Positions 1 through 64,000 of a DNA stretch of 64,000 bases are shown piece by piece. Position 1 is the stretch's first letter. Each line of letters opens with the position of its first letter. Below the pieces are notes generated by a model. The model was not told where the DNA came from, ran no database searches, and saw only the letters and a program-made list of their open reading frames with translations. The stretch is from Patiria pectinifera. Lineage: Eukaryota > Echinodermata > Asteroidea > Valvatida > Asterinidae. The position numbers were made by a program, and so were the translations under genes. The stretch is from the NCBI GenBank assembly GCA_029964075.1, contig CM057135.1, positions 1,721,001 to 1,785,000 of the forward strand, written 5' to 3'.

Positions 1-510
1 CGTGGCAGTGATCTCTCACCTTTCTAAATTTGTTGATTTTCATTTTGTATTCGAGGCATTTAGACTTTGTAAATCAATTCTTGTTTTCGTATTGATGTTC
101 TTTTATTTGTTTTTCTGTTTTTGGTGTTCTGGGTTTCTGGCACTGGCAGTTGCTCGAGTAATTGCTAGAAAATCCCTTAACGATTGGCCTGATCATATTC
201 ATCATTTATATAGATATATATCAATATAATTTTTTTAAAATATTTTTAAGAGGTCAGACTTTTGGATTTATAAGCAATCAGACTCATCGGCTGGTGAGAG
301 AGAGATCTTCAAGACGAGAGATATTGGGCCCCGGTTTTGGCCTGGGGCTGAGATTGAGGTATTGGGAGGGGGAGAGATATATTGGGGGAGGGATCTATTT
401 GGGGGAGGGGGATCATTGGGAGGAGGAGGGGAGGGGGCGGGGGCGGGGGATCATTGGGGAAGGGGGATAATGGGAGGGGTAAAGTCTGGTACCCTCCCCC
501 TCCTACTACT
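1..510 (-). mobile_element. Right-end remnant of a second Polinton-family element
   Basis: Bases 1-165 match 16908-17050 of the full Polinton-like element, the cysteine-rich part of DNA polymerase B read on the - strand. Bases 171-507 match 18391-18727, its right terminal region. The roughly 1.3 kb between these two blocks in the full copy is missing here, so this copy has an internal deletion joining the polymerase fragment to the terminus. It ends in CCTACTACT, whose reverse complement starts AGTAGTAGG, like the ends of the complete copy. The rest of the element lies left of the window. No intact gene survives. Confidence 0.8.
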
Positions 511-3182
511 ATTCATCTACTGTTACTTTTTTTAAACAACTAAGTTGATGATAAATTCTTGTTTAAATAAAAAAAAAATCATCAAATTATATTTTTTGAC
601 TAGAGGATTAAATGATTTCATAAAACCACGTGCTTTTATCTTTCCTGAAAATATTTGAACATTTAAAATGAAAGTTCAGTTTTGAATTGTGTTTGATGTC
701 TGCCCTTTTACCAGAATTTCAACTCATTGAAAGTACTGACAGTATTGGCTAGGGCATTTTGATACATAAATGGGGATTGAACATTACATCTCCCATGAAT
801 GCATCATTTTAATGGTCCTTAGTCATGGAAGCTGTAGTAATAATGGTTATGCAGGCGGAAAATGGGATAATTAGAGTAAAAACAAAATCAAGACAATTCC
901 TATACAATACTTATTTCAAAAAAAAAACATGCAAAATATACATGTATTGTAGCTTAAAGAGGTTGTGGAATGCTGAAAATCGTTTTGTTTTTTATATTTT
1001 AATATTGTAGAGTAGACCCATATATATCATAATGACAAACTCCTATTCTTTTCTAATGTGCGTTTATATGTTTATAAAACTGAAATTCATCGAGTAATTT
1101 GTTGGTCGGCGAGCGCATAATTGAAATCAACAGTCGTCGGGCTCTTCGTAAAATCAGAAAAAGAGTGACGTAATAAACAGGACTCGTTTATGCAACGACT
1201 GTTTACTGCTGCCTAACCCGCCCCGTCAGCACGTGTGACTCGCAGTCAAGCAGTGAAAAATCAACATTTTGTAAAAGACTCGCGGAGATTGATATTCCTT
1301 CCCATTGCTTAATTTTTGGATGAGAATATTAAACAAGGACACGGTGACCTCTGAGCTGTTCTTCCGTATAAATTTGAGCCCCAACTGCCCAAAAAAGAGA
1401 CCAGCGAAAACACGGATACTGCAGCTGGCCAGCTGAAAACGCCAGGCAACGCGGCTCTGATGAGTGGTAGGTCTGCGACGTTTGCGTGAAAAAAAAAACA
1501 CAGCTGTGTTTTATCCAAGGACTCAAAGTATTATGTTCATGATATTGAACATTTTTAGATCAGCATCAGCAGTCCTACCGCAACTTTCTTCGTGATTTAC
1601 AGACAATCTCAAACGTTATTCTGGTGAATATTCAGTCCAAAAAGACGACAAATTGTTTGGTTGTTTTCGAATTATACGCGCACGGCACGCATAACCATCA
1701 CGGCAGTGGATGTGGTCGACCGTGTCCAGAACTAATGTTGTACGGTTAGCAGCGTCGCGGGCCCCGGTCAAGTTCCTTGCGTTGCCTGGTGCTTTTTATG
1801 TATACGTTCGCCACAACAAATAGTACTCTTCTCTTTTCTTTCCTTGTGCATTTTAAACCTTGTTTTAACATCTTGAAACGATAATTACGAATATATTTGA
1901 ATTTTGAAATTGTTAACTTTATTGTTTACCAAAAAAAGCCGTAAAACAAAACGTGGCTACAAAAAAAGTAAAATTCATAAATCATTGTCACGCTCCGTTC
2001 ATAAAACTTAAAAATCTCTGGACTAAGGACATGTTCGGGATCCCCGTTGAAAACAAAATTCACTGGTCCTGAAATTTAACGAGCACTATCATTATTTTCA
2101 GTTCCTAATTAAGACTTTATTCAAGAAATTCCAGTGACAGAGAATGTGTCATTCGATCAAAAGAAGTTTTAGGGAAAATGGAGGCCCGTCACAATCAGCA
2201 CTAACGTAAGTAAAACTACGCGGTCCTTTTTCTACGCATTTACTGTGTGTGACAACGCGTGCGCGTATGCTGCGCAGATAATGGAGGGTCGAGGATACAT
2301 TTGAACGGCTCTACGGTTCTTCAAGATTGGCAATCATATGGACAAATGGTCCAAAACAGTCTTCCCTATAAATCATTAACAAATCATATCTCTATTATTT
2401 CTTGTCCAATTTCAACAAATCTCTTGAGAAAAGAAGACTCTTGCCGTACAAAATGTACAGTTCATGATCAGCGCTCTATCCGTTAATTTGGCTGAAATCC
2501 GATCTCGTGTTTCGCACGGTACCATTCGGACAAACTGCATGGCTACGGAGGATTATTATTCCTCCATGATGACACCCGGACGGGAAAGCTGGAAATTTAT
2601 TGCAAACAAAATGTGGTGTGATTACAGCCAGCGACTGACACAATTATAGGCATATAGGTTTGCCTTGGCCTAGTGCGTTCGCTACCCGTACACGTATTAA
2701 CAACGAATTATTTTGAAATTCCAACACCGTTTACCGGTGTCAAAATCTACGGTCCCAACGGCCGGGCCAGCGGCACAGTACACCCGTGAATTTCCTGCCA
2801 GCTTTACATAGCGCGTGTCATGGTGATACGATATGTGCAACGATCGAACGATGTTGATGTAACGCAGACATTTCTTACTATGGTTGGCCGTTGGGGCAAA
2901 CACAAAAGAATGATCCCCGATCTATAAATAAAATGATGTGTAACTATCAAAACACTGAATAATCAATAGAAAGTACCAAAATGTCAATGGAGATATCTTC
3001 CTATTAAATTCTGAACTTTCCCTTTAGATTTTTGGGGGTAAAAGCTGTTGCCAACTACAGTTGAATATATGGAGCATGTGGCTGCCCATACAAAATGTTG
3101 CTCAGTGTAACTGTAAACAAAGTCATGTCGTTGCGCGGAGTGATTTGCAAGTTTCGCCGGAACTACGCTGCATCGGGAGTCC
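511..3182. other. Unassigned AT-rich stretch
   Basis: I recognise no gene, RNA or transposon end here. Short open frames occur (for example 1226-1526 on -, 2259-2486 and 3061-3351 on +), but they show no known motif and no consistent exon structure. The stretch lies between the Polinton remnant and the presumed 5' end of the L1/Tx1-like LINE. Confidence 0.5.
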
Positions 3183-3192
3183 TGTTTATGAC
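3183..3192. repeat. Candidate LINE target-site duplication, left copy
   Basis: TGTTTATGAC is repeated at 21266-21275 immediately after the A-tail of the L1/Tx1-like LINE. A 10-base match exactly at the tail is unlikely by chance, but no independent evidence fixes the 5' end here. Confidence 0.55.
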
Positions 3193-3442
3193 GTCATGAT
3201 TTACTATGTTTTGTTTGCTGCCCCCAACGACGACTTTTACACAAATTGCACGCTCGGGTCGAAACGGGACCTGAAAAACAGCTCTCAAAAGTACCTTTTG
3301 TATTCATTTCATGACAGAAACAATAGTCGTTTTTATTTCATCACACCTTAGGCTACATATACCCGAAAAATGACGGAAATGTCTTCGAGCATTCCACAAC
3401 CTCTTTAAGTTATTGTTAATAACCAGCCAAGCAAACAGCGCA

Positions 3443-4130
3443 ATGCCTCCAAGACAGCGAGGGGGGGAAAACACTGGTTGCACGGCGGTAAATCATACCG
3501 CTGGCGTGGTCAACCCAGCGGATGACGACCCCGATGAATTTGGACGGCAGACTGAAGACGAAGACCCCAAGGAATTTGAAACCTTCGTCCGTTCAACACT
3601 GTCCAAGCTTGAAGATGGCTAACAACAGCTGGAGCTAAAGCTTGCTGCGTCCATCGAGTATAATAGTGAGCGAATCGTCAACCTTGAGAAGGCCAAGTCA
3701 GATCTTGAAAAAGATTTGAATTCACTGAATTCCGATGTTTCCTCCATGAAGACCTACTAGCCAAGCAGTCCTCAGAAATCAACAAACAAGAGAGATTTTC
3801 TCGTCGTAACAACTTTCGAGTTGTAGGAGTGGACAAAAAGCAGGGTGAGAACTGTACGACGTTGATAGAGAACATCCTGACCTCCGAGTTTGACTGGGGT
3901 GACGCACCGAGAATCGAACGCGCTCATTGGGACGGGCAAGGCAAGAACGGTAAACCACCACATGTCTTAGTGAAAATGCTGTCGTTTCAGGACAAGGTCA
4001 GGGCACTCGGGGAACACCGTTGACCTCACGGCGTCAGACCGGCAAGAAAAAGCAAGATGGAAGAAAGAGGTAAAGGCTCTCTACGAAAGGGGCATTAAAC
4101 TGAGATTCTCTGCAGGAAAATGAAGAACTG
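3443..4130 (+). pseudogene. LINE ORF1: coiled coil plus RRM-like domain, broken
   Basis: The frame opens with MPPRQRGGEN at 3443 and runs through an acidic stretch. A TAA at 3620-3622 interrupts it, and the same frame then continues as a heptad-rich helix (LEKAKSDLEKDLNSL), typical of the trimerising coiled coil of L1-type ORF1 proteins. After a frame change the segment at about 3800-4020 reads RRNNFRVVGVDKKQGENC and then RIERAHWDG and PPHVLVKM, the layout of an L1 ORF1 RRM (RNA chaperone) domain. In a live element this protein coats the LINE RNA. At least two stops and a frameshift make this copy nonfunctional. Confidence 0.7.
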
Positions 4131-4611
4131 ACAAAGGTGTTCCCTATGAGTTCAATTGAGATAACATGTATAGTTTGCCTTTCCCTCGAATGAGGGCTGT
4201 AACTTATATAAATGGCTAGGTTTTTGCATTTTCAATATGCCCAATATTACCATGTATTCTTTTAATTTGAGTGGAGCCCCTTTGGGGACAACAATGCGTT
4301 AATTTTGTTCATTTATTTTGTATTTAAGCCAAATAGGTGTCATTGGATGTTGTACAGGAATCACTTTGGAGTGGGGCACGTTGGGTGGGAGTCTTATTCT
4401 TTGGAATTACAAGGGGGTAGTATTCTTGCCATTCCGGGCTTTCTTTCATCCTACAATTACGCAACAAAAGATCAGCTCTTTGTACTTTTCTTTTGTACCA
4501 GTTGCTTACTTGTCGAATTTGCATACATTGACACGCTATGTGGCGTGAAGCTTACAGTGTATTACCTTTTGTTAATAAGTGGGTGTGATGAACAATAGTA
4601 GTACTTTATCG

Positions 4612-5962
4612 ATGGCCTCGATGAATTGCAGAGGTTTGCGAAATTATGCAAAACGCAGAGATGTTTTCATTTTTTTGAAAAGCAAGAAGTTTTCTAATTG
4701 TTGTTTACAAGGTGTACATTTTAACGAGGAAATGGAAGATTATGTGGCCAACTAATTGGGTCTTGAATGTTATTTTAGTTACACTAATTCTCGAGGTGAC
4801 GCTATTTTGTTTAATAATAATAGTTTTGAGTACATGGTTCATAATGTCAAGAAAGATGATAACGGTAATTTGCTGGTCCTTGATATTTAGATTGGCGACT
4901 TTTGTCTGTCACTTATCAATATTTATGGGCTAAAACAACGATGAGCCCAATTTTTATGATCATGTTTCCGATATTTTTCGTGACTTGAACAATTCCCACG
5001 CGATTTTATGTGGGGATTGGAATTTGATTCTTGATGTGAATTTAGATTGTGTGAATTATTTGCATGTCAATAACCCTTTGTCTAGAAACAGACTGTTTCA
5101 ATTATGTAACGATTTCGATTTAGATGATGTAGGGCGAATTCATAACCCTGATCTCCGCAAATGCACATGGAGACAGCATAATATACTCTTAAACAGTCTA
5201 GATTAGATTTTTTTTTCAGAGGAACTTAATTCCAAGTTAGTAAGTTGCGATATTAAGCCTGGTTATAGGTGTGATCATTCCTTAATTGATATCCAGTTTG
5301 ATTTTACCCATATGGAGCGAGGTCGTGGCTATGGGAAATTTAATAATTCTTTGCTTTCCGATCCCGCCTACCAAAGGCTGGTTAAAGACACGATCGTTCA
5401 AGTTGTGAAAGAATATGCAGCCTCTCCCTATCAACCTCGTATACTCAATAATGTTCAGCCCAGGGATATTCAGTTTACAATCACTGACCAGCTGTTTTTT
5501 GAAATGCTTCTTTGGGAAAATCGTTCCAAGACTATTTCTTTTGCTGCTTGGAAAAAGAAAGAAGCTGATAAAGCCGAGCGTAATCTGAAGTGTCAAATCT
5601 CTGTTTTGAATAATAAAGTGTCTGAAGGAGATCTTGAAGCAGTCGAAGCTCTCAATAATAAACAGGTTGATCTTATTCATTTGCGTCAGAATAAAATGGA
5701 AGGTGTTTTAATTAGGTCTAGGACTCGCTGGATGGAGCATGGAGAAAAACCTTCGAAATATTTTCCTAATCTAGAAAAACTTAATTTTGTTTACAAGTCC
5801 ATTAGTCGTATTGTTAAAGATGACAATTGTATTTTGACTCGAAGTGAGGATATTCTTTTATTCCTTTTGTGAGATTGATGCGGAGGTCGATTTAAAGCCT
5901 ATTTTTGCTGACGCAGATAGAAATGTACTTGCTGAGGAAATGCGTGATTGCATTGAAGGACC
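4612..5962 (+). pseudogene. LINE ORF2 N-terminal part: endonuclease and linker, broken
   Basis: Starts near 4612 with MASMNCRGLRNYAKRRD, the opening strand of an exonuclease-endonuclease-phosphatase-type LINE endonuclease. Later pieces show a Gly-Asp-Trp-Asn-Leu stretch (GDWNLILDVNLD, about 5030) and an Arg-Leu-Asp-like SRLDF near 5200, family landmarks for the metal-binding core. The linker at 5312-5872 (ERGRGYGKFNNSLL ... RTRWMEHGEKPSKYF) is the region between endonuclease and reverse transcriptase. The reading frame changes several times. The Polinton interrupts it at 5962, just after the codons for EGP. Confidence 0.75.
5958..5962. repeat. Polinton target-site duplication GGACC (left copy)
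   Basis: GGACC occurs at 5958-5962 and again at 18728-18732. Joining the LINE across the insertion restores a continuous reverse transcriptase reading at this point. Only 5 bases match exactly; the sixth is ambiguous. Confidence 0.75.
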
Positions 5963-6112
5963 AGTAAGTATAAGTGGAGGGTACCAATGATCCCCCTCTC
6001 CCCAATTACCCCCTCTCCCCTCCCCAAAATATATCTCCCTCCCCCCTCTCCAAATAGATCCCCCTCTCTCCAAATATATATATATCTCTCTCAAATATAT
6101 CTCTGTCTCGGA
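5963..6112 (+). repeat. Left terminal inverted repeat of the Polinton
   Basis: Matches the reverse complement of 18548-18727. After the AGTA(A/G)GTATAAGTGG start comes a purine/pyrimidine-biased stretch of CCCCTCTCC-type repeats and TATATC runs. Alignment fades near a shared CTCGGA-type block at about 6108. The two ends differ by small indels in the simple-sequence part. Confidence 0.85.
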
Positions 6113-6389
6113 GTTCTTGGGGGTTCTAGACTTTATAGGGACTCGGCCGAGCTCTTACTCCTCATATCAGTCACCGTCTTGTAGATCTCTACCTCTCTCA
6201 CAGCTCACAGCGACTGGTGCGCGAGTATACGGTCACTTATAAATAAATAAACAACGTTTCCTTAGGTTTACGAATCAAAGTTTGAACTTTATTAAAAACA
6301 TGTTACTTTAACAAAATATAATCTATAAACAGAGAAAATATTTTTAAATATTTAAAATCTACCATTTGTACACAGCATATAGAAAAGCA

Positions 6390-6665
6390 CATTGCAGTGT
6401 GCTTTTGACGCTGACATATAGAAAAGCACATTGCAGTGTGCTCTTATATTAAGATACTCTCGATACCCTTATGACATCATCGTTATATTAAGACGAGGAG
6501 AACTCTTAGTACCATTATGACATCATCGTTATATTTAGAGGAGAACTCTCAATACCCTTATGACATCATCGTTATATTAAGAGGAGGAGAACTCTCAGTT
6601 CCCTTATGACATCATGACTGTATTTAGACGAGGAGAACTATCGATACCCTTATGACATCATAATT
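6390..6665. repeat. Subterminal direct repeats with TGACATCA boxes
   Basis: Five copies of ATGACATCAT occur at 6471, 6517, 6560, 6606 and 6652, spaced 43-46 bp. Each is followed by a TTATAT-type stretch and GAGGAGAACTCTC. Just before them AGAAAAGCACATTGCAGTGTGCT is repeated twice. TGACATCA resembles a CREB/ATF half-palindrome. The array lies between the left terminus and the first gene, so it may be a promoter or protein-binding array; this role is inference. Confidence 0.7.
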
Positions 6666-6771
6666 ATATTTAGTGAGTGAGCGTTTTAGTCAATTTCTAT
6701 ATCATCATAAATACAACAAAATGGTACACTTTTAAGCTATTTTTAAAAAATATCTCGAGGTTTTTACACTA

Positions 6772-6957
6772 AAAAAATGGTATTAGCGGTACTTTGAAAA
6801 ATCGAGCTTGTGTGATAAGCCCGACTCAAGGTTATAAAGCCGCCTAGCCTCTTTTTCACAGGTTGCGATGGGTAGTCATCATCTGAAAAATTAGAGGTAA
6901 AATTGGCATTTACACTCCACGTTGTGTCACAAACATCACATAAACTAATGGGTGGCT
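6772..6957 (-). pseudogene. Possible small ORF remnant with a CxxC motif
   Basis: A stretch open on the - strand reads ISLCDVCDTTWSVNANF and then DDDYPSQPVKKRLGGF before a stop. The Cys-Asp-Val-Cys pair and the lack of stops over about 60 codons suggest a former small zinc-binding protein, but there is no start codon in frame and I do not recognise a family. The remaining sequence at 6958-7395 shows nothing I can assign. Confidence 0.25.
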
Positions 6958-7395
6958 AGACTTTGTGATCGTGTAGGTTTTATAGAGAACAAAATCAACA
7001 TGAAAACCTCAACTTGATCGCCAAACTTTAATGTTTAAAACCATTTACCTTTTGGCTGGTGACTGCAGGTTGAGCGTTTACGTCCACACCTATCGACATA
7101 TTATGTTGAAATGACACGAAATACTGAATTGCGAAATATTTTCTGGAATTTTCCAAAGCTCAATTTAGTACCTTATGTGCATTTAGCTATACAACCCGAG
7201 GACAATAGCCGGTATTTTCTAACAATACACAGGCATGAACTAGAACGGGGCCGCAAGTCTTTTGTATGATGTGACAGGTGAAGGCTATGACCGTGTCAGG
7301 TATGAAGCGCCGATGGTATGGATAGTATAAAATGAGCAAAAAGATATGGAGCGCCAATCGTACAATTTAATAAAAAAATAAATCATTTATAATAA

Positions 7396-7887
7396 ATGAA
7401 TCTTTTTCAGAGTGAAAACCTCGAGCTATCTGATAAAACAGATCAATGCGATCACCATATTATCATCGAGAATGGTTTCCTAATTTGTGAAAAGTGCGGT
7501 GAAATAGTCTCACGTTACTTTGATTTTTCGGCAGAAAATGCGCAAGAAGATCGTATCAATTGGTCCATTTTAAAGAGGAATCAAAAGAAAAGCCTGGAGA
7601 AACTGATTTTTCCGTGTGTCCAGAGCAAGATTCAGAAGACGTCCAAGAAACAATCAATAAATATAACGAGCTCGTTAATTACAAAACATTGAGGGTAAAG
7701 GGATGTGTTAAACGATCATTAATAGCCGTGTGTTTTTAGTATGTCGTTCGATTAGACAAAGAACGAGTTAGAGATTTATTTAAAGTGTCTCAAAATAAAT
7801 TTAATAAAGCACTAAAAAGACACGATGACCACTACAATAAAGGCGGGTCCGAGGGTGACGCCCTAAGAGGTGATATAGAGGTATAAC
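7396..7887 (+). pseudogene. TFIIB-like transcription factor, broken
   Basis: The first frame, from ATG 7396, has a zinc-ribbon pattern: CDHH followed after about 12 residues by CEKCG, then an acidic patch, as at the N terminus of TFIIB proteins. In a second frame, from about 7578, the coding resumes (PGETDFSVCPEQD) and leads into VKGCVKRSLIAVCF and VSQNKFNKALKRH, resembling a cyclin-fold repeat of TFIIB with its recognition helix. A frameshift at about 7540-7590 and a TAG at 7738-7740 break it. In an active element it would steer transcription of element genes, as viral TFIIB homologues do. Identification rests on motif layout, so it is moderately sure. Confidence 0.55.
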
Positions 7888-7931
7888 TCGGTGGATCGCT
7901 TTCATAATGTTTATTTACCGAGAATTCGAAT

Positions 7932-8600
7932 TTATAAGTTTTTCGATAAGAGATTTTTTTCTTTTGCCTGCCGTTCGTCTACCCGTTTTTTAACTTCTTT
8001 TTCGAAGTCTGAATCGTTTTTAATTTTTTGAAGCTTTGTGCTGGTTTTTGTTCTAATTGTTTGCTTAAGCTCGTTAAATTTTGCGAGCTCTCTCGTAATC
8101 AATATAAACCCTTCGTGCGATATATCTCCGTCGTTGATGGCTTGAGACACGTATTCTTCAATCGTGTTAAGTTTGGAGTCCGCTAATATTTTAACCTGGT
8201 CGTGCTTTTTCAGCTTGGCGGATTATCGCTTAGACGCGATTCTAAGCAGAAAATCTACACCAAAAGCACCCATAAACGTTCCTTCTAACACTAATCCAAC
8301 GGGGGCTGATACAATTCCAAAGATAGCGGGAATACTGACAGCTGCCGCTATAGCCCCCAATCCTTCTAATCCTAGCTCTACGTAATTAATAGTGTCGATC
8401 ATTTTCTTTATTTTTTTATAAGTACGCTCTCGGTGGTCTCTCTCTTTCAAGATTAAAGATCGAATCTCTTCAATCTTTTTAAGTCTGTACACTTTTGTTT
8501 CTTCGTTACTATTTAATCGGAGTACATCTCCAGAAATATCGGGGTATAATACCTTACTATCTATACTCGTGTTTTTAATATAAAAAGATTTTAAAATTAA
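7932..8600 (-). pseudogene. Uncharacterised Polinton protein with hydrophobic centre and coiled-coil tail
   Basis: One - strand frame runs from about 8600 to 7932. The N-terminal part is basic and helical (YRLKKIEEIRSLIL). Next comes a Gly/Ala-rich hydrophobic segment (LEGLGAIAAAVSIPAIFG and APVGLVLEGTFMG), then a charged helical tail ending KNLLSKNL. A single TAA at 8223-8225 interrupts it in frame, and the reading before and after is in the same register, so this is a nonsense mutation. No ATG was found for the start; upstream codons overlap the end of the next gene. I recall this layout from other animal Polinton-like elements. Function is unknown; membrane association is inferred from the hydrophobic segment. 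Confidence 0.55.
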
Positions 8601-9233
8601 AAGATCTCCAACTCTATCCCCATACTCACACCCTTGTTGTTGATGATCTGTCCTTTTTCACCTATGATTGAAAATGTCAGTTTGTCGATTATACCGTTTT
8701 TAAGTTTTTTGAAATCCTCGACTCTATCAGGCTCGGGTTCGCGCGTACCCATGGGTACGATTTTTAAGATGTCAGACGGAACACCATCGAGGAAATTTTC
8801 ACTCGTACTTAATTGCGGGCAGCGAATAAACAAACAATTAAACGGATTAACGTTGTAAGACCCTGTATACACCACTTTGGGTATCAGTCTTCCTTTGGGT
8901 AAATTAAGTAATCAAGAGACTTCTCTGTTTAAACGCCATTTGAGATTTACGTCGGTTACCACCAACGTCACCTTTTTGAGATTCTCTAAATATTCGAAAA
9001 CTTACCCCGGGTATATAATTTAAAATAAAATCGAACCAATCGACGTCGTACCACCCCGGTGTTATGGTGACCGAACCGGTGACTCCAGCTGGTAACGGCG
9101 CTAAAAGACTCGGAGAAATAAAATCTAAATTATCACCAGACACGATAAGACTCCCCCGTATTGTTACACCCGCTTGTCTAATTAATATAACCCTAGGTTT
9201 GCTTATTATACCTGTCACCCTCAAATCTAACTA
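8597..9233 (-). pseudogene. Fibre/minor-structural-type protein of the Polinton, C-terminal part
   Basis: The upstream frame (9224-8904) is beta-rich with TGSVTITPGWYDVDWFDFIL. The downstream frame (8875-8597) has LFIRCPQL, LDGVPSDILKIVPM and TFSIIGEKGQIINN, and ends GIELEIF. The two are out of register, and a TGA lies between them near 8913, so at least one frameshift and one stop separate them. The pattern of a short 'conserved beta strand, proline loop, terminal beta hairpin' resembles structural proteins I recall from cnidarian-type Polintons, but I cannot name the family. The end overlaps the next - strand gene. Confidence 0.45.
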
Positions 9234-9237
9234 ATAG

Positions 9238-10286
9238 TATTTGGTGACCCCGGATTAAATCTCACCCCAAAATAATCAAAACTTTGGAACTTCGGTTTAA
9301 CAGAAACTTATTTACAATTTATTTACAAACGATCTTGATGTCGAGAATAAAGTCTTACAGTACTTCTTCACCCTATCTTCGGTTTTGACAATTCTTTAAA
9401 TAGTATTCACTAGCTTTTTTACAATGATTTGCTTCCGTTAATTTCTTGATAAACACAATACAATAATCACCAATCAAAATCACTGACCAATATGTCTTCT
9501 TACACTTCTTTTGGATTTGAATTACAATTTTATATATTAATCCCCAAACAGTTCGTATTTACTACGGTGTTCAATAGAACTCCTTTGAGTTACTTGTAAC
9601 CCGTCGTTCAGCGACCCGACGGTTGATCTGGTGCTCACTGCTACTGCTAGGCTCAATGGTCCTCTGTCAGGGGAAATCCCTCAGATCAGGCAAAGCGGGT
9701 CAAGCAAAAGTCTGGTTGAAGGGGTCGGCCATGGTTATTGTTGGTTGCATAAACTTGAGCGGAGAGTCTGCGCCCATAGGTTGAATGTTGCTATAGTACA
9801 CCGACAATTCTGACCTGACGACTGGGTAGATGATGGATTTTGGCACTGAATTTTGCCAAACTGGAAGAAGGGTTCGATCCTAACTGAATTTTTAGGAATC
9901 GACCACGGGCCTGTCTCATACCAGGCCGTACCCCTAGGTCGTAAGCTGTCGGTCGGTTCACTCTCACACTGTCAAGCTCACTCTATCACAGCTCAAACAA
10001 CACTGATCATTCTTAACTCAATCACACGGACAACCATACAGACAAGTACCTAACCAGGACAATAACAAAGGATGGACGAACACGACAATAACCATGGCCG
10101 GTTTTTCGTAACATTACATAACACGAGCACTGCATTTCGCGAATGCGGGTCAGCACCGTATAAATTATAGTATTGTTCAACACCCTTTCGTGCGCGGGAC
10201 TTGGGAGAGTGCTGATTGGCTACAAGTTATCTACATATGTACATGCGTAGAGGCGCGTAGCAGGATTGATCGTGACAATACCCTCG
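9238..10286 (-). mobile_element. Possible solo LTR inserted in the Polinton
   Basis: This 1.05 kb segment has no coding sequence and splits the run of structural genes: on its upper side the - strand still reads SFINEGKKIALEYIEG in one frame, then stops making sense. Read on the - strand it begins TGTCACGATCAATCC and ends GGGGTCACCA, with a TATA-like stretch and AATAAA near the end, as in a gypsy-type LTR. I could not find a convincing target duplication, and there is no second LTR or tRNA-primer site, so a DNA transposon is also possible. Confidence 0.35.
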
Positions 10287-10289
10287 ATA

Positions 10290-10831
10290 TATTCTAGCGC
10301 TATCTTTTTACCTTCATTGATGAAGCTTTTTCTTTCAAATAAAGTTGTTATTAAAAAAATAATCGTATTGCGTTGTACGTCGGTTAGTGTTCTTTCTTGA
10401 CTTTTATTGTGTCAATTTCTTTGTCTTTCAATTATTTGTTCTATTTCTTTTCCGATCGATTCTAAAGCAGAGTCTAGTCTATCTTCTTCGTACGCTTCTA
10501 TAAGATCGTTTATAACTTTATTGAAAGTATTTTCGTCTCTAATTAAGAAGTCGTAGGGTATCTCAGGTATCAACGATTGAATAAAATATCTATCTGTTCT
10601 TACTTCTATATCTGAGTTAAACCGATCGTATCTTCTATCATCTTCGGTTCTTTCAGCTGGTCTCCCGTCTATATTTGTAAACCAATCAATCTCCGTGGCG
10701 CTGGAAATAATAAAATATCCGGGGTTAAACATCACCCTTTTTACGCGTACAGATTTTTGACCGTTTAGATTATCTACAACGTCTTCTAATTTAAACAACA
10801 GCTCATTTTGAAACAAGTGAAACGAATGCAT
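10290..10831 (-). pseudogene. Uncharacterised Polinton structural-type protein
   Basis: The intact part is 139 codons from 10831 (MHSFHLFQNELLFKLEDV) to a stop at about 10412. It is acidic with beta-type (VRVKRVMFNPGYFIISSATEIDW) and helical (EDRLDSALESIGKEIEQIIE) portions. A further - strand frame at 10340-10290 (SFINEGKKIALEYIEG) looks like its former C terminus or the next protein, cut by the insertion at 9238-10286. The gene is divergent from the + gene at 10873, with about 40 bp between the starts that must hold both promoters. I do not recognise the family. Confidence 0.45.
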
Positions 10832-10872
10832 TTATTTTAAAGTATTTTTATATTAAAACTGAAAGTAAAATA

Positions 10873-11745
10873 ATGAGTGATTTTGAGTCGTTAAAAAAGC
10901 AGATACAAGGAATAGCTTATCAGATAACGAATCAAGTAAATCAAAATGCAGCCAAGGCAACCGAGCTAAAGCATCAAGCTGCATCCCAAGCAAAGTTTTT
11001 AAACAGCACTAAACCCAGTGAACTGGAGGTCATAGTTAATAATACCAAGGGGTTTTTAAGCTTGTTTCCCGACTTAACCTCGGCTTAACGACATGGGGAA
11101 TCATACGTGTACGCTTTACTAGGTGCGCAAGCTCAAACAAAAACGAGTGTATTATCACCGGGCACCAGATAAGATGCTCAGAAACAATTTAACGTCATCG
11201 TAGAAAGCATCATCAACGCGGAAGACAACATGGAAACGAGTATCGATCAATTTCAAGACGCTTTGCAGTATGCCAGAACGCCTTTAAATTTTGTGGTGAA
11301 ACCGGGTTTGTATTTAATTGCATCGGATATGAACTTGAGGGTTGGAACGCACGACGGATATAACAACAATCTTCAAATCGCTACTCAGAGTATGAAAACT
11401 GGTTTGGTGCCAGATTTAAACTCACAACCTCAACCGGACGACTCTTTTGATGACACCGATGACGTCGCGCCACCAACACCCCCAGAGCCTATGACGAACG
11501 ATATTGTATCACCAACACCAGCACCAACACCTGCACCCTCACCAACACCTACACCCTCGCCTACAGTTTTAACCCAGGAGCCCACGAAACTACAAACAAA
11601 CTCACCAAGACGAAAAATTATCGTTGACGGTAGGAATGTTAGCTATCGTTGGCATGGGTATTTTGGCAATAAGTCACACTCTAATCTCACACACACAAAA
11701 AAGCCTTACCAACTTTGTGCTGGTAAGGCTTTTTTGTTTGTTTAA
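10873..11745 (+). pseudogene. Helical plus Pro/Thr-rich structural-type protein, two nonsense codons
   Basis: A single frame runs from ATG 10873 to 11745. The N-terminal third is Ala/Gln-rich helix (SDFESLKKQIQGIAYQI, then QNAAKATELKHQAAS). The middle has IVESIINAEDNMETS and VKPGLYLIASDMNLRVG. The C-terminal third is a Pro/Thr/Ser/Ala linker followed by a basic RRKIIVDGRNVSYRWHG tail. TAA codons at 11086-11088 and 11170-11172 interrupt the same register. The last codons run through the terminator-like hairpin at 11697. Protein function is unknown; a virion or membrane-linked role is inferred from context only. Confidence 0.5.
11697..11738. terminator. Strong hairpin between convergent genes
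   Basis: AAAAAAGCCTTACCA and TGGTAAGGCTTTTTT form a perfect 15-bp stem with a 9-base loop. It is A-tracted on one side and T-tracted on the other, so it looks like a rho-independent terminator in both directions. It lies exactly where the + gene at 10873 and the - gene at 11757-12815 meet. In a eukaryotic element it may act as an RNA 3'-end or processing signal; that role is inference. Confidence 0.7.
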
Positions 11746-11756
11746 ACTTTAATTAC

Positions 11757-12815
11757 AACTATAACTACCATAGTTTTTGCAGGTACGCAAACACCAAGGT
11801 TCCCACACCCAAAAATAAAGCCCAAACGTGTTAGGCCAACCACGATAATGACTTACTCAGCGCGTTAAATATCCAACTTAGTACGCTGCCCATGATACCC
11901 GGCAGAGCACCCAACGCGCTCACTCCGAGTTTTTTTTTTTTTTTTAGAGCAGATGCAAAATTAGCGAGTTGTTTTGAAATCCGCTCTTTGATACCACCTT
12001 TTGGTGGAGCCGGTTTTGGAGGTGTTGGCGATGGCGCGATTGGGGCACCCGCACCTCTCACGCTACCGACGATGCTACTCACTACCGTGCTGATGGCTAA
12101 ACTAAAAGCGGCTAAAATACTCACTATGGTCACACCTTGTTCTCTAAACAGAGTTCTAATCTTTTCCGCCGGAGTCGTGTCGCCGCCCAATATTTTATTA
12201 ATCGTTTCTTTGATTCTAGCGATCTGACTTTTGAGCCCACGTTCGTTGGCTTTTGCGGCTTCTAGTCTGGCGGGTCGAGTTCAGTGAGACGCACTAAATT
12301 AAGTTCTAGGTTACCTCTCAACGTCTGAAGACTTTTGTCTAAACCCTGGAGTTCTCTGTAATTCAATCATTCCGTTTGAGCGCCGGTGTCGCGTTGAAAA
12401 TCGCCTATAATCTCGGTCACCTCATCTGTGACGCTGGGAAGTTCTGTTATGGGGATACTCTCAGGTTGTACTTGTTCGAGCGGGTTAATTTTATAATCCT
12501 TAAAACCCAATCCGTTTCTAATGAAATCTCTACCTGGAAGATCTAATACCTTTTTGCATTATTCTCTATACTCAGTAGACTAAAGAATTTTTTCGGGTTT
12601 CTTTTATCCATTAACCTTACTAAGGCTTTATCAGTTGCTTGGAAAACTAACCCGTCTTTATTGCTGACAAAATTTTCGTATCGCGGAGCTAATGGTCCGT
12701 CACCTCTGTTAAAATTCTTGTAAAAATCATCGACGCGATCACTTGTGACCATGCTTCTTCCTCGATGTAAAACCTCATATATGTCGGTAGTTGGGATGGG
12801 TGTATCAGGAGTCAT
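11757..12815 (-). pseudogene. Coiled-coil/transmembrane protein with amphipathic C terminus, broken
   Basis: The gene starts at ATG 12815, overlapping the stop of the preceding gene (12805-12807). The first frame (MTPDTPIPTTDIYEVLHRGR) ends near 12543. Coding resumes in another frame (DLPGRDFIRNGLGFKDYKIN), has a TGA near 12370, then shifts again near 12275 to a helical stretch (GLKSQIARIKETINKILGG). It continues as EKIRTLFREQGVTIVSILA, a Pro-rich linker, a Lys-rich segment and GVSALGALPGIMGSVLSWIF. A TAA at 11828-11830 falls in frame before about 22 more hydrophobic codons. The order of coiled coil, membrane segment and amphipathic tail recalls a conserved Polinton protein of unknown role, possibly membrane-active. 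At least four lesions. Confidence 0.6.
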
Positions 12816-13114
12816 CCAGATTGGTATCTGCTACATCATCATCATCGTAGTCGCTTTTTATAGTCACAGGGATCCATATAAAATCCTCCCTCGGCCATTT
12901 ATTTAATAAACCTCTTTGAATTACGCCGTTTTGATTTTACTACCCGGTAGTATACCCTGGGTCACCAACCAATTTCTACGTTTAGTTTATTTAAATCCGG
13001 CGCTTTCATTTTGAGTAGTTTATTTTCTTCCATGGCGTATCCCATCGAAAGACCTGATATGACAGCTCCGTGATAAATCGTATTAGCTAATCCGCTGGTG
13101 TCAAAGTTACTCAT
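12805..13114 (-). pseudogene. Small Polinton protein, frameshifted
   Basis: ATG at 13114 opens MSNFDTSGLANTIYHGAV and continues through ISGLSMGYAMEENKLL to a TGA at 12962-12964, about 50 codons. Coding continues in other frames (LVTQGILPGSKIKT, then RGLLNKWPREDFIWIP and an Asp-rich end) to a stop at 12805-12807, so two frameshifts split a protein of roughly 100 residues. The stop overlaps the start of the next gene by about 11 bp, which indicates compact viral-style packing. Function unknown. Confidence 0.45.
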
Positions 13115-13146
13115 CGTTTTTAATATAACAATTTTTAAATTGCTGT

Positions 13147-13340
13147 TTATTCCATGTCTAGCGTTTTGGGGGCGCTGGGTGTAGTGGGTTGCGTTACTAT
13201 CGGCACTGGCTGTACCACTGGCGCAGTTGCCTTACTTTTTAGTACCAGTTGTAATTTATAGCGTCGTCCGATGTTACATCCATTTTTGCTAATTTTAATT
13301 TCATCTGTCTATTGTGTTCGGCTCAAGCTTTACCCTGCTG
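13147..13340 (-). pseudogene. Remnant of a short helical, Pro/Thr-tailed protein
   Basis: Two frames carry protein-like sequence: NRQMKLKLAKMDVTSDDAIN (13320-13260) and VLKSKATAPVVQPVPIV then a Thr/Pro-rich tail ending at TAA 13147-13149. They are out of register by one frameshift near 13255. The segment lies between the 160-codon ORF and the small protein gene, in the same direction. No family assignment. Confidence 0.35.
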
Positions 13341-13356
13341 TATTCGTTTAGGATGT

Positions 13357-13839
13357 TTAGTCTTGGTCACTCTCGTCACCGTCGGTGATGACGTTGTTTT
13401 TATCGGTTGGGGCGTCTCTGTCTCTGCTGGTTGATCCGCTGGCGTTGCTGTCGCTGCTTTCTGATCTTGCATTTATTATATTAGGTTTGTTAAATTTAAA
13501 ATGTTTTGTTGTGATTATCGTAGCTACTAAGGGTGATATAAAATCTATTGTGACGTTATATCCTAAAACTTGTACGGGTGTAACAACGGATAACACTCGC
13601 GACAATAGACTTAAAGTGTATCTAACAACTGTTTGAAAAATTTCATTTCCAAATTTAGTTTCGTACAGATGATACAGCTTTTCGAGTTTTTTAATGTGAA
13701 GAGCTGGGATATGTTTAACGGTGTATTCCTTTCCCAAGTACTTTCTAGAGTTTCCGGCTGCTACGACACCGCACAAACGATCTTTATGGTCTGTGTTGTG
13801 ATCTTGTTCGTTCGTTAAAGCAAGTTTTAGGTCCTCCAT
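13357..13839 (-). CDS. Uncharacterised 160-aa Polinton protein, intact frame
   Basis: This is the only long Polinton frame without a lesion. It starts MEDLKLALTNEQDHNTDH, has a helical centre (HIKKLEKLYHLYETKFGN), a hydrophobic segment (SLLSRVLSVVTPVQVLGYNV, then FISPLVATIITT) and a Ser/Asp-rich acidic tail (SSDSNASGSTSRDRD). One or two membrane-associated helices are possible. Neighbours are the packaging ATPase upstream and small structural proteins downstream, all on the - strand. Function unknown. Confidence 0.55.
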   Translation of the reverse strand: MEDLKLALTNEQDHNTDHKDRLCGVVAAGNSRKYLGKEYTVKHIPALHIKKLEKLYHLYETKFGNEIFQTVVRYTLSLLSRVLSVVTPVQVLGYNVTIDFISPLVATIITTKHFKFNKPNIINARSESSDSNASGSTSRDRDAPTDKNNVITDGDESDQD

Positions 13840-14085
13840 TTAATTGGAAACGAATTTAATTTTGTTGTAGCTTTTGCAACTTTGTTACAAAAGCGAAGGT
13901 ATTCATATGTGTAAAACGATAGATTAAGCGATATGATGACAGTAGCCAAAAACTGCAAATACTCGAATATTGCTATCATTTACTAACAGCAAAATGTATT
14001 TTGTTGACGTTTGTTGAATAGGTTGCTGATTTTTGTTGATTAGCAAATTGTAATACCTGTGTAGCTTGTTGAGTAGGTCTCTACT

Positions 14086-14205
14086 CACCTAGCTTATCAA
14101 CTTGAGCACCTAGCTTATTTAACTTGAATACCTAGCTTATTTAACTTGAGCACCTAGCTTATTTAACTTGAGCACCTAGCTTATTTTAGTTAAGCAGCTA
14201 GGTTA
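14086..14205. repeat. 22-bp tandem repeats upstream of the structural gene block
   Basis: About five copies of CACCTAGCTTATTTAACTTGAG, with an imperfect first and last copy, lie between the ATPase gene (ending at 14211) and the 160-codon gene (starting at 13839). The flanks contain inverted bits (TAGGTCTCTACTCACCTAG). The roughly 370-bp gap 13840-14210 holds no gene; the array may be regulatory. Confidence 0.8.
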
Positions 14206-14210
14206 ATTAC

Positions 14211-14815
14211 CTACTCCATTAGCTCGTAACTAACTGGAGGTTCGGTGTATACGACCAGTTTACTATATTTCACATCTCTCAAACTACGGTTTATATAATC
14301 TCGTTCTTCAATCGGTACGACGTCGTTTTCGTCTAACGCTTGATCAAAAGATGTTTTATCTTTGCAGTAAAATAACGCCAACCAAGCCGTGTTTTCTCTA
14401 TAATCTTTTAAAACGCTATTGTACTTTTGAGTCAATAACCAACAGCTTTGATTTACATGTCTTCCGCTAAACGCCATCTTGCTTAGCGCACACGTCTTTT
14501 TACGATATTTAATCTCTTGATCCGAAGAGCAATCGTCCATGATAAACAGCGTATCTACACCTTCGAGTTCTTTCCTGTAAATATCGATCACTTCGTTGAG
14601 CGTCATCTTGTACAATTCCGGATCGCAGTGGTATACCTCGGGATCTTCGTGAACTAGCTTTCTTTCGAGGTACGTTTTATTTTTAAAAACGGTAGGGCAC
14701 ATGATTTCTATCGTTTCAAATACGTTTAATAGTCTGACTCTAGCAGATGCAAAATCCATTTGGTTTTACTAGAATTTGTTTTGCCGACGATTAAAGCGCA
14801 ATGCGGTTGTGTCAT
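14211..14815 (-). pseudogene. Polinton genome-packaging ATPase (FtsK/HerA-A32-like), frameshifted
   Basis: ATG at 14815 leads to a P-loop, GKTNSSKT, at about 14785-14762, then WILHLLESDY and a TAA. The rest of the protein is in the next frame (14759-14211): VFETIEIMCPTVF, a Walker-B type LFIMDDCSS followed by a C-rich helix, and QSCWLLTQK (sensor-like strand). So one single-base frameshift lies around 14730. ATPases of this class pump DNA into icosahedral capsids and are core genes of Polintons and their relatives. Length, about 200 codons, fits the small Polinton form. Ends LVVYTEPPVSYELME. Confidence 0.75.
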
Positions 14816-14821
14816 TTTAAC

Positions 14822-15030
14822 TTAACAGAGATATAAAATTACCGTCTTCCAAGTTCAATTGAGCGTCCATGATTAAAAAGACGTACATCGTGAGGTCACC
14901 TTGACTTTCGGCTTCTCGGTTAAATTGAACGTTGATGCCTCCTCCGTCTCCAAGTTTCCTATTATATCCGTGAGCGGAATTGTCGTCGTTACTTCTAAAA
15001 TCCAGCCACAGACCCGTACTTTTGTGAGAC
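14822..15030 (-). pseudogene. C-terminal fragment, possibly a capsid-type protein
   Basis: A - strand frame reads KSTGLWLDFRSNDDNSAHGY, GGGINVQFNREAESQGDLTM, YVFLIMDAQLNLEDG and ends at TAA 14822-14824. It has no start and follows directly after the polymerase C terminus, so the front of this gene appears deleted. The 'Arg-Ser-x-Asp-Asp ... His-Gly' and final beta-strand layout resemble C termini of capsid-type proteins I recall in Polinton-like elements, but this is a weak identification. Confidence 0.35.
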
Positions 15031-15039
15031 GAGCTTCAA

Positions 15040-18000
15040 GTCGTACCCGAGGACACGCAATTACCGCCGTAGTAACAAAAAGCCAGCGTGTTTATACCGT
15101 CCGGTAAAATGTACCTCTTTGTGTCCAACGGACTCAACGATAGTTTATTTTGAGATACGGTGTAAAGGATATGATTTTCCGACCTATTGTGAGTCATGGT
15201 TTCGTAATGAGATTTCTTGTTTAAGATGCAGTCGTAATAGTGTCGGTGTTTTAATTTCTTAGAGGTGACCGATTTTGTGACACCCTTGGTTTTTTTCAGG
15301 TTGATGTCAGCGGTTAAAATGGAGTACATTTTAGGTATTATACAAACGACTTCTTGGATTATTTAACCTCCAAACTCGCCTTTAAATTTACCGATCACTT
15401 TCTTATTGGTTGGGTCGTACAAAGGATGATCCGTCGGATAATTCGAAAGGTCGTATTGTTGTCCGTTTTGCTACATATCTTTGTATACGTCGTCAGTGTG
15501 CACCACGATTACCAAACTGTCTGTATTTGTGTACATCAACCTGATTTTCTCTTTGTATTTGTCTTTCAAATCGTTGTCATGAAAATCGTACATCAGAGTC
15601 TTAGATAGATCTAAGATACTCACTCCGCAATAGATCTGTTTGTTTAACACGGTTTTAGTCTTGTACTTTTCGACAAATGACAATTTGCATTCTGAAAATG
15701 ACGTCGTCGTTTGGTAGCTCGGTTTCTGTATAATTTGTTCGTATTTATCTCGATCGTCATCGTTACTGTCTCTGAGTAGGTAACCGTCAATCCCGTTTCT
15801 GACGTTTTCCATCGATGCACCTTTTTAAATTTCAAGCCGAGTTTGAGATACAACTGCAACGTGACGTAGTGCAAAACATATTTTTGTTTAGGGTTAAGGA
15901 TACACGTTAATTTTTGCACGTTGCTACTAGGTTCGGTATCCAATAACTCGTTTTGATAATCAGACATCCATTCTTTTGGTATGACGATATTTTCCGGCGC
16001 TAGGGGATAATCGTTGTGCAGGTCGTGGAGATTGTCTGGGTAATCGAGGTCTACTTCAAAGCAGTAACCGGTGTTTGATGTTTGCCCGAGAGATAATATC
16101 TTGGACTCGGTAAACGTTTTTGTAGACGCCCATTTAAAGTCTTTGTACGGCAGGTATTGACTCGTGGCCCAGCCGTACAGATTGTTTGCATCGAGGTAGG
16201 TGATGTAACTCGACGGCTCGTCTGGATTATGGTCGGGTAGATATTTGTTGTTGGCTTTGTGGTATCTCATACCACCCACGCTCGAGATACCACCTCTTTT
16301 TGCCTTTTCAAAAAATAAATGTTTGTCTACGTCTTGCAATAATTCGAGTTTAACTTCCGAGTGTTTTAACAAGGCATCCCACGACAATCCTGGTGCTGTG
16401 TAGTAATTAGCCGGATCTAACACGTAGTTTGTAATACACGTTTGCCTAAAGTTTTCAAATACGCAAGCCAGTAATAACGTGTCCACGGTGACGTACAAAT
16501 CGTGATATTCCCCCATGTTTTTAACTTTAAACTCGTTCCACGTCAGTTTAGCTCTGTCGTAGTCCTCTCGCGATATATTTTCGTCTTTTAGGCTGCTGTA
16601 AAATTGTTCGATGGGGGGTAGGCCGGTCTCTTGAAATCTGTCAAACGAGTCCATGTATTTATACGGATAAACTCCTTTTTGTAACAACGAGTCGATGTTT
16701 TGACGATTAAAAATTAATTAATGCCATAAAATTAAACTAGTCTATACATGGCATATTTCCGATCGAAAACGAAATATACTTTTCCGAATTTTTAGCGATA
16801 ACTTGTATTTCCTTTTCGTCATCGTACTCTGAAATACTCTGCATGATCAAGTGAGCATCGTAATTTTGCAGATTTTGAAAGACGACCGGTATGGACGACC
16901 GGACCGGAAGTGATCGCTAAATTTGTTGATTTTCTTTTTGCATTCGAGACATTTAGACTCGATAAATCCATTTTTGGTTTCGTACTGATGTTCTTTTATT
17001 TGTTTTTCTGTTTTTGGTTTTTTGGGTTTCTGGCACTGACAGCTGCTCGAGTTATTGGGATAAATTGGTTTCTCGCAAATCCAACACGTGTTTGTTTTAT
17101 CATGATGTTCTTTTCTTTAGCTCGCTCGTTAAATTTCATGGGTTGGCACATCGTTTTCGTTTTTCTATCCATTACAATCGGTCATGCGTTCATCTAATTT
17201 TACTTGCGTTCTATAATGACACTGGCACCTTCGACAAAAATATTTCTTACTTTTATGTTTTGTAACGTTGTAAATCAATCTCGAAAAATTATTTATCCAG
17301 CAGTAGTAATGCTTGTCGCCCTCAGAAAACAAAAACAGATCGATCGGTCGTGACTCTGGTTTATAGTTTTTAGACACTTATAACGGATATATTTCCTCCT
17401 CATAACCGTATACATTTATCGTTAAATTATTTTGTCTTTCTATCTTTGGTATGTGGTCGATCTTGGTCGATGTTGTTGGAAATTCTACGCCTTTAAATTT
17501 GAGTCCGTCGTCTTCGGGGTATAAAATAGGTTCGTCTTTATGAATTTTATATTTAGGATCGTTATTTATGTTATTTTTTACTTTATCCGTAATCCGTATA
17601 CAAGCCAAGAGCAGCTCTCAAACACCATCTCAAACACTCGTCGTCTTTGTTTTTAATGTTTTTGATCGCCGTTTTCTGTTTGATACATTTTGGTAGGTCA
17701 ATATAAGAACTATCCCTCACGGGATTAAACCTGTTGATGTTGATGTACAACGCCATTATCTTTTTAAAACCCAACCCGATCCTTGATTTGTATACCTTTC
17801 ATCCTTTCTAAATAGCTGGTCGATGTCTTCTTTTAAAACCTGTTTTATTTGACTTTGATTTAAACGACTCTCTGATCGCTAAAATGAATAGTTTCGATCG
17901 TACCATCCGGTTTGGTTTTTTCGTATCTTATTTTGATTGCGAGCTGTACTTTTAAACCTCTTAGCTCTCTCAATTCTGACTTGATTTTATTTACAATTAT

Positions 18001-18390
18001 TTTGTTCTTTATGCGTATCAAAAAACTTGACTAAATCGTCGTTAAAAAGTCTAGGAATCAGTTCCCAGTTTCTAAAGTTGTTTCTAAATCTCCTCGTCGC
18101 TCTAAACTCAGCCTCTTGAAAATCCTCGGGTTGCCTAGATTTTTGAATCTCCGAGAGTAAATCTTTTTTTCAAAAATCGATCATTATAACCCGACGGGTT
18201 ATATTCTAGATCGTAATCGTCTACAATCTGTTTGAGCTCATGTAGCGTCTTTTTCCTCAAGTTTTTAAAATTGAGCGTCGTAGTTTTTTATCCCGTTGAT
18301 GTCGACTTTACGCGTTATAGCAACATTTTGATTGTACGGTATATTATATCGCTGGACGTAATCGCGCAGCGTGGCTTTATTCCATCTAGA
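15040..18390 (-). pseudogene. Protein-primed family B DNA polymerase of the Polinton, broken
   Basis: The - strand holds pieces in order. First an N-terminal SAP-like helix pair (LHELKQIVDDYDLEYN, about 18200), then ALYININRFNPV (17750) and GLKFKGVEFPTT (17510). A zinc-finger segment follows (YFCRRCQCHYRTQVKLDERM, about 17200) and further Cys pairs (CWICEKP, CLECKKK). An exonuclease motif QNLQNYDAHLI lies near 16880. The 347-codon palm section 16687-15644 carries motif A (YLDANNLYGWA). Next come the motif C region near 15530 and a C terminus (LSPLDTKRYILPDGINTLAF, 15100). Lesions: a TAA at 17378-17380, frameshifts near 17600 and 16690, a deletion at about 15820 removing the motif B region, and Asn for the first Asp of motif C. 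It would replicate the element. Confidence 0.8.
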
Positions 18391-18547
18391 GAATCCCTTA
18401 ACGATTGGCCTGATCGTATTCATCATTTATATATATCAATATAATTTTTTTTAAGATGTCAGACTTTTGGATTTATAAGCAATCGGACTCACTGGCTGGT
18501 GAGAGAGATCTTCAATACGAGAGATATTGGCCCCGGTTTTAGCCTGA

Positions 18548-18727
18548 TTCCGAGACTGAGATATTGGGAGATGGATATATTTGGGGAGAGGGGGTCTATT
18601 TGGAGAGGGGGATCTATTTGGAAAGAGGGGGAGGGAGATATATTTTGGGGGAGGGGAGAGGGGGGTAATTGGGGAGAGGGGGATCATTGGGAGGGGTTAA
18701 GTCTGGTACCCTCCACTTATACCTACT
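18548..18727 (-). repeat. Right terminal inverted repeat of the Polinton
   Basis: Inverted partner of 5963-6112. The same terminal region, extending inward to about 18391, is also found at 171-507 in the neighbouring remnant, so it is a family feature. It contains a run of GGGGGAT and GGGAGG blocks and ends CTTATACCTACT. Confidence 0.85.
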
Positions 18728-21157
18728 GGACCGTTAACTTATGAGGAAACTACGGAAGCTTTGAGTAATTGTAAAAATGGAAAGTCTCCCGGATCAGATG
18801 GTTTTAGCTATGAATTATATTAGTTTTTCTGTGATGAATTATCGTGGTTTTTGTTGCGGTCTTTGAACTATGCTTATGATTTCGATCGGCTTTCAGTGAC
18901 TCAGAAAAACAGTATTATTACTTTGTTGCCAAAAGGGGACAAACCCCGTCAATTTTTAAAAATTTGGCGTCCTGTCGCGCTTTTGAACACTTCTTATAAA
19001 CTTGCCTCTGCTTGTATAGCAGAGAGGCTGACACCTTGTCCTCATATTATCCATGATAATCAAAAAGGTTTCATGTCTGGGTGCTTTTTGGTGAAAACAT
19101 CCGTACTATGTACGATTTACTTAGCTTCACGGAGGTTAACAATATCCCAGGTATTTTGCTTTCTGTTGATTTTGAAAAGGCTTTCGATTCGGTTTCACAT
19201 GATTTTATTTATAGGGTTTTAGATAACTTTAACTTTGGACAATCAATCACAAGATGGATTCAATTGTTTTATAACCAGGCCTCCTCCTCAGTCATGGTAA
19301 ACGGATTTCCTTCAGAATCCTTTGTCATTAAACGAGGCTGTAGGCAAAGTGATGGCCTAAGTCCGTATTTGTTTCTTTTATGTGTTAAGGTTTTGTCTTA
19401 GATGTTATGTAATGACCGGAATGTTCAGGGTATTCGTGTAGGCGATATTGAATTCCGAATATCCCAATTTGCTGATGACACAGTGTTATTTTAAAATGGC
19501 ACAGAGAGGTCCATGTATAATGCCTTTGATATTCTTAACCGATTTGCCAACATGTCTGGGCTGCGAGTTAATGTTGACAAGACCACCGCAGTCTGGATAG
19601 GTTCTAAGAAGGATTGCACGGATAAACTGTGTGATGATATCAATGTTAATTGGATATCACCTCGTGATACCTTCAAAGCGTTAGGTATTACTTTTTCGAC
19701 TGATTTGGAGTACATGATTTTGATTAATTATAGTAATGTTATTTTATCACTTAGAAAATGTATTGCACAGTGGTCTAAAATGGAACCTCACGGTTTTGGG
19801 AAGAGTGACTGTGGTGAAATCGCTCCTAATGTCAAAACTTACATATTTTATTCTTACTTTACCTAACCCCCCTTGCAATATTGTTAATAATCTTAATGTT
19901 ATGTTCTTTAATTTTATTTGGAAAGGTAATGATCGAGTATCCAGAAACCAGATGACTCAAGATTATAAGTTGGTCGGCTTACGAATGGTTGACGTTAGGG
20001 CATACATGGACTCTCTTAAAATTACTTGTCTGCGTCAATGATTTTTTCCCCAGATAATTTTGGTGGGCATACCCGTGTCGTAAAATACTTACTTGGTATT
20101 CATGACCGGTTATTGCATAAAGAAGGAGGATCAATCGGTTTACTCTTTGCTCGTAATGCTTTGTTTCAAAGTAATCAATTTTGGGTTGATGTACTGACCT
20201 CTTGGCAGAAATTTACTCTGATTCACAAACCCTCCAGTCAAAGTGACGTTTTAAAAACCACGATGTGGTACAATTACCTGATTAAGGTCGGTAATAAGTG
20301 CATCCATTATGAGCACTGGTCGTCAGCTGGAATTCTCTCTATAGGTATTCTTTTAGACGACAATGGTTGTTTTCTATCATTGGCAGACTTCAGGGCCAAG
20401 TTCAATGTTCGGTCAAATTTTATTGAATATGGGTGCTGTAGTCCGAGCAAATTAAGGTCGTTTTTAATAATTTGTTGGTGAATATTATAAACGTTTCCGT
20501 TTCCATTTGTTCCCTTCAATGTTCACGTTCTTTAAGCAATAAAAATGGTTCTCGCAGATTGTATGATATTTGTATCTCATCTAAAACAGTCGTTAGAAAG
20601 TTTATAGACAAATGGGAAGGGAAACTACAAATCAATTACGATTATGGTAAATGGTCTCAGGTATTAAATGTACCTTTTAATTGTACAGTTGATTCGAAGC
20701 TTTAATGCTTTCAGTACCGTTTAATCCACAGAATATTGGGCACTAATTCGTTTTTATTTAAAGTCAACAAGTTAGGTTTTAAGTTTGTACTTTCTGTAAA
20801 GACGAAGAAGAAACCCTTAATCACCTCTATTGTAATTGCTGTCATGTCACTTCCTTCTGGAATTTAATTATAGACTGGATCAAGGACAAGACTAATATTG
20901 GTCTCGTGGTAGACAATGGGCTTCTTTTGTTTGGCATTATTGATATTAGATTCAAATGTCTCAATCTTATTTTTTTAATTTGTCGATTCCACATTTACAA
21001 AATGAAAATGAGTGACGAACGTCCATCTTTTGAAGAAGATCTCAGGAGGTACTATATCTGTGAAAAATATATGTCTGTAGTAAATGGAGTTGTACAGAAA
21101 TTTTGTTCAAAATGGGCAAATTATTCTGCATTGTGTCGAGAAATCCCTTTTGTTTAA
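18728..21157 (+). pseudogene. LINE ORF2 C-terminal part: reverse transcriptase and tail, broken
   Basis: Continues the LINE after the Polinton: GPLTYEETTEALSNCKNGKS opens the reverse transcriptase fingers. Then come KNSIITLLPKGDKPRQFLKI, NDNQKGFMSG-like and SVDFEKAFDSVSHDFIYRVL (motif A, catalytic Asp), VIKRGCRQSDGLSPYLFLL (motif B) and an F-ADDTVLF motif C near 19470. Later pieces (LNRFANMSGLRVNVDKT) form the thumb. A Cys-rich stretch near 20780-20850 (CTFCKDEEE, CNCCHVTS-like) lies in broken frames. Stops and frameshifts are frequent. In an active LINE this domain copies the RNA at the nicked target. Confidence 0.8.
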
Positions 21158-21232
21158 GTTGTGATTGATTAGATGTGTATCCTTAGCCAGTACTGTATTT
21201 ACTTGTCAATGGATGAGAGCTGATTGAAAAAC

Positions 21233-21265
21233 AATAAAATGTTATCCTGGGATAAAAAAAAAAAA
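21233..21265 (+). other. LINE polyadenylation signal and A-tail
   Basis: AATAAA at 21233 is followed by GTTATCCTGGGAT and an A-run ending at 21265, the 3' end of the L1/Tx1-like LINE. TGTTTATGAC follows and repeats at 3183. Confidence 0.75.
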
Positions 21266-21275
21266 TGTTTATGAC

Positions 21276-21640
21276 CAACATTAATTAACGTTCAGTACTG
21301 TTGAGCAAAGGCTGATACATCGTGCCTAGCGGAGCTGGTGTTTTCCCAAAGAAGCCAGTAATGGAGACAGAGAAGTGGGGAAAAAATGGCGCTTATTTTT
21401 TTAATCAATTAACGTAAATAATTTATAAACATGAGACAATAAATTGCGGGTTTTTAATAGTAGTTTGTATCCAAGTCAGAGACAAAGAAACACCCAAGAA
21501 CACTTTCACACAAATTACCCAGCCTAAAACAGATGAACTTAAGGCTGAATACACTAGTAAACTGGCGCTCATTAGCACAGTTTTGTACACTGTTTAGAAG
21601 CGAACTACTTTTTGATTATCACCATGCAGTTTTCAAGGTT
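21276..21640. other. Short intergenic stretch between two LINEs
   Basis: No gene, RNA or repeat end is evident. It separates the + strand L1/Tx1-like LINE from the 3' tail of the - strand CR1/L2-like LINE. Confidence 0.4.
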
Positions 21641-22079
21641 CATTTATTTATTTATTTCCACAGCATCAAATCTATAAATGACAAAATAATTACATAACAG
21701 AAAAGAATTACAAATAATACAACAAAACTGATATTTTAGAGACACTGCAGAGGGGCCCATTAAGAAGCAGAGCTTTTAAGCATGGCCCCCCAGACAGGCA
21801 TGCTCATTGAGTCCAAACCAAGGGAAAGGAAGTAACTTACAATGAACACTATTGAATGGTCAGTCACACGAGGTAGGGCTCAATGAGCATGCTGTATTTA
21901 AAGTAATTACATAGAAAAGCAGCATACCTAAACACGATACGCATTCAGACGTAAACAACAGACAAACAAACAATAAAATACAGATCATTTAAACTAGTCA
22001 GGTCAGCAATGAGCAATAAAATAATGGATATTCTACAATCTACATGTAACTATACATATCTACTGGCAAGAATTAATAA

Positions 22080-24163
22080 TACGTTTGATTTAAGATTGAT
22101 TTAAATAGGCGTTTAAAAGTGGAAAAATCGGTAGAAGCTTGAAGTTGTGTAGAGAAAAAATTCCAGAGCTTGGGGCCCTTATATTTAACAGTATTTTGAG
22201 CAAGAGAGGTACGACTAAATGGAATATTAAAATAGAAGCATGGCGAGTCCAATGAGAATGAATTTCACTTTTCTGGCTAAAAATACTATTAATGGAAGAT
22301 GGTAAAGTATTGCGAGAAGATTGATACATTAAAGACCCAAGCTGAACGTTATACATATCATTAAGTTTTAAAGTTTTATGTTTTATAAAAAGGGGATCTG
22401 TGTGTTCATAGAAGTCGGCAAAATTAATTACACGCAAGGCTCTTTTCTGTAATAGGAGTAGTCTGTTTAAATTTGTAGCAGAACTACTACCCCCAACCAA
22501 GTAAACCATAGTTAAATTGAGAAACAATTGGGGTATTATAAAGAGATTCCAAAACATTTACAGGTAAAAAATGCTTGATTTTTTTTATTACACCTACGTT
22601 CCTTGCAATGATTTTACATAAATGATCAACATGATTTTTCTATGTTAGCCCTGAGTCAATAAACAAACCCAAAAATTTACAACAATCAGTTTTAATATTA
22701 CAGAATCATCAATCATAATATTACAGGGTAGTTCTAACAGAGTTACTGAACAACATGTAGCTAGTTTTGGAAATATTTAAGGATAATGTATTGAGTTAGA
22801 ACCAACTCGAAACAGATTTAAGTTCGGTGTTAACAGTGTCAGTGAGGTAATTGAGGTTGCTATGGGAAAAGAATAAATTAGAGTCATCAGCAAACAGTAT
22901 AAAGGAGAGCAAGTTAGAACACTTTGTTAAATTATTAATATATATTATAAAAGCAAAGGTCCTAATATTTAGGCCTTGGGGTACTCCGTGTGTAAGAAAA
23001 CTAGAGTTTGAATTAAAGCCATTAATAGATACATATAGGGTTTGGTTTGAGAGATAACTCCTAAACCACTCTAGGGAAGTTCCTCGAATGCCATAGAAGG
23101 AAAGTTTATATAATAAGATTTCGTGGTCAATGGTATCGAACGCTTTAGAGAGGTCAAGGAATCACCCTAGAGTGTGTTTGGAGTCATCAATGGCATTAGA
23201 CACTTTATTTATAAAATCAGGTAAAGCATGGGTTATTAATGTTTTTTGCGAAATCCAAATTGTCAATGAGTAAAAATTTTAAACTTATCTAGGAATTTCA
23301 TAGTGCGGACGTAAGTAATGCTATTACTGGTTTTGGAAGATTTTTTATTTAAAACAAAATTAATTACTTTAAAAATATTACGTGTTATTCTTTTCCTGTT
23401 CGAACTGACAAGCATAATACATTTTCTTTGATGTACGTAATATGCTAATTAGATAATTTTTTTACCGTGTGTATTTATTTTTTCTTAGAATCGTTGGATT
23501 GGACAAATATTTATGATACAATTTGGGTTTTTTTGTTAATTGATTTAAGTAGTGATGGGGTGAACTTGAGCTACGGTTGAATTTCTTTCGTTGATTGTGT
23601 TGGATTAGAGGAACAAATTTTTCAAACAAATAATTGAAGGAATCCATAAATGTATTAAATGCAACCTCCGGATTATTACAAATCAATACTTCATGCAAAT
23701 CAGTTGCAAACAAGTCATCGTTAAATTGATTGAAGTTGCTGTCGGAAAAGCTACGAGTAAATGAAGAATATGCATTTTTGCTATTCGGGCCGGACGTTTT
23801 TGAGGACTGCATGAACATAAAGACTGGTAAGGTCATCTGAAATATCGGTTACAATTATACCTGATTCGGGTGAAGGTAAAATATTTGATTAACGGGGGAA
23901 GAGAATGCGATGTAATTAGATTGATGAAAGATTGGGAGCAAGGGTTGGTATGGTTTAATAAATTAATATTAAAATCTCCTGAAATAATACACGATTTGTT
24001 TTGAAGAGCTATACGTGAATTAACATTTTGAAAAGTGTTCATAAATTCACCGTGATCAACGGAAGGTGCTTTATATACTACCCCCGATATAATGTTTTTA
24101 GCTTTGAGAACAACTACTTCAATAAAAAGCGATTCAAGTGATTCATTCGAGAACTTGATTTTT
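22080..24163 (-). pseudogene. CR1/L2-like ORF2: end of endonuclease plus reverse transcriptase
   Basis: After the insertion the - strand reads SLESLFIEVVVLKAKNIISG and CIISGDFNINLLNHT (endonuclease, catalytic-type Asp and Asn), then a linker (23836-23462). The reverse transcriptase has [16 protein letters not shown] (motif A, about 23160-23120), HGVPQG (motif B, about 22985), and LFADDSN (motif C, about 22885). The thumb region reads LNRLLLLQKRALRVINFADF (22490-22430). Several frameshifts and stops occur, one just before the motif A sequence. In an active element this enzyme primes on nicked DNA. Confidence 0.75.
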
Positions 24164-24172
24164 ATTCAAATC

Positions 24173-26443
24173 TGTATTGCATTAATATATATAAAGATTT
24201 AACACAAAACCCAGGTTATTGGTCCGTTTACAGACCATATACAGGGTACAAAAACAGACTAGCAGACAAACACAAAGTATTTAAAAGATAAACTACGAAC
24301 AGTGTAGAATAATGATTTTAAAATGCCAACGAGAAAATAAATGACAAAATGTGAAAAAAAGAACACCCCCATCCCCATCCCCAAAGACATCTCATATAAA
24401 AAGGGGTGGATTAAAAAAGAACCAAATCTTAAAAAAAATGAAAAGCGGTTGGTAAAAAGTGGCAATTAAAACCACGATTAAAAAAATAAGACCAGTAAAA
24501 GTAATTGAAAAAAAAGGGCCTACTTCAGAAGTGACATATCGACCCACTGTGGCTCGGATCTGGCATTGTACATAGCATATGAAGCTGCCAAGGCCAATTT
24601 GCTGAGATTGTTGACAAATTTTTGCATCCCTTTCCACCCAAATGTTTCAGAAGCCTTTTACATTGAAGTTTGTTGTTCTTTGTAACGACACCGCGGCTTC
24701 CCACCTCCAGGCAAATAAGTTGGCAGTCGAAGTGGTTGAATGTGATGTCGCTTTGCAGCTGAGCAGTGGCGTAGCCACTGGGGGGGGGGGGGGACCGCCC
24801 CCCCCCATGAAACCTTGTCGCCCCCCAGTCGCCCCCCCCCCTGAGATTTTGAGTTTCTAAAAAAATTATCATTGATCTAAATCTAAATAGTTGCGAATGA
24901 TCCACATGATGACCACTGAGAAACGACCCTTCGACCGGCGACCGCGGACCAGTAAGCTGACAACCGGCGTGACATAGCGCATAATGATAATCTAAACGTA
25001 TTATTAACACCCACTGCACTGCTCGCTCACACCACGGAACACGTATTATAGACAGGTGGTCCGTGGGTCACACAGTTTCAGTCAGCGATATCACGCGAAT
25101 CGGCCACGCACAAACTTTTTCCTCCATTCATATTAGCTAAATAATAATAATAGACCAGTTAAAATTCCTTGAAATCAGTGGCGTAGCCATGGGGGGGTGG
25201 GGGGTGGCCCCCATGAAACCTTGTCGCCCCCCAGTCGCCCCCCCCCCCCCCACTGAGATTTTGAGTTTCTAAAAACCAGGTCCCCCCACACTTTTTGAAG
25301 GGTGGGGGACACAATATCAAATGCCCCCCCCCCTCGATTTTTGACTCGTGTCTCATTTACAGTGCCCTATTATGTACTACAATGTATCCTTTGCTCAGAA
25401 AATATTGGTTAAAGTGGTCAGAAATTGCCTCAGATAGCACTACAGAGCATTTAGAATCCAAAAATTTTGGGGCCCTTAAGCGGGCCCCGAACCCCACGCC
25501 ATATATCAGAATTCTGGTAGCTGATTCAATTACTCCAACCTCGAAAACGATGTTCAAAATTTTTTCGTATGCCTTTAGCTGAGAAAACTTCGAAAATTAC
25601 GTTTAAATTATTATCTTTTGTGCTAAGATAATTATTGGTTAAAGTGGTAAGAAATTACCTCAGTTCACACCACAGAGCATCGAGAATCCAATTGTTTTCG
25701 GGAACCCCACGCTTATAGCTCAGAATACCGATAGCTGATTCAATGACTCCAACCTCGAAAACGATGTTCAAATAATTATCTTTTGCTAAGTTAAAGCATG
25801 GAGGAAAGTGGTAAGAAATTGCTTCAGATCACACCACAGAACATCTAGAATCCAATTTTTTCGGGGCCCTTAAGCGGGCCCGAACCCCAACGCCGTAAGG
25901 GCTTCGCGCTTCGCGCTCGCATCAGTTCTGATCAAGGAATGTCCCCCCCCCCCCACTTTTGAGAAGCGTTTGACGCCCCTACATGACGCCCCCCCCACCC
26001 ATGAAATGTTTCAGCCCCCCCCCTGAAAAATTCCTGGCTACGCCACTGCAGCTGAGTGTAACGTTCAACTTTTCTAAGATCTAGCCTTTTCCTAAGATCT
26101 AGCCTTTTCAATGTAAGGCTCGAATGGTACTGTCAGTTCTGGGAAATGCAAGACAATGTCAGGTTTCTGAGAGGTAGGCAGAATACTTGCTGGAACGGTG
26201 CCCCCATTGATGCCCATGCCTTGCAGGTCTGCATACAGTGCTATGTTTATATTGTTTGATGTTGCCAATGACTTCAAGGCCCTAACTAGGCATGCCAAAA
26301 CACTGTTGCGTCTGTAGGTGAATCGACCCTGCTCGAGAGCCACTGGGCACATGTTGAGAATGTGGAGGAGGGATCCTCTACCTCCACAGAGGCTGCACTT
26401 GCCACTTAGCTTTTTGCCCCACAACATCTTCTCTAACAATAAA
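24173..26443 (-). mobile_element. 5'-truncated LINE fragment inserted in the CR1/L2-like LINE
   Basis: ATTCAAATC occurs at both edges (24164-24172 and 26444-26452), read as GATTTGAAT on the - strand. This is a clean target duplication in the endonuclease of the outer LINE. On the - strand the insert opens inside an ORF2 C terminus: KCSLCGGRGSLLHILNMCP (a Cys/His knuckle), SILPTSQKPDIVL and PELTVPFEPYIEKAR. After the hAT insertion it continues with CQLICLEVGSRGVVTKNN and ends PSHSGSICHF* at about 24525. Downstream is 3' UTR and an A-rich end. It is a different LINE type from its host element. Confidence 0.75.
24764..26048. mobile_element. hAT-type non-autonomous element with perfect 8-bp TSD
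   Basis: Starts CAGTGGCGTAGCCACTGG and ends CTGGCTACGCCACTG, with CAGCTGAG duplicated exactly at 24756-24763 and 26049-26056. An 8-bp duplication with CAG...CTG termini is the hAT signature. The interior has no transposase, and G/C homopolymers flank the ends. A second start-like copy (CAGTGGCGTAGCCATGGGG, about 25178) repeats the first 100 bp, and blocks at 25370-25890 repeat each other (GAAATTGCCTCAGATAGCAC-like units), so the element has internal duplications or a nested partial copy. Confidence 0.85.
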
Positions 26444-26452
26444 ATTCAAATC

Positions 26453-26760
26453 AGAAGAAACATAAAGAGCAACTCCACCTCCAGCTTTAGTACCCTTTCT
26501 ATTGTTTACAATGAGTTCGTAGCCAGGCAAGATATAATAACGACGAGGATCAGTTTTTAACCACGTTTCAGACAAAGCATTAATTGAAAATGTATGATTT
26601 AATGACTTCAAGAGAACTTTAAGATTTTCAATTTTTTTTTGTAAACTCCTTATATTAATGATTAATGGATTAATTCCGATTTGCTCGCAGTGGCACGCAA
26701 ACGGGCTCAGTGCCAGGCGGTACAACATTACAAACAAACCGCAGAAATGCACAATAGACA
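26453..26760 (-). pseudogene. CR1/L2-like ORF2: N-terminal endonuclease half
   Basis: The - strand reads INPLIINIRSLQKKIENLK, ALSETWLKTDPRRYYILPG and KGTKAGGGVALYVSSDLN, the start of an EEP-type LINE endonuclease (Asn in NIRSL and Glu in SETWL are metal-binding positions of the family). At 26444-26452 the frame stops and another LINE's sequence begins. It resumes at 24163 after an insertion with duplicated GATTTGAAT. Preceding sequence on the - strand (26876-26670) may be the C terminus of ORF1. Confidence 0.7.
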
Positions 26761-27010
26761 TCGTCTTGGACTTGAGCCATTGTGTCCCTTAATTTGCTCA
26801 TTAGTTGGTTGTAAACACTTGGCAGGGCCAAGCAAGACTCATCTACTACTCTGGTGGTACCAATAATTACATGCATTCCAAAATGACAGGAAATGTTTAC
26901 GAAATGTTAATGATAAAAGTGCCCAGGAAAGGACAGGAAATGCCCAAACATTACCGCGTGAGGCGGTACTTTCATTTAAAACATCGTGTAAAATTAAAAT
27001 CTACTTGAAA

Positions 27011-28180
27011 AATCGAACTGTCTTTATCATAACTATAAATAAAAATGGTACGGACTGGTACACTCGTACCCAGAAAGTGCAGACTTTTATTGAAACAGTG
27101 GTATGAAAAGAAATTATTAAAAGCTCGCCACACCTTGCTGCAAAGACTTTTTAAAGGTCGGGGTACAGAAGCGAAATGAGAGAATTTTTGTACAACGGCG
27201 AGACGCCATTGCAGCCAGACTGGTCTACAACCGCATGTTATTGTACGCTGATGGAAGTGGTGTCAGACTTACATGTAGTGTGGCTCGCGGTATTAACAGT
27301 AATAACGCGTGCACGCATGTTTCGTGTTGTGTGAAGCGGGATCGGCCATTGCCAGACTTTGTATGGCACGCGGTGGTGGTATTTATAACAGGGATAATGC
27401 GTGGACACATATTCCGTGTGCTGCGTTTGTGCAAAGCGGGATCGGAACTATACTTTTGGTAGATCGAGTGGCGGGGTATTCTGCAATTGTGCCCCCAAAA
27501 AAATCAGGGCTGCGTGGAAATCGGGGCGGGAGGTGATAAAAACCGGATTAACTAAATGGCCGGAAAGATTCCTATATCTGGCCATCACTTGGCTCTCAAT
27601 GGGCGCGGCCCCAATTATGAGGCCTATAACTTTATCAACATATTATGACGAAACGTACGTGGAGGCCTATGATTGATGTACAGCAGTGCCTATCATGACT
27701 TGTTCGTTCGATTTGCTTGAAAGCTTTTGAACTTGATCATGTGTATTCTTTCTCTTTCAATAATTGGTGTTTAACTTGAATAATGAAGTGGAACTTTCTT
27801 AAAAATGCATATTAATATAAATTAAGAATAATGACATAAATAAAACAGTCTTTCAACTGACTTTCATATTTACAGTAAGAACGTTCGGTGTCTTTCAATT
27901 AAAACCGAAGCTCTCAACGAAAAAATCAAAAGAAATATAATATATCCGGAGCTCAAATCAAATGACGCAAACAAAGCTATGAAAATAGCCCAGCTATACG
28001 TACGTAAAGTTTAGTACATGTAACGTCACGCATCATAAAAGAGCAATCCAGACACCATTGTGGAACTGCCAGGCACCAACGTCTTTTATGTCATTGGAAC
28101 TCCAGCCCTTTCATCACAACCTCTTTGTCTGGTGCCGCTTTGGCCGGCTACCCAATTTCTTTGGTCAGCGTTAATCTAGG
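27011..28180. other. Unassigned stretch with two small basic frames
   Basis: Two + strand frames stand out weakly. One at 27045-27179 encodes a basic peptide of about 44 residues (MVRTGTLVPRKCRLLLKQW ...). Another at about 27363-27536 encodes a Gly/Arg-rich peptide (MARGGGIYNRDNAWTHIP ... PPKKSGLRGNRGGR). The segment 27290-27450 also contains two similar GCGGGATCGG-centred blocks, so these frames may be parts of a repeat. No family recognised, no splice structure seen. Confidence 0.3.
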
Positions 28181-28199
28181 GATTAGTGTAGCAACCCTT

Positions 28200-28740
28200 G
28201 CCTGTTATGGAGCGTCAAAAGTGGACAACCGTATTTTCTTATTTTCTGCTAGTGGAATTTTAGGTTTTTCAAAATGGCAACACCGGATTTTAAAAAATTC
28301 AATTTTCTACAAGCAAAAATTTGGATTTTACTTTTACGACAAGCTGGGTGCCTCAAAAGTGGACAACTAAAAATCTCAAAATCTTACTAGCAAAAAAGTA
28401 TGGTGCGTCAAAAGTGGACAACTGTTTTTTCTGATTTTCTGCTAGTAGAAATTTAATTTTTTTAAATGGCCTCACTGGATTTAAAAAAAACTTAATTTTC
28501 TGTTAGCAGAAATTTAGATTTTACTTTTACGACAATCTCGGTGCTTCAAAAGTGGACAAATAAAAATCTCGAATTCTTACATGCAAAAGTTATGGTGCTC
28601 CAAAAGTGGACAACTGCGTTTTCCCATTTCCTGCTATAGCAGAAATGTTATTTAAAAAGTGATGTCGCCCGTTTTAAAAGTGCCATTCTTTTTTGCAAGC
28701 AGAAATGTGGATTTTACTTTGACGCCTCAAAGTGCATTAC
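28200..28740. repeat. Tandem repeat with about 195-bp unit
   Basis: Three partial units begin near 28203, 28403 and 28593. Each unit contains two copies of the box TCAAAAGTGGACAA (28209, 28355, 28408, 28546, 28600 approx.), a TTTTCTGCTAG(T/C)AGAAAT element and a GGATTTTACTTTTACGACAA element. Divergence between units is moderate. No coding content. Confidence 0.75.
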
Positions 28741-28879
28741 TCAAAAGCACGGAGACACAGCTAGCACCCCTCTGTTTGAAATAAAACATTCCCAAAGATA
28801 TAGGATCTTTGGGTCTGTTTACTTGAGCGGCTAATTTGACAGTCCTTTGTGTAGCCTACTTATCACCGCCAGTTTCCGT

Positions 28880-29100
28880 CCCAGCTCCAGTTCACGCGTC
28901 TCGCATTTCTATTGGGTTACCCATGTACGGTCAGTTCGTTGTTCCATCTTCATATTCCGTTTTGATTGGCCGTTTCTTGTAACCTGAGCGAAAAGCTCAT
29001 TGGATGACGCGGAAAGAGAGAGGAGAGGCGGTCAGTACTAAGGATAACAGTGTATCAGCCGGTTGTACCGGCTGATATAAAAAAAAATAGGATTTACACA
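28880..29100. promoter_or_regulatory. Promoter-like segment with CCAAT boxes and a TATA-like stretch
   Basis: Three inverted CCAAT boxes (ATTGG at about 28912, 28975 and 29000) lie upstream of a palindrome (CAGCCGGTTGTACCGGCTG, 29058-29076) and GATATAAAAAA. The spacing looks like a real polymerase II promoter, but no gene follows that I can recognise; it may belong to a transposon. Confidence 0.3.
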
Positions 29101-29186
29101 CACCACACGAAGTTAGGGTTAACGACTGCGGTGTGAGTAGATATGAGTGATTTTTTTCTCTCGATTTTCCCCCTCATCCACGTCGT

Positions 29187-29779
29187 ATTCCCTAACGTGG
29201 CGCACTTCGAAGCTTACCCAACTTTCCTCGTGTGGTGTTGCCAAACCTCTTTGTTGACAAACCTCAAAGTCATGCAGTAAAATACTAGTACTTTTACCTT
29301 ATTAATGCTTGCTATTTAACCTCTGTGAACAATTTCGGTTTTATAAAATTTATTCCGAAATTCAAAAATGGTGGCGTCCGGAAATTGGGCACAAATTGGC
29401 GGAGTGTTCCCTAACGTGGCGCACTTGAATAAATCTCGGACAATTCCAAATTAACATTTAAGAATGTCTGTAAACTTCATAAATTCTGATGAATAATTAT
29501 TATCTCTACTTACATACCCATCCAGATGTTTGTCAGAAAATTATTTTCTTATTTTTCGGGGCATTTTCTAAGGGTTCACTTTGCACTTGAAAATAAATCG
29601 GAAAATCACGCCAAAATATTTTTTTCTTCTAACTTTGTTACGGGCAAATAAACTCTTGATTTATGAACAGGGGTGTTTAGAACTTTCTGTGAAATTTCAG
29701 TTAAAACTTTTGCTCTAGGTAGGCGCTAAAGGCGAAAAATCAAAGTTCGCCACGTTGGGGGCCGCGCCACGTTAGGGTA
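29187..29779. repeat. Repeats of CCTAACGTGGCGC boxes, direct and inverted
   Basis: TCCCTAACGTGGCGCACTT occurs at about 29188 and 29409 in direct orientation. GCGCCACGTTAGGG occurs inverted at 29765-29778, with a related GCCACGTTGGG at 29748. The outer pair would bound a 590-bp segment with short inverted ends, as in a MITE. No target duplication was found. Confidence 0.5.
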
Positions 29780-30171
29780 CATCAACAATATATAGGCCCA
29801 ACTCTTTTTTTGAGGGGGGGGGGGGCAGGCGACGCCCATAAATGGTTCTGTGTCGTTTTTGATGCATGGTTGGTATACACTTCTAAAAAAAAAATATGCA
29901 GCTCTATGTTTTGAGTCCTAGTGTATAAAAATCGTCGTTCATCCACTGTGGGGGTCTTAGTAAAAACAAATCAATCAAATTGATACAATTTGATACAACA
30001 CTGTAAAAGCCGCACGCGCTTGTGGCCACTCAAAGAAGTTTACCGCAGATTTCTCCCAATTTTCCCACGCTTTGGAGGGAGGGAAACAAGTCACGATCTG
30101 TGATCTGTGTCATATGCAGATAGCATTGTACGACCTGGTGTCAATTTGCTGTGAAGTCGCCTGCTGTAAAG

Positions 30172-30321
30172 ATGAATCTGGAAGCTGCTTTTCGTGATAG
30201 TGAAGACGAATTCGACTTCGGGTTGCCAACCCCAGGCCCGGAGCTAACCATTAATATAAAAGCCCCAGATAGCGAGCGCATTTTGAAAATTAAACGAGCA
30301 CAGCTTAACTGCGATACCTAA
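30172..30321 (+). CDS. Possible 49-codon ORF or first exon
   Basis: ATG at 30172 opens MNLEAAFRDSEDEFDFGLPT and continues to LTINIKAPDSERILKIKRAQ before a TAA at 30319-30321. The composition (acidic start, beta-like hydrophobic alternation, then basic) is unlike the noncoding flanks and could be an exon of a lost gene; I see no splice donor close by. Not recognised as a family. Confidence 0.3.
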   Translation: MNLEAAFRDSEDEFDFGLPTPGPELTINIKAPDSERILKIKRAQLNCDT

Positions 30322-30419
30322 GGGAAAATCCACAAGTTAGACCCCTTGTCGATAGTCTTATATGGCTCCGATGATACAGTTGTGGCGCCGAACAGATTGG
30401 GAAAGTTTCTCGAGATATA

Positions 30420-30490
30420 GCCCCAAAATGTGGCCTATTTACTGGACTGCCTCCGTAAACATAGGCCACACATCCACATGTACAAAAACG
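30420..30490. repeat. Dispersed repeat, copy 1 (other copy 61445-61510)
   Basis: CTGGACTGCCTCCGTAAACAT with flanking GTGGCC(TAT/AGT)TTA and (A)GCCACAC is shared with about 61453-61503 in the same orientation. Each is a near-palindrome (GTGGCC ... GGCCAC). It is too short to classify. Confidence 0.6.
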
Positions 30491-30730
30491 TGTCGACGGA
30501 GCCAAATTTTGATTTTCACATTTAGGCTTACTTTGTAGGTTTTTTTTGCTTTAGAAGCATTCTCACCCTCTATATAGGCTAATCAGAAAGTGCTGCCTTT
30601 TTCAGATGTCCATTTTTCGTGAAATTTCCAGATTCATTTTTACACGTTTTCGTATCAAAATTTCAACATGAAACCCTTGGCTTATATCGGTTTCAGCTAT
30701 AGTGCTCTATGCTTTCGCAGAGCATATAAT

Positions 30731-30930
30731 AACATATAGGTTTGGTCTATTCTGCTACCATTGCAATGCATTGGTTTCACGCACACGCACACTGCGTGGC
30801 GATCATCAGGCGAATGGACTTCTTCGTTTGCCCAGCCGTGCAAACGAAGAAGTCCATTCGCCTGATGATTGCCACGCAGTGTGCGTGTGCGTGAAACCAA
30901 TGGTAACAGAATAGACCAAACCTATATGTT
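30731..30930. mobile_element. Near-perfect hairpin (foldback) element
   Basis: Two arms of about 95 bp pair almost perfectly around CCCAGCCGTG at about 30831. The outer sequence is AACATATAGGTTTGGTCTAT and its complement is at 30911-30930. The left arm has a 7-base insert (CAATGCA) relative to the right. High arm identity suggests a recent element or ongoing arm conversion. It abuts a polypyrimidine microsatellite. Confidence 0.85.
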
Positions 30931-30934
30931 ATAT

Positions 30935-31290
30935 ATCTCTCTCTCTCCCCTCCCCTCCCCCCCCCCCCCTCCTCCCCTCCCCTCCCTCCCCTCCCCTCCC
31001 CTCCCTCCCTCCCCTCCCTCCCTCCCTCCCCTCCCTCCCTCCCCTCCTCCCTCCCCTCCCTCCCTCCCTCCCTCCTCCCTCCCCTCCCCTCCCCTCCCCT
31101 CCCTCCCTCCCTCCCCTCCCTCCCCTCCCTCCCTCCCCTCCCCTCCCTCCCCTCCCTCCCCTCCCCTCCCCTCCCCTTCCCTTCCCTCCCCTCCCCTTCT
31201 CTTCTCTTCTCTATATATAAATATATATAGATATATATAGATCTAGATATATATATAGATATATATATAGATTTCTATATATTTTTTTGA
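30935..31290. repeat. Polypyrimidine tract then AT microsatellite
   Basis: 30945-31213 is nearly pure C/T on the + strand, built from CCCTCC and CCCT units. 31214-31275 is (TATATA) with GATCTAGATATATATAG palindromes. The pyrimidine run can form triplex or H-DNA in principle. A long Pro/Ser frame here is an artefact of the repeat. Confidence 0.9.
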
Positions 31291-32638
31291 AAAGAACATT
31301 TTTTTGGGTTCTTATATACACTTAACTGTTTCTGAAGCATAAATAGGGACAAAGTAACCATCCACCATTGTACCCTAAAGTTGAACACATTTTACCATTT
31401 CCTCAGGTATCACCAAGTATCATCGAGTAGTCTCACCAAACGTCAGTATCAATGAGCTTCAAATTCACAAATGTTTTTTTTTTTCTGGCAAAGGTTAAAC
31501 TAACTCAAATTAATGAGAAATCATGATAAAATATTTATATTTAGTAAGAGTAATGCGCCTATCAATTGTTTCCCCCACCCCTCTACCCACCCCAGGCTGC
31601 CCCACCCAAGTCGTGGGGATTGTCACTTTTTTACCCTCCTAGACAGCAAGGACTTAGAAATCGAAAATACATCAGCAACTACAGGTAAAAATATCCGAAA
31701 CTAAAAAAAGTCACTTGAACAAAATTGAAAGAAATTACACTTTACATCAAATGTTTTGGAGTTAGTTGGAATGACAAAAGAGCATTTAATATTATTAATT
31801 ATCTCACAAAGTGCATCTATATGCATAATGTAGGTCTGATGGCAAAAAGCCAAAGTGGTCTTTATAAATGTAAAAGAGTACAAGCTCATCGTGTCACTTT
31901 CTGTTGATTTCTGAAATTTGTCAATTTTCCTTTTGAAAAATTACTAAAAATTGTTAAAGGCCTAGCATTCATAAGTTAATGTTGTTGGGTCTGTTTTTGC
32001 TTTTTTTGGCTGGGGGGGGGGTGGGCGGGCAACAAAATAAAAGCAGAATGAAGCAGATTTCTGGCAGAATTCTGTGAAATTGTGATTCTGTCAGAAAGTT
32101 ATATCAAATATGAAAGAAAAATGCTTTGAAAAAGCTTCAAAAGGGAAATTGGCAGTCCAGTCTAAGCATTGAGGTTTCCTTACATGTACGAGTGCAAGTA
32201 TTTAAGTAATATACTGAGACATTGGGGATGCACCAGTTTTTTTAATTTTATGCCATTTATTTGGGTGGGGGGATTTTTTTACAAGACACTGTACTGTATG
32301 ATTGTTTCGGGAAATTTTAGGAAATGTACATTACGAGCATAAATGTTTATAGGGTATTTTGTGTAATTCTTGGCGATTTGGCAGATTTTTGTTAATTTTG
32401 ACAGTTTTTTGAAGTGCATTTGGCAGAATTTTGCCATGACCTTACCGTCACCTTGAGCATCATGTAACAATAACTTTGATTCACTTGCAAAGTTAAATTT
32501 GGGAGACGCCACCAGTCGTCGTGTTTAGGGACTTCACAAATATACATCCCTCCCAATCAAGGAATAACCATGCTTCCGCTTATGTTCTCTCAATTTGCAC
32601 CATCTCAACAAAAACATGTTCAAGTAGATTGATCAAAA
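31291..32638. other. Unassigned AT-rich stretch
   Basis: No gene, element ends or tandem arrays recognised. Short frames on both strands have no motif support. Confidence 0.4.
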
Positions 32639-32765
32639 ATTTAGAGTGGCGTGATATATTTCGTCTTGGAGCCAACACTTCTTCAGAGCCTCTGAAGAAG
32701 TCCTGGCTCAGAGCCTCTGAAGAAGTCTTGGCTGCAGACGAAATATATCAGGCCACTCTAATTTT
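32639..32765. repeat. Inverted repeat with internal tandem duplication
   Basis: TTAGAGTGGCGTGATATATTTCGTC at about 32640 pairs with GACGAAATATATCAGGCCACTCTAA near 32740. Between the arms CAGAGCCTCTGAAGAAGTC(C/T)TGGCT is repeated in tandem. It looks like a small foldback MITE. Confidence 0.7.
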
Positions 32766-32862
32766 TTTTATTTGTATATTTCAGGTCAACCTATAGTCAG
32801 CAAGCAGTTTGCAGTAGTTGTATTAACTGTTTGTTTCAAGTAGATTGAGACGTACGACGTGT

Positions 32863-35222
32863 TGTTACAACTGATAATGTAGTAACCAACCGATAACGTA
32901 TCACCAACCGATAATGTATCACAAATTGACCGATATTGTATCACTAACCGATAATGTACCAAAAATTGACTGATAGTGTAGTAAAATTTGTATCCGATAA
33001 TGTATCACGTGTCGACGGATAATGTAACTACAAAATAACTGTATCCGATAATGTATCACCACGGAACGGATACTGTATCAACCGATAATGTATCAAAAAT
33101 CAACCGATAATGTATCAGTATTGGGAAAAGGTGTACACAAATGTTTGTTTTATGTCCGACTATCCCGCCCCACGTTTTGACCAGGGAGGGGGGTCTGAGC
33201 TAGTTGATCACCACCACCCCCATTATTTTGTATTTAGAGAAAAAGGGCAGATTTTGAGGTATTTTTCAAACTTTCCAACCGACGAAATGTATTAAATAGT
33301 ACTGAGAAAGGGAGAAAAAATACAAATAGCTTGAAATGCGCTGGGACGTCTGTATCATGAACAGCGCCCCCAGTGTCATGTGGTCTCCAGCAAGGCCCCC
33401 CCCCCCCGTTTGTATTTCACGGCCAGGACTTCTTTTCTTTTTTAGCTATCCCCCATCCCCAAGTCCTAACCACAGATTTACGCTACTGTTGCAGGGGCGT
33501 ATCCAGGAATTTTCGCGGGGGGGGGGGGGGTTCATCAGCAAAACAATCTGAAAATGTACACGGGATTTTTTTTTCCGGACACTTGGCCTCCGTAAAATCA
33601 CAAACTTGGGGAAGGAGGGTATCATATTTCAATAGGGGACGCTGTTCAAATTTGACAATCATTAACACTGGATTACAGAATGGTGTAAAAATACACCCTA
33701 TCTAAGCTGCCTCCGTCCGTATTTTGAACAAGCGGACATTATACCAGTATTTTTTTGGGGGGGTGTCACAGCAGAGGGGGGGGTGTGCATTATTTTTTTA
33801 AGGAATTTGTATGCAATTTGTTTTGGGACACAGCTGTGGGACCCCCCCCCTGGATCCGCGCCTGTGTTGGCCTCAAGGAAGCGGCAGGCTCGTGACGTTT
33901 GGACTCCAAACTGTGTGGGTTGAACAAACTGAAGTCAGTGGATAGACAAATAACAAATGACGTCACATGCCAACGGTGCCCCCCCTAAAAAAAAGCTGGG
34001 GCATTATTTTGTACGGTACAGTAATATTGCGTACATGATTGTAGGATTTTATCAGCGCTCCCCGTTGAAAATATGGCACGACCCCCCTCCCCCCTCATCG
34101 ACCCCCTCCCCCTCTCCCCCTCCCCTCAGCCACCCCCACCCCCCAATAAGTGAGCAGTAATGCTGTGATTGTGCCCTTTTCAAATCTGTAAGAAAAAAAA
34201 ATCGACTGGGGTCGACAAGAGACCCATGAAGCTTGATCGCATCTAGACTATCTTCGACGATTGCCGCCTAAATCCGGTAAACTTGTTACATTGTATCTTT
34301 TGTGATAGCTCAAGTTACATGATCATTTAAGATGGTAGTTTTGCTATACACATGCCTCGCCACTCATATGTGTTCCCGGTTCATGCACAGCGCGTATTTT
34401 GAATGATGCAAAGTTATTGGGGGAGGAAATAGTGTGGGAGACCATCGCAAGTTAAATTGAACGTATGCGCGCGCCGACGTTGCCTGGCGCTCATGCGAAG
34501 ACGCTGCTGCTAATGATGTAATAGCCACATTCTGGAAGTGGTGTGGAACTTTGCGCGCGAACCAGTACAGTACAGTACGCAGACGCTGTGTCCCGTCCAT
34601 TGATCTCCATACGGAGATCAATGGTCCCGTACGTCCATGGGGCTCTCAAAAGTGGTAAAACGCGCCCTCTTGTGTCGCAGCACGGAGCCCAGAGCCCATA
34701 TGGAGGCCAAGTGTCCGGAGAAAAGAACTTGTCCACATTTCGGCGCGGATGTGCGAGTGCGGTTACCCCCCCCCCCCGACATCAAATACGCCACTAGCCT
34801 AGGCCCACTTGGAAGTAGAGCGTCTCCAAACCAGAGCAACTCCCTTCCTCCCAAATTGAAAAAAAATAATATTCTTAATGATAAACTTTCTCGAGTGGGG
34901 ACTTATCATAGTAAAGGCACTTATTAGACTTTAATTAATTTGCAATATTTCCACCTTTTCCCAATACTGATACATTATCGGTTGATTTTTGATACATTAT
35001 CGGTTGATACAGTATCCGTTCCGTGGTGATACATTATCGGATACACTTATTTTGTAGTTACATTATCCGTCGACACGTGATACATTATCGGATACAAATT
35101 TTACTACACTATCAGTCAATTTTTGGTACATTATCGGTTAGTGATACAATATCGGTCAATTTGTGATACATTATCGGTTGGTGATACGTTATCGGTTGGT
35201 TACTACATTATCAGTTGTAACA
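32863..35222. mobile_element. 2.36 kb element with 271-bp inverted ends made of GATAATGTATCA arrays
   Basis: Left arm 32863-33133 and right arm 34952-35222 are near-identical in inverted orientation. Each is an array of 10 or more copies of a motif close to CCGATAATGTATCA. Termini are TGTTACAAC ... GTTGTAACA and CGTGT flanks both sides (32858-32862 and 35223-35227). TGT...ACA ends with a 5-bp duplication fit an integrase-type (for example Ginger-like) transposon. The 1.8 kb interior encodes nothing I recognise and holds a hAT-like insertion. Superfamily assignment is inference. Confidence 0.8.
33492..33864. mobile_element. hAT-like MITE nested in the array-ended element
   Basis: Begins CAGGGGCGTATCCAGGA and ends TGGATCCGCGCCTG, imperfect inverted ends of the hAT type with G/C homopolymers near them. 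I could not find a clear 8-bp target duplication. Similar G-rich stretches at 33735-33790 suggest degenerate neighbours. Confidence 0.5.
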
Positions 35223-35513
35223 CGTGTACATGCAGGTTAAACTGATCATCCATGTACATTTATAGTGTACATACAATGTACATGTATGGCATACATTTAC
35301 ATGTGCAGATGTACATGTACAAACGTGTAATTTATTGTGTCTGCCGCCCTGCTAAAATGATAGTCCGTTAAGAACGCTCTTCCCTCTAAAAGAAAATACC
35401 TCCTCCCCCACCCCCTCCCTCCCCCCCCCCCCAGCCAGAATGAGATGTCGAAAGACTTTTTGTACATGACTGTACATGCTTAAAACTTGCTATTTTTTTA
35501 TTTTTATTTGCAG

Positions 35514-35993
35514 GAAAGGCTTTTGTTGGATCCAATGGAAAGGTCAAAGCTGTTAAGACCTCAGAATAGGTGCAGCTCAAGAGATGCAAGCTAAACCTTC
35601 CGGTTCTGTCTGCATCTTCTTCCTCAGAAACAGACATCGAGAGTGGCACAGCAAGTGGAAACAAATCGGAACCTCACGGACAGAAAGATCGCCTCACTCG
35701 TATTGAAAAGACGCTCAATACTATCCAAAAGAAATTAGCCAAAAATACTGGTGTTAGAGCGGAGATAGCCTCACTGTTCCAGTGCAATACGTTTCGAGAC
35801 GGCACAACCCCCAATCATGGTCACAAAATGTTGCCAGAACGTTGCAGGGTGCAAATCTTGCATCATCAATTGCGAACAAGAAAGATGCTTTTTGTGTAGA
35901 TCATCAGTAGACAGTTATTATGTGCTTTATGTGGAGATGATGCCCATACGTGGAATTTATCAACTGGCAGGCATAGTCTCAATGCAATCTTAA
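35514..35993 (+). pseudogene. Coiled-coil plus RING-like zinc-finger protein, broken exon
   Basis: A splice acceptor (TTTATTTGCAG) precedes the exon at 35514. The frame has a TAG at about 35567. It then runs through a Ser/Glu-rich region (LPVLSASSSSETDIES) and a helix, DRLTRIEKTLNTIQKKLAKN, ending ASLFQC near 35782. The next frame continues PPIMVTKCCQNVAGCKSC, then CEQERCFLC and stops at 35991-35993. The CC-x5-C-x2-C ... C-x2-C spacing is that of the second half of a RING or U-box finger, which would bind a ubiquitin-conjugating enzyme. One nonsense codon and one frameshift break it. It sits 220 bp outside the 27-kb element, facing inward. I recall similar coiled-coil/RING proteins in many aquatic animals. 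Confidence 0.5.
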
Positions 35994-36213
35994 CTGAAAA
36001 GTTGTGAAAGAAGTGTCTGGTTGTTTTTCATCTTTTTTTTGCGCGGGGAAAGGGTAGGGGGGTGAGGTGGGGGACTATCATCAATGTGTAAGGTGTTTTG
36101 AGGTGCTCCAAAAGTAAATTAATGTTACAAGTCTTCATGATTACGCTTATATTTCATTATATGTACAGAAAGTGTTGGGTGTACAAATGTGTCCCCAAAA
36201 CTATATCCCAAAA

Positions 36214-36740
36214 GTATGGTGGCCCTGAGGGGACATCGCATATCGCAAACGTGTGCGCACACGTGTGCGATGTTGCGAAATTTATCGCGAATGTGTGCGC
36301 ACACGTATGCAATGTCGTGAAACAATTCGCGACTATGTGCGCACACGTATGCGATGTCGCGAAATTTATCGCGAATATGTGCGCACACGTATGCGATGTC
36401 GCGAAATTTATCGCGAATATGTGCGCACACGTATGCGATGTCGCGAAATGTATCGCGAATATGTGCGCACACGTATGCGATGTCGTGAAATTTATCGCGA
36501 ATATGTGCGCACACGTATGCGATGTCGTGAAATGTATCGCGAATATGTGCGCACACGTATGCGATGTCGTGAAATTTATCGCGAATATGTGCGCACACGT
36601 ATGCGATGTGAAATTTATCGTGAATATATGCGCACACGTATGCGATGTCGTGAAACAATTCGCGAATATGTGCGCACACGTATGCGAATTTGTTTGCAAT
36701 GTCGTGAATTTTTATTGCATACCTTTGTCGCATACCTTTG
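36214..36740 (+). repeat. Left terminal repeat with eleven 42-bp units
   Basis: After GTATGGTGGCCCTGAGGGGA comes ACATCGCATATCGCAAACG and 11 units of a 42-bp repeat built of GCGAATATGTGCGCACACGTA and TGCGATGTCGCGAAATTTATC. It contains the palindromes TGTGCGCACA and TCGCGA. The array ends GCGAATTTGTTTGCAATG and GCATACCTTT. 42 is a multiple of three and the unit has no stop in several frames, so long frames here (CAHVCDVAKFIANM repeated) are artefacts. Confidence 0.9.
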
Positions 36741-38193
36741 GGGTGATGTCATTTTTGCGGGCAATTTGTTAGTGACCTAGGGAGTCCGCAAGTGGCCCTG
36801 GTCCAATTTTGTATACCCAAGATACTTCAAGGCAGGAGCTTGGGTACCAGGCAGTTACATTTCAGCGTGGCCAAGGTCATCTCCAGCCGGCCAGCCACAG
36901 GGTGATGGTACAGCATCATATCACAAGACAAAGGTCCATGCGAACAATCGTCCGACTGTTCTCACGAAAATGAGCACCGGTACGATGGTTAGTATAATAG
37001 TTATTCACTTATTTTGAATTGTACACAATATATTGAAACTCTTATTCTTATTAAAGTTGAAGAAAGCCAGAACCTTTCTGAAAGTTTCTGCCCAATTTTC
37101 GGACAAAACAAACTTGGAGGATGGTAACGTTATGGCAATACTCATAGTTATAGTCGTTACCAGGTTACAGGATGGCCTTACGTTACTTACATAATTGTAA
37201 TTAAGTCTCAAACATGAGTCTTACATTATAGCTAATGAGGTTTAAAAAGCAACCTTTGCGCCAATGCGATTTGAGCAATTTCATCAATTTTTGTCGAAAG
37301 TAGTGTCCATATTCACCCAATTTTTTACACTTTCAGAAATCGAAACACCCATAATAAGGGCACAGAAACAGTCACCAAATGTTGGTAACCTAATCAATAC
37401 TATACCACTATAAACATGACTGAGTACATATTTGCCCCTCACCTGAGGCTGACGAATCAATGTCAAACCGTAACGTAACCAACATTGAACCTCGAAGTTG
37501 AGTCGTCATGGCCTTGTTTTTCACACTAGCGACACACTGGCCAATCAACATAAAGCAGTCATGAGCGATGACTGCCCGTGGTGCGCGGTCTCTGTACTTG
37601 ACTGTGCACATTGGAGACTTTCCCCAACATCTCATTCCCCACCATCTCATTGTCAAAAAGTCTATTGGCATTGTTAACAATTTGTGTGTTTTTTTTCTTC
37701 ATTTTATTCCAACAGATTTGTTGGGTACTCTTTGTTTTCCATGCTGTGTGGAAGGTGTCTTACCCAACTATACTCCAGCACTTGATGCTTTGATACCAAC
37801 ACAAGCAGAAGACTGTATCCTTGAATAATTAACAGTTAACAAAATACGTGTTAATGTTATTGACAAAACAAATTATTAATAGCTAAAATAAATTGTTTTT
37901 TTTAGTTCAAATAGTTTGTACATGTGAACAGACGATGATAACCTAAACAAACTTCTTGAAATTGTTCATCTATTTGTACTGTCTTGATGATCAATACCGA
38001 ATTTGTTTTGCATTATGGGTAGATTCTTGTATGTTGAAAATGAGCATGCTATGCATACGGTCTTTAGAAAAGGCACAGCAACAGTTATCCATATAGGTTA
38101 GACAAAAAGTTGAAATGTTCTTAGTTTTAATGTTTTTTTAATGAATTGAAAAGGATTTGTTTCCTTATCAAAATATGCTTGTCTAGTTCTTAG
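36741..38193. other. Region between left terminal repeat and first recognised integrase exon
   Basis: This should hold the promoter and any 5' exons of the integrase gene. A candidate exon follows ATTCCAACAG near 37710 (LLGTLCFPCCVEGVLPNY ... TQAEDCILE, stop at 37828), but no family match is evident. Nothing else is supported. Confidence 0.3.
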
Positions 38194-38637
38194 CTCATCA
38201 TGAGATACTTCATGGCTGGATATACTATCCCTGTCATTTGTGCCTTCTTATTTTACAAACGCGGCATCCGAAGAAGGTTGGTGGTTTAAATTTTAGTTCT
38301 GCCACAGAAAACCAAAAACATTTAATAAACAATTTAAAGGAACATTGGTTGAATTTTTGTGTACATCAATTAGTGCTTGTTAAAGCATTTCAACCACACG
38401 TTCTTTTTGCAAGGTATAATTTTATGAAAACACTATGCAATTTACATATTAATGTTGGTGCACATGGTATGTAATCTCTTTTTTTTCAGTGAGCGACACC
38501 TGAAGAGATTTCTCAAAAGAATGGGATTAAAGCGAAGGCGGCAAGAGTCAAACCTCACATGATATAATACATGCAATATTGGTGAGTTGACGTATGACCA
38601 CGTGCAGGAAAATTTAACCCTTTAAAATCCCTACATA

Positions 38638-39287
38638 CAGCGTGTCCCAAAAAAATGTCCCTCTGATACACTGCTTAATTAATTCCAAAATCAAGTATTA
38701 TTCTCAATTTAGTGTTCAGATTTAGAAAGCCCATTTAATTTTGTAACTTTTGTGAAAATTCCATTGGTCTCGGTTCATTGGTTTTGAATACACAGTCTAT
38801 TATGTAACAGCAGTGCTTTTCAGCCTATTCCAAGTTTGCAGGTGGAAGGACGTGCAGGGGGACAATAAAGGTTTACAAGCTGGACATTGAAGGACAAACC
38901 ATAAGTGGAACACACCCTGTGAAAGCAAACATGACCAGTGGAACTGAACTTTGATTAGTTTTCATTTAAAAAGTAAATGAACTTGACTTTAGTTACTCAA
39001 TAACAAAAACTACAACACAGTTGTTGAATTAAAAGTGAAGCATGGAATAAGGTATGTTATGTCTGTAGTGTGCATTTCTTTTTATCAAACTTGGAATGGG
39101 CCAGAATGCAATGCTGTTACATAAAAGCCTGTGTATTCAAAACCAATGAAGCGAGACCTTTGACATTTTAACAGGCACTACAAAATTAAGTGGGCTTTCT
39201 AAATATGTAAACTTAATTGAGTATAAAACTTGATTTTAGTAATTATTCTGTGGTCTACGACAGGGACATTTTTTTTGGGACACGCTG
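38638..39287. mobile_element. Mariner-like MITE with TA duplication, in integrase intron 2
   Basis: Begins CAGCGTGTCCCAAAAAAATG and ends CATTTTTTTTGGGACACGCTG, flanked by TA on both sides. Arms of about 200 bp pair through TTGGTTTTGAATACACAG and its complement. Termini of the GTGTCCCAAAA type with TA targets are typical of Tc1/mariner-derived MITEs. No transposase inside. Confidence 0.85.
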
Positions 39288-40588
39288 TATTATGTACACA
39301 CTCTCCTTTATTATACAGTTTGAGTAGTCACAGCATCCGTTTCAAAAAAAGGTGTGATGTTCCATTCGTAGGGATTTTGGAACTCACTTTCCCAGTTTAA
39401 TGTGTATGGAAAATCCACATACTTGTGTTAGCGCTCACCATTTTTTTCAAATATTGTGAGTTACATTTTAACTATAGACAGAATTGGATGGTACTGGTTC
39501 TTGTTGTAGGTACCGAGCTATGTGGCAGCACCTAATGAGAGATCATGGCCTACATGTGAAAAGGTTGGTTTGTTATAGTTATTAGTATCACCATGACATC
39601 ATATCTGGGACTCTTTTAATGAGGTTGTGAAACCAATGTACAATTGTGACTATATTACATTGTAAGATTATGCTTTATATCACTTTCAGTTTGCCAGATT
39701 TTTGTTCTCTTACAGAGCAATTAAGGGATGGGTGTGACTTTCACACTAGTTGTAGAGATGAAACTTATTGATTTTTTTTTTCTAACTTGATGTCAACCTT
39801 ATAATTGTTACTAAGATGTGGTTGCATTAGGGTCTATTGTATCAGTCCCAACCAGTAGTACACTTGCTCCGAATTACACAGGCATTTTTAAAAGTTCAAA
39901 AAATTATTGTTGTTAGCTGCAACCAGTGTTTAAAAATTGTCCCATTTGCGTAAGTCTTTCAGGCAGGAACAGTTTCAATGTACAGATTTAGTGCTTTTGT
40001 AGTTTAAGTAACACCGAGTGTTTTGGATTAACATTGATTATGTGTGATTGTTAAAGAAGCTGTGACATTAAGATTCTGTGTGTGTGTTTTATGTCCCCTG
40101 AATGACCCTTATGTTTACAAAATGTACCTTTTCCCACACAATAGTTCAATTTAATCCCGATGTTCTCACTGCAACTGTTTGTCAGCTATGAGTTTGCTTT
40201 ACTGTGGTATTAAACAAAATAAATTGACAATATAGTATGGCCGATAATTCAACAGTGATAACATGTCAGTGTTCTATGATTCTGTCTTCAGAGACACATT
40301 TAGGCAACTTCTACTGGAGTTAGACCCAGACGGTGTCACTGCTCGTAAACAGAGGCGATTGAGACGTCGCATGTACTACAATAAAGGTCCACACTACCTT
40401 GTTCATGTAGATGGCTACGACAAGTTGAAGCCGTACGGATTTGCCATTCATGGGGCCATTGATGGGTAAATACTGATACACCATCACACACAAGTCACAT
40501 TTATATCATGTTTTGCCTTTATGGATTTCACATCCAAAGTCATGTTTTCTTTGAGATTTTCCTCTGTATTTTTTCTGGATGGATGGTT

Positions 40589-40741
40589 ATGTTACATGTA
40601 CAGGGTGTTAGGAGATACATGTAGAACGATAAATCCTGAAGCAAAAGGTTAGTTTGATAAATGTGCTTTATGACTGTTTTCATGTGTTGCTCCTACTGTA
40701 TGACCTACATGTATTTCCTGGACACCCTGTACATGTAACAT
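40589..40741. mobile_element. Short foldback MITE in an integrase intron
   Basis: ATGTTACATGTACAGGGTGT at the left pairs with ACACCCTGTACATGTAACAT at the right, enclosing about 110 bp with a second inner pair (ATACATGTAG / CTACATGTAT). It lies downstream of the exon with the first catalytic Asp. Confidence 0.7.
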
Positions 40742-42599
40742 TCTTTCAAATAATGCTTTGTTGAAATTCTTTAACTCATGCTTCACTTAGCATAATGACC
40801 CTGTAAATGTTAAAACCAACTTTCGACATTTGAAAGTAAAACATTACAATCACATCCAACATGGCGAGAGGGAAATTTGACCTTTTAAAACATAAACAAT
40901 ATTTTTATCATAAGATCACATTCATTAAACCATTCCTTAAATTCTGCTCCACCAACTGCCACATGTCCCCCTCCCCATTCACTGGCAAGTCCACCATGGC
41001 AATGCATGTTAGCCAAAGCTTGTCTTGCCATTGCAGGATAAGCATTTAAGATTTCCACACCGATATGAATGTAGGCTCTCAAATCCTGAAGGTTATAAAG
41101 TGAATTGGTGAACATTGTGTTCTTTAAGATACTCCTACAAGAAAAAGGCACAAGGTGTCAATTGGCTTTTATCACACACCATACCTTTTTTTCAAACCAA
41201 TGGTGCTCAGTGAAGCACAAGTCAAACAATTATCAAAAATTCCACATTTTGTGGATTACATTCGACAAGTCAAAGGTAAGGGTTGACCTAAACACAGTTT
41301 ATGATTCACATGTTGTCATACCAAATACATTCACAGAGCAATTAATTAAAATACCCTCAGTTAGTTTTTGGTATTTTAAATTTTTTTTGTTTATTTATTC
41401 TTGTGGTTTTTTTTAAATGTTTACCTCTCGTGTATGTAAACTTATGACATTCTGCATACATTTAAGGTTTGATGCATGTGATCATTCTTACCATCTATAT
41501 TTCAGCGGTACCACACATAATCAGGACTGAGAACACTCTTATAGAAGACATTCAGATTGCCTTTCGCTACCATGACAATGATGACCATTCTGACTTCAAG
41601 AGCTTCATGTACGGCAAATCTACTTCAAATCAGGTAAATGTGAAAAGCAACTCATTTCAGTGAAACAAAAAAATCATTACTTAGTGTTTTTGATACTTGA
41701 AGATGCAGGATTAAAAGTTCATAGGGCAGTTGTTGCATTTTATCTAAGCCTAAGCATTTTGAATACTCGTAGAATAAGCCTTTTCACCATGATGTCTTGT
41801 AGCGCATTACAATTTTTTTAATTGTATTACTTTGTGATTGTGATAAATGTCATTAAATATGTAGTACGTTGATTTGATAACGCATTGTTAAGCAGTGCAT
41901 AATTTTAGTCACCAAGAATTATCGGTATTTATCATCAAGTAATATTTTTTTCTTATTGGTCGTCCAAAAGCCTGTTTGTGCCATCACTACTTTATTTTCG
42001 AGAGCATTTATTTGTATTTTCTCTATTCTCCAGAGAATTGAACGCTGGTGGGGCAGCATGAGGCAGGGAGCCATGAATTACTGGTTGAGTCTCTTCAAGG
42101 ACCTGGTTTATAGTGGAACCTTTGACAACTCCTGCCTCTGGGAAAAGTAAGATGAAATTGTCTTGTGTTATGCCAATGAGGAGGAGTGTTTTTATTATCT
42201 AATTTATTTTACATTGCAGTTATGTTTCTGGAGAATCATGCACAAGTCTGTGTACATGAAACATCACTGTATCGACTCATGAAATCACTTCACTGTATGA
42301 TAATACACTGTTTAAAAGGAGATGTGATATGGAAGCCCGACAAGAGATGAGATAGATGTCTAATACCATATGTTAATCTTTTTCATTTCCAGAGAATGTG
42401 TACGGTTCTGTTTCACAAAATTACTACGCAGAGAACTTCATCGAGTTGGCAGATTGTGGAATGAACACCACATCAGACATTGCAAAATGTCAGAAGGTCC
42501 TCATGGGAAGCCAGATATGATGTTTTTTTCTCCCACAACGTTATGGTATGTTTAATTTGCATTTTCAACTTGTTTAATTTCCTTTAAAATAAAGTATTG

Positions 42600-42910
42600 T
42601 GTAAGACTTGTTCCCCGAAGTCGAGGGTAGGACAGGGTGGTCATGTCGGCCTGGTCTGATGGCATTTCTCCATGCCTCCCGGTCCTGGGACGTTGTCTAT
42701 CCAGTGCTGTCTTGCGACCTTGTGGACGGACGCTCTCTACCTGTAGTTCTTGTTCATCACTCATGCGCTGGATGTGCCCATACCAGCGCAGTCTACCCCA
42801 TCTGACTTCTTCCTCAATCTTGACGATACGTAGACGTGCTCTTAGTTCATACAGGGGCACTCTATCAGAAATCTTGGCTGAGGAAATCAAATGCACCATT
42901 GCATTGTCAT
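42600..42910 (-). mobile_element. LINE ORF2 3'-end fragment in the last integrase intron
   Basis: The - strand reads RVPLYELRARLRIVKIEEEV, RWGRLRWYGHIQRMSDEQEL and VESVRPQGRKTALDR, the 'R-W-x-G-H-x-x-R-M' end common to many RTE/Ingi/L1-like ORF2 proteins. Nothing of the reverse transcriptase is present, so it is a 5'-truncated insertion or a captured fragment. Confidence 0.65.
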
Positions 42911-44902
42911 TTTGGGACAGTCGAGAGATATTCTCGCCAGTTACTGGCTATGTTTCACTGGCATAGAACTGTTTATTGTCAATTTAACTGTTTATTGTCA
43001 ATTTAATGTCAATAAATGCTGTATGTTATTAATTTCATAGGTGCCCGCGACTTCAGACATGAAGTTCAAGAAGATGACATTGATGCAATTGATGATGGCA
43101 TGTGTGTGTCTGTTGCCGAAAATGGATGCACTGCCGAATGTGAGGAAGTTGCTCAAACACTAATGACGGAGAATGGTTTGACCATGCCACAAGCACCTGC
43201 GGATGCCGTCACTCTTTTTGCGGAGTTAAAAGAACTCGTAACCGACAGAATATAAATTGCCACCATTGCAATTGTACCTGAACAGAAATGTGTTTTGTTC
43301 CTATTTACCAAGTCCTCAATTGTGTCTGGAAATTGTGTTATTGATTGTAATGAATGTGTTCTTCTTATTGCTTTTTTTTGGGTGGATTTTACTTTAGATT
43401 AGCCTGGGTGCAAGGCCATATATAGCTTGCTAATCCCTCGCAACTTGTCATAGCCCAATTTTAGGCTACACCCTGAAAGACTGAAAAATGTAATTAAAAT
43501 TTGTACATATTTGTATGGTAATGAGAAAGTTACAAGATTTCAGTTGAACCACGGAGAGGGAAAATCTGCCTGTGTGACAGGTTAAAAAATTATACATGAA
43601 GTTTTGTCAGGATCTCAAAAAACTATTTCATGTAAGTGGGGTTATGTAATGATAGGAATAGTTTTGATGTTTATGTAAAAATAGTTGATGTTTTTAAAAT
43701 TTAATAACTCATAATAGTAAAAAAAAAAAATGACATTTAGACCTTCCCAGCAAACAATTTGACGTTTTCTGAACGTTTCCTGAACGTGCCTCTTTCGTTT
43801 AGAGAACGTTTCGAATAAACGTTTTAAGAACGGCCATTTGTGGACACTTTTGGACGTTTTAAAAACGTTTTTTGAGACGTTCTAAGAACGTTCTTTGAAC
43901 GTACAAAAGGAGTTAACAACTTGCTAGTAATTATCTAGGACCTAACAATGACCTACATAAAACGTTCTGGACGTTCACACAACCAATTGACGTGCCATAA
44001 ACGTTCTAAGGACGTTTGTTGAACGAACAAAACGTATTAAAAACGTATTACTAGTGACTAAAGACGTAACAAGGACCTACATAAAACGTTTGGACGTTCA
44101 AACAACCAACTGACGTGCCATAAACGTTCGTTGAACGTTCGTTGAACGTACAAAACGTATTAAAAACGTACTACTAGTGACTAAAGACGTAACAAGGACC
44201 TACATAAAACGTTTTGGACGTTCAAACAACCAACCGACACTAGATGATTCTGTGTTTTATCAACTTTATTGTTGGTCCGGAACTTCAAATTACAGAACTC
44301 GAGGTTTCATGGATTTATATCCGTACCTGTAGATATTAGAAATTAAAATCAATTTTTTTTTTAAAGTTGTTAATGCGATTTATTACAAAAAGATATTGTG
44401 CCGGAATATGTGCTGAATGAAAACGTCTGCGTGAAATTTTTGCTCGATGGCGTTCTGGACAAAAGAAAATGTACAGGACTGTTTTTCTTTTTGCTAAATG
44501 ATTTGTAACATCGATGTTTTTGCTACCTGACTGATGGCTTCACACTTTTAATCATAAAACCTAGAAGAAAATCTAATTTGCATAAAAATACATTACACCA
44601 AAATACATGTACCCTTGAAAATAGCAACTACAAGAAAAGTTGGAAATAAGGTTAAATTTGATACACCTGTTTATGCATAAATACCAGAGAAACATTTTAC
44701 TAATTCAAATTCGTCGCTCGAGTGCTCGTCACGTTGTCGGTTTTAAACAACTGATTAAGACCTGTGGCTGGTGTCCGACAAACATAGAGTAAAATAGCTG
44801 GGAAAAACATTGAAATTGTTATAATATTTGACTTATTTTGACTTTTGGACCGAATTAGTTTTATTTTTTTATGAATGGCAATAAGTATGTGCTTTGCCAG
44901 TA

Positions 44903-45279
44903 TTAGGCCAAAACAAAAAAGTCTCCGGTTTCTGGTATGCGCGCGCGTCGCCGTAGCCATGCGCGTCGGCAAAATGAAAACGTTTTTTTTTCAATGAAAG
45001 ATGATGTCTCAAAACCGCCAAACTCACTGGTTTGACTAGAATTCTGCTGCTGCGCAATTTCAACGTGTTTTTAGATGGGGTTATAATCGAGAATAAGCTT
45101 TATGTGGCCTCTCTGGACTCCCATATATTTGCACAAAGTTTAGTCGGGCACCATTTGCAGTCACCAGCCGACATTTGAAGCAAAAAAGTCGGGTAAAAAA
45201 AAAAAAAAAAGCCGCGTCGCCGCACCACTATTTGGACAAGCTCCATACCAGAAACCGGAGACTTTTTTTTTGGGCCTTA
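44903..45279. mobile_element. MITE with TCTCCGGTTTCTGGTATG ends
   Basis: TAGGCCAAAACAAAAAAGTC at the left pairs with GACTTTTTTTTTGGGCCTTA at the right, and both arms include CTCCGGTTTCTGGTATG. The arms are about 36 bp. It is nested in the 5.1-kb AACGTTTT element. Confidence 0.75.
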
Positions 45280-45346
45280 TCCAGACTCCAACTGGTCTTT
45301 ATCTTAAACATAGTGTTTAAAACTGGCAAAGCAAACATATGTTTTC

Positions 45347-46202
45347 TTAACTAAATCTGTTAATATGAAAGTCTTCACTGGTCATCTGATCTTCATCTTC
45401 CTGAATATCCTCAGATTGAGCTGCTGCATCACTTCCAGGTTTCTACAGTGCAAACGAATCAAATAAATAACAAAAAATATATCAATTAAAGAAAAACAGT
45501 TTGAGGAGTGGGCCTATTTGAGGGATTCCTTCTGCAAATCACTCAAAGGAACAAGATCACAATACAGACCCCTACGGGCTAAGTTCATAGTACAATATTT
45601 ACAAAGGCAATTCCTACATGTTCACTTATACTTAAATCATACTGCCAAGTTGCTGATCTAGTCATTAAAATGTTGATTGTCGATTGAATTTCACTTGGGT
45701 TTGGCAAGCACAAACTGATGCCCGCAGTATGTGAAGGTTCTCAGCGCAAACAAAAATTGGCAGCTCATGTCATATAAAAACAAGTCATGAATTCTATTAG
45801 CATCTAAGTGGAAATTGTGTACCCGTCACAACTCACAAATGTGTGAAGAAGGGTAAACAATTCCCATAATCCCCACAAAGTTATAAACATTGAAATGTTA
45901 TGTATTGGCAAGTTGATAATTCTTTGTAACATGCAAAAAAAAAAGCACACTTGCGTATACGTCATTTTCGTGTTAGTTTGTAACTCATTCCTTATGTAGA
46001 TTCTTCTACAGCGCATCGATCATGGAAGAACAGAGAAAAACATTTAAACAGTAACCAGGATATTTAGCTTATGTGTGTAAAAAACGTCAAATTTGCAGAA
46101 ATGAACTTACTTTGTAATTCATCTACCTGGAAGGTCTGGAGACTGTTTTCCCCAGTAGCAATTCTTGATTTCGGCCTTCTTGGTATATTAGAGTGATTTC
46201 CT
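45347..46202 (-). pseudogene. Two weak exon candidates inside the 5.1-kb element
   Basis: On the - strand, exon 46202-46127 (AG...GT bounded) reads GNHSNIPRRPKSRIATGENS and ends LQTFQ. Exon 45442-45347 (after CACTGTAG) reads KPGSDAAAQSEDIQEDEDQM and ends at TAA 45347-45349. A third candidate near 47285-47250 reads RITEDLEDEKGW. Basic then acidic composition suggests a nuclear protein tail. No domain recognised, and exon phases do not join cleanly. Confidence 0.25.
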
Positions 46203-48844
46203 CTTGGGGGAAAATTAAAAGAATAAAATGGCAAATGAACCAGTTAATTGAGCAGTTAATTGTCGGTAAATAGATATTCTCTGCTCCATTTTAATGCTGT
46301 GTTGATGCCTTAGTAGAAAATAGTGTAAATTATTCAGTATTTTCTACTTCGACTTTTGGCTGGAGGACAACTTTGTGAAGTTTATTCAAGGTTTCATCTT
46401 GTGGCAATATTTAGAGGTCCGAACTGGTTACCACATTTCCAACCTTTTTTTAGTTTTACATGTTTTAGCCGAATTGGTTCAATGGAGGGGAAAAGAACTG
46501 AAGAACCTATTTTGTGAAGCACACAAAATTACTGTAGTGCACCTTTAACTTCAACTTTCAGCACACACAGCCTTAATGACCATTACCAGTAGGCAGGGTC
46601 ACAAGTTCACCAGTTCAAGTTGCCCCTTGCGAGCAATAAATCGTAATTGAGATTATGTTCCAAGATGTCAAAAACACAACCTGACAAACTCTACACATCC
46701 TTCGTTTTTAATCCTCCCAAAAAGTCTAATTCACGGGCGCGGTTTGATTGATCGAGGCAAAACTCCGCCAAAGTTTCACAAAATAGGCTTAGTCATGTCG
46801 GTTGTAGAAGCGGCATACTGGACCGAATCGGGTGATCTTAAATGTCTTTTTCATTTAATTCCCCACGATTGGTATAACAAGAAATGCAAAGGAAAATACA
46901 TGGAGCCAAAACAATAACAGATGTCGAAAGTCCGGAGATAATTATGGACGAAGCGTATACGTGGCTACATCAGCATGGCTAAACCTATACATGTAACAAC
47001 TTTTACGAGTGTGTGTACATTGTATACCGTTGCTACTATTTGTGTGGAAAAAAAAATGCAATGATCGATCAAGTCGACTTGTCCCCAAATTAACTTGTTG
47101 TCGGCAAAATACAGCAGCACACTTTTGCATAAACATGATGAACAAATTCAAACCAATCTCCAAACTTGTCAAATCAGCTGACATGGCTGATTCATTCTGC
47201 AACATATCTAAATTTGGTTTTAAATGAAAGATTATCTACTCACCAACCTTTTTCATCCTCCAAGTCCTCCGTTATTCTTTCTAGCAGAGTAGAACGACAC
47301 CATCATGACCATGGAAATTGTGATCATGGTGATGTAGGCAACATTTATAAATGCATTAACGTCCATAAAATTCCATCATAAGTGTTTGCCAGAAGAGCAA
47401 TTAAGTCTTGAAAGTTTCCATAGGCATGCACTTAACAGCCAACATTCATGTTTTGAGAAATACTGCCTTAAACTTCTTGTACAAGTACAACATTACCAGC
47501 AACCCATTCCTAGATCTGTTCCTTGCTCTGTGGTTCAACTGACCGTGAATTCAAATCTGCCACACAGGGAGATTCAGGTATTGACTGGTATGCAAGGTTG
47601 TGTGTACTGTGCGTTGGGTGAGACTGGGTTACCAGTGGAAGACAGTGGTTGTAACCTGTCCTTGCACAGCAGGCGGTCACTATACTCTGTGTGGGACTGG
47701 GCCTGTTATAATTGGATTCTGTGTAGCCGGCTGTTATTATTCTAACTCCTTGTGTTTTTTTTTTATTGCCTAGCTACTGCAGTACTGCATTGTAATGGTG
47801 ACTGCAGTACTGCATTGTACTGGTGAACAAAAGTTTGCTGGAAGTTGGAACAGAATAGTTCGAGATGACCACTGGCATGACTGGCAGGATGACTAGTGTA
47901 TGGCCAGAGCAGAGTGTGTCGTTGTGTTTACGACTAGACTTTGAAACAGAACGACCGCAACCTGAGCGCACCTTGGCCAACCAGAGTGCCAAGACGTTTA
48001 TGAGTCATTGTCTATGACGCTTCGATCGGCTAGAATCTTGCGGGATCTTGCCCAAAGCGTACTGAATTATTTTTAAATCATACCGGCATGAAATTTCATT
48101 TCTCGGTTTGCACACAACAATACAAAAACATACAAATACAGAAAATTGACGATAAAAAACAGACAATATTAAAACATTCAATAAAATATAATTAATCAAA
48201 TAATTGCTTAAAACACAGAAAACCTTAACAACACACACAGTGGATGCCGGGTAATTGTCCGTATATATCTGCTAGTAGTTGAAAATGTGTAAATGTATTC
48301 AACATTGCACAAAAATGTAAGATTCCACATCAATTCAAATGGATGGGTCTATTTGTTTCATTTATTTACGTTTGAATGTGAGGTTTTTTAAACGTTTGGG
48401 AAATTGCGTTTTCCAAACGTCACAAAAGACATTTTAATGTAGGGCCATTTTCTAACGTCCAACAAACGTTTTTTAAACGTCGCAAAAGATCGTCTCAATT
48501 GGGTAAATTTTCTAGCGTTCGCAAAACATTTTTAGAACGTTTTTGAAAAAAACTCGGAATTGTACATTATCTACGTTTTAAGCACGTTTTAAAACGTTCT
48601 TTTGGACGAAGACGTGGTGGGGTTGTTTAGTTTATTTACGTTTGAATGTAAGGTTTTTTAAACGTTTGGGAAATTACGTTTTCCAAACGTTAGAAAAGAC
48701 ATTTTAATGTAGGTTCATTTTCTAACGTCCAACAAACGTTTTTTAAACGTCCCAAAAGATCGTTTCACGTGGGTAAATTTTCTAGCGTAAGTGACCTACG
48801 TAGAACCTACCAAAACGTTTTTTAAACGTTCTGTGTTTGCTGGG

Positions 48845-50415
48845 TTAAGATTGGGCTCTGCATTTTTTTTAAGTAAACTCTAATTTCGAAAACATGCAGT
48901 AGTAAACACAACTATTTAAATATGGAATTTGTTTCATCATCTTCAAATCTTAAAAGGGCCAGGTAAAAGGGTAGACTCAAAATGTAAAGGATTGATATTT
49001 TTTTCACAATTGGAATTTTTACTTGGATGACATTATTAGTTTTCTTCCCAAGCAGATTTCCATAAAATTCTCATACTAACTTGTTAAATTACTGATTTAT
49101 TGATACATGTACTCTAATATGATTGTTTCATTGATCCCTTCCGACAAGCGAAAGCTTTCATATGAAAGTAATTGACCTTATGTTACCAGTGATGTGAACC
49201 TTTTCATATGTTGTGTCTTCAATAAATGTTGAAGTTTTCACTCCAGTCTTCTTGTGTACATAAGATATCATTGAGCTAATCTGTCAATATTTCATAAACA
49301 TCAATTGTGTTGCTCCATGCTAATGTGACCGGCCAGACTTAAATTCCTGTAATTATGCTGCCAGGTCCCGTCTGTAAAATATTTCTTTGTCGATGTCTGA
49401 TATTTTTAGCATAAACAGCGATGCGAAAGTTGTCGAAGCATTGCGAGCGCCCTCTTGTGTTTTCCGTTGAATAGAGCATACAGAGTTGCGTAACAATTTG
49501 CATATGACATGCAGTGCGAAAAAGCCTTTTATTCCGTGCAGTGTCTCGAAAGCACAGTGCTTCGGACGCACATTCATGAATTTTTTCGCTAGTTTTCTTG
49601 GAGAGTAAGCAAGCATGGGTAGGTCACTTGACTGCTTGTCGTTGCTGCTGCCAGCCACACCTTATTTCGAGCCAGCTTGTCTATATTTTGCTGTGTTTCT
49701 CACGTGGTTTTGCCATGGTTAGCACGCCGCATGTGCATACACAAATCGTGTACATGCATATCGTGTAGTTTGCCCAAACATCCCGAGGCATAGGTACACA
49801 GGCCGCAACTGCTCCGGTAAGTGTTTCAACTTCGTAAATTTTGATGTTATCTTAAATAGCACTTTACGACACATTTTTATGCCATGAATACTCAAGGTTG
49901 GAAGCCAAGTCTGTATGAAACATTTTTATGCCATAAAATAAATATCCCAGGTTGAAAGCCAAGTCTACAAAAAATGTGCATAATATGACTTGAATTTTTG
50001 GATACTGAACCGTGTAATATTGACTGTATACTTGCACATACTTCGATCCTAAATATGTTGAATTATAGGGTCAATGCACTTTATTGAACTCAAAGTTGGA
50101 TAGCGTGGATGGAAAGAGAAATAAGAGAATGTTCTAGCCTGAAATGAAACACATGAGACATATAGATGGATGTACGAATACAGAATATTGAATACTCTTT
50201 ATGAGCCTTACTGTTTAAACAAACAAATGTTAAAAAATAGATGTACAGTTTAAAATGCATTGTAAATTCATCAATATAGAATAACTACGGATGTGTACAC
50301 ACGTACTGTGGAGATGAAACTTTTTGATGGCACTGATGATTATTTAATATTCCTTCATCGAAACATTTATTAATATTTATGAGATTACTTAATATGTACA
50401 GTACTTTTATTACAG
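48845..50415. other. Spacer with a possible noncoding first exon
   Basis: No protein exon is recognised. A GT donor follows AACTGCTCCG at 49816 after a CpG-richer segment, which could be the end of a 5' exon linked to 50416-50511. Confidence 0.3.
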
Positions 50416-50880
50416 CTACTGCTTGTGGTTCTGTGGTTCCTGATGGTCACAAATAGAGAAGCCTTCTCGAGTAGACCAGTGTATCCCTTATCCAGCATCC
50501 ATAATATTTGGGTACGTGTATAAAACATTATTGCTTGAAATGTGCCTAAGAAATTGGAGATTTGGAGATTTAGAGATTTGGAGATAAATGTGTTGTAAAA
50601 TTATTGCATAGCAAGTGCTTATGGAGATTATTTCTCCTTGATTAAATTTTTATGCCTTTTAATATTTTTATGCCTCTCGTAAGAAATGTACTTGTAAATT
50701 CGCAGCAAAAACATTTCTATGGAACAAATCTCATGATAAGAGATAACCAAGGATAAGGAGAGATGGTTATTTCAAATAATTAAATAATTGAATATTGGAT
50801 TCATAGTCATTGTATATTTGTAAATAAATTAATTTCTATTCTTCTGTTTTCTGTTATTACAGACTGCTGAAGAATGACTG
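50416..50880 (+). other. Possible small spliced transcript
   Basis: Exon 50416-50511 lies between ATTACAG and GTACGTG. A further exon starts at 50863 after TTATTACAG. Joined in phase they end in a TGA at about 50875. The upstream part reads LLLVVLWFLMVTNREAFSSR, a hydrophobic signal-like stretch, but the only ATG lies after most of it. A donor at 49816 may supply a 5' exon. It could be a small membrane peptide or a noncoding RNA of the 27-kb element. Confidence 0.25.
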
Positions 50881-52101
50881 TCGTTTTTTGTTGTAGTAAT
50901 ACAATTTTGATCAATTAAGTGGAATTATACTCCCTGTGTCACTTTCAAATTTTCTGCGTAACCTTTCCAGCTCGGTTACACTAAAATTGGGTAACTCCAG
51001 TCAAAATGCGAAGTTAACTTTTAGACTCACAACAATACCATCCTTCAATTAAGACCTAAAATCATGGACGAAATTGTTGGGACAGTGTTTACCGCACACC
51101 CGTAGCGCCGTTTCAATGTTGTCAAGATGCGACAAACGCTCGCACCGTGAAATTCCTTGGTTTGCTGATTGACATCAAAGTGGTCAACATTGAATTGTGG
51201 GTACGAGGATATCCCCAAAAAAATTTGTCCTGGATTCTTTAAAGGCAAGTACTTGTCAAGACGGCAGCCTGATGATACCATAAGAACCAAGGTGAAACAT
51301 AATTCACTATTACATCTTTATTAAGTTTACATACATGTCCTTAATAAACTTTATTCATGAACACTTTTTTATTACTAGATTAATAAAAGCTACATAAAAG
51401 TGCACAAAACAAAAGAATGAACAGAGGACGGATGGACGGCACTACCTGTGAGAAATATATTTTAAAATATAAGTAAAAAACCAAGTAACACTTCTATCAC
51501 AAGTAACACTTCTATCAACAAACACTGTTACTGTACAGTGTAAACTGTTCCATCTAATATGCTTTTTTTAATAACGGCATGTAAAAAACCTATAAAAGCA
51601 CCATACTTAATGAAAAAAAAAACACAAAAAAAACAAAAAAGCGAGTGGGGTGGGGGAGGGAGGAGTCCCCTCTCTCCCCAGTACCCTTACCCCTTTGCCT
51701 CGTCCCAAAAGAAATTGAAACCAAATACAAATTGGTGGTTCCATGGTACAAATCCCCCAAAATTGTTTGCCCTTGTAGACCCCCTCCCGGGTAATGGAAA
51801 TGTCCACTTACGTCAACAAAACATAACCTTATGTTCACTTGATTAAAAAGGTTCTGCTTGCAACATGTTTTTATAAGTGTACCTTGATCAAAAGGGAGCC
51901 AATTAAAGGTGATGTGTACCACCTGTAATAAACGTTTAGTCTGACTACGAGTGGACAACTCATTCATTAATAACAGATTAGTAAATAAAAGTTTAATACA
52001 AATAATAACCCTACACTGTGACAATAAAAACAAAGCACCTTCAGATTTGGCAAGCTTATAGCATGGTAGTAATTACCAACAGCGGGGATTTTTCTATGTG
52101 C
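50881..52101. other. Spacer downstream of the HECT gene
   Basis: No assigned feature. The frame at 51290-51045 (-) has no known motif. A purine-rich run (about 51600-51665) and low-complexity tracts are present. The HECT gene ends at 52102. Confidence 0.4.
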
Positions 52102-55100
52102 TTACACTTTGCCAAATCCCTTGCTGCACAGGATGGCCACACACATTACCTTTTGGAATGCACAGTATGACACAAAGTGCACAGGAAGGGTCAGTGTGAG
52201 TGAGCAGGTTGACACAACTGGGAAACATCTACACCTTTGGTTTGCTAATGGTGTAGTGTGTACATAACAGTCATGTGTGAACTTCACTCTTGGTTTTGAT
52301 GGCAATCCCAGTGGTGGGTAGTTTGGAGATCCAGTGATGAGGTATAAGAGGTCGCCCATTCCAACATCTCTTCCTTTACAAGTGATGGTTCCTTGTTAGA
52401 GAGAAGAATGGATACAACATACAGAAATTAGGACTAAAACCTAATAAAGGATGTACCTTATTCAATGAAGAAGTGATGATGAATAGCATCCGTACACAGC
52501 TTAGACCTGCTTTAATGTCCTACAAGCCTTATTTTCTATAATATGTGCACTGTAAAAAAAATTGCGTAATTTAACAGTTGTTTTTCTGTTGAAATTTCTG
52601 TAAATTTACAGTAGATGTTACTGTTTTCGGATTTTTCTGTAAATCTACAAATTTGTTACTGCCTACGTACAGTTTTCTCCATTTCGCTGTTTGGTAACGG
52701 TATATTCGCTGTTAAACTAAAATTTTGTGGACGCACAAGGAACATCATGTTTTGAACAAGCCCTCGTTCTGACTCTGTTAGAACACAGTCACATCGCTGT
52801 CGGTCAACAGAGAATCATCTTTTTTTGTACAGGGTTCGGCCGTATCGCGTGATTTTTCACTGGTAGGCGGTAGTAGTGCAGCGTTACTGTGGCATAAACG
52901 CTGAAGGGTACCAGTATGTTGTCAAGGAAGGCGCGCGCGGGAGTCGGACTATACAGTCCCATACAACTTCCCGTTGCGTCCATGCGTATGCATACGGTAG
53001 CATCTTGGAGCAAATTTACCTATCCGTTTCTGCTTGCATGTTTGTATTTTGTATTGTAAATGACTATTACTCTCAAGGAGAAGCGCTATAGAGAAGCAGT
53101 TTCAGTTTGTAAGCCTGATTGTCAACGACAACACATTTGAAAGTTGCTTGGTTGTCATTGCAGCATGACTCGCCGTAAGCCAACGTGCAAGTATCTACAT
53201 TCGCACCTTCATGGGTTTTATCGATAGCACCGCAATTACATGACGTGTAACAAGTATCTGCATGTGACGTACGTTCATTATACGAGAATATCTGTGTACT
53301 GAGGCTCACACAGTACCTGTCATTCGCAATCCTCGATACAAACATGAACACTTTGTCGTTTATCGGCCCCCATCAAATAATCACCGTTTAAACAAAAACA
53401 ACATTTTGTTCAGCAACAGAGAGTTGTTAAGGAACAAAAAAACAGCGAATGTGCTGTTAGGTTACAAAACGACAACACTTAATCATCTGTTACAAAACAG
53501 TAGAATCCTCTGTAAATGAACAATATCAAATAAAGTAGAATCTGCTGTTAATGTACAGAGAAAAAATAAACAGTAGAATATACTGTGCAAAAACAGTAAC
53601 TCCTGTAATGCCAATTGACAATAGAATCAACTGTTATTGAACAGACATTTTTTTAACAGTGTGTGAATATCGAAGTTAAAGTTTGTACTCTGTACGCAGA
53701 GCCACCATGCAGGCTTGTGTGGGTAATTCCTTGTTGAGCGACGTGTGCAAATATTTTAATTTGTTATTACTTTTATTATTATTTCGTGTTATCACAGCAA
53801 ACACACAAAAAATCTTATTCTCCTTTATGCCGGTAAATCCTCAAGTTAAGCTACGTCCCGTAGCCTTCAATCTCGAGAGTCTTTCGCAGGATCTTCGCCG
53901 TTAATATTGTTAGATATTTCAGCTTCTTAATTGTACGTACAATCAAAATGAATCTCAGTGTTCATTTCATTCCTTTTACTTCCTTTTAATTCCTGAAGTT
54001 GTACTTCGTTTTCTTAGCGTGTTCTAAGTCATGTACTGTCTTTGTTTTTACTGTAACTGTCCAGTTGTTGTGATTATCAACGGTTGTGGCAATTAACACT
54101 TTGTCTAATTTCTTTGGTGTGTACACTATGGTGACAGGGCATAAACTCAGTGCTTCATTTTTTTTTATAAAGGCTCCTCTTTTCTTTTAAAAGAATAAAG
54201 GAAAATTATATAAAATCTGTAACTACAAACGATGTTTTTAGCTCACAAGTACCTTCATCTGAAAAGTTCTCTACGAACTGGATAAAGTAGGCATACACAT
54301 CAACCTCAAGTTTGTGTCGATTGCCACCTTCAACAGAGTACTCTGGTTCATCCATGTCATCAATGAAATCATCAGGGGTTGGCATGAACACGTTTCCACT
54401 GCACATCAAAGATCTCCCAGCTTCATAGTTAGACTTGAAGAAGTCTAAGATACCATATAGTTTAAGACCGTCCATAAACTGCTGTAGCTCGGCATTGACC
54501 TTTAAAACAAGGTCATGTACAGCCAACTCTACCACAATATCATGGCGGTTTCTCAGTGAGTATCTGACCTTGGGAGTCACCCCACATGTGACTAGCATAT
54601 CCATCATCTCCTCGCTCTTTAGTAGGGAGTCTACGGTAGGATCATCTACTGATCTCATGATCTGTGGGTGTGTAAACAGTAAGCAATTTAAATCTAAAAA
54701 TTTTTAGTTAGCGTTTAAAAAGGAGAACTATGATCAAGCAAGCACATTTTGCTAGAAGGGTTGCAGAAATTCAATGTATTGATGTTTTTATGTTGCCCTT
54801 ATAATTCAGTTGGAAAAAAAAGGTTGTGCATTCCTTATTTCAAAATGATTCTGTTTTCTTTAACAATAAAAGTCTTCAGGAAAGCCTACATAGGGCACTT
54901 GTTGACATGACTGGATTCTCAATGTGACATAATCATTACATAAGGTATCCATGAGCTGTTCAAGAGAACAATTTGTCTGAGACTGGGTCTGCTGCTAGTT
55001 GAGAATCCAGCCATATTAGCAACTGACCTAATTATGTAAGTGTTCCTGAAGACTTTTATTTTTACACAGGAATGCATAACATCATGATTTATTTCAAACT

Positions 55101-58100
55101 GAATTATTGTATAAACATTTTAAGGGGTAACATAAAAAAAACATCAATACGTTGTATTTCAGCAAGCCTTTAATTCGCACAGCCCAACATTTGAACAAAT
55201 GAAATAAACATGTGACATGGCTTTGAGAGAAATGTCTTTTAGTGCAAAATTAAAGACAAGTCTTAATGATTTTGATACGCCATTACACTTTTTAACAAAA
55301 AGTGTTTCTATGGATGGGAGTAAAAGAGTAGTGACTGTTAACAATCAGGTGATTTCCTGTGTGTTTGAATTGGTGTAAACAAACAACAATGATATGCAAT
55401 GTTAAACAGTGCAATGTTTAGGAATAGATCACTAGAAAAATTTAAATTGTATTTAACTTTAGATTTTTGTTCCCCCTCTTACAATGTTACCATGGTGTAA
55501 CAAAACAATTATTACACACTGTAATGGAGTCTACTGGTTTTGCACATCCTGGGGAGCAGATATGTCACCCTGAACTTCGCCTTATGTACCATGAACCCCC
55601 TCGGGTGTATAAAACACCATGAACCCCATCATCATATGCAACAATGGGATACTTTGTATTGGTCTTTTTTCATGGTTCTTACCACTAGTACACATGCTCA
55701 AAACTACACATGCAGTACTGAGCATGTGTGCATACACTCGGAACTGTCAAAAGGACTGTTCTGTCTGCAGCCGTAAGCATCTCTAAAGTCTCCCAGCGTG
55801 TAACAACTAGCTTATGTGATACATTCCAACACATTCCTTAAAGAGGATCAAAATTATGACAAATAAGTAATGTAAAATTATTACCAGGTCTGCTTTGTCC
55901 TTGATGGCTGTGTCCATGATATCAGCAAGAGATGGCTCCAAAGTATGAATACTCTGACGGACCATGTAATCATACTGGACATGGGAAATGCAACTCGGGC
56001 TCCTGCCGCCATGAACGAGAGACGTCGCAAGCACTTGGCCAGCAATTCTAAACTCTTCCTTCAGAAGGGCACCGGTGTTATGTGTGATGGCCTTGCACTG
56101 ATCTCCTGTTAACATGGAACTACTCGAAAAAATATAACGCAAAATCTCTGAGAAAAATTCTCTGAGTGGCCCTCCTTGATCGACGGCTGGCTCGCCCAGG
56201 AAGGTCACTTTGAGTGGCTTACTTGGATCGAAGCTCCCCTTCTTAAAGACTCGGAGAGTGTCCTGCCATATGGCATTGCGGCGAATCCTGAGATGTGTGC
56301 ATGGTGCTTCAGCCTCTTCAGTTATGTGTTCCATTTTCAATATTTGCAGGTGTGTTTTGATTTGTTGCATGACCTGTTTTGCTTCATGTGGCCTGAAATG
56401 ATAAAGAGAAATTTGTGGATGTCATACAGTGCATTTGACATGTCCTGTCATTCTTTGAGGCAAAATGAAATTATATGTCCTTGAGCCCATTTCTGGACTT
56501 GGTTTTCTTTAATTAATGAAGTTCCCATTGGTTTTGTACTCTACCGAGAACTGACCATGGTAGTAATGTTTCACGGATCTTTTTTGTTAAGTTCTCAGAT
56601 TGAATGGCTAGACATGCTGATGGACAAGGCATACATATCTAGATCAATCATTCAGACCACATGTATACAAATGCTTCACACAGATTGATGACAACTATTT
56701 TAATATGAGACCTTGTTCACTTTGTTGTTGAGTAAAGTGATCAGTGTTTATTTTTAATAAAGTTACTTGTGTTTTATTGCATTATAATCTGTGTTTTACC
56801 TTGTCATGCATTGCTTCTTTGAAGACCTAGACGTCTCTGCTTCCACTAATCGCACTTCTGGAAGATCTTCATCACTGTCATCTATGACAATTAGTTCTGA
56901 GTAGATGCTTCAAAGAAATGGTACGCTTAAATATTAGTATCCCATTAATTTTTAGGAGCTTACAAGGTATATCACCTTCACAGTGCATGAAATTAAATCC
57001 AAATGAAACAAATAGATTCCAAGTATTAAAAAATAACACTGAATTTCAATCATTAACATTTGCATTGTGAGGGAACAGTAAGCAAAGTTTTGCAGTAACA
57101 CCACAAAGAAACACTCTTTCGGGTTGTAAAAGAACCATTCCAATCATTAGGCGCTAGTTGTCCTCAAGAGGATTGTACATGTATTATCAAAATATGGAAA
57201 TGCATCACAGCTCATCACTTACTCTTTTGGATCTCTGGCTGGAGTCGATGACGCAACTGGGACAGGAATTGTGTCACACTCAATTTCTGGTGTGGGACCT
57301 TTTGAAGAGTGTGACTTGGTTGACACGATGCCGGAGTCATCAAGACGTCGTCTTCTTGTCACATCCTAATTGTTAAAGGAAAAGACAGTGGCAACAGAGA
57401 TTTTTCTGCAGGATAGTGTTAATTTCAACAGCCACACTCCAAAAATACATTACAATTATTTAAACTTTTTTTGGTTATACTCTAATCACAGTTGTGGTGA
57501 CTGGCAAAACTTTCCAAACTTGTTTTCAGACACCTTAATTTAGATTGTTTGTGCCCTGTTCAAATCACAGTGCTTATTAATTAAGAGACGATTCCTTTTT
57601 CTTCAAAATGAGACAGCATAATTTCAACAATCAATTGCTTTGGGGTTGAGCAAATTTGTTGTGCATCAAAGCAGTTATTTGGTGTATACTCCAAACATTA
57701 CAAGGCTACAAGACATGGAAACCATTTTAATGTTGCTGTTTTTTTTCTTTTTGTGGGGGGGGGGGGGTGTTTTGAAGCAATCCACTAAGTTGTGCTTTGC
57801 ATCAAGCTGAGTGTCAGTGCATTCATTATAAAGGCACTTGTTTTTTGTCGTGTTTTTCTTTGAACTTCATTCTTTATTGCATGATGACATTTGTTTGCTT
57901 CAGTAGATGTCACCCTTTGTTGACTTAGCTGAACAGCTGGAAACCCTTCATTACCTAAATCAGTCACAAGTAACTTGTGGTAAATTTTTCGTAAATGAAT
58001 TGCAACCTGGTTACATGAGAGGCCGTAAGCCTGCTTGGGGTTTCCTTTTTGCACAACATAGTGGGGTTTGTGTTTTGAGCTCCTTTGCATAAAGAGTGAA

Positions 58101-61100
58101 TTGGACAATGTCATAGCTGAATTAAAAAATCATTATCATTATTTTTTTTCAAAGAAGGCTGACAAATAGTGGTTGTAAGAATCTACCGTTCAACAAATAT
58201 TTGTTACACATGTCACTCCCAAATATGTGTAATGAATGAGCATGCACCATCTGCTGAAGACTTACGAGAGACACTAATGACAAAACACTTACCAATTTCG
58301 GATCAACAAAATCGTCATCTGAATCACTGTCCTGAAAGAAATATGAGATATATATTATGAGATAAAAATACCGAGGGCCATTTCTGTCATCATCCAAAAG
58401 TGCAAAGGATTAAAAGTACAACCTCCATGAACATTTTGAAGAACGATGTGATATTATTCAGTTATTTTTTATATGACAATGCATAAACTTGTGTCAGCAC
58501 AAGTTTGTATCAACTGATAATGAGCAAAGCCTGCAGAAATGTGGAAGTGACTTCCAAAAAATAGTTTCAGAGATTGTTGTTTGTAACTGTTGGCAAAGTG
58601 ACAATGTGGATAACAAAGTTTCAATGTGGATAACAAATTGACAATGTGGATAACAAATTGACAATGTGGATAACATGTGTTGTTTGATTTCAAAGAAAAA
58701 TCTTATACTCACTGGAGGACTGATGATGTCCTTTGTCAGCAGATAAATCCTCTTCTTTTGTGTTTTACAATATTCACAATAGGTGCCCACTGTGAACTAA
58801 CATGGCCCATCCGGTAGAGTCAAGGTTGACTTTATGGGGTCTCCCACATAGTTAGCTAGAGATCGGTCAAGTTGATGTAGCCTTTGTTTACCGTTTTTCC
58901 CATCTGGAAAAAAAACTCCTTCAATTCTGCGCACACACTCCTCATAGTTGAGTTCAGGTTCCATGTACACATTTGTTGTCCCCCACCCTTTATGGAGTAT
59001 ACCTGTTTGTATAGCTTTTTGGAATTACAGAAATGCTTCCATCCAGCGCTTAAGCATAATTTGCTTGACTGCTGAAAATAATTAACACACAAAAGTCATA
59101 CATTAAAACCGGTTGTACAATTGTACATGTGTCCTGAATAGGAATTTTGACAAAGCATCTTGTTAATCTTCTGAAGTTTTATTGGAACAGGCTGTCATTA
59201 TCACAGTTTGTATTATGAGCCATGTACAAATGATACAAATATGATCACAAAAATTCAACAAGGTTATGAAACCTTCCTTGAAGAAACAGTAGTGCTTGCG
59301 CCACACCAAGCATCAAGTTGATACATACGTTGACTGTTGAACGGTCAAGGATTAGTATTTTAAAGAAGTAAAAAAGAAAAATCCCCATCAAGAACCATTG
59401 ATAGGAGAAAAGGGAAAAAATGCAATCTGTACAAATAATATTAAAAATGTGGCAACTTTTAAGGGTTGGCCTCTTTCTGTGTATAGATTTGAAGATAGTG
59501 TGCACTAAATTAACAATGTTGACTATAGTGCTGACAACTGTGTGCCTACTGTCTTTCAATCAAAGGATGCACATAAAATTACTATTTATCTTCAACGAAA
59601 GTAAGTACAATTTTGTTGTACATTGTATTTCTTTTTTGACCTGCTGAACTGGGCTACATATACTTACACCGCTACGCGAACAACTCGCTCCTTCGTTGTT
59701 CTTGGAAGACCTTTTCTTTTTATTGTCTCCAATATGCTGTATATATGCAGTTAAAAAAATACAAGATGGACAAATAATACTTAAGATAAGATCAAAGCAA
59801 AATGTGTTTGGTCCGGTGTCATTGGGTTTTTTGTCCCCAGGTGCAGTATATTAATACGAGCTGGAAGAAGTCTAGCCAAAAGGCTATAACAAATTAAACA
59901 ATGTTAATCAAGTATCGCAAAAAGAAATCATTGGGAACACAAAAGAAAAAGTTGTTTAAAACTTTCTCAAACAAATATTAAATGACAGAGTTCATTGGCA
60001 ATGTATTTTTTTAAATTTTAAGAGTTAAGCTAAAATTGAAAAGAACAAACATTGAATTTTAAAACATATACGCAGATAAACAATGACCATTGAAAACACA
60101 ACTACAGACAAAAAGTGTAGTGAAGGTCAAAAGTTATTACCGACTATCTTCTTGCATCTGTTCTTCAACTGATACCGTTGGCCGATTAGAGAGACCCCTA
60201 GCTGTATGAGATGTTCTTCTGACATTTCTGGCACTACCTCTGTTGTTACCTGAAATACAAGCACAAACAGAAATGGGAAAAGTTAAACAGAATAAAAAAG
60301 TACAGTGTAAATGGAATGTTTAATATCCAATTGAGAATATTTTGGATTTATCTGAATGGATAATAACTCAACAGAACTAGGAACAATCCGCTTAAAATAG
60401 AGCACAAGATGGAAGTTTATAATTCAATAAATATTTGTCTCTGTGGTGTAACAACATGGGTGATTTTACAGTTCTTTTTATAACCATGTTGAATATTAAG
60501 CAATTAGCAAACGCTACTATGGGGATTTATGTAATGTATGGTTGTGAAATGGTCCTTTTCTTTGGCAACTGGACCTGCATGGTTGGGCTGTCATAATGCA
60601 TAGTCCCATTTTGTCACTTGCACTGACCAGTATAAGTCTAATCTAAGTGGTTAATTTACAGGTTACAATTAACATATCCCCGTTTGGTTCACCCTTTCAT
60701 GAATTACTTTTATAAATTAAAGTACTACTTACGCAGCTGTTTATGGAATGTTTGATACACTATAAAACCTTGGTGCAGAGACTGGGGCATTAGTCACAAT
60801 GTTATTGCTCCCCTCTGCTCATTATTTGAAAATTTATCATTGGAAGCACCCCCGATGTTGTGTCTTATGATGTAATTTTTAATTTAAATTTCACCCCCCA
60901 CCCCACCCCTTTTTAGCGTTAATTGAAATCCATAGGTAATATGTTGGGCTTTATTATTCCCCCATGCTACCGTGCTACACCCAAGGCATTGGTCATTACC
61001 TGTTGTTCTTCAAATGCTTTGATGCATGCTTGTAATCCCATGTCTTGGAGGATATCTCTTATCTAAAGAAGGAGAAAAATAAAATAAACAGTTGTTTCCC

Positions 61101-61742
61101 AACATTCAGTGTCCTACTCATCAATCATGGTATTGTTAATGTTATTTATTAATGTCGTTGCTGGGTACTTTCTGTCACAGTGCAATCGTTCGATTGCTAA
61201 GCAATTATTACCAATCCCAAAATGGCTGCGCGATCGAATAATGGAAGCTCGATCAACCGAAGGCAGTGTAAATGATCACAACTTTCCTACACAGTAACAC
61301 ACAACAGCCATAGCAACTTAAATATCATGAAATATAGGGTTACCATATTCATTATATAGGAATAACATTTTAGAAGTATCAAAATTTCTGTGAAATATAT
61401 ATATTATACTTCTATTTCTAAGTTCTAGCATGTCTAGACTTAGCCCCATAAATGTGGCCAGTTTACTGGACTGCCTCCGTAAACATAAGCCACACAGCCA
61501 CCATCTTGGAAACTGACTCGGCGAAATTTTGAAAGTGATTTCCACATTGCGACTTCAGACCTAGTTCATTTATGCTTTAAAAATACACTTACCCTCTTAA
61601 TAACAAAATTAGAACCTGCTGCCAGTGTCAGTTGCCCAGCTGCTGCATAATTTACGACATTTTCTGGAGCCTCCTTGGCAACTCCAACCATGGAGCTATC
61701 TCCATGGTCCAACTGAACAATGCCCTCGCGCAGATCGTTCAC
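52102..61742 (-). CDS. SAM-HECT E3 ubiquitin-ligase-like protein, eleven exons, lightly damaged
   Basis: Exons (high to low): 61742-61593, 61062-61000, 60249-60141, 59726-59668, 59068-58713, 58331-58293, 57365-57223, 56907-56800, 56392-55885, 54661-54253, 52391-52102; all but the one at 59068 keep phase. Order: IRDILQDMGLQACIKAF with HLIQLGVSLIGQRYQLKNRC, a SAM domain; a basic KKKRSSKNN patch; a GWKHF...GGG region; an acidic exon (DSDSDDDFVD); LIVIDDSDEDLP, a SUMO-interaction-type motif. The HECT N-lobe has RRNAIWQDTLRVFKKGSFDP and GEPAVDQGGPLREFFSEIL. The C-lobe has LLYLITGSPNYPPLG and VSTCSLTLTLP with the catalytic-type Cys, ending SKGFGKV. Exon 59068-58713 lacks one base after GGTGGGGG and has a TAG near 58807. 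Upstream exons and start not found. G2E3-like family; would transfer ubiquitin through the Cys. Confidence 0.8.
52548..53661. mobile_element. CACTG-ended element with TGTG duplication, in the last HECT intron
   Basis: Starts CACTGTAAAAAAAATTG and ends TTTTTTTAACAGTG, flanked by TGTG at 52544-52547 and 53662-53665. Subterminal regions on both sides repeat (T/A)ACAGT and CTGTTA-type motifs, for example TGCTGTTAATGTACAGAG. CACT ends with a 4-bp duplication suggest a Chapaev/CACTA-type non-autonomous element. No transposase inside. Confidence 0.75.
54755..55175. mobile_element. Foldback MITE in a HECT intron
   Basis: ATGTATTGATGTTTTTATGTT at the left pairs with AACATAAAAAAAACATCAATACG at the right, and the inner arms contain AATAAAAGTCTTCAGGAA and TTCCTGAAGACTTTTATT. 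Arms are about 130 bp with indels and a 150-bp loop. It lies between the exons at 54253-54661 and 55885-56392. Confidence 0.8.
58595..58680. repeat. 20-bp tandem repeat in a HECT intron
   Basis: Four copies of (T/G)ACAATGTGGATAACAAATT-like units lie just downstream of the 58713 exon boundary. No function suggested. Confidence 0.8.
61445..61510. repeat. Dispersed repeat, copy 2 (other copy 30420-30490)
   Basis: GTGGCCAGTTTACTGGACTG followed by CCTCCGTAAACATAAGCCACA matches about 30430-30475. It lies in the intron upstream of the SAM exon. Confidence 0.6.
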
Positions 61743-63114
61743 CTGTCAATCACGCGTGCAGGACGCACGCCGCAGGCCTAGTGGTAGTCCGGTTTTCAGA
61801 CCAAAAGATTCTGACTATTCCTAGGATCAGGAATCAAAACTCAGGAAGTTGGAGCCGAAGCCGAAGATGGAGCCGCAGCCGAGAATTGAGAAACCCCCTT
61901 GTACTAAAACGGTTGCATGGGAAGTACAAACGCGGCGTTCATCACGTGATTGTGGCGCCCGATGCGTTATCACAATACAAGCACAAGACGGACCCTCATA
62001 TCAGTCAACTTACGGATAACGGCCCAAATACCTTATATTAGAATGTTTTTAAATCTCAGATTTCGTTCACGAAAATGTATTGAAAATTGTATTGAAATGG
62101 ATCTGAATATTAGTACTAAAGCAAAGCTTCTCATCTAAGGAAAACATTAAATGATAAAAACATTTTGAAATGTCCACATCCAATAGATAACTGAATCACG
62201 AAATAGGATGTGAAAGTGTTGAAAACATAGATTCCAAAGGAAAGGGGAAATAAATGAAACACATAAAAAGACAGTCGTTGAATCAATTAATAATAAATAT
62301 TAAATTTTCGGGGCTTAACAGGTTCTTTGCACTATGTACATGAGTCCCACAGAACTGACACTCTAAAACCACTGATCCAGATCATCCAAGTTTTATGTCT
62401 TGAGGAATAGGAATGTGAAGCATGTGAACAGAAAAAAAAACATTTATATAAGATAACATACATATGTTATGTAATAAAACAGTGAACTAACATTGGTTTG
62501 GTTTGTGGCTCGTTTAAGTTGAAAAAAAAACTTTGTGCAAGCCATTGTTTAGAAACAACAAAGAAACTGTTTTTAATGGCACTACGCTGCCAGTACATAG
62601 GGTCAGTATTTGTACCATTTGTATCCAGCTGATCTCCTGAAAATCTCAAAAATTCAACTATTGATTTAACAGACGTTAGATTAGACAGACTTTTGGTTAA
62701 ACAGAATGTCAAGGTCGCATTTTAAGGTTTTTTATTGTCATCACATAAGCATTAAAAGTGTCTCAACTACATAAGAGCATTAGGCAAACATGTAAACATA
62801 CATGCAAGTAATTTTATCTAGGCGGTATTATTAGCAGTTCGCAGCAGTTCATATATCATTAATAGAACGTGCAGTTCATGTACAAATTGATCGCAACACC
62901 TGCAAATCACGGCAATTTAAATTTGCGTGCGCATATTTATTGGCTGAAATATGACACCACGTGAGTTTCAAACTTGCGCGCGCAAATTTCAAAGTTGCGC
63001 AAGTAGCAAGTTTGCGCTCGACAGGTTTATTAGTCAGACCCTATTTATATCTAACAGTACGTCTAGATTCCAGACTAGCTGCTACAACTCCCCCGTTCAT
63101 TTGGAATTTTACTG
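61743..63114. other. Upstream region of the HECT gene
   Basis: No secure exon. An AG acceptor-like TTTTCAG near 62640 precedes an open - strand frame (GDQLDTNGTNTDPMYWQRSA) that could be a 5' exon. Near 62900-63050 lie GCGCGCGCAAATTTC-type CpG clusters and an ATTGGCTG box facing the gene, a possible promoter next to the right terminal repeat. Confidence 0.3.
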
Positions 63115-63473
63115 AAAGGTATGCGACAAGATATGCAATAAAATTCACGACATTGCAAACAAATTCGCATACGTGTGCGCACATATTCGCGATAAATGTT
63201 GCGTCATCGCATACGTGTGCGCACATATTCGCGATAAATTTTGCGACATCGCATACGTGTGCGCACATATTCGCGATAAATTTAGCAACATCGCATACGT
63301 GTGCGCACATATTCGCGAATTGTTTCACGACATTGCATACGTGTGCGCACACATTCGCGATAAACTTCGCGACATCGCATACGTATGCGCACACATTCGC
63401 GATAAACTTCGCGACATCGCATACGTATGCGCACACGTTTGCGATATGCGATGTCCCTTTAGGGCCACCATAC
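63115..63473 (-). repeat. Right terminal repeat with seven 42-bp units
   Basis: Inverted copy of 36214-36740 with seven units, the same outer sequence (GGGACATCGCATATCGCAAACG on the reverse strand) and the same inner boundary (GCATACCTTT). Some units vary (for example GATAAATGTTGCGTCATCG). Sequence similarity to the left repeat stops exactly at the inner boundary. Confidence 0.9.
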
Positions 63474-63659
63474 AAATGGGTTTCACAGTAACAACGTTGA
63501 CCGATTTCGAATACTATAACTCAGAGGGCATATTATACGGAGAACTGTGTGCTTTCCATAACTCACCTGAAGTAAAGTCATACGATTGAAAACAAACATA
63601 TTTGAAGTTGAACAGGAATCAATGTCAATGAGCAATTCCACGGTCACTCACGTTACATT

Positions 63660-64000
63660 TTTGAATTTCCTTTGAGATTCCTTGGGCTGTAATTACCTTA
63701 CTGAAAATAACTGTTATCCCGGTGGTAGATAGAGTAGACCTAGACCTACCTAAGCACCAAAGATGACATACAGAAAATGTGTTCAGGATGATAAACAAGA
63801 CCCACAAAATCGGTTACTCACATTACGAAAATGTAACGTGAGTAACCGATTTTGTGCGTCTTGTTTATTATACATAACACATTTTTCTGGATGTCATCTT
63901 TGATGCTTAGGTAGGTCTAGGTCTACTCTATGTACCATGGGGATAATAGTTATTAAACCTTTTCAGTAAGGTAATTACAGCCCAAGGAAACTCAAAAGTA
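63660..64000. mobile_element. Long palindrome running to the window edge
   Basis: From about 63675 the sequence (CCTTGGGCTGTAATTACCTT) pairs with AAGGTAATTACAGCCCAAGG at 63970-63989. Inner arms include GTAGACCTAGACCTACCTA and CGGTTACTCAC / GTGAGTAACCG around ATTACGAAAATGTAAC at about 63835. Arms exceed 160 bp with a few indels. Probably a foldback element; it may continue beyond 64000. Confidence 0.85.

Follow-up and report, generated by a model that had tools for sequence, protein, structure and literature searches.

Does a 27-kb stretch that is bounded by inverted copies of one repetitive sequence, and that carries an integrase and a ubiquitin ligase, form one mobile element, and does the ligase belong to it? 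We addressed this question in a 64-kb window (C7:1721001-1785000 of a 613.5-Mb assembly; 38% G+C), the whole stretch of DNA analysed here, in which a sequence-only reading had proposed inverted terminal 42-bp arrays about 27.3 kb apart. Both arrays were recovered, with a period of 42 bp and 10.7 copies on the left and 6.7 copies on the right, together with a 316-nt, 90% inverted match between the ends (36207-36522 and 63165-63480; 26.6 kb between the arms). Comparison of both ends within the window revealed an element with TATGG..CCATA termini at 36215-63472; the element itself was borne out, and the limits first proposed for it (36214-63473) proved one base too wide on each side. The outer edges were colinear at TATGGTGGCCCT and the inner edges at 36739 and 63115, so these are two ends of one design. 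When duplication lengths of 2-12 were compared for the window element, 6 bp gave the best fit; the flanking hexamers CAAAAG and CAAATG agree at 5/6 positions, a match equalled by 0.7% of random hexamer pairs from the window.

The two genes point inward, the integrase from the left end and SAM-HECT from the right, and their Pfam matches (PF24764 for the former, PF07647 and PF00632 for the latter) agree with the integrase-core and SAM-HECT assignments made earlier. Exon borders of both genes were read from GT/AG sites and not from transcript evidence (Table 1). The joined integrase exon pieces matched PF24764 at 4.6e-16; one stub (41245-41277) is weak on its own. The nearest relative, P0001 from an NCBI contig, was 95% identical where aligned (in the search, 83% across 85% of the query), and the best named relative, from the starfish Asterias amurensis, was 61% identical over 99% of the query. 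The window is animal DNA, probably from a starfish. Compared with P0001, in which the D, D and E motifs are present, the window integrase is missing most of one exon plus four residues, the second catalytic Asp among them. At the place of the missing exon, the 39.7-kb sister copy described below holds 229 bp that are absent from the window. A predicted model of P0001 (pLDDT 90) gave PFV integrase, IstA and the TnsABCD transpososome as best PDB matches, with TM 0.3-0.5. No relative was confirmed in an IMG/VR search with the integrase, and no exact match to the terminal pattern was found there. Among GTDB genomes, the integrase search matched one contig of a sponge-symbiont bin; no ligase match was detected within its 3.8 kb.

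Analysis of the joined exon pieces of the right-hand gene revealed a SAM domain (PF07647, 1.7e-10) and a HECT domain (PF00632, 7.8e-6; 26.2 bits against a cut-off of 23.9), in the order SAM, middle domain, LIVIDDSDED and HECT with its Cys. With PF00632 above cut-off and the conserved Cys, the product is a putative HECT E3 ligase. The SUMO-interaction-like motif that had been claimed for it is present as LIVIDDSDED, a short stretch of that type. A 5' exon ahead of the SAM piece was looked for in the window gene and was not found. A protein search with the full-length HECT product gave no match at 0.001, and a search with the HECT N-lobe gave two matches. The predicted model of P0121, a HECT relative, had a pLDDT of 33 and did not confirm the fold. 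Exon piece 58713-59071 carries both a frameshift and an in-frame TAG, which break the gene. With its integrase and HECT genes both broken, the window copy is dead, and these breaks rule it out as an active element. Neither breakage was mentioned in the sequence-only reading.

Table 1. Coordinates of the window element, its genes and inserts, and related elements of the same assembly
Feature	Position	Strand	Remarks
DNA transposon	36215..63472	.	27,258 bp; TATGG..CCATA ends
Left target-site duplication	36209..36214	.	CAAAAG
Right target-site duplication	63473..63478	.	CAAATG; 5/6 match to left
Left terminal inverted repeat	36215..36739	+	525 bp; includes 42-bp array 36241-36687
Right terminal inverted repeat	63115..63472	-	358 bp; includes 42-bp array 63165-63446
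Integrase gene (PF24764)	37730..43255	+	reads inward from left end
Integrase exon pieces 1-4	37730-37822, 38490-38558, 39481-39563, 40292-40465	+	
Integrase exon pieces 5-9	41245-41277, 41506-41633, 42034-42146, 42393-42545, 43041-43255	+	first of these a stub
SAM-HECT ubiquitin ligase gene (putative)	52105..61062	-	reads inward from right end
HECT exon pieces 1-5	61000-61062, 60141-60249, 59670-59736, 58713-59071, 58293-58331	-	
HECT exon pieces 6-10	57223-57365, 56800-56896, 55885-56392, 54253-54661, 52105-52395	-	
Exon with SUMO-interaction-like motif	56800..56896	-	LIVIDDSDED
HECT C-lobe exon	52105..52395	-	conserved catalytic-type Cys (STCSLTLTLP)
Insert in integrase gene	38638..39287	.	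193-bp inverted arms; not in other two large copies
Insert	43746..48844	.	5.1 kb; not in other two large copies
Insert	49324..50980	.	1.66 kb; not in other two large copies
Insert	52548..53646	.	1.1 kb; not in other two large copies
Large sister copy	C7:21065560-21105293		39,734 bp; perfect duplication CTTTTC
Large sister copy	C14:36067288-36086420		19,133 bp; duplication 3/6
C21 element	C21:3059109-3066588		7,480 bp; 30/30 terminal bases inverted; duplication GATTTT/CATTTT 5/6; 21-bp arrays
C7 16-kb element	C7:2812714-2828807		16,094 bp; TACGAAAG ends; duplication GAAAAC 6/6; 31-bp arrays
C3 element	C3:6108026-6124264		16,239 bp; 29/30 terminal bases inverted; duplication GGATCG 6/6; 31-bp arrays

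A search of the assembly with the left end returned at least 79 matches (40 of 233 candidates scored), many of them as inverted pairs. Twenty stretches were read, corresponding to 16 places besides the window: two large elements, six copies of 4.6-6.9 kb, seven small copies and one single end. The large sisters, at C7:21.07 Mb (39.7 kb) and C14:36.07 Mb (19.1 kb), have the same ends as the window element, and the integrase and SAM-HECT genes are convergent in 3/3, which upholds the earlier grouping of both genes in one element. The 39.7-kb copy has four stops in HECT and a frameshift in the integrase. The 19.1-kb copy has open frames in its aligned HECT pieces (an exon of 13 residues was unaligned) and has lost the middle exons of the integrase. 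Overall, HECT is broken in two of the three large copies and the integrase in all three. Both genes lay between these ends in the large copies (3/3) and not in the smaller ones: the last four P0001 integrase exons were kept in 6/6 copies of 4.6-6.9 kb, none of which gave a HECT match, and neither integrase nor HECT was matched in the seven small copies (about 0.6-1 kb). Three mid-sized copies were compared with the window and a fourth with a sister copy, and all four fit one internal-deletion structure. Because the derivatives of 4.6-6.9 kb multiplied while lacking HECT, this gene is not needed in cis. Target-site duplications, which stand in for empty sites here, were 6/6 in 12 of the 14 copies with both ends read, the window having 5/6 and the 19.1-kb copy 3/6; one element cut by the fetch, L026 (variant ends) and L028 (single end) were left out of this count. 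Widespread isolated terminal repeats of 0.4-0.5 kb, named in the sequence-only reading as the case against a single element, are not what the places read showed. Six of the seven small copies had inverted ends on both sides together with a 6/6 duplication, the seventh had variant ends, and a single end was seen at one of the 17 places read, window included (L028, 5.9 kb read).

The window copy has gained inserts of 0.65, 5.1, 1.66 and 1.1 kb, and by subtraction the ancestral element was therefore nearer 18-19 kb. Across the three pairs of large copies, pN/pS was 1.51, 0.95 and 1.18 for HECT and 0.84, 0.36 (P = 0.055) and 0.81 for the integrase; with HECT values of 0.95-1.5, no constraint on this gene is visible among these three near-identical copies. 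In contrast, substitutions were fewer in HECT exons than in HECT introns in two comparisons, both of which include the window copy (37/2085, 1.8%, against 148/5418, 2.7%, P = 0.016; 32/2085, 1.5%, against 133/5708, 2.3%, P = 0.033; both P values uncorrected). No difference in substitution was observed between integrase exons and introns in two comparisons (P = 0.22 and 0.86).

The pairing of integrase and ligase extends to other families of the same assembly. A search with P0001 returned at least 133 matches (129 of 235 candidates scored), many in divergent families. Five of the matched loci were inspected, a non-random set chosen by closeness, open frames or copy number; with the window family included, a convergent E3 gene was found in 5/6 integrase families examined, in four of them enclosed by termini that were read. 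At C7:3.11-3.13 Mb, the integrase is 64% identical (161/252; one intron-running piece left out) and has D, D and E motifs, and the convergent HECT is 40% identical (164/409) to that of the window. The aligned pieces of this HECT contain no stop, but those of its largest exon shift frame, so the gene looks broken; termini were looked for at this locus and were not found. In the C21 element the integrase is accompanied by a convergent reading frame of 698 aa. The HECT in this frame (PF00632, 3.1e-7) was identified by Pfam and alignment; it was not found by tblastn with the window HECT at E 0.01. The same end occurs once more, 1 kb upstream of the C21 element. The C7 16-kb element carries an integrase and convergent HECT pieces (8e-10) that are 33-35% identical to those of the window (two pieces). 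The C3 element carries an integrase and, convergent to it, a RING exon (PF13920, 1.2e-12) along with the GWxH..GGGT domain; from strand and order we infer that these two form one gene. At C7:23.27 Mb an integrase is present; no ligase was found in 24 kb there, and no ends were found. The catalytic-type Cys was present in 5/5 aligned C-lobes, of which four represent families of this genome and the fifth is P0121, and an N-terminal GWxH..GGGT..FF..G domain in 4/4 aligned ligases, of both HECT and RING types. Unlike the window gene, neither the C21 frame nor the C7 16-kb exon gave a SAM match in Pfam. A SUMO-motif regular expression (two pieces) matched the window motif and missed the acidic segment in the C7 16-kb element, and conservation of the motif is therefore not claimed.

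Together, these data establish a mobile unit, its two convergent genes and the recurrence of their pairing. We read 36215-63472, with a probability of roughly 0.85, as a degenerate cut-and-paste transposon of the IS3EU kind whose convergent ligase would be a standing second gene. Intact integrase from elsewhere would bind the repeated terminal units and mobilise anything bearing both ends, and the targets of the ligase, likewise reached in trans, would be proteins of the host or of transposition. Recruited by the SUMO-interaction-like motif, among other features, to the SUMO-marked complexes that silence transposon chromatin, the ligase might ubiquitinate these complexes for removal, which would let the element be expressed. 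Removal of SUMO-marked silencing proteins is the role that we favour for the putative ligase, if only tentatively. The ligase might instead be directed at its own integrase or transpososome, in turnover, disassembly or dosage control, and not at host silencing. It is encoded beside the integrase, and protein-unfolding machinery acts to remove some transposases, but the SUMO-interaction-like motif, though short, points to SUMO-marked partners, and we regard this target as somewhat doubtful.

A passenger ligase, acquired and replicated with the element but useless to it, would fit the HECT pN/pS near 1 among the three large copies, the spread of derivatives without HECT and the integrase locus at C7:23.27 Mb, where no ligase was found. 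Such a passenger is nevertheless unlikely, given that the convergent arrangement is seen again with HECT genes as divergent as those of C7:3.11 Mb and the C7 16-kb element, with the C21 HECT, recognised by Pfam only, and with the C3 RING gene, which has the common N-terminal domain, and given that the catalytic-type Cys has been retained. The ends occur commonly as small copies, and by chance two unrelated ones could lie on either side of host genes for an integrase-like protein and a HECT protein; with both genes in three large elements and a perfect 6-bp duplication round the 39.7-kb copy, this reading is contradicted and highly improbable. The presence of ligase genes in several related elements suggests that these elements use the host protein-tagging system. 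A wider rule, to which we give somewhat less than even odds, is that animal IS3EU elements generally carry an E3 ligase facing the transposase, its class (HECT or RING) being exchangeable while an N-terminal targeting domain is shared, with ubiquitination kept against SUMO-marked silencing. A transposon ubiquitin ligase of two classes across unlike families would open the ubiquitin/SUMO arm of silencing to direct test, and some multi-copy 'HECT genes' of animal annotations might be transposon genes and not host genes.

RAG1, of Transib/ProtoRAG origin, likewise belongs to a DNA-transposase system with E3 (RING) activity; its RING lies inside the transposase protein, and the transposase is unrelated. 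Ginger1 and Ginger2 elements have TGT..ACA ends. They share an integrase-related transposase with the window element but have duplications of 4 or 4-5 bp (available text of PMC10045372), compared with 6 bp here, and membership of Ginger1 or Ginger2 is ruled out by this length. Polinton/Maverick elements also have 6-bp duplications (PMC10045372, same text); no polymerase match was found among the element frames scanned, which were some of the total.

In its ends and duplication length the window element matches the IS3EU superfamily, to which it would belong by these features. IS3EU elements are marked by TA..TA ends, usually 6-bp duplications and an integrase-type DDE transposase (available text of PMC10045372), and the likeness to IS3EU (with GingerRoot; PMC10045372, PMC12730594, in the parts available) covers all three. 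TATGG..CCATA ends were present in 14 copies, themselves found by that pattern, the 6-bp duplication was perfect in most of these, and PF24764 is accompanied by D, D and E in P0001; the ends of the other families were TACGG in the C21 and C3 elements and TACGA in the C7 16-kb element. The window element differs from IS3EU as described there in the long arrays of repeated units inside its TIRs. No paper joining IS3EU and HECT was found in the literature searched, and the titles and abstract openings described no HECT or RING gene in such elements; the word stems transpos and mobile are absent from the available part of a 2010 survey of animal HECT genes (PMC2837046). Transposon-encoded enzymes of the ubiquitin system, of more than one class, are known from Helitrons and Helentrons with VTD or OTU deubiquitinases (available text of PMC9741609); these elements are rolling-circle, and the enzyme removes ubiquitin and sits within the Helitron frame. 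Fungal TET-bearing IS3EU families have TAYGG..CCRTA ends, TIRs of >30 bp, a length exceeded by the 525- and 358-bp TIRs here, and an alpha-kinase gene facing the transposase, with TET/JBP lying between the two (available text of PMC12730594). No TET or kinase was found among the scanned frames of the window element. The fungal TET/JBP dioxygenase is thought to act against methylation-based silencing (PMC12730594, same text). With the fungal alpha-kinase lying opposite the transposase, a second gene facing the transposase is thus a known layout; in the fungal elements that gene encodes an alpha-kinase, whereas here it encodes a putative E3 ubiquitin ligase.

The short element to the left of the main transposon is a young element. 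Its 271-bp inverted ends match perfectly (TGTTACAACTG..CAGTTGTAACA), a 5-bp duplication (CGTGT) was identified by eye, and CCGATAATGTATCA units are repeated within it; no long reading frame was seen in the element. Judged by its ends, the element is Ginger-like. A hairpin repeat with nested inverted arms lies a little beyond the right end of the main transposon, and 123-bp tandem repeats occur within the 5.1-kb insert particular to the window copy.

Features in the window and in the 16-kb element of contig C7
Feature	Position	Strand	Basis
Type-B DNA polymerase-like frame	14214-16687	-	by eye
Reverse-transcriptase fragment	18851-19219	+	PF00078, 1.3e-5, below cut-off
Young element	32863-35222		inverted ends, 5-bp duplication
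123-bp tandem repeats	43877-44238
Hairpin repeat	63671-63996
Acidic stretch IEILDSDIDEEDQSLAAAIEASL, L035	C7:2824337-2824489	-

Subterminal arrays were also present in the elements of the other families (L036/L038, L034/L041/L042 and L035/L039/L040), at the position equivalent to the 42-bp arrays; their units differ (21 and 31 bp) and are in part palindromic. The acidic stretch of L035 resembles two motifs in succession, first a SUMO-interaction motif and then a ubiquitin-interacting one; a SUMO-motif regular expression gave no match in it. Contig C7 of the searched assembly appeared by eye to be enriched in integrase matches among those listed.

No Pfam match was obtained for the polymerase-like frame. 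It is adjoined by an A32-like ATPase frame (22.4 bits, slightly below the cut-off), and the two frames are taken to be the remains of a Polinton/Maverick-like element.
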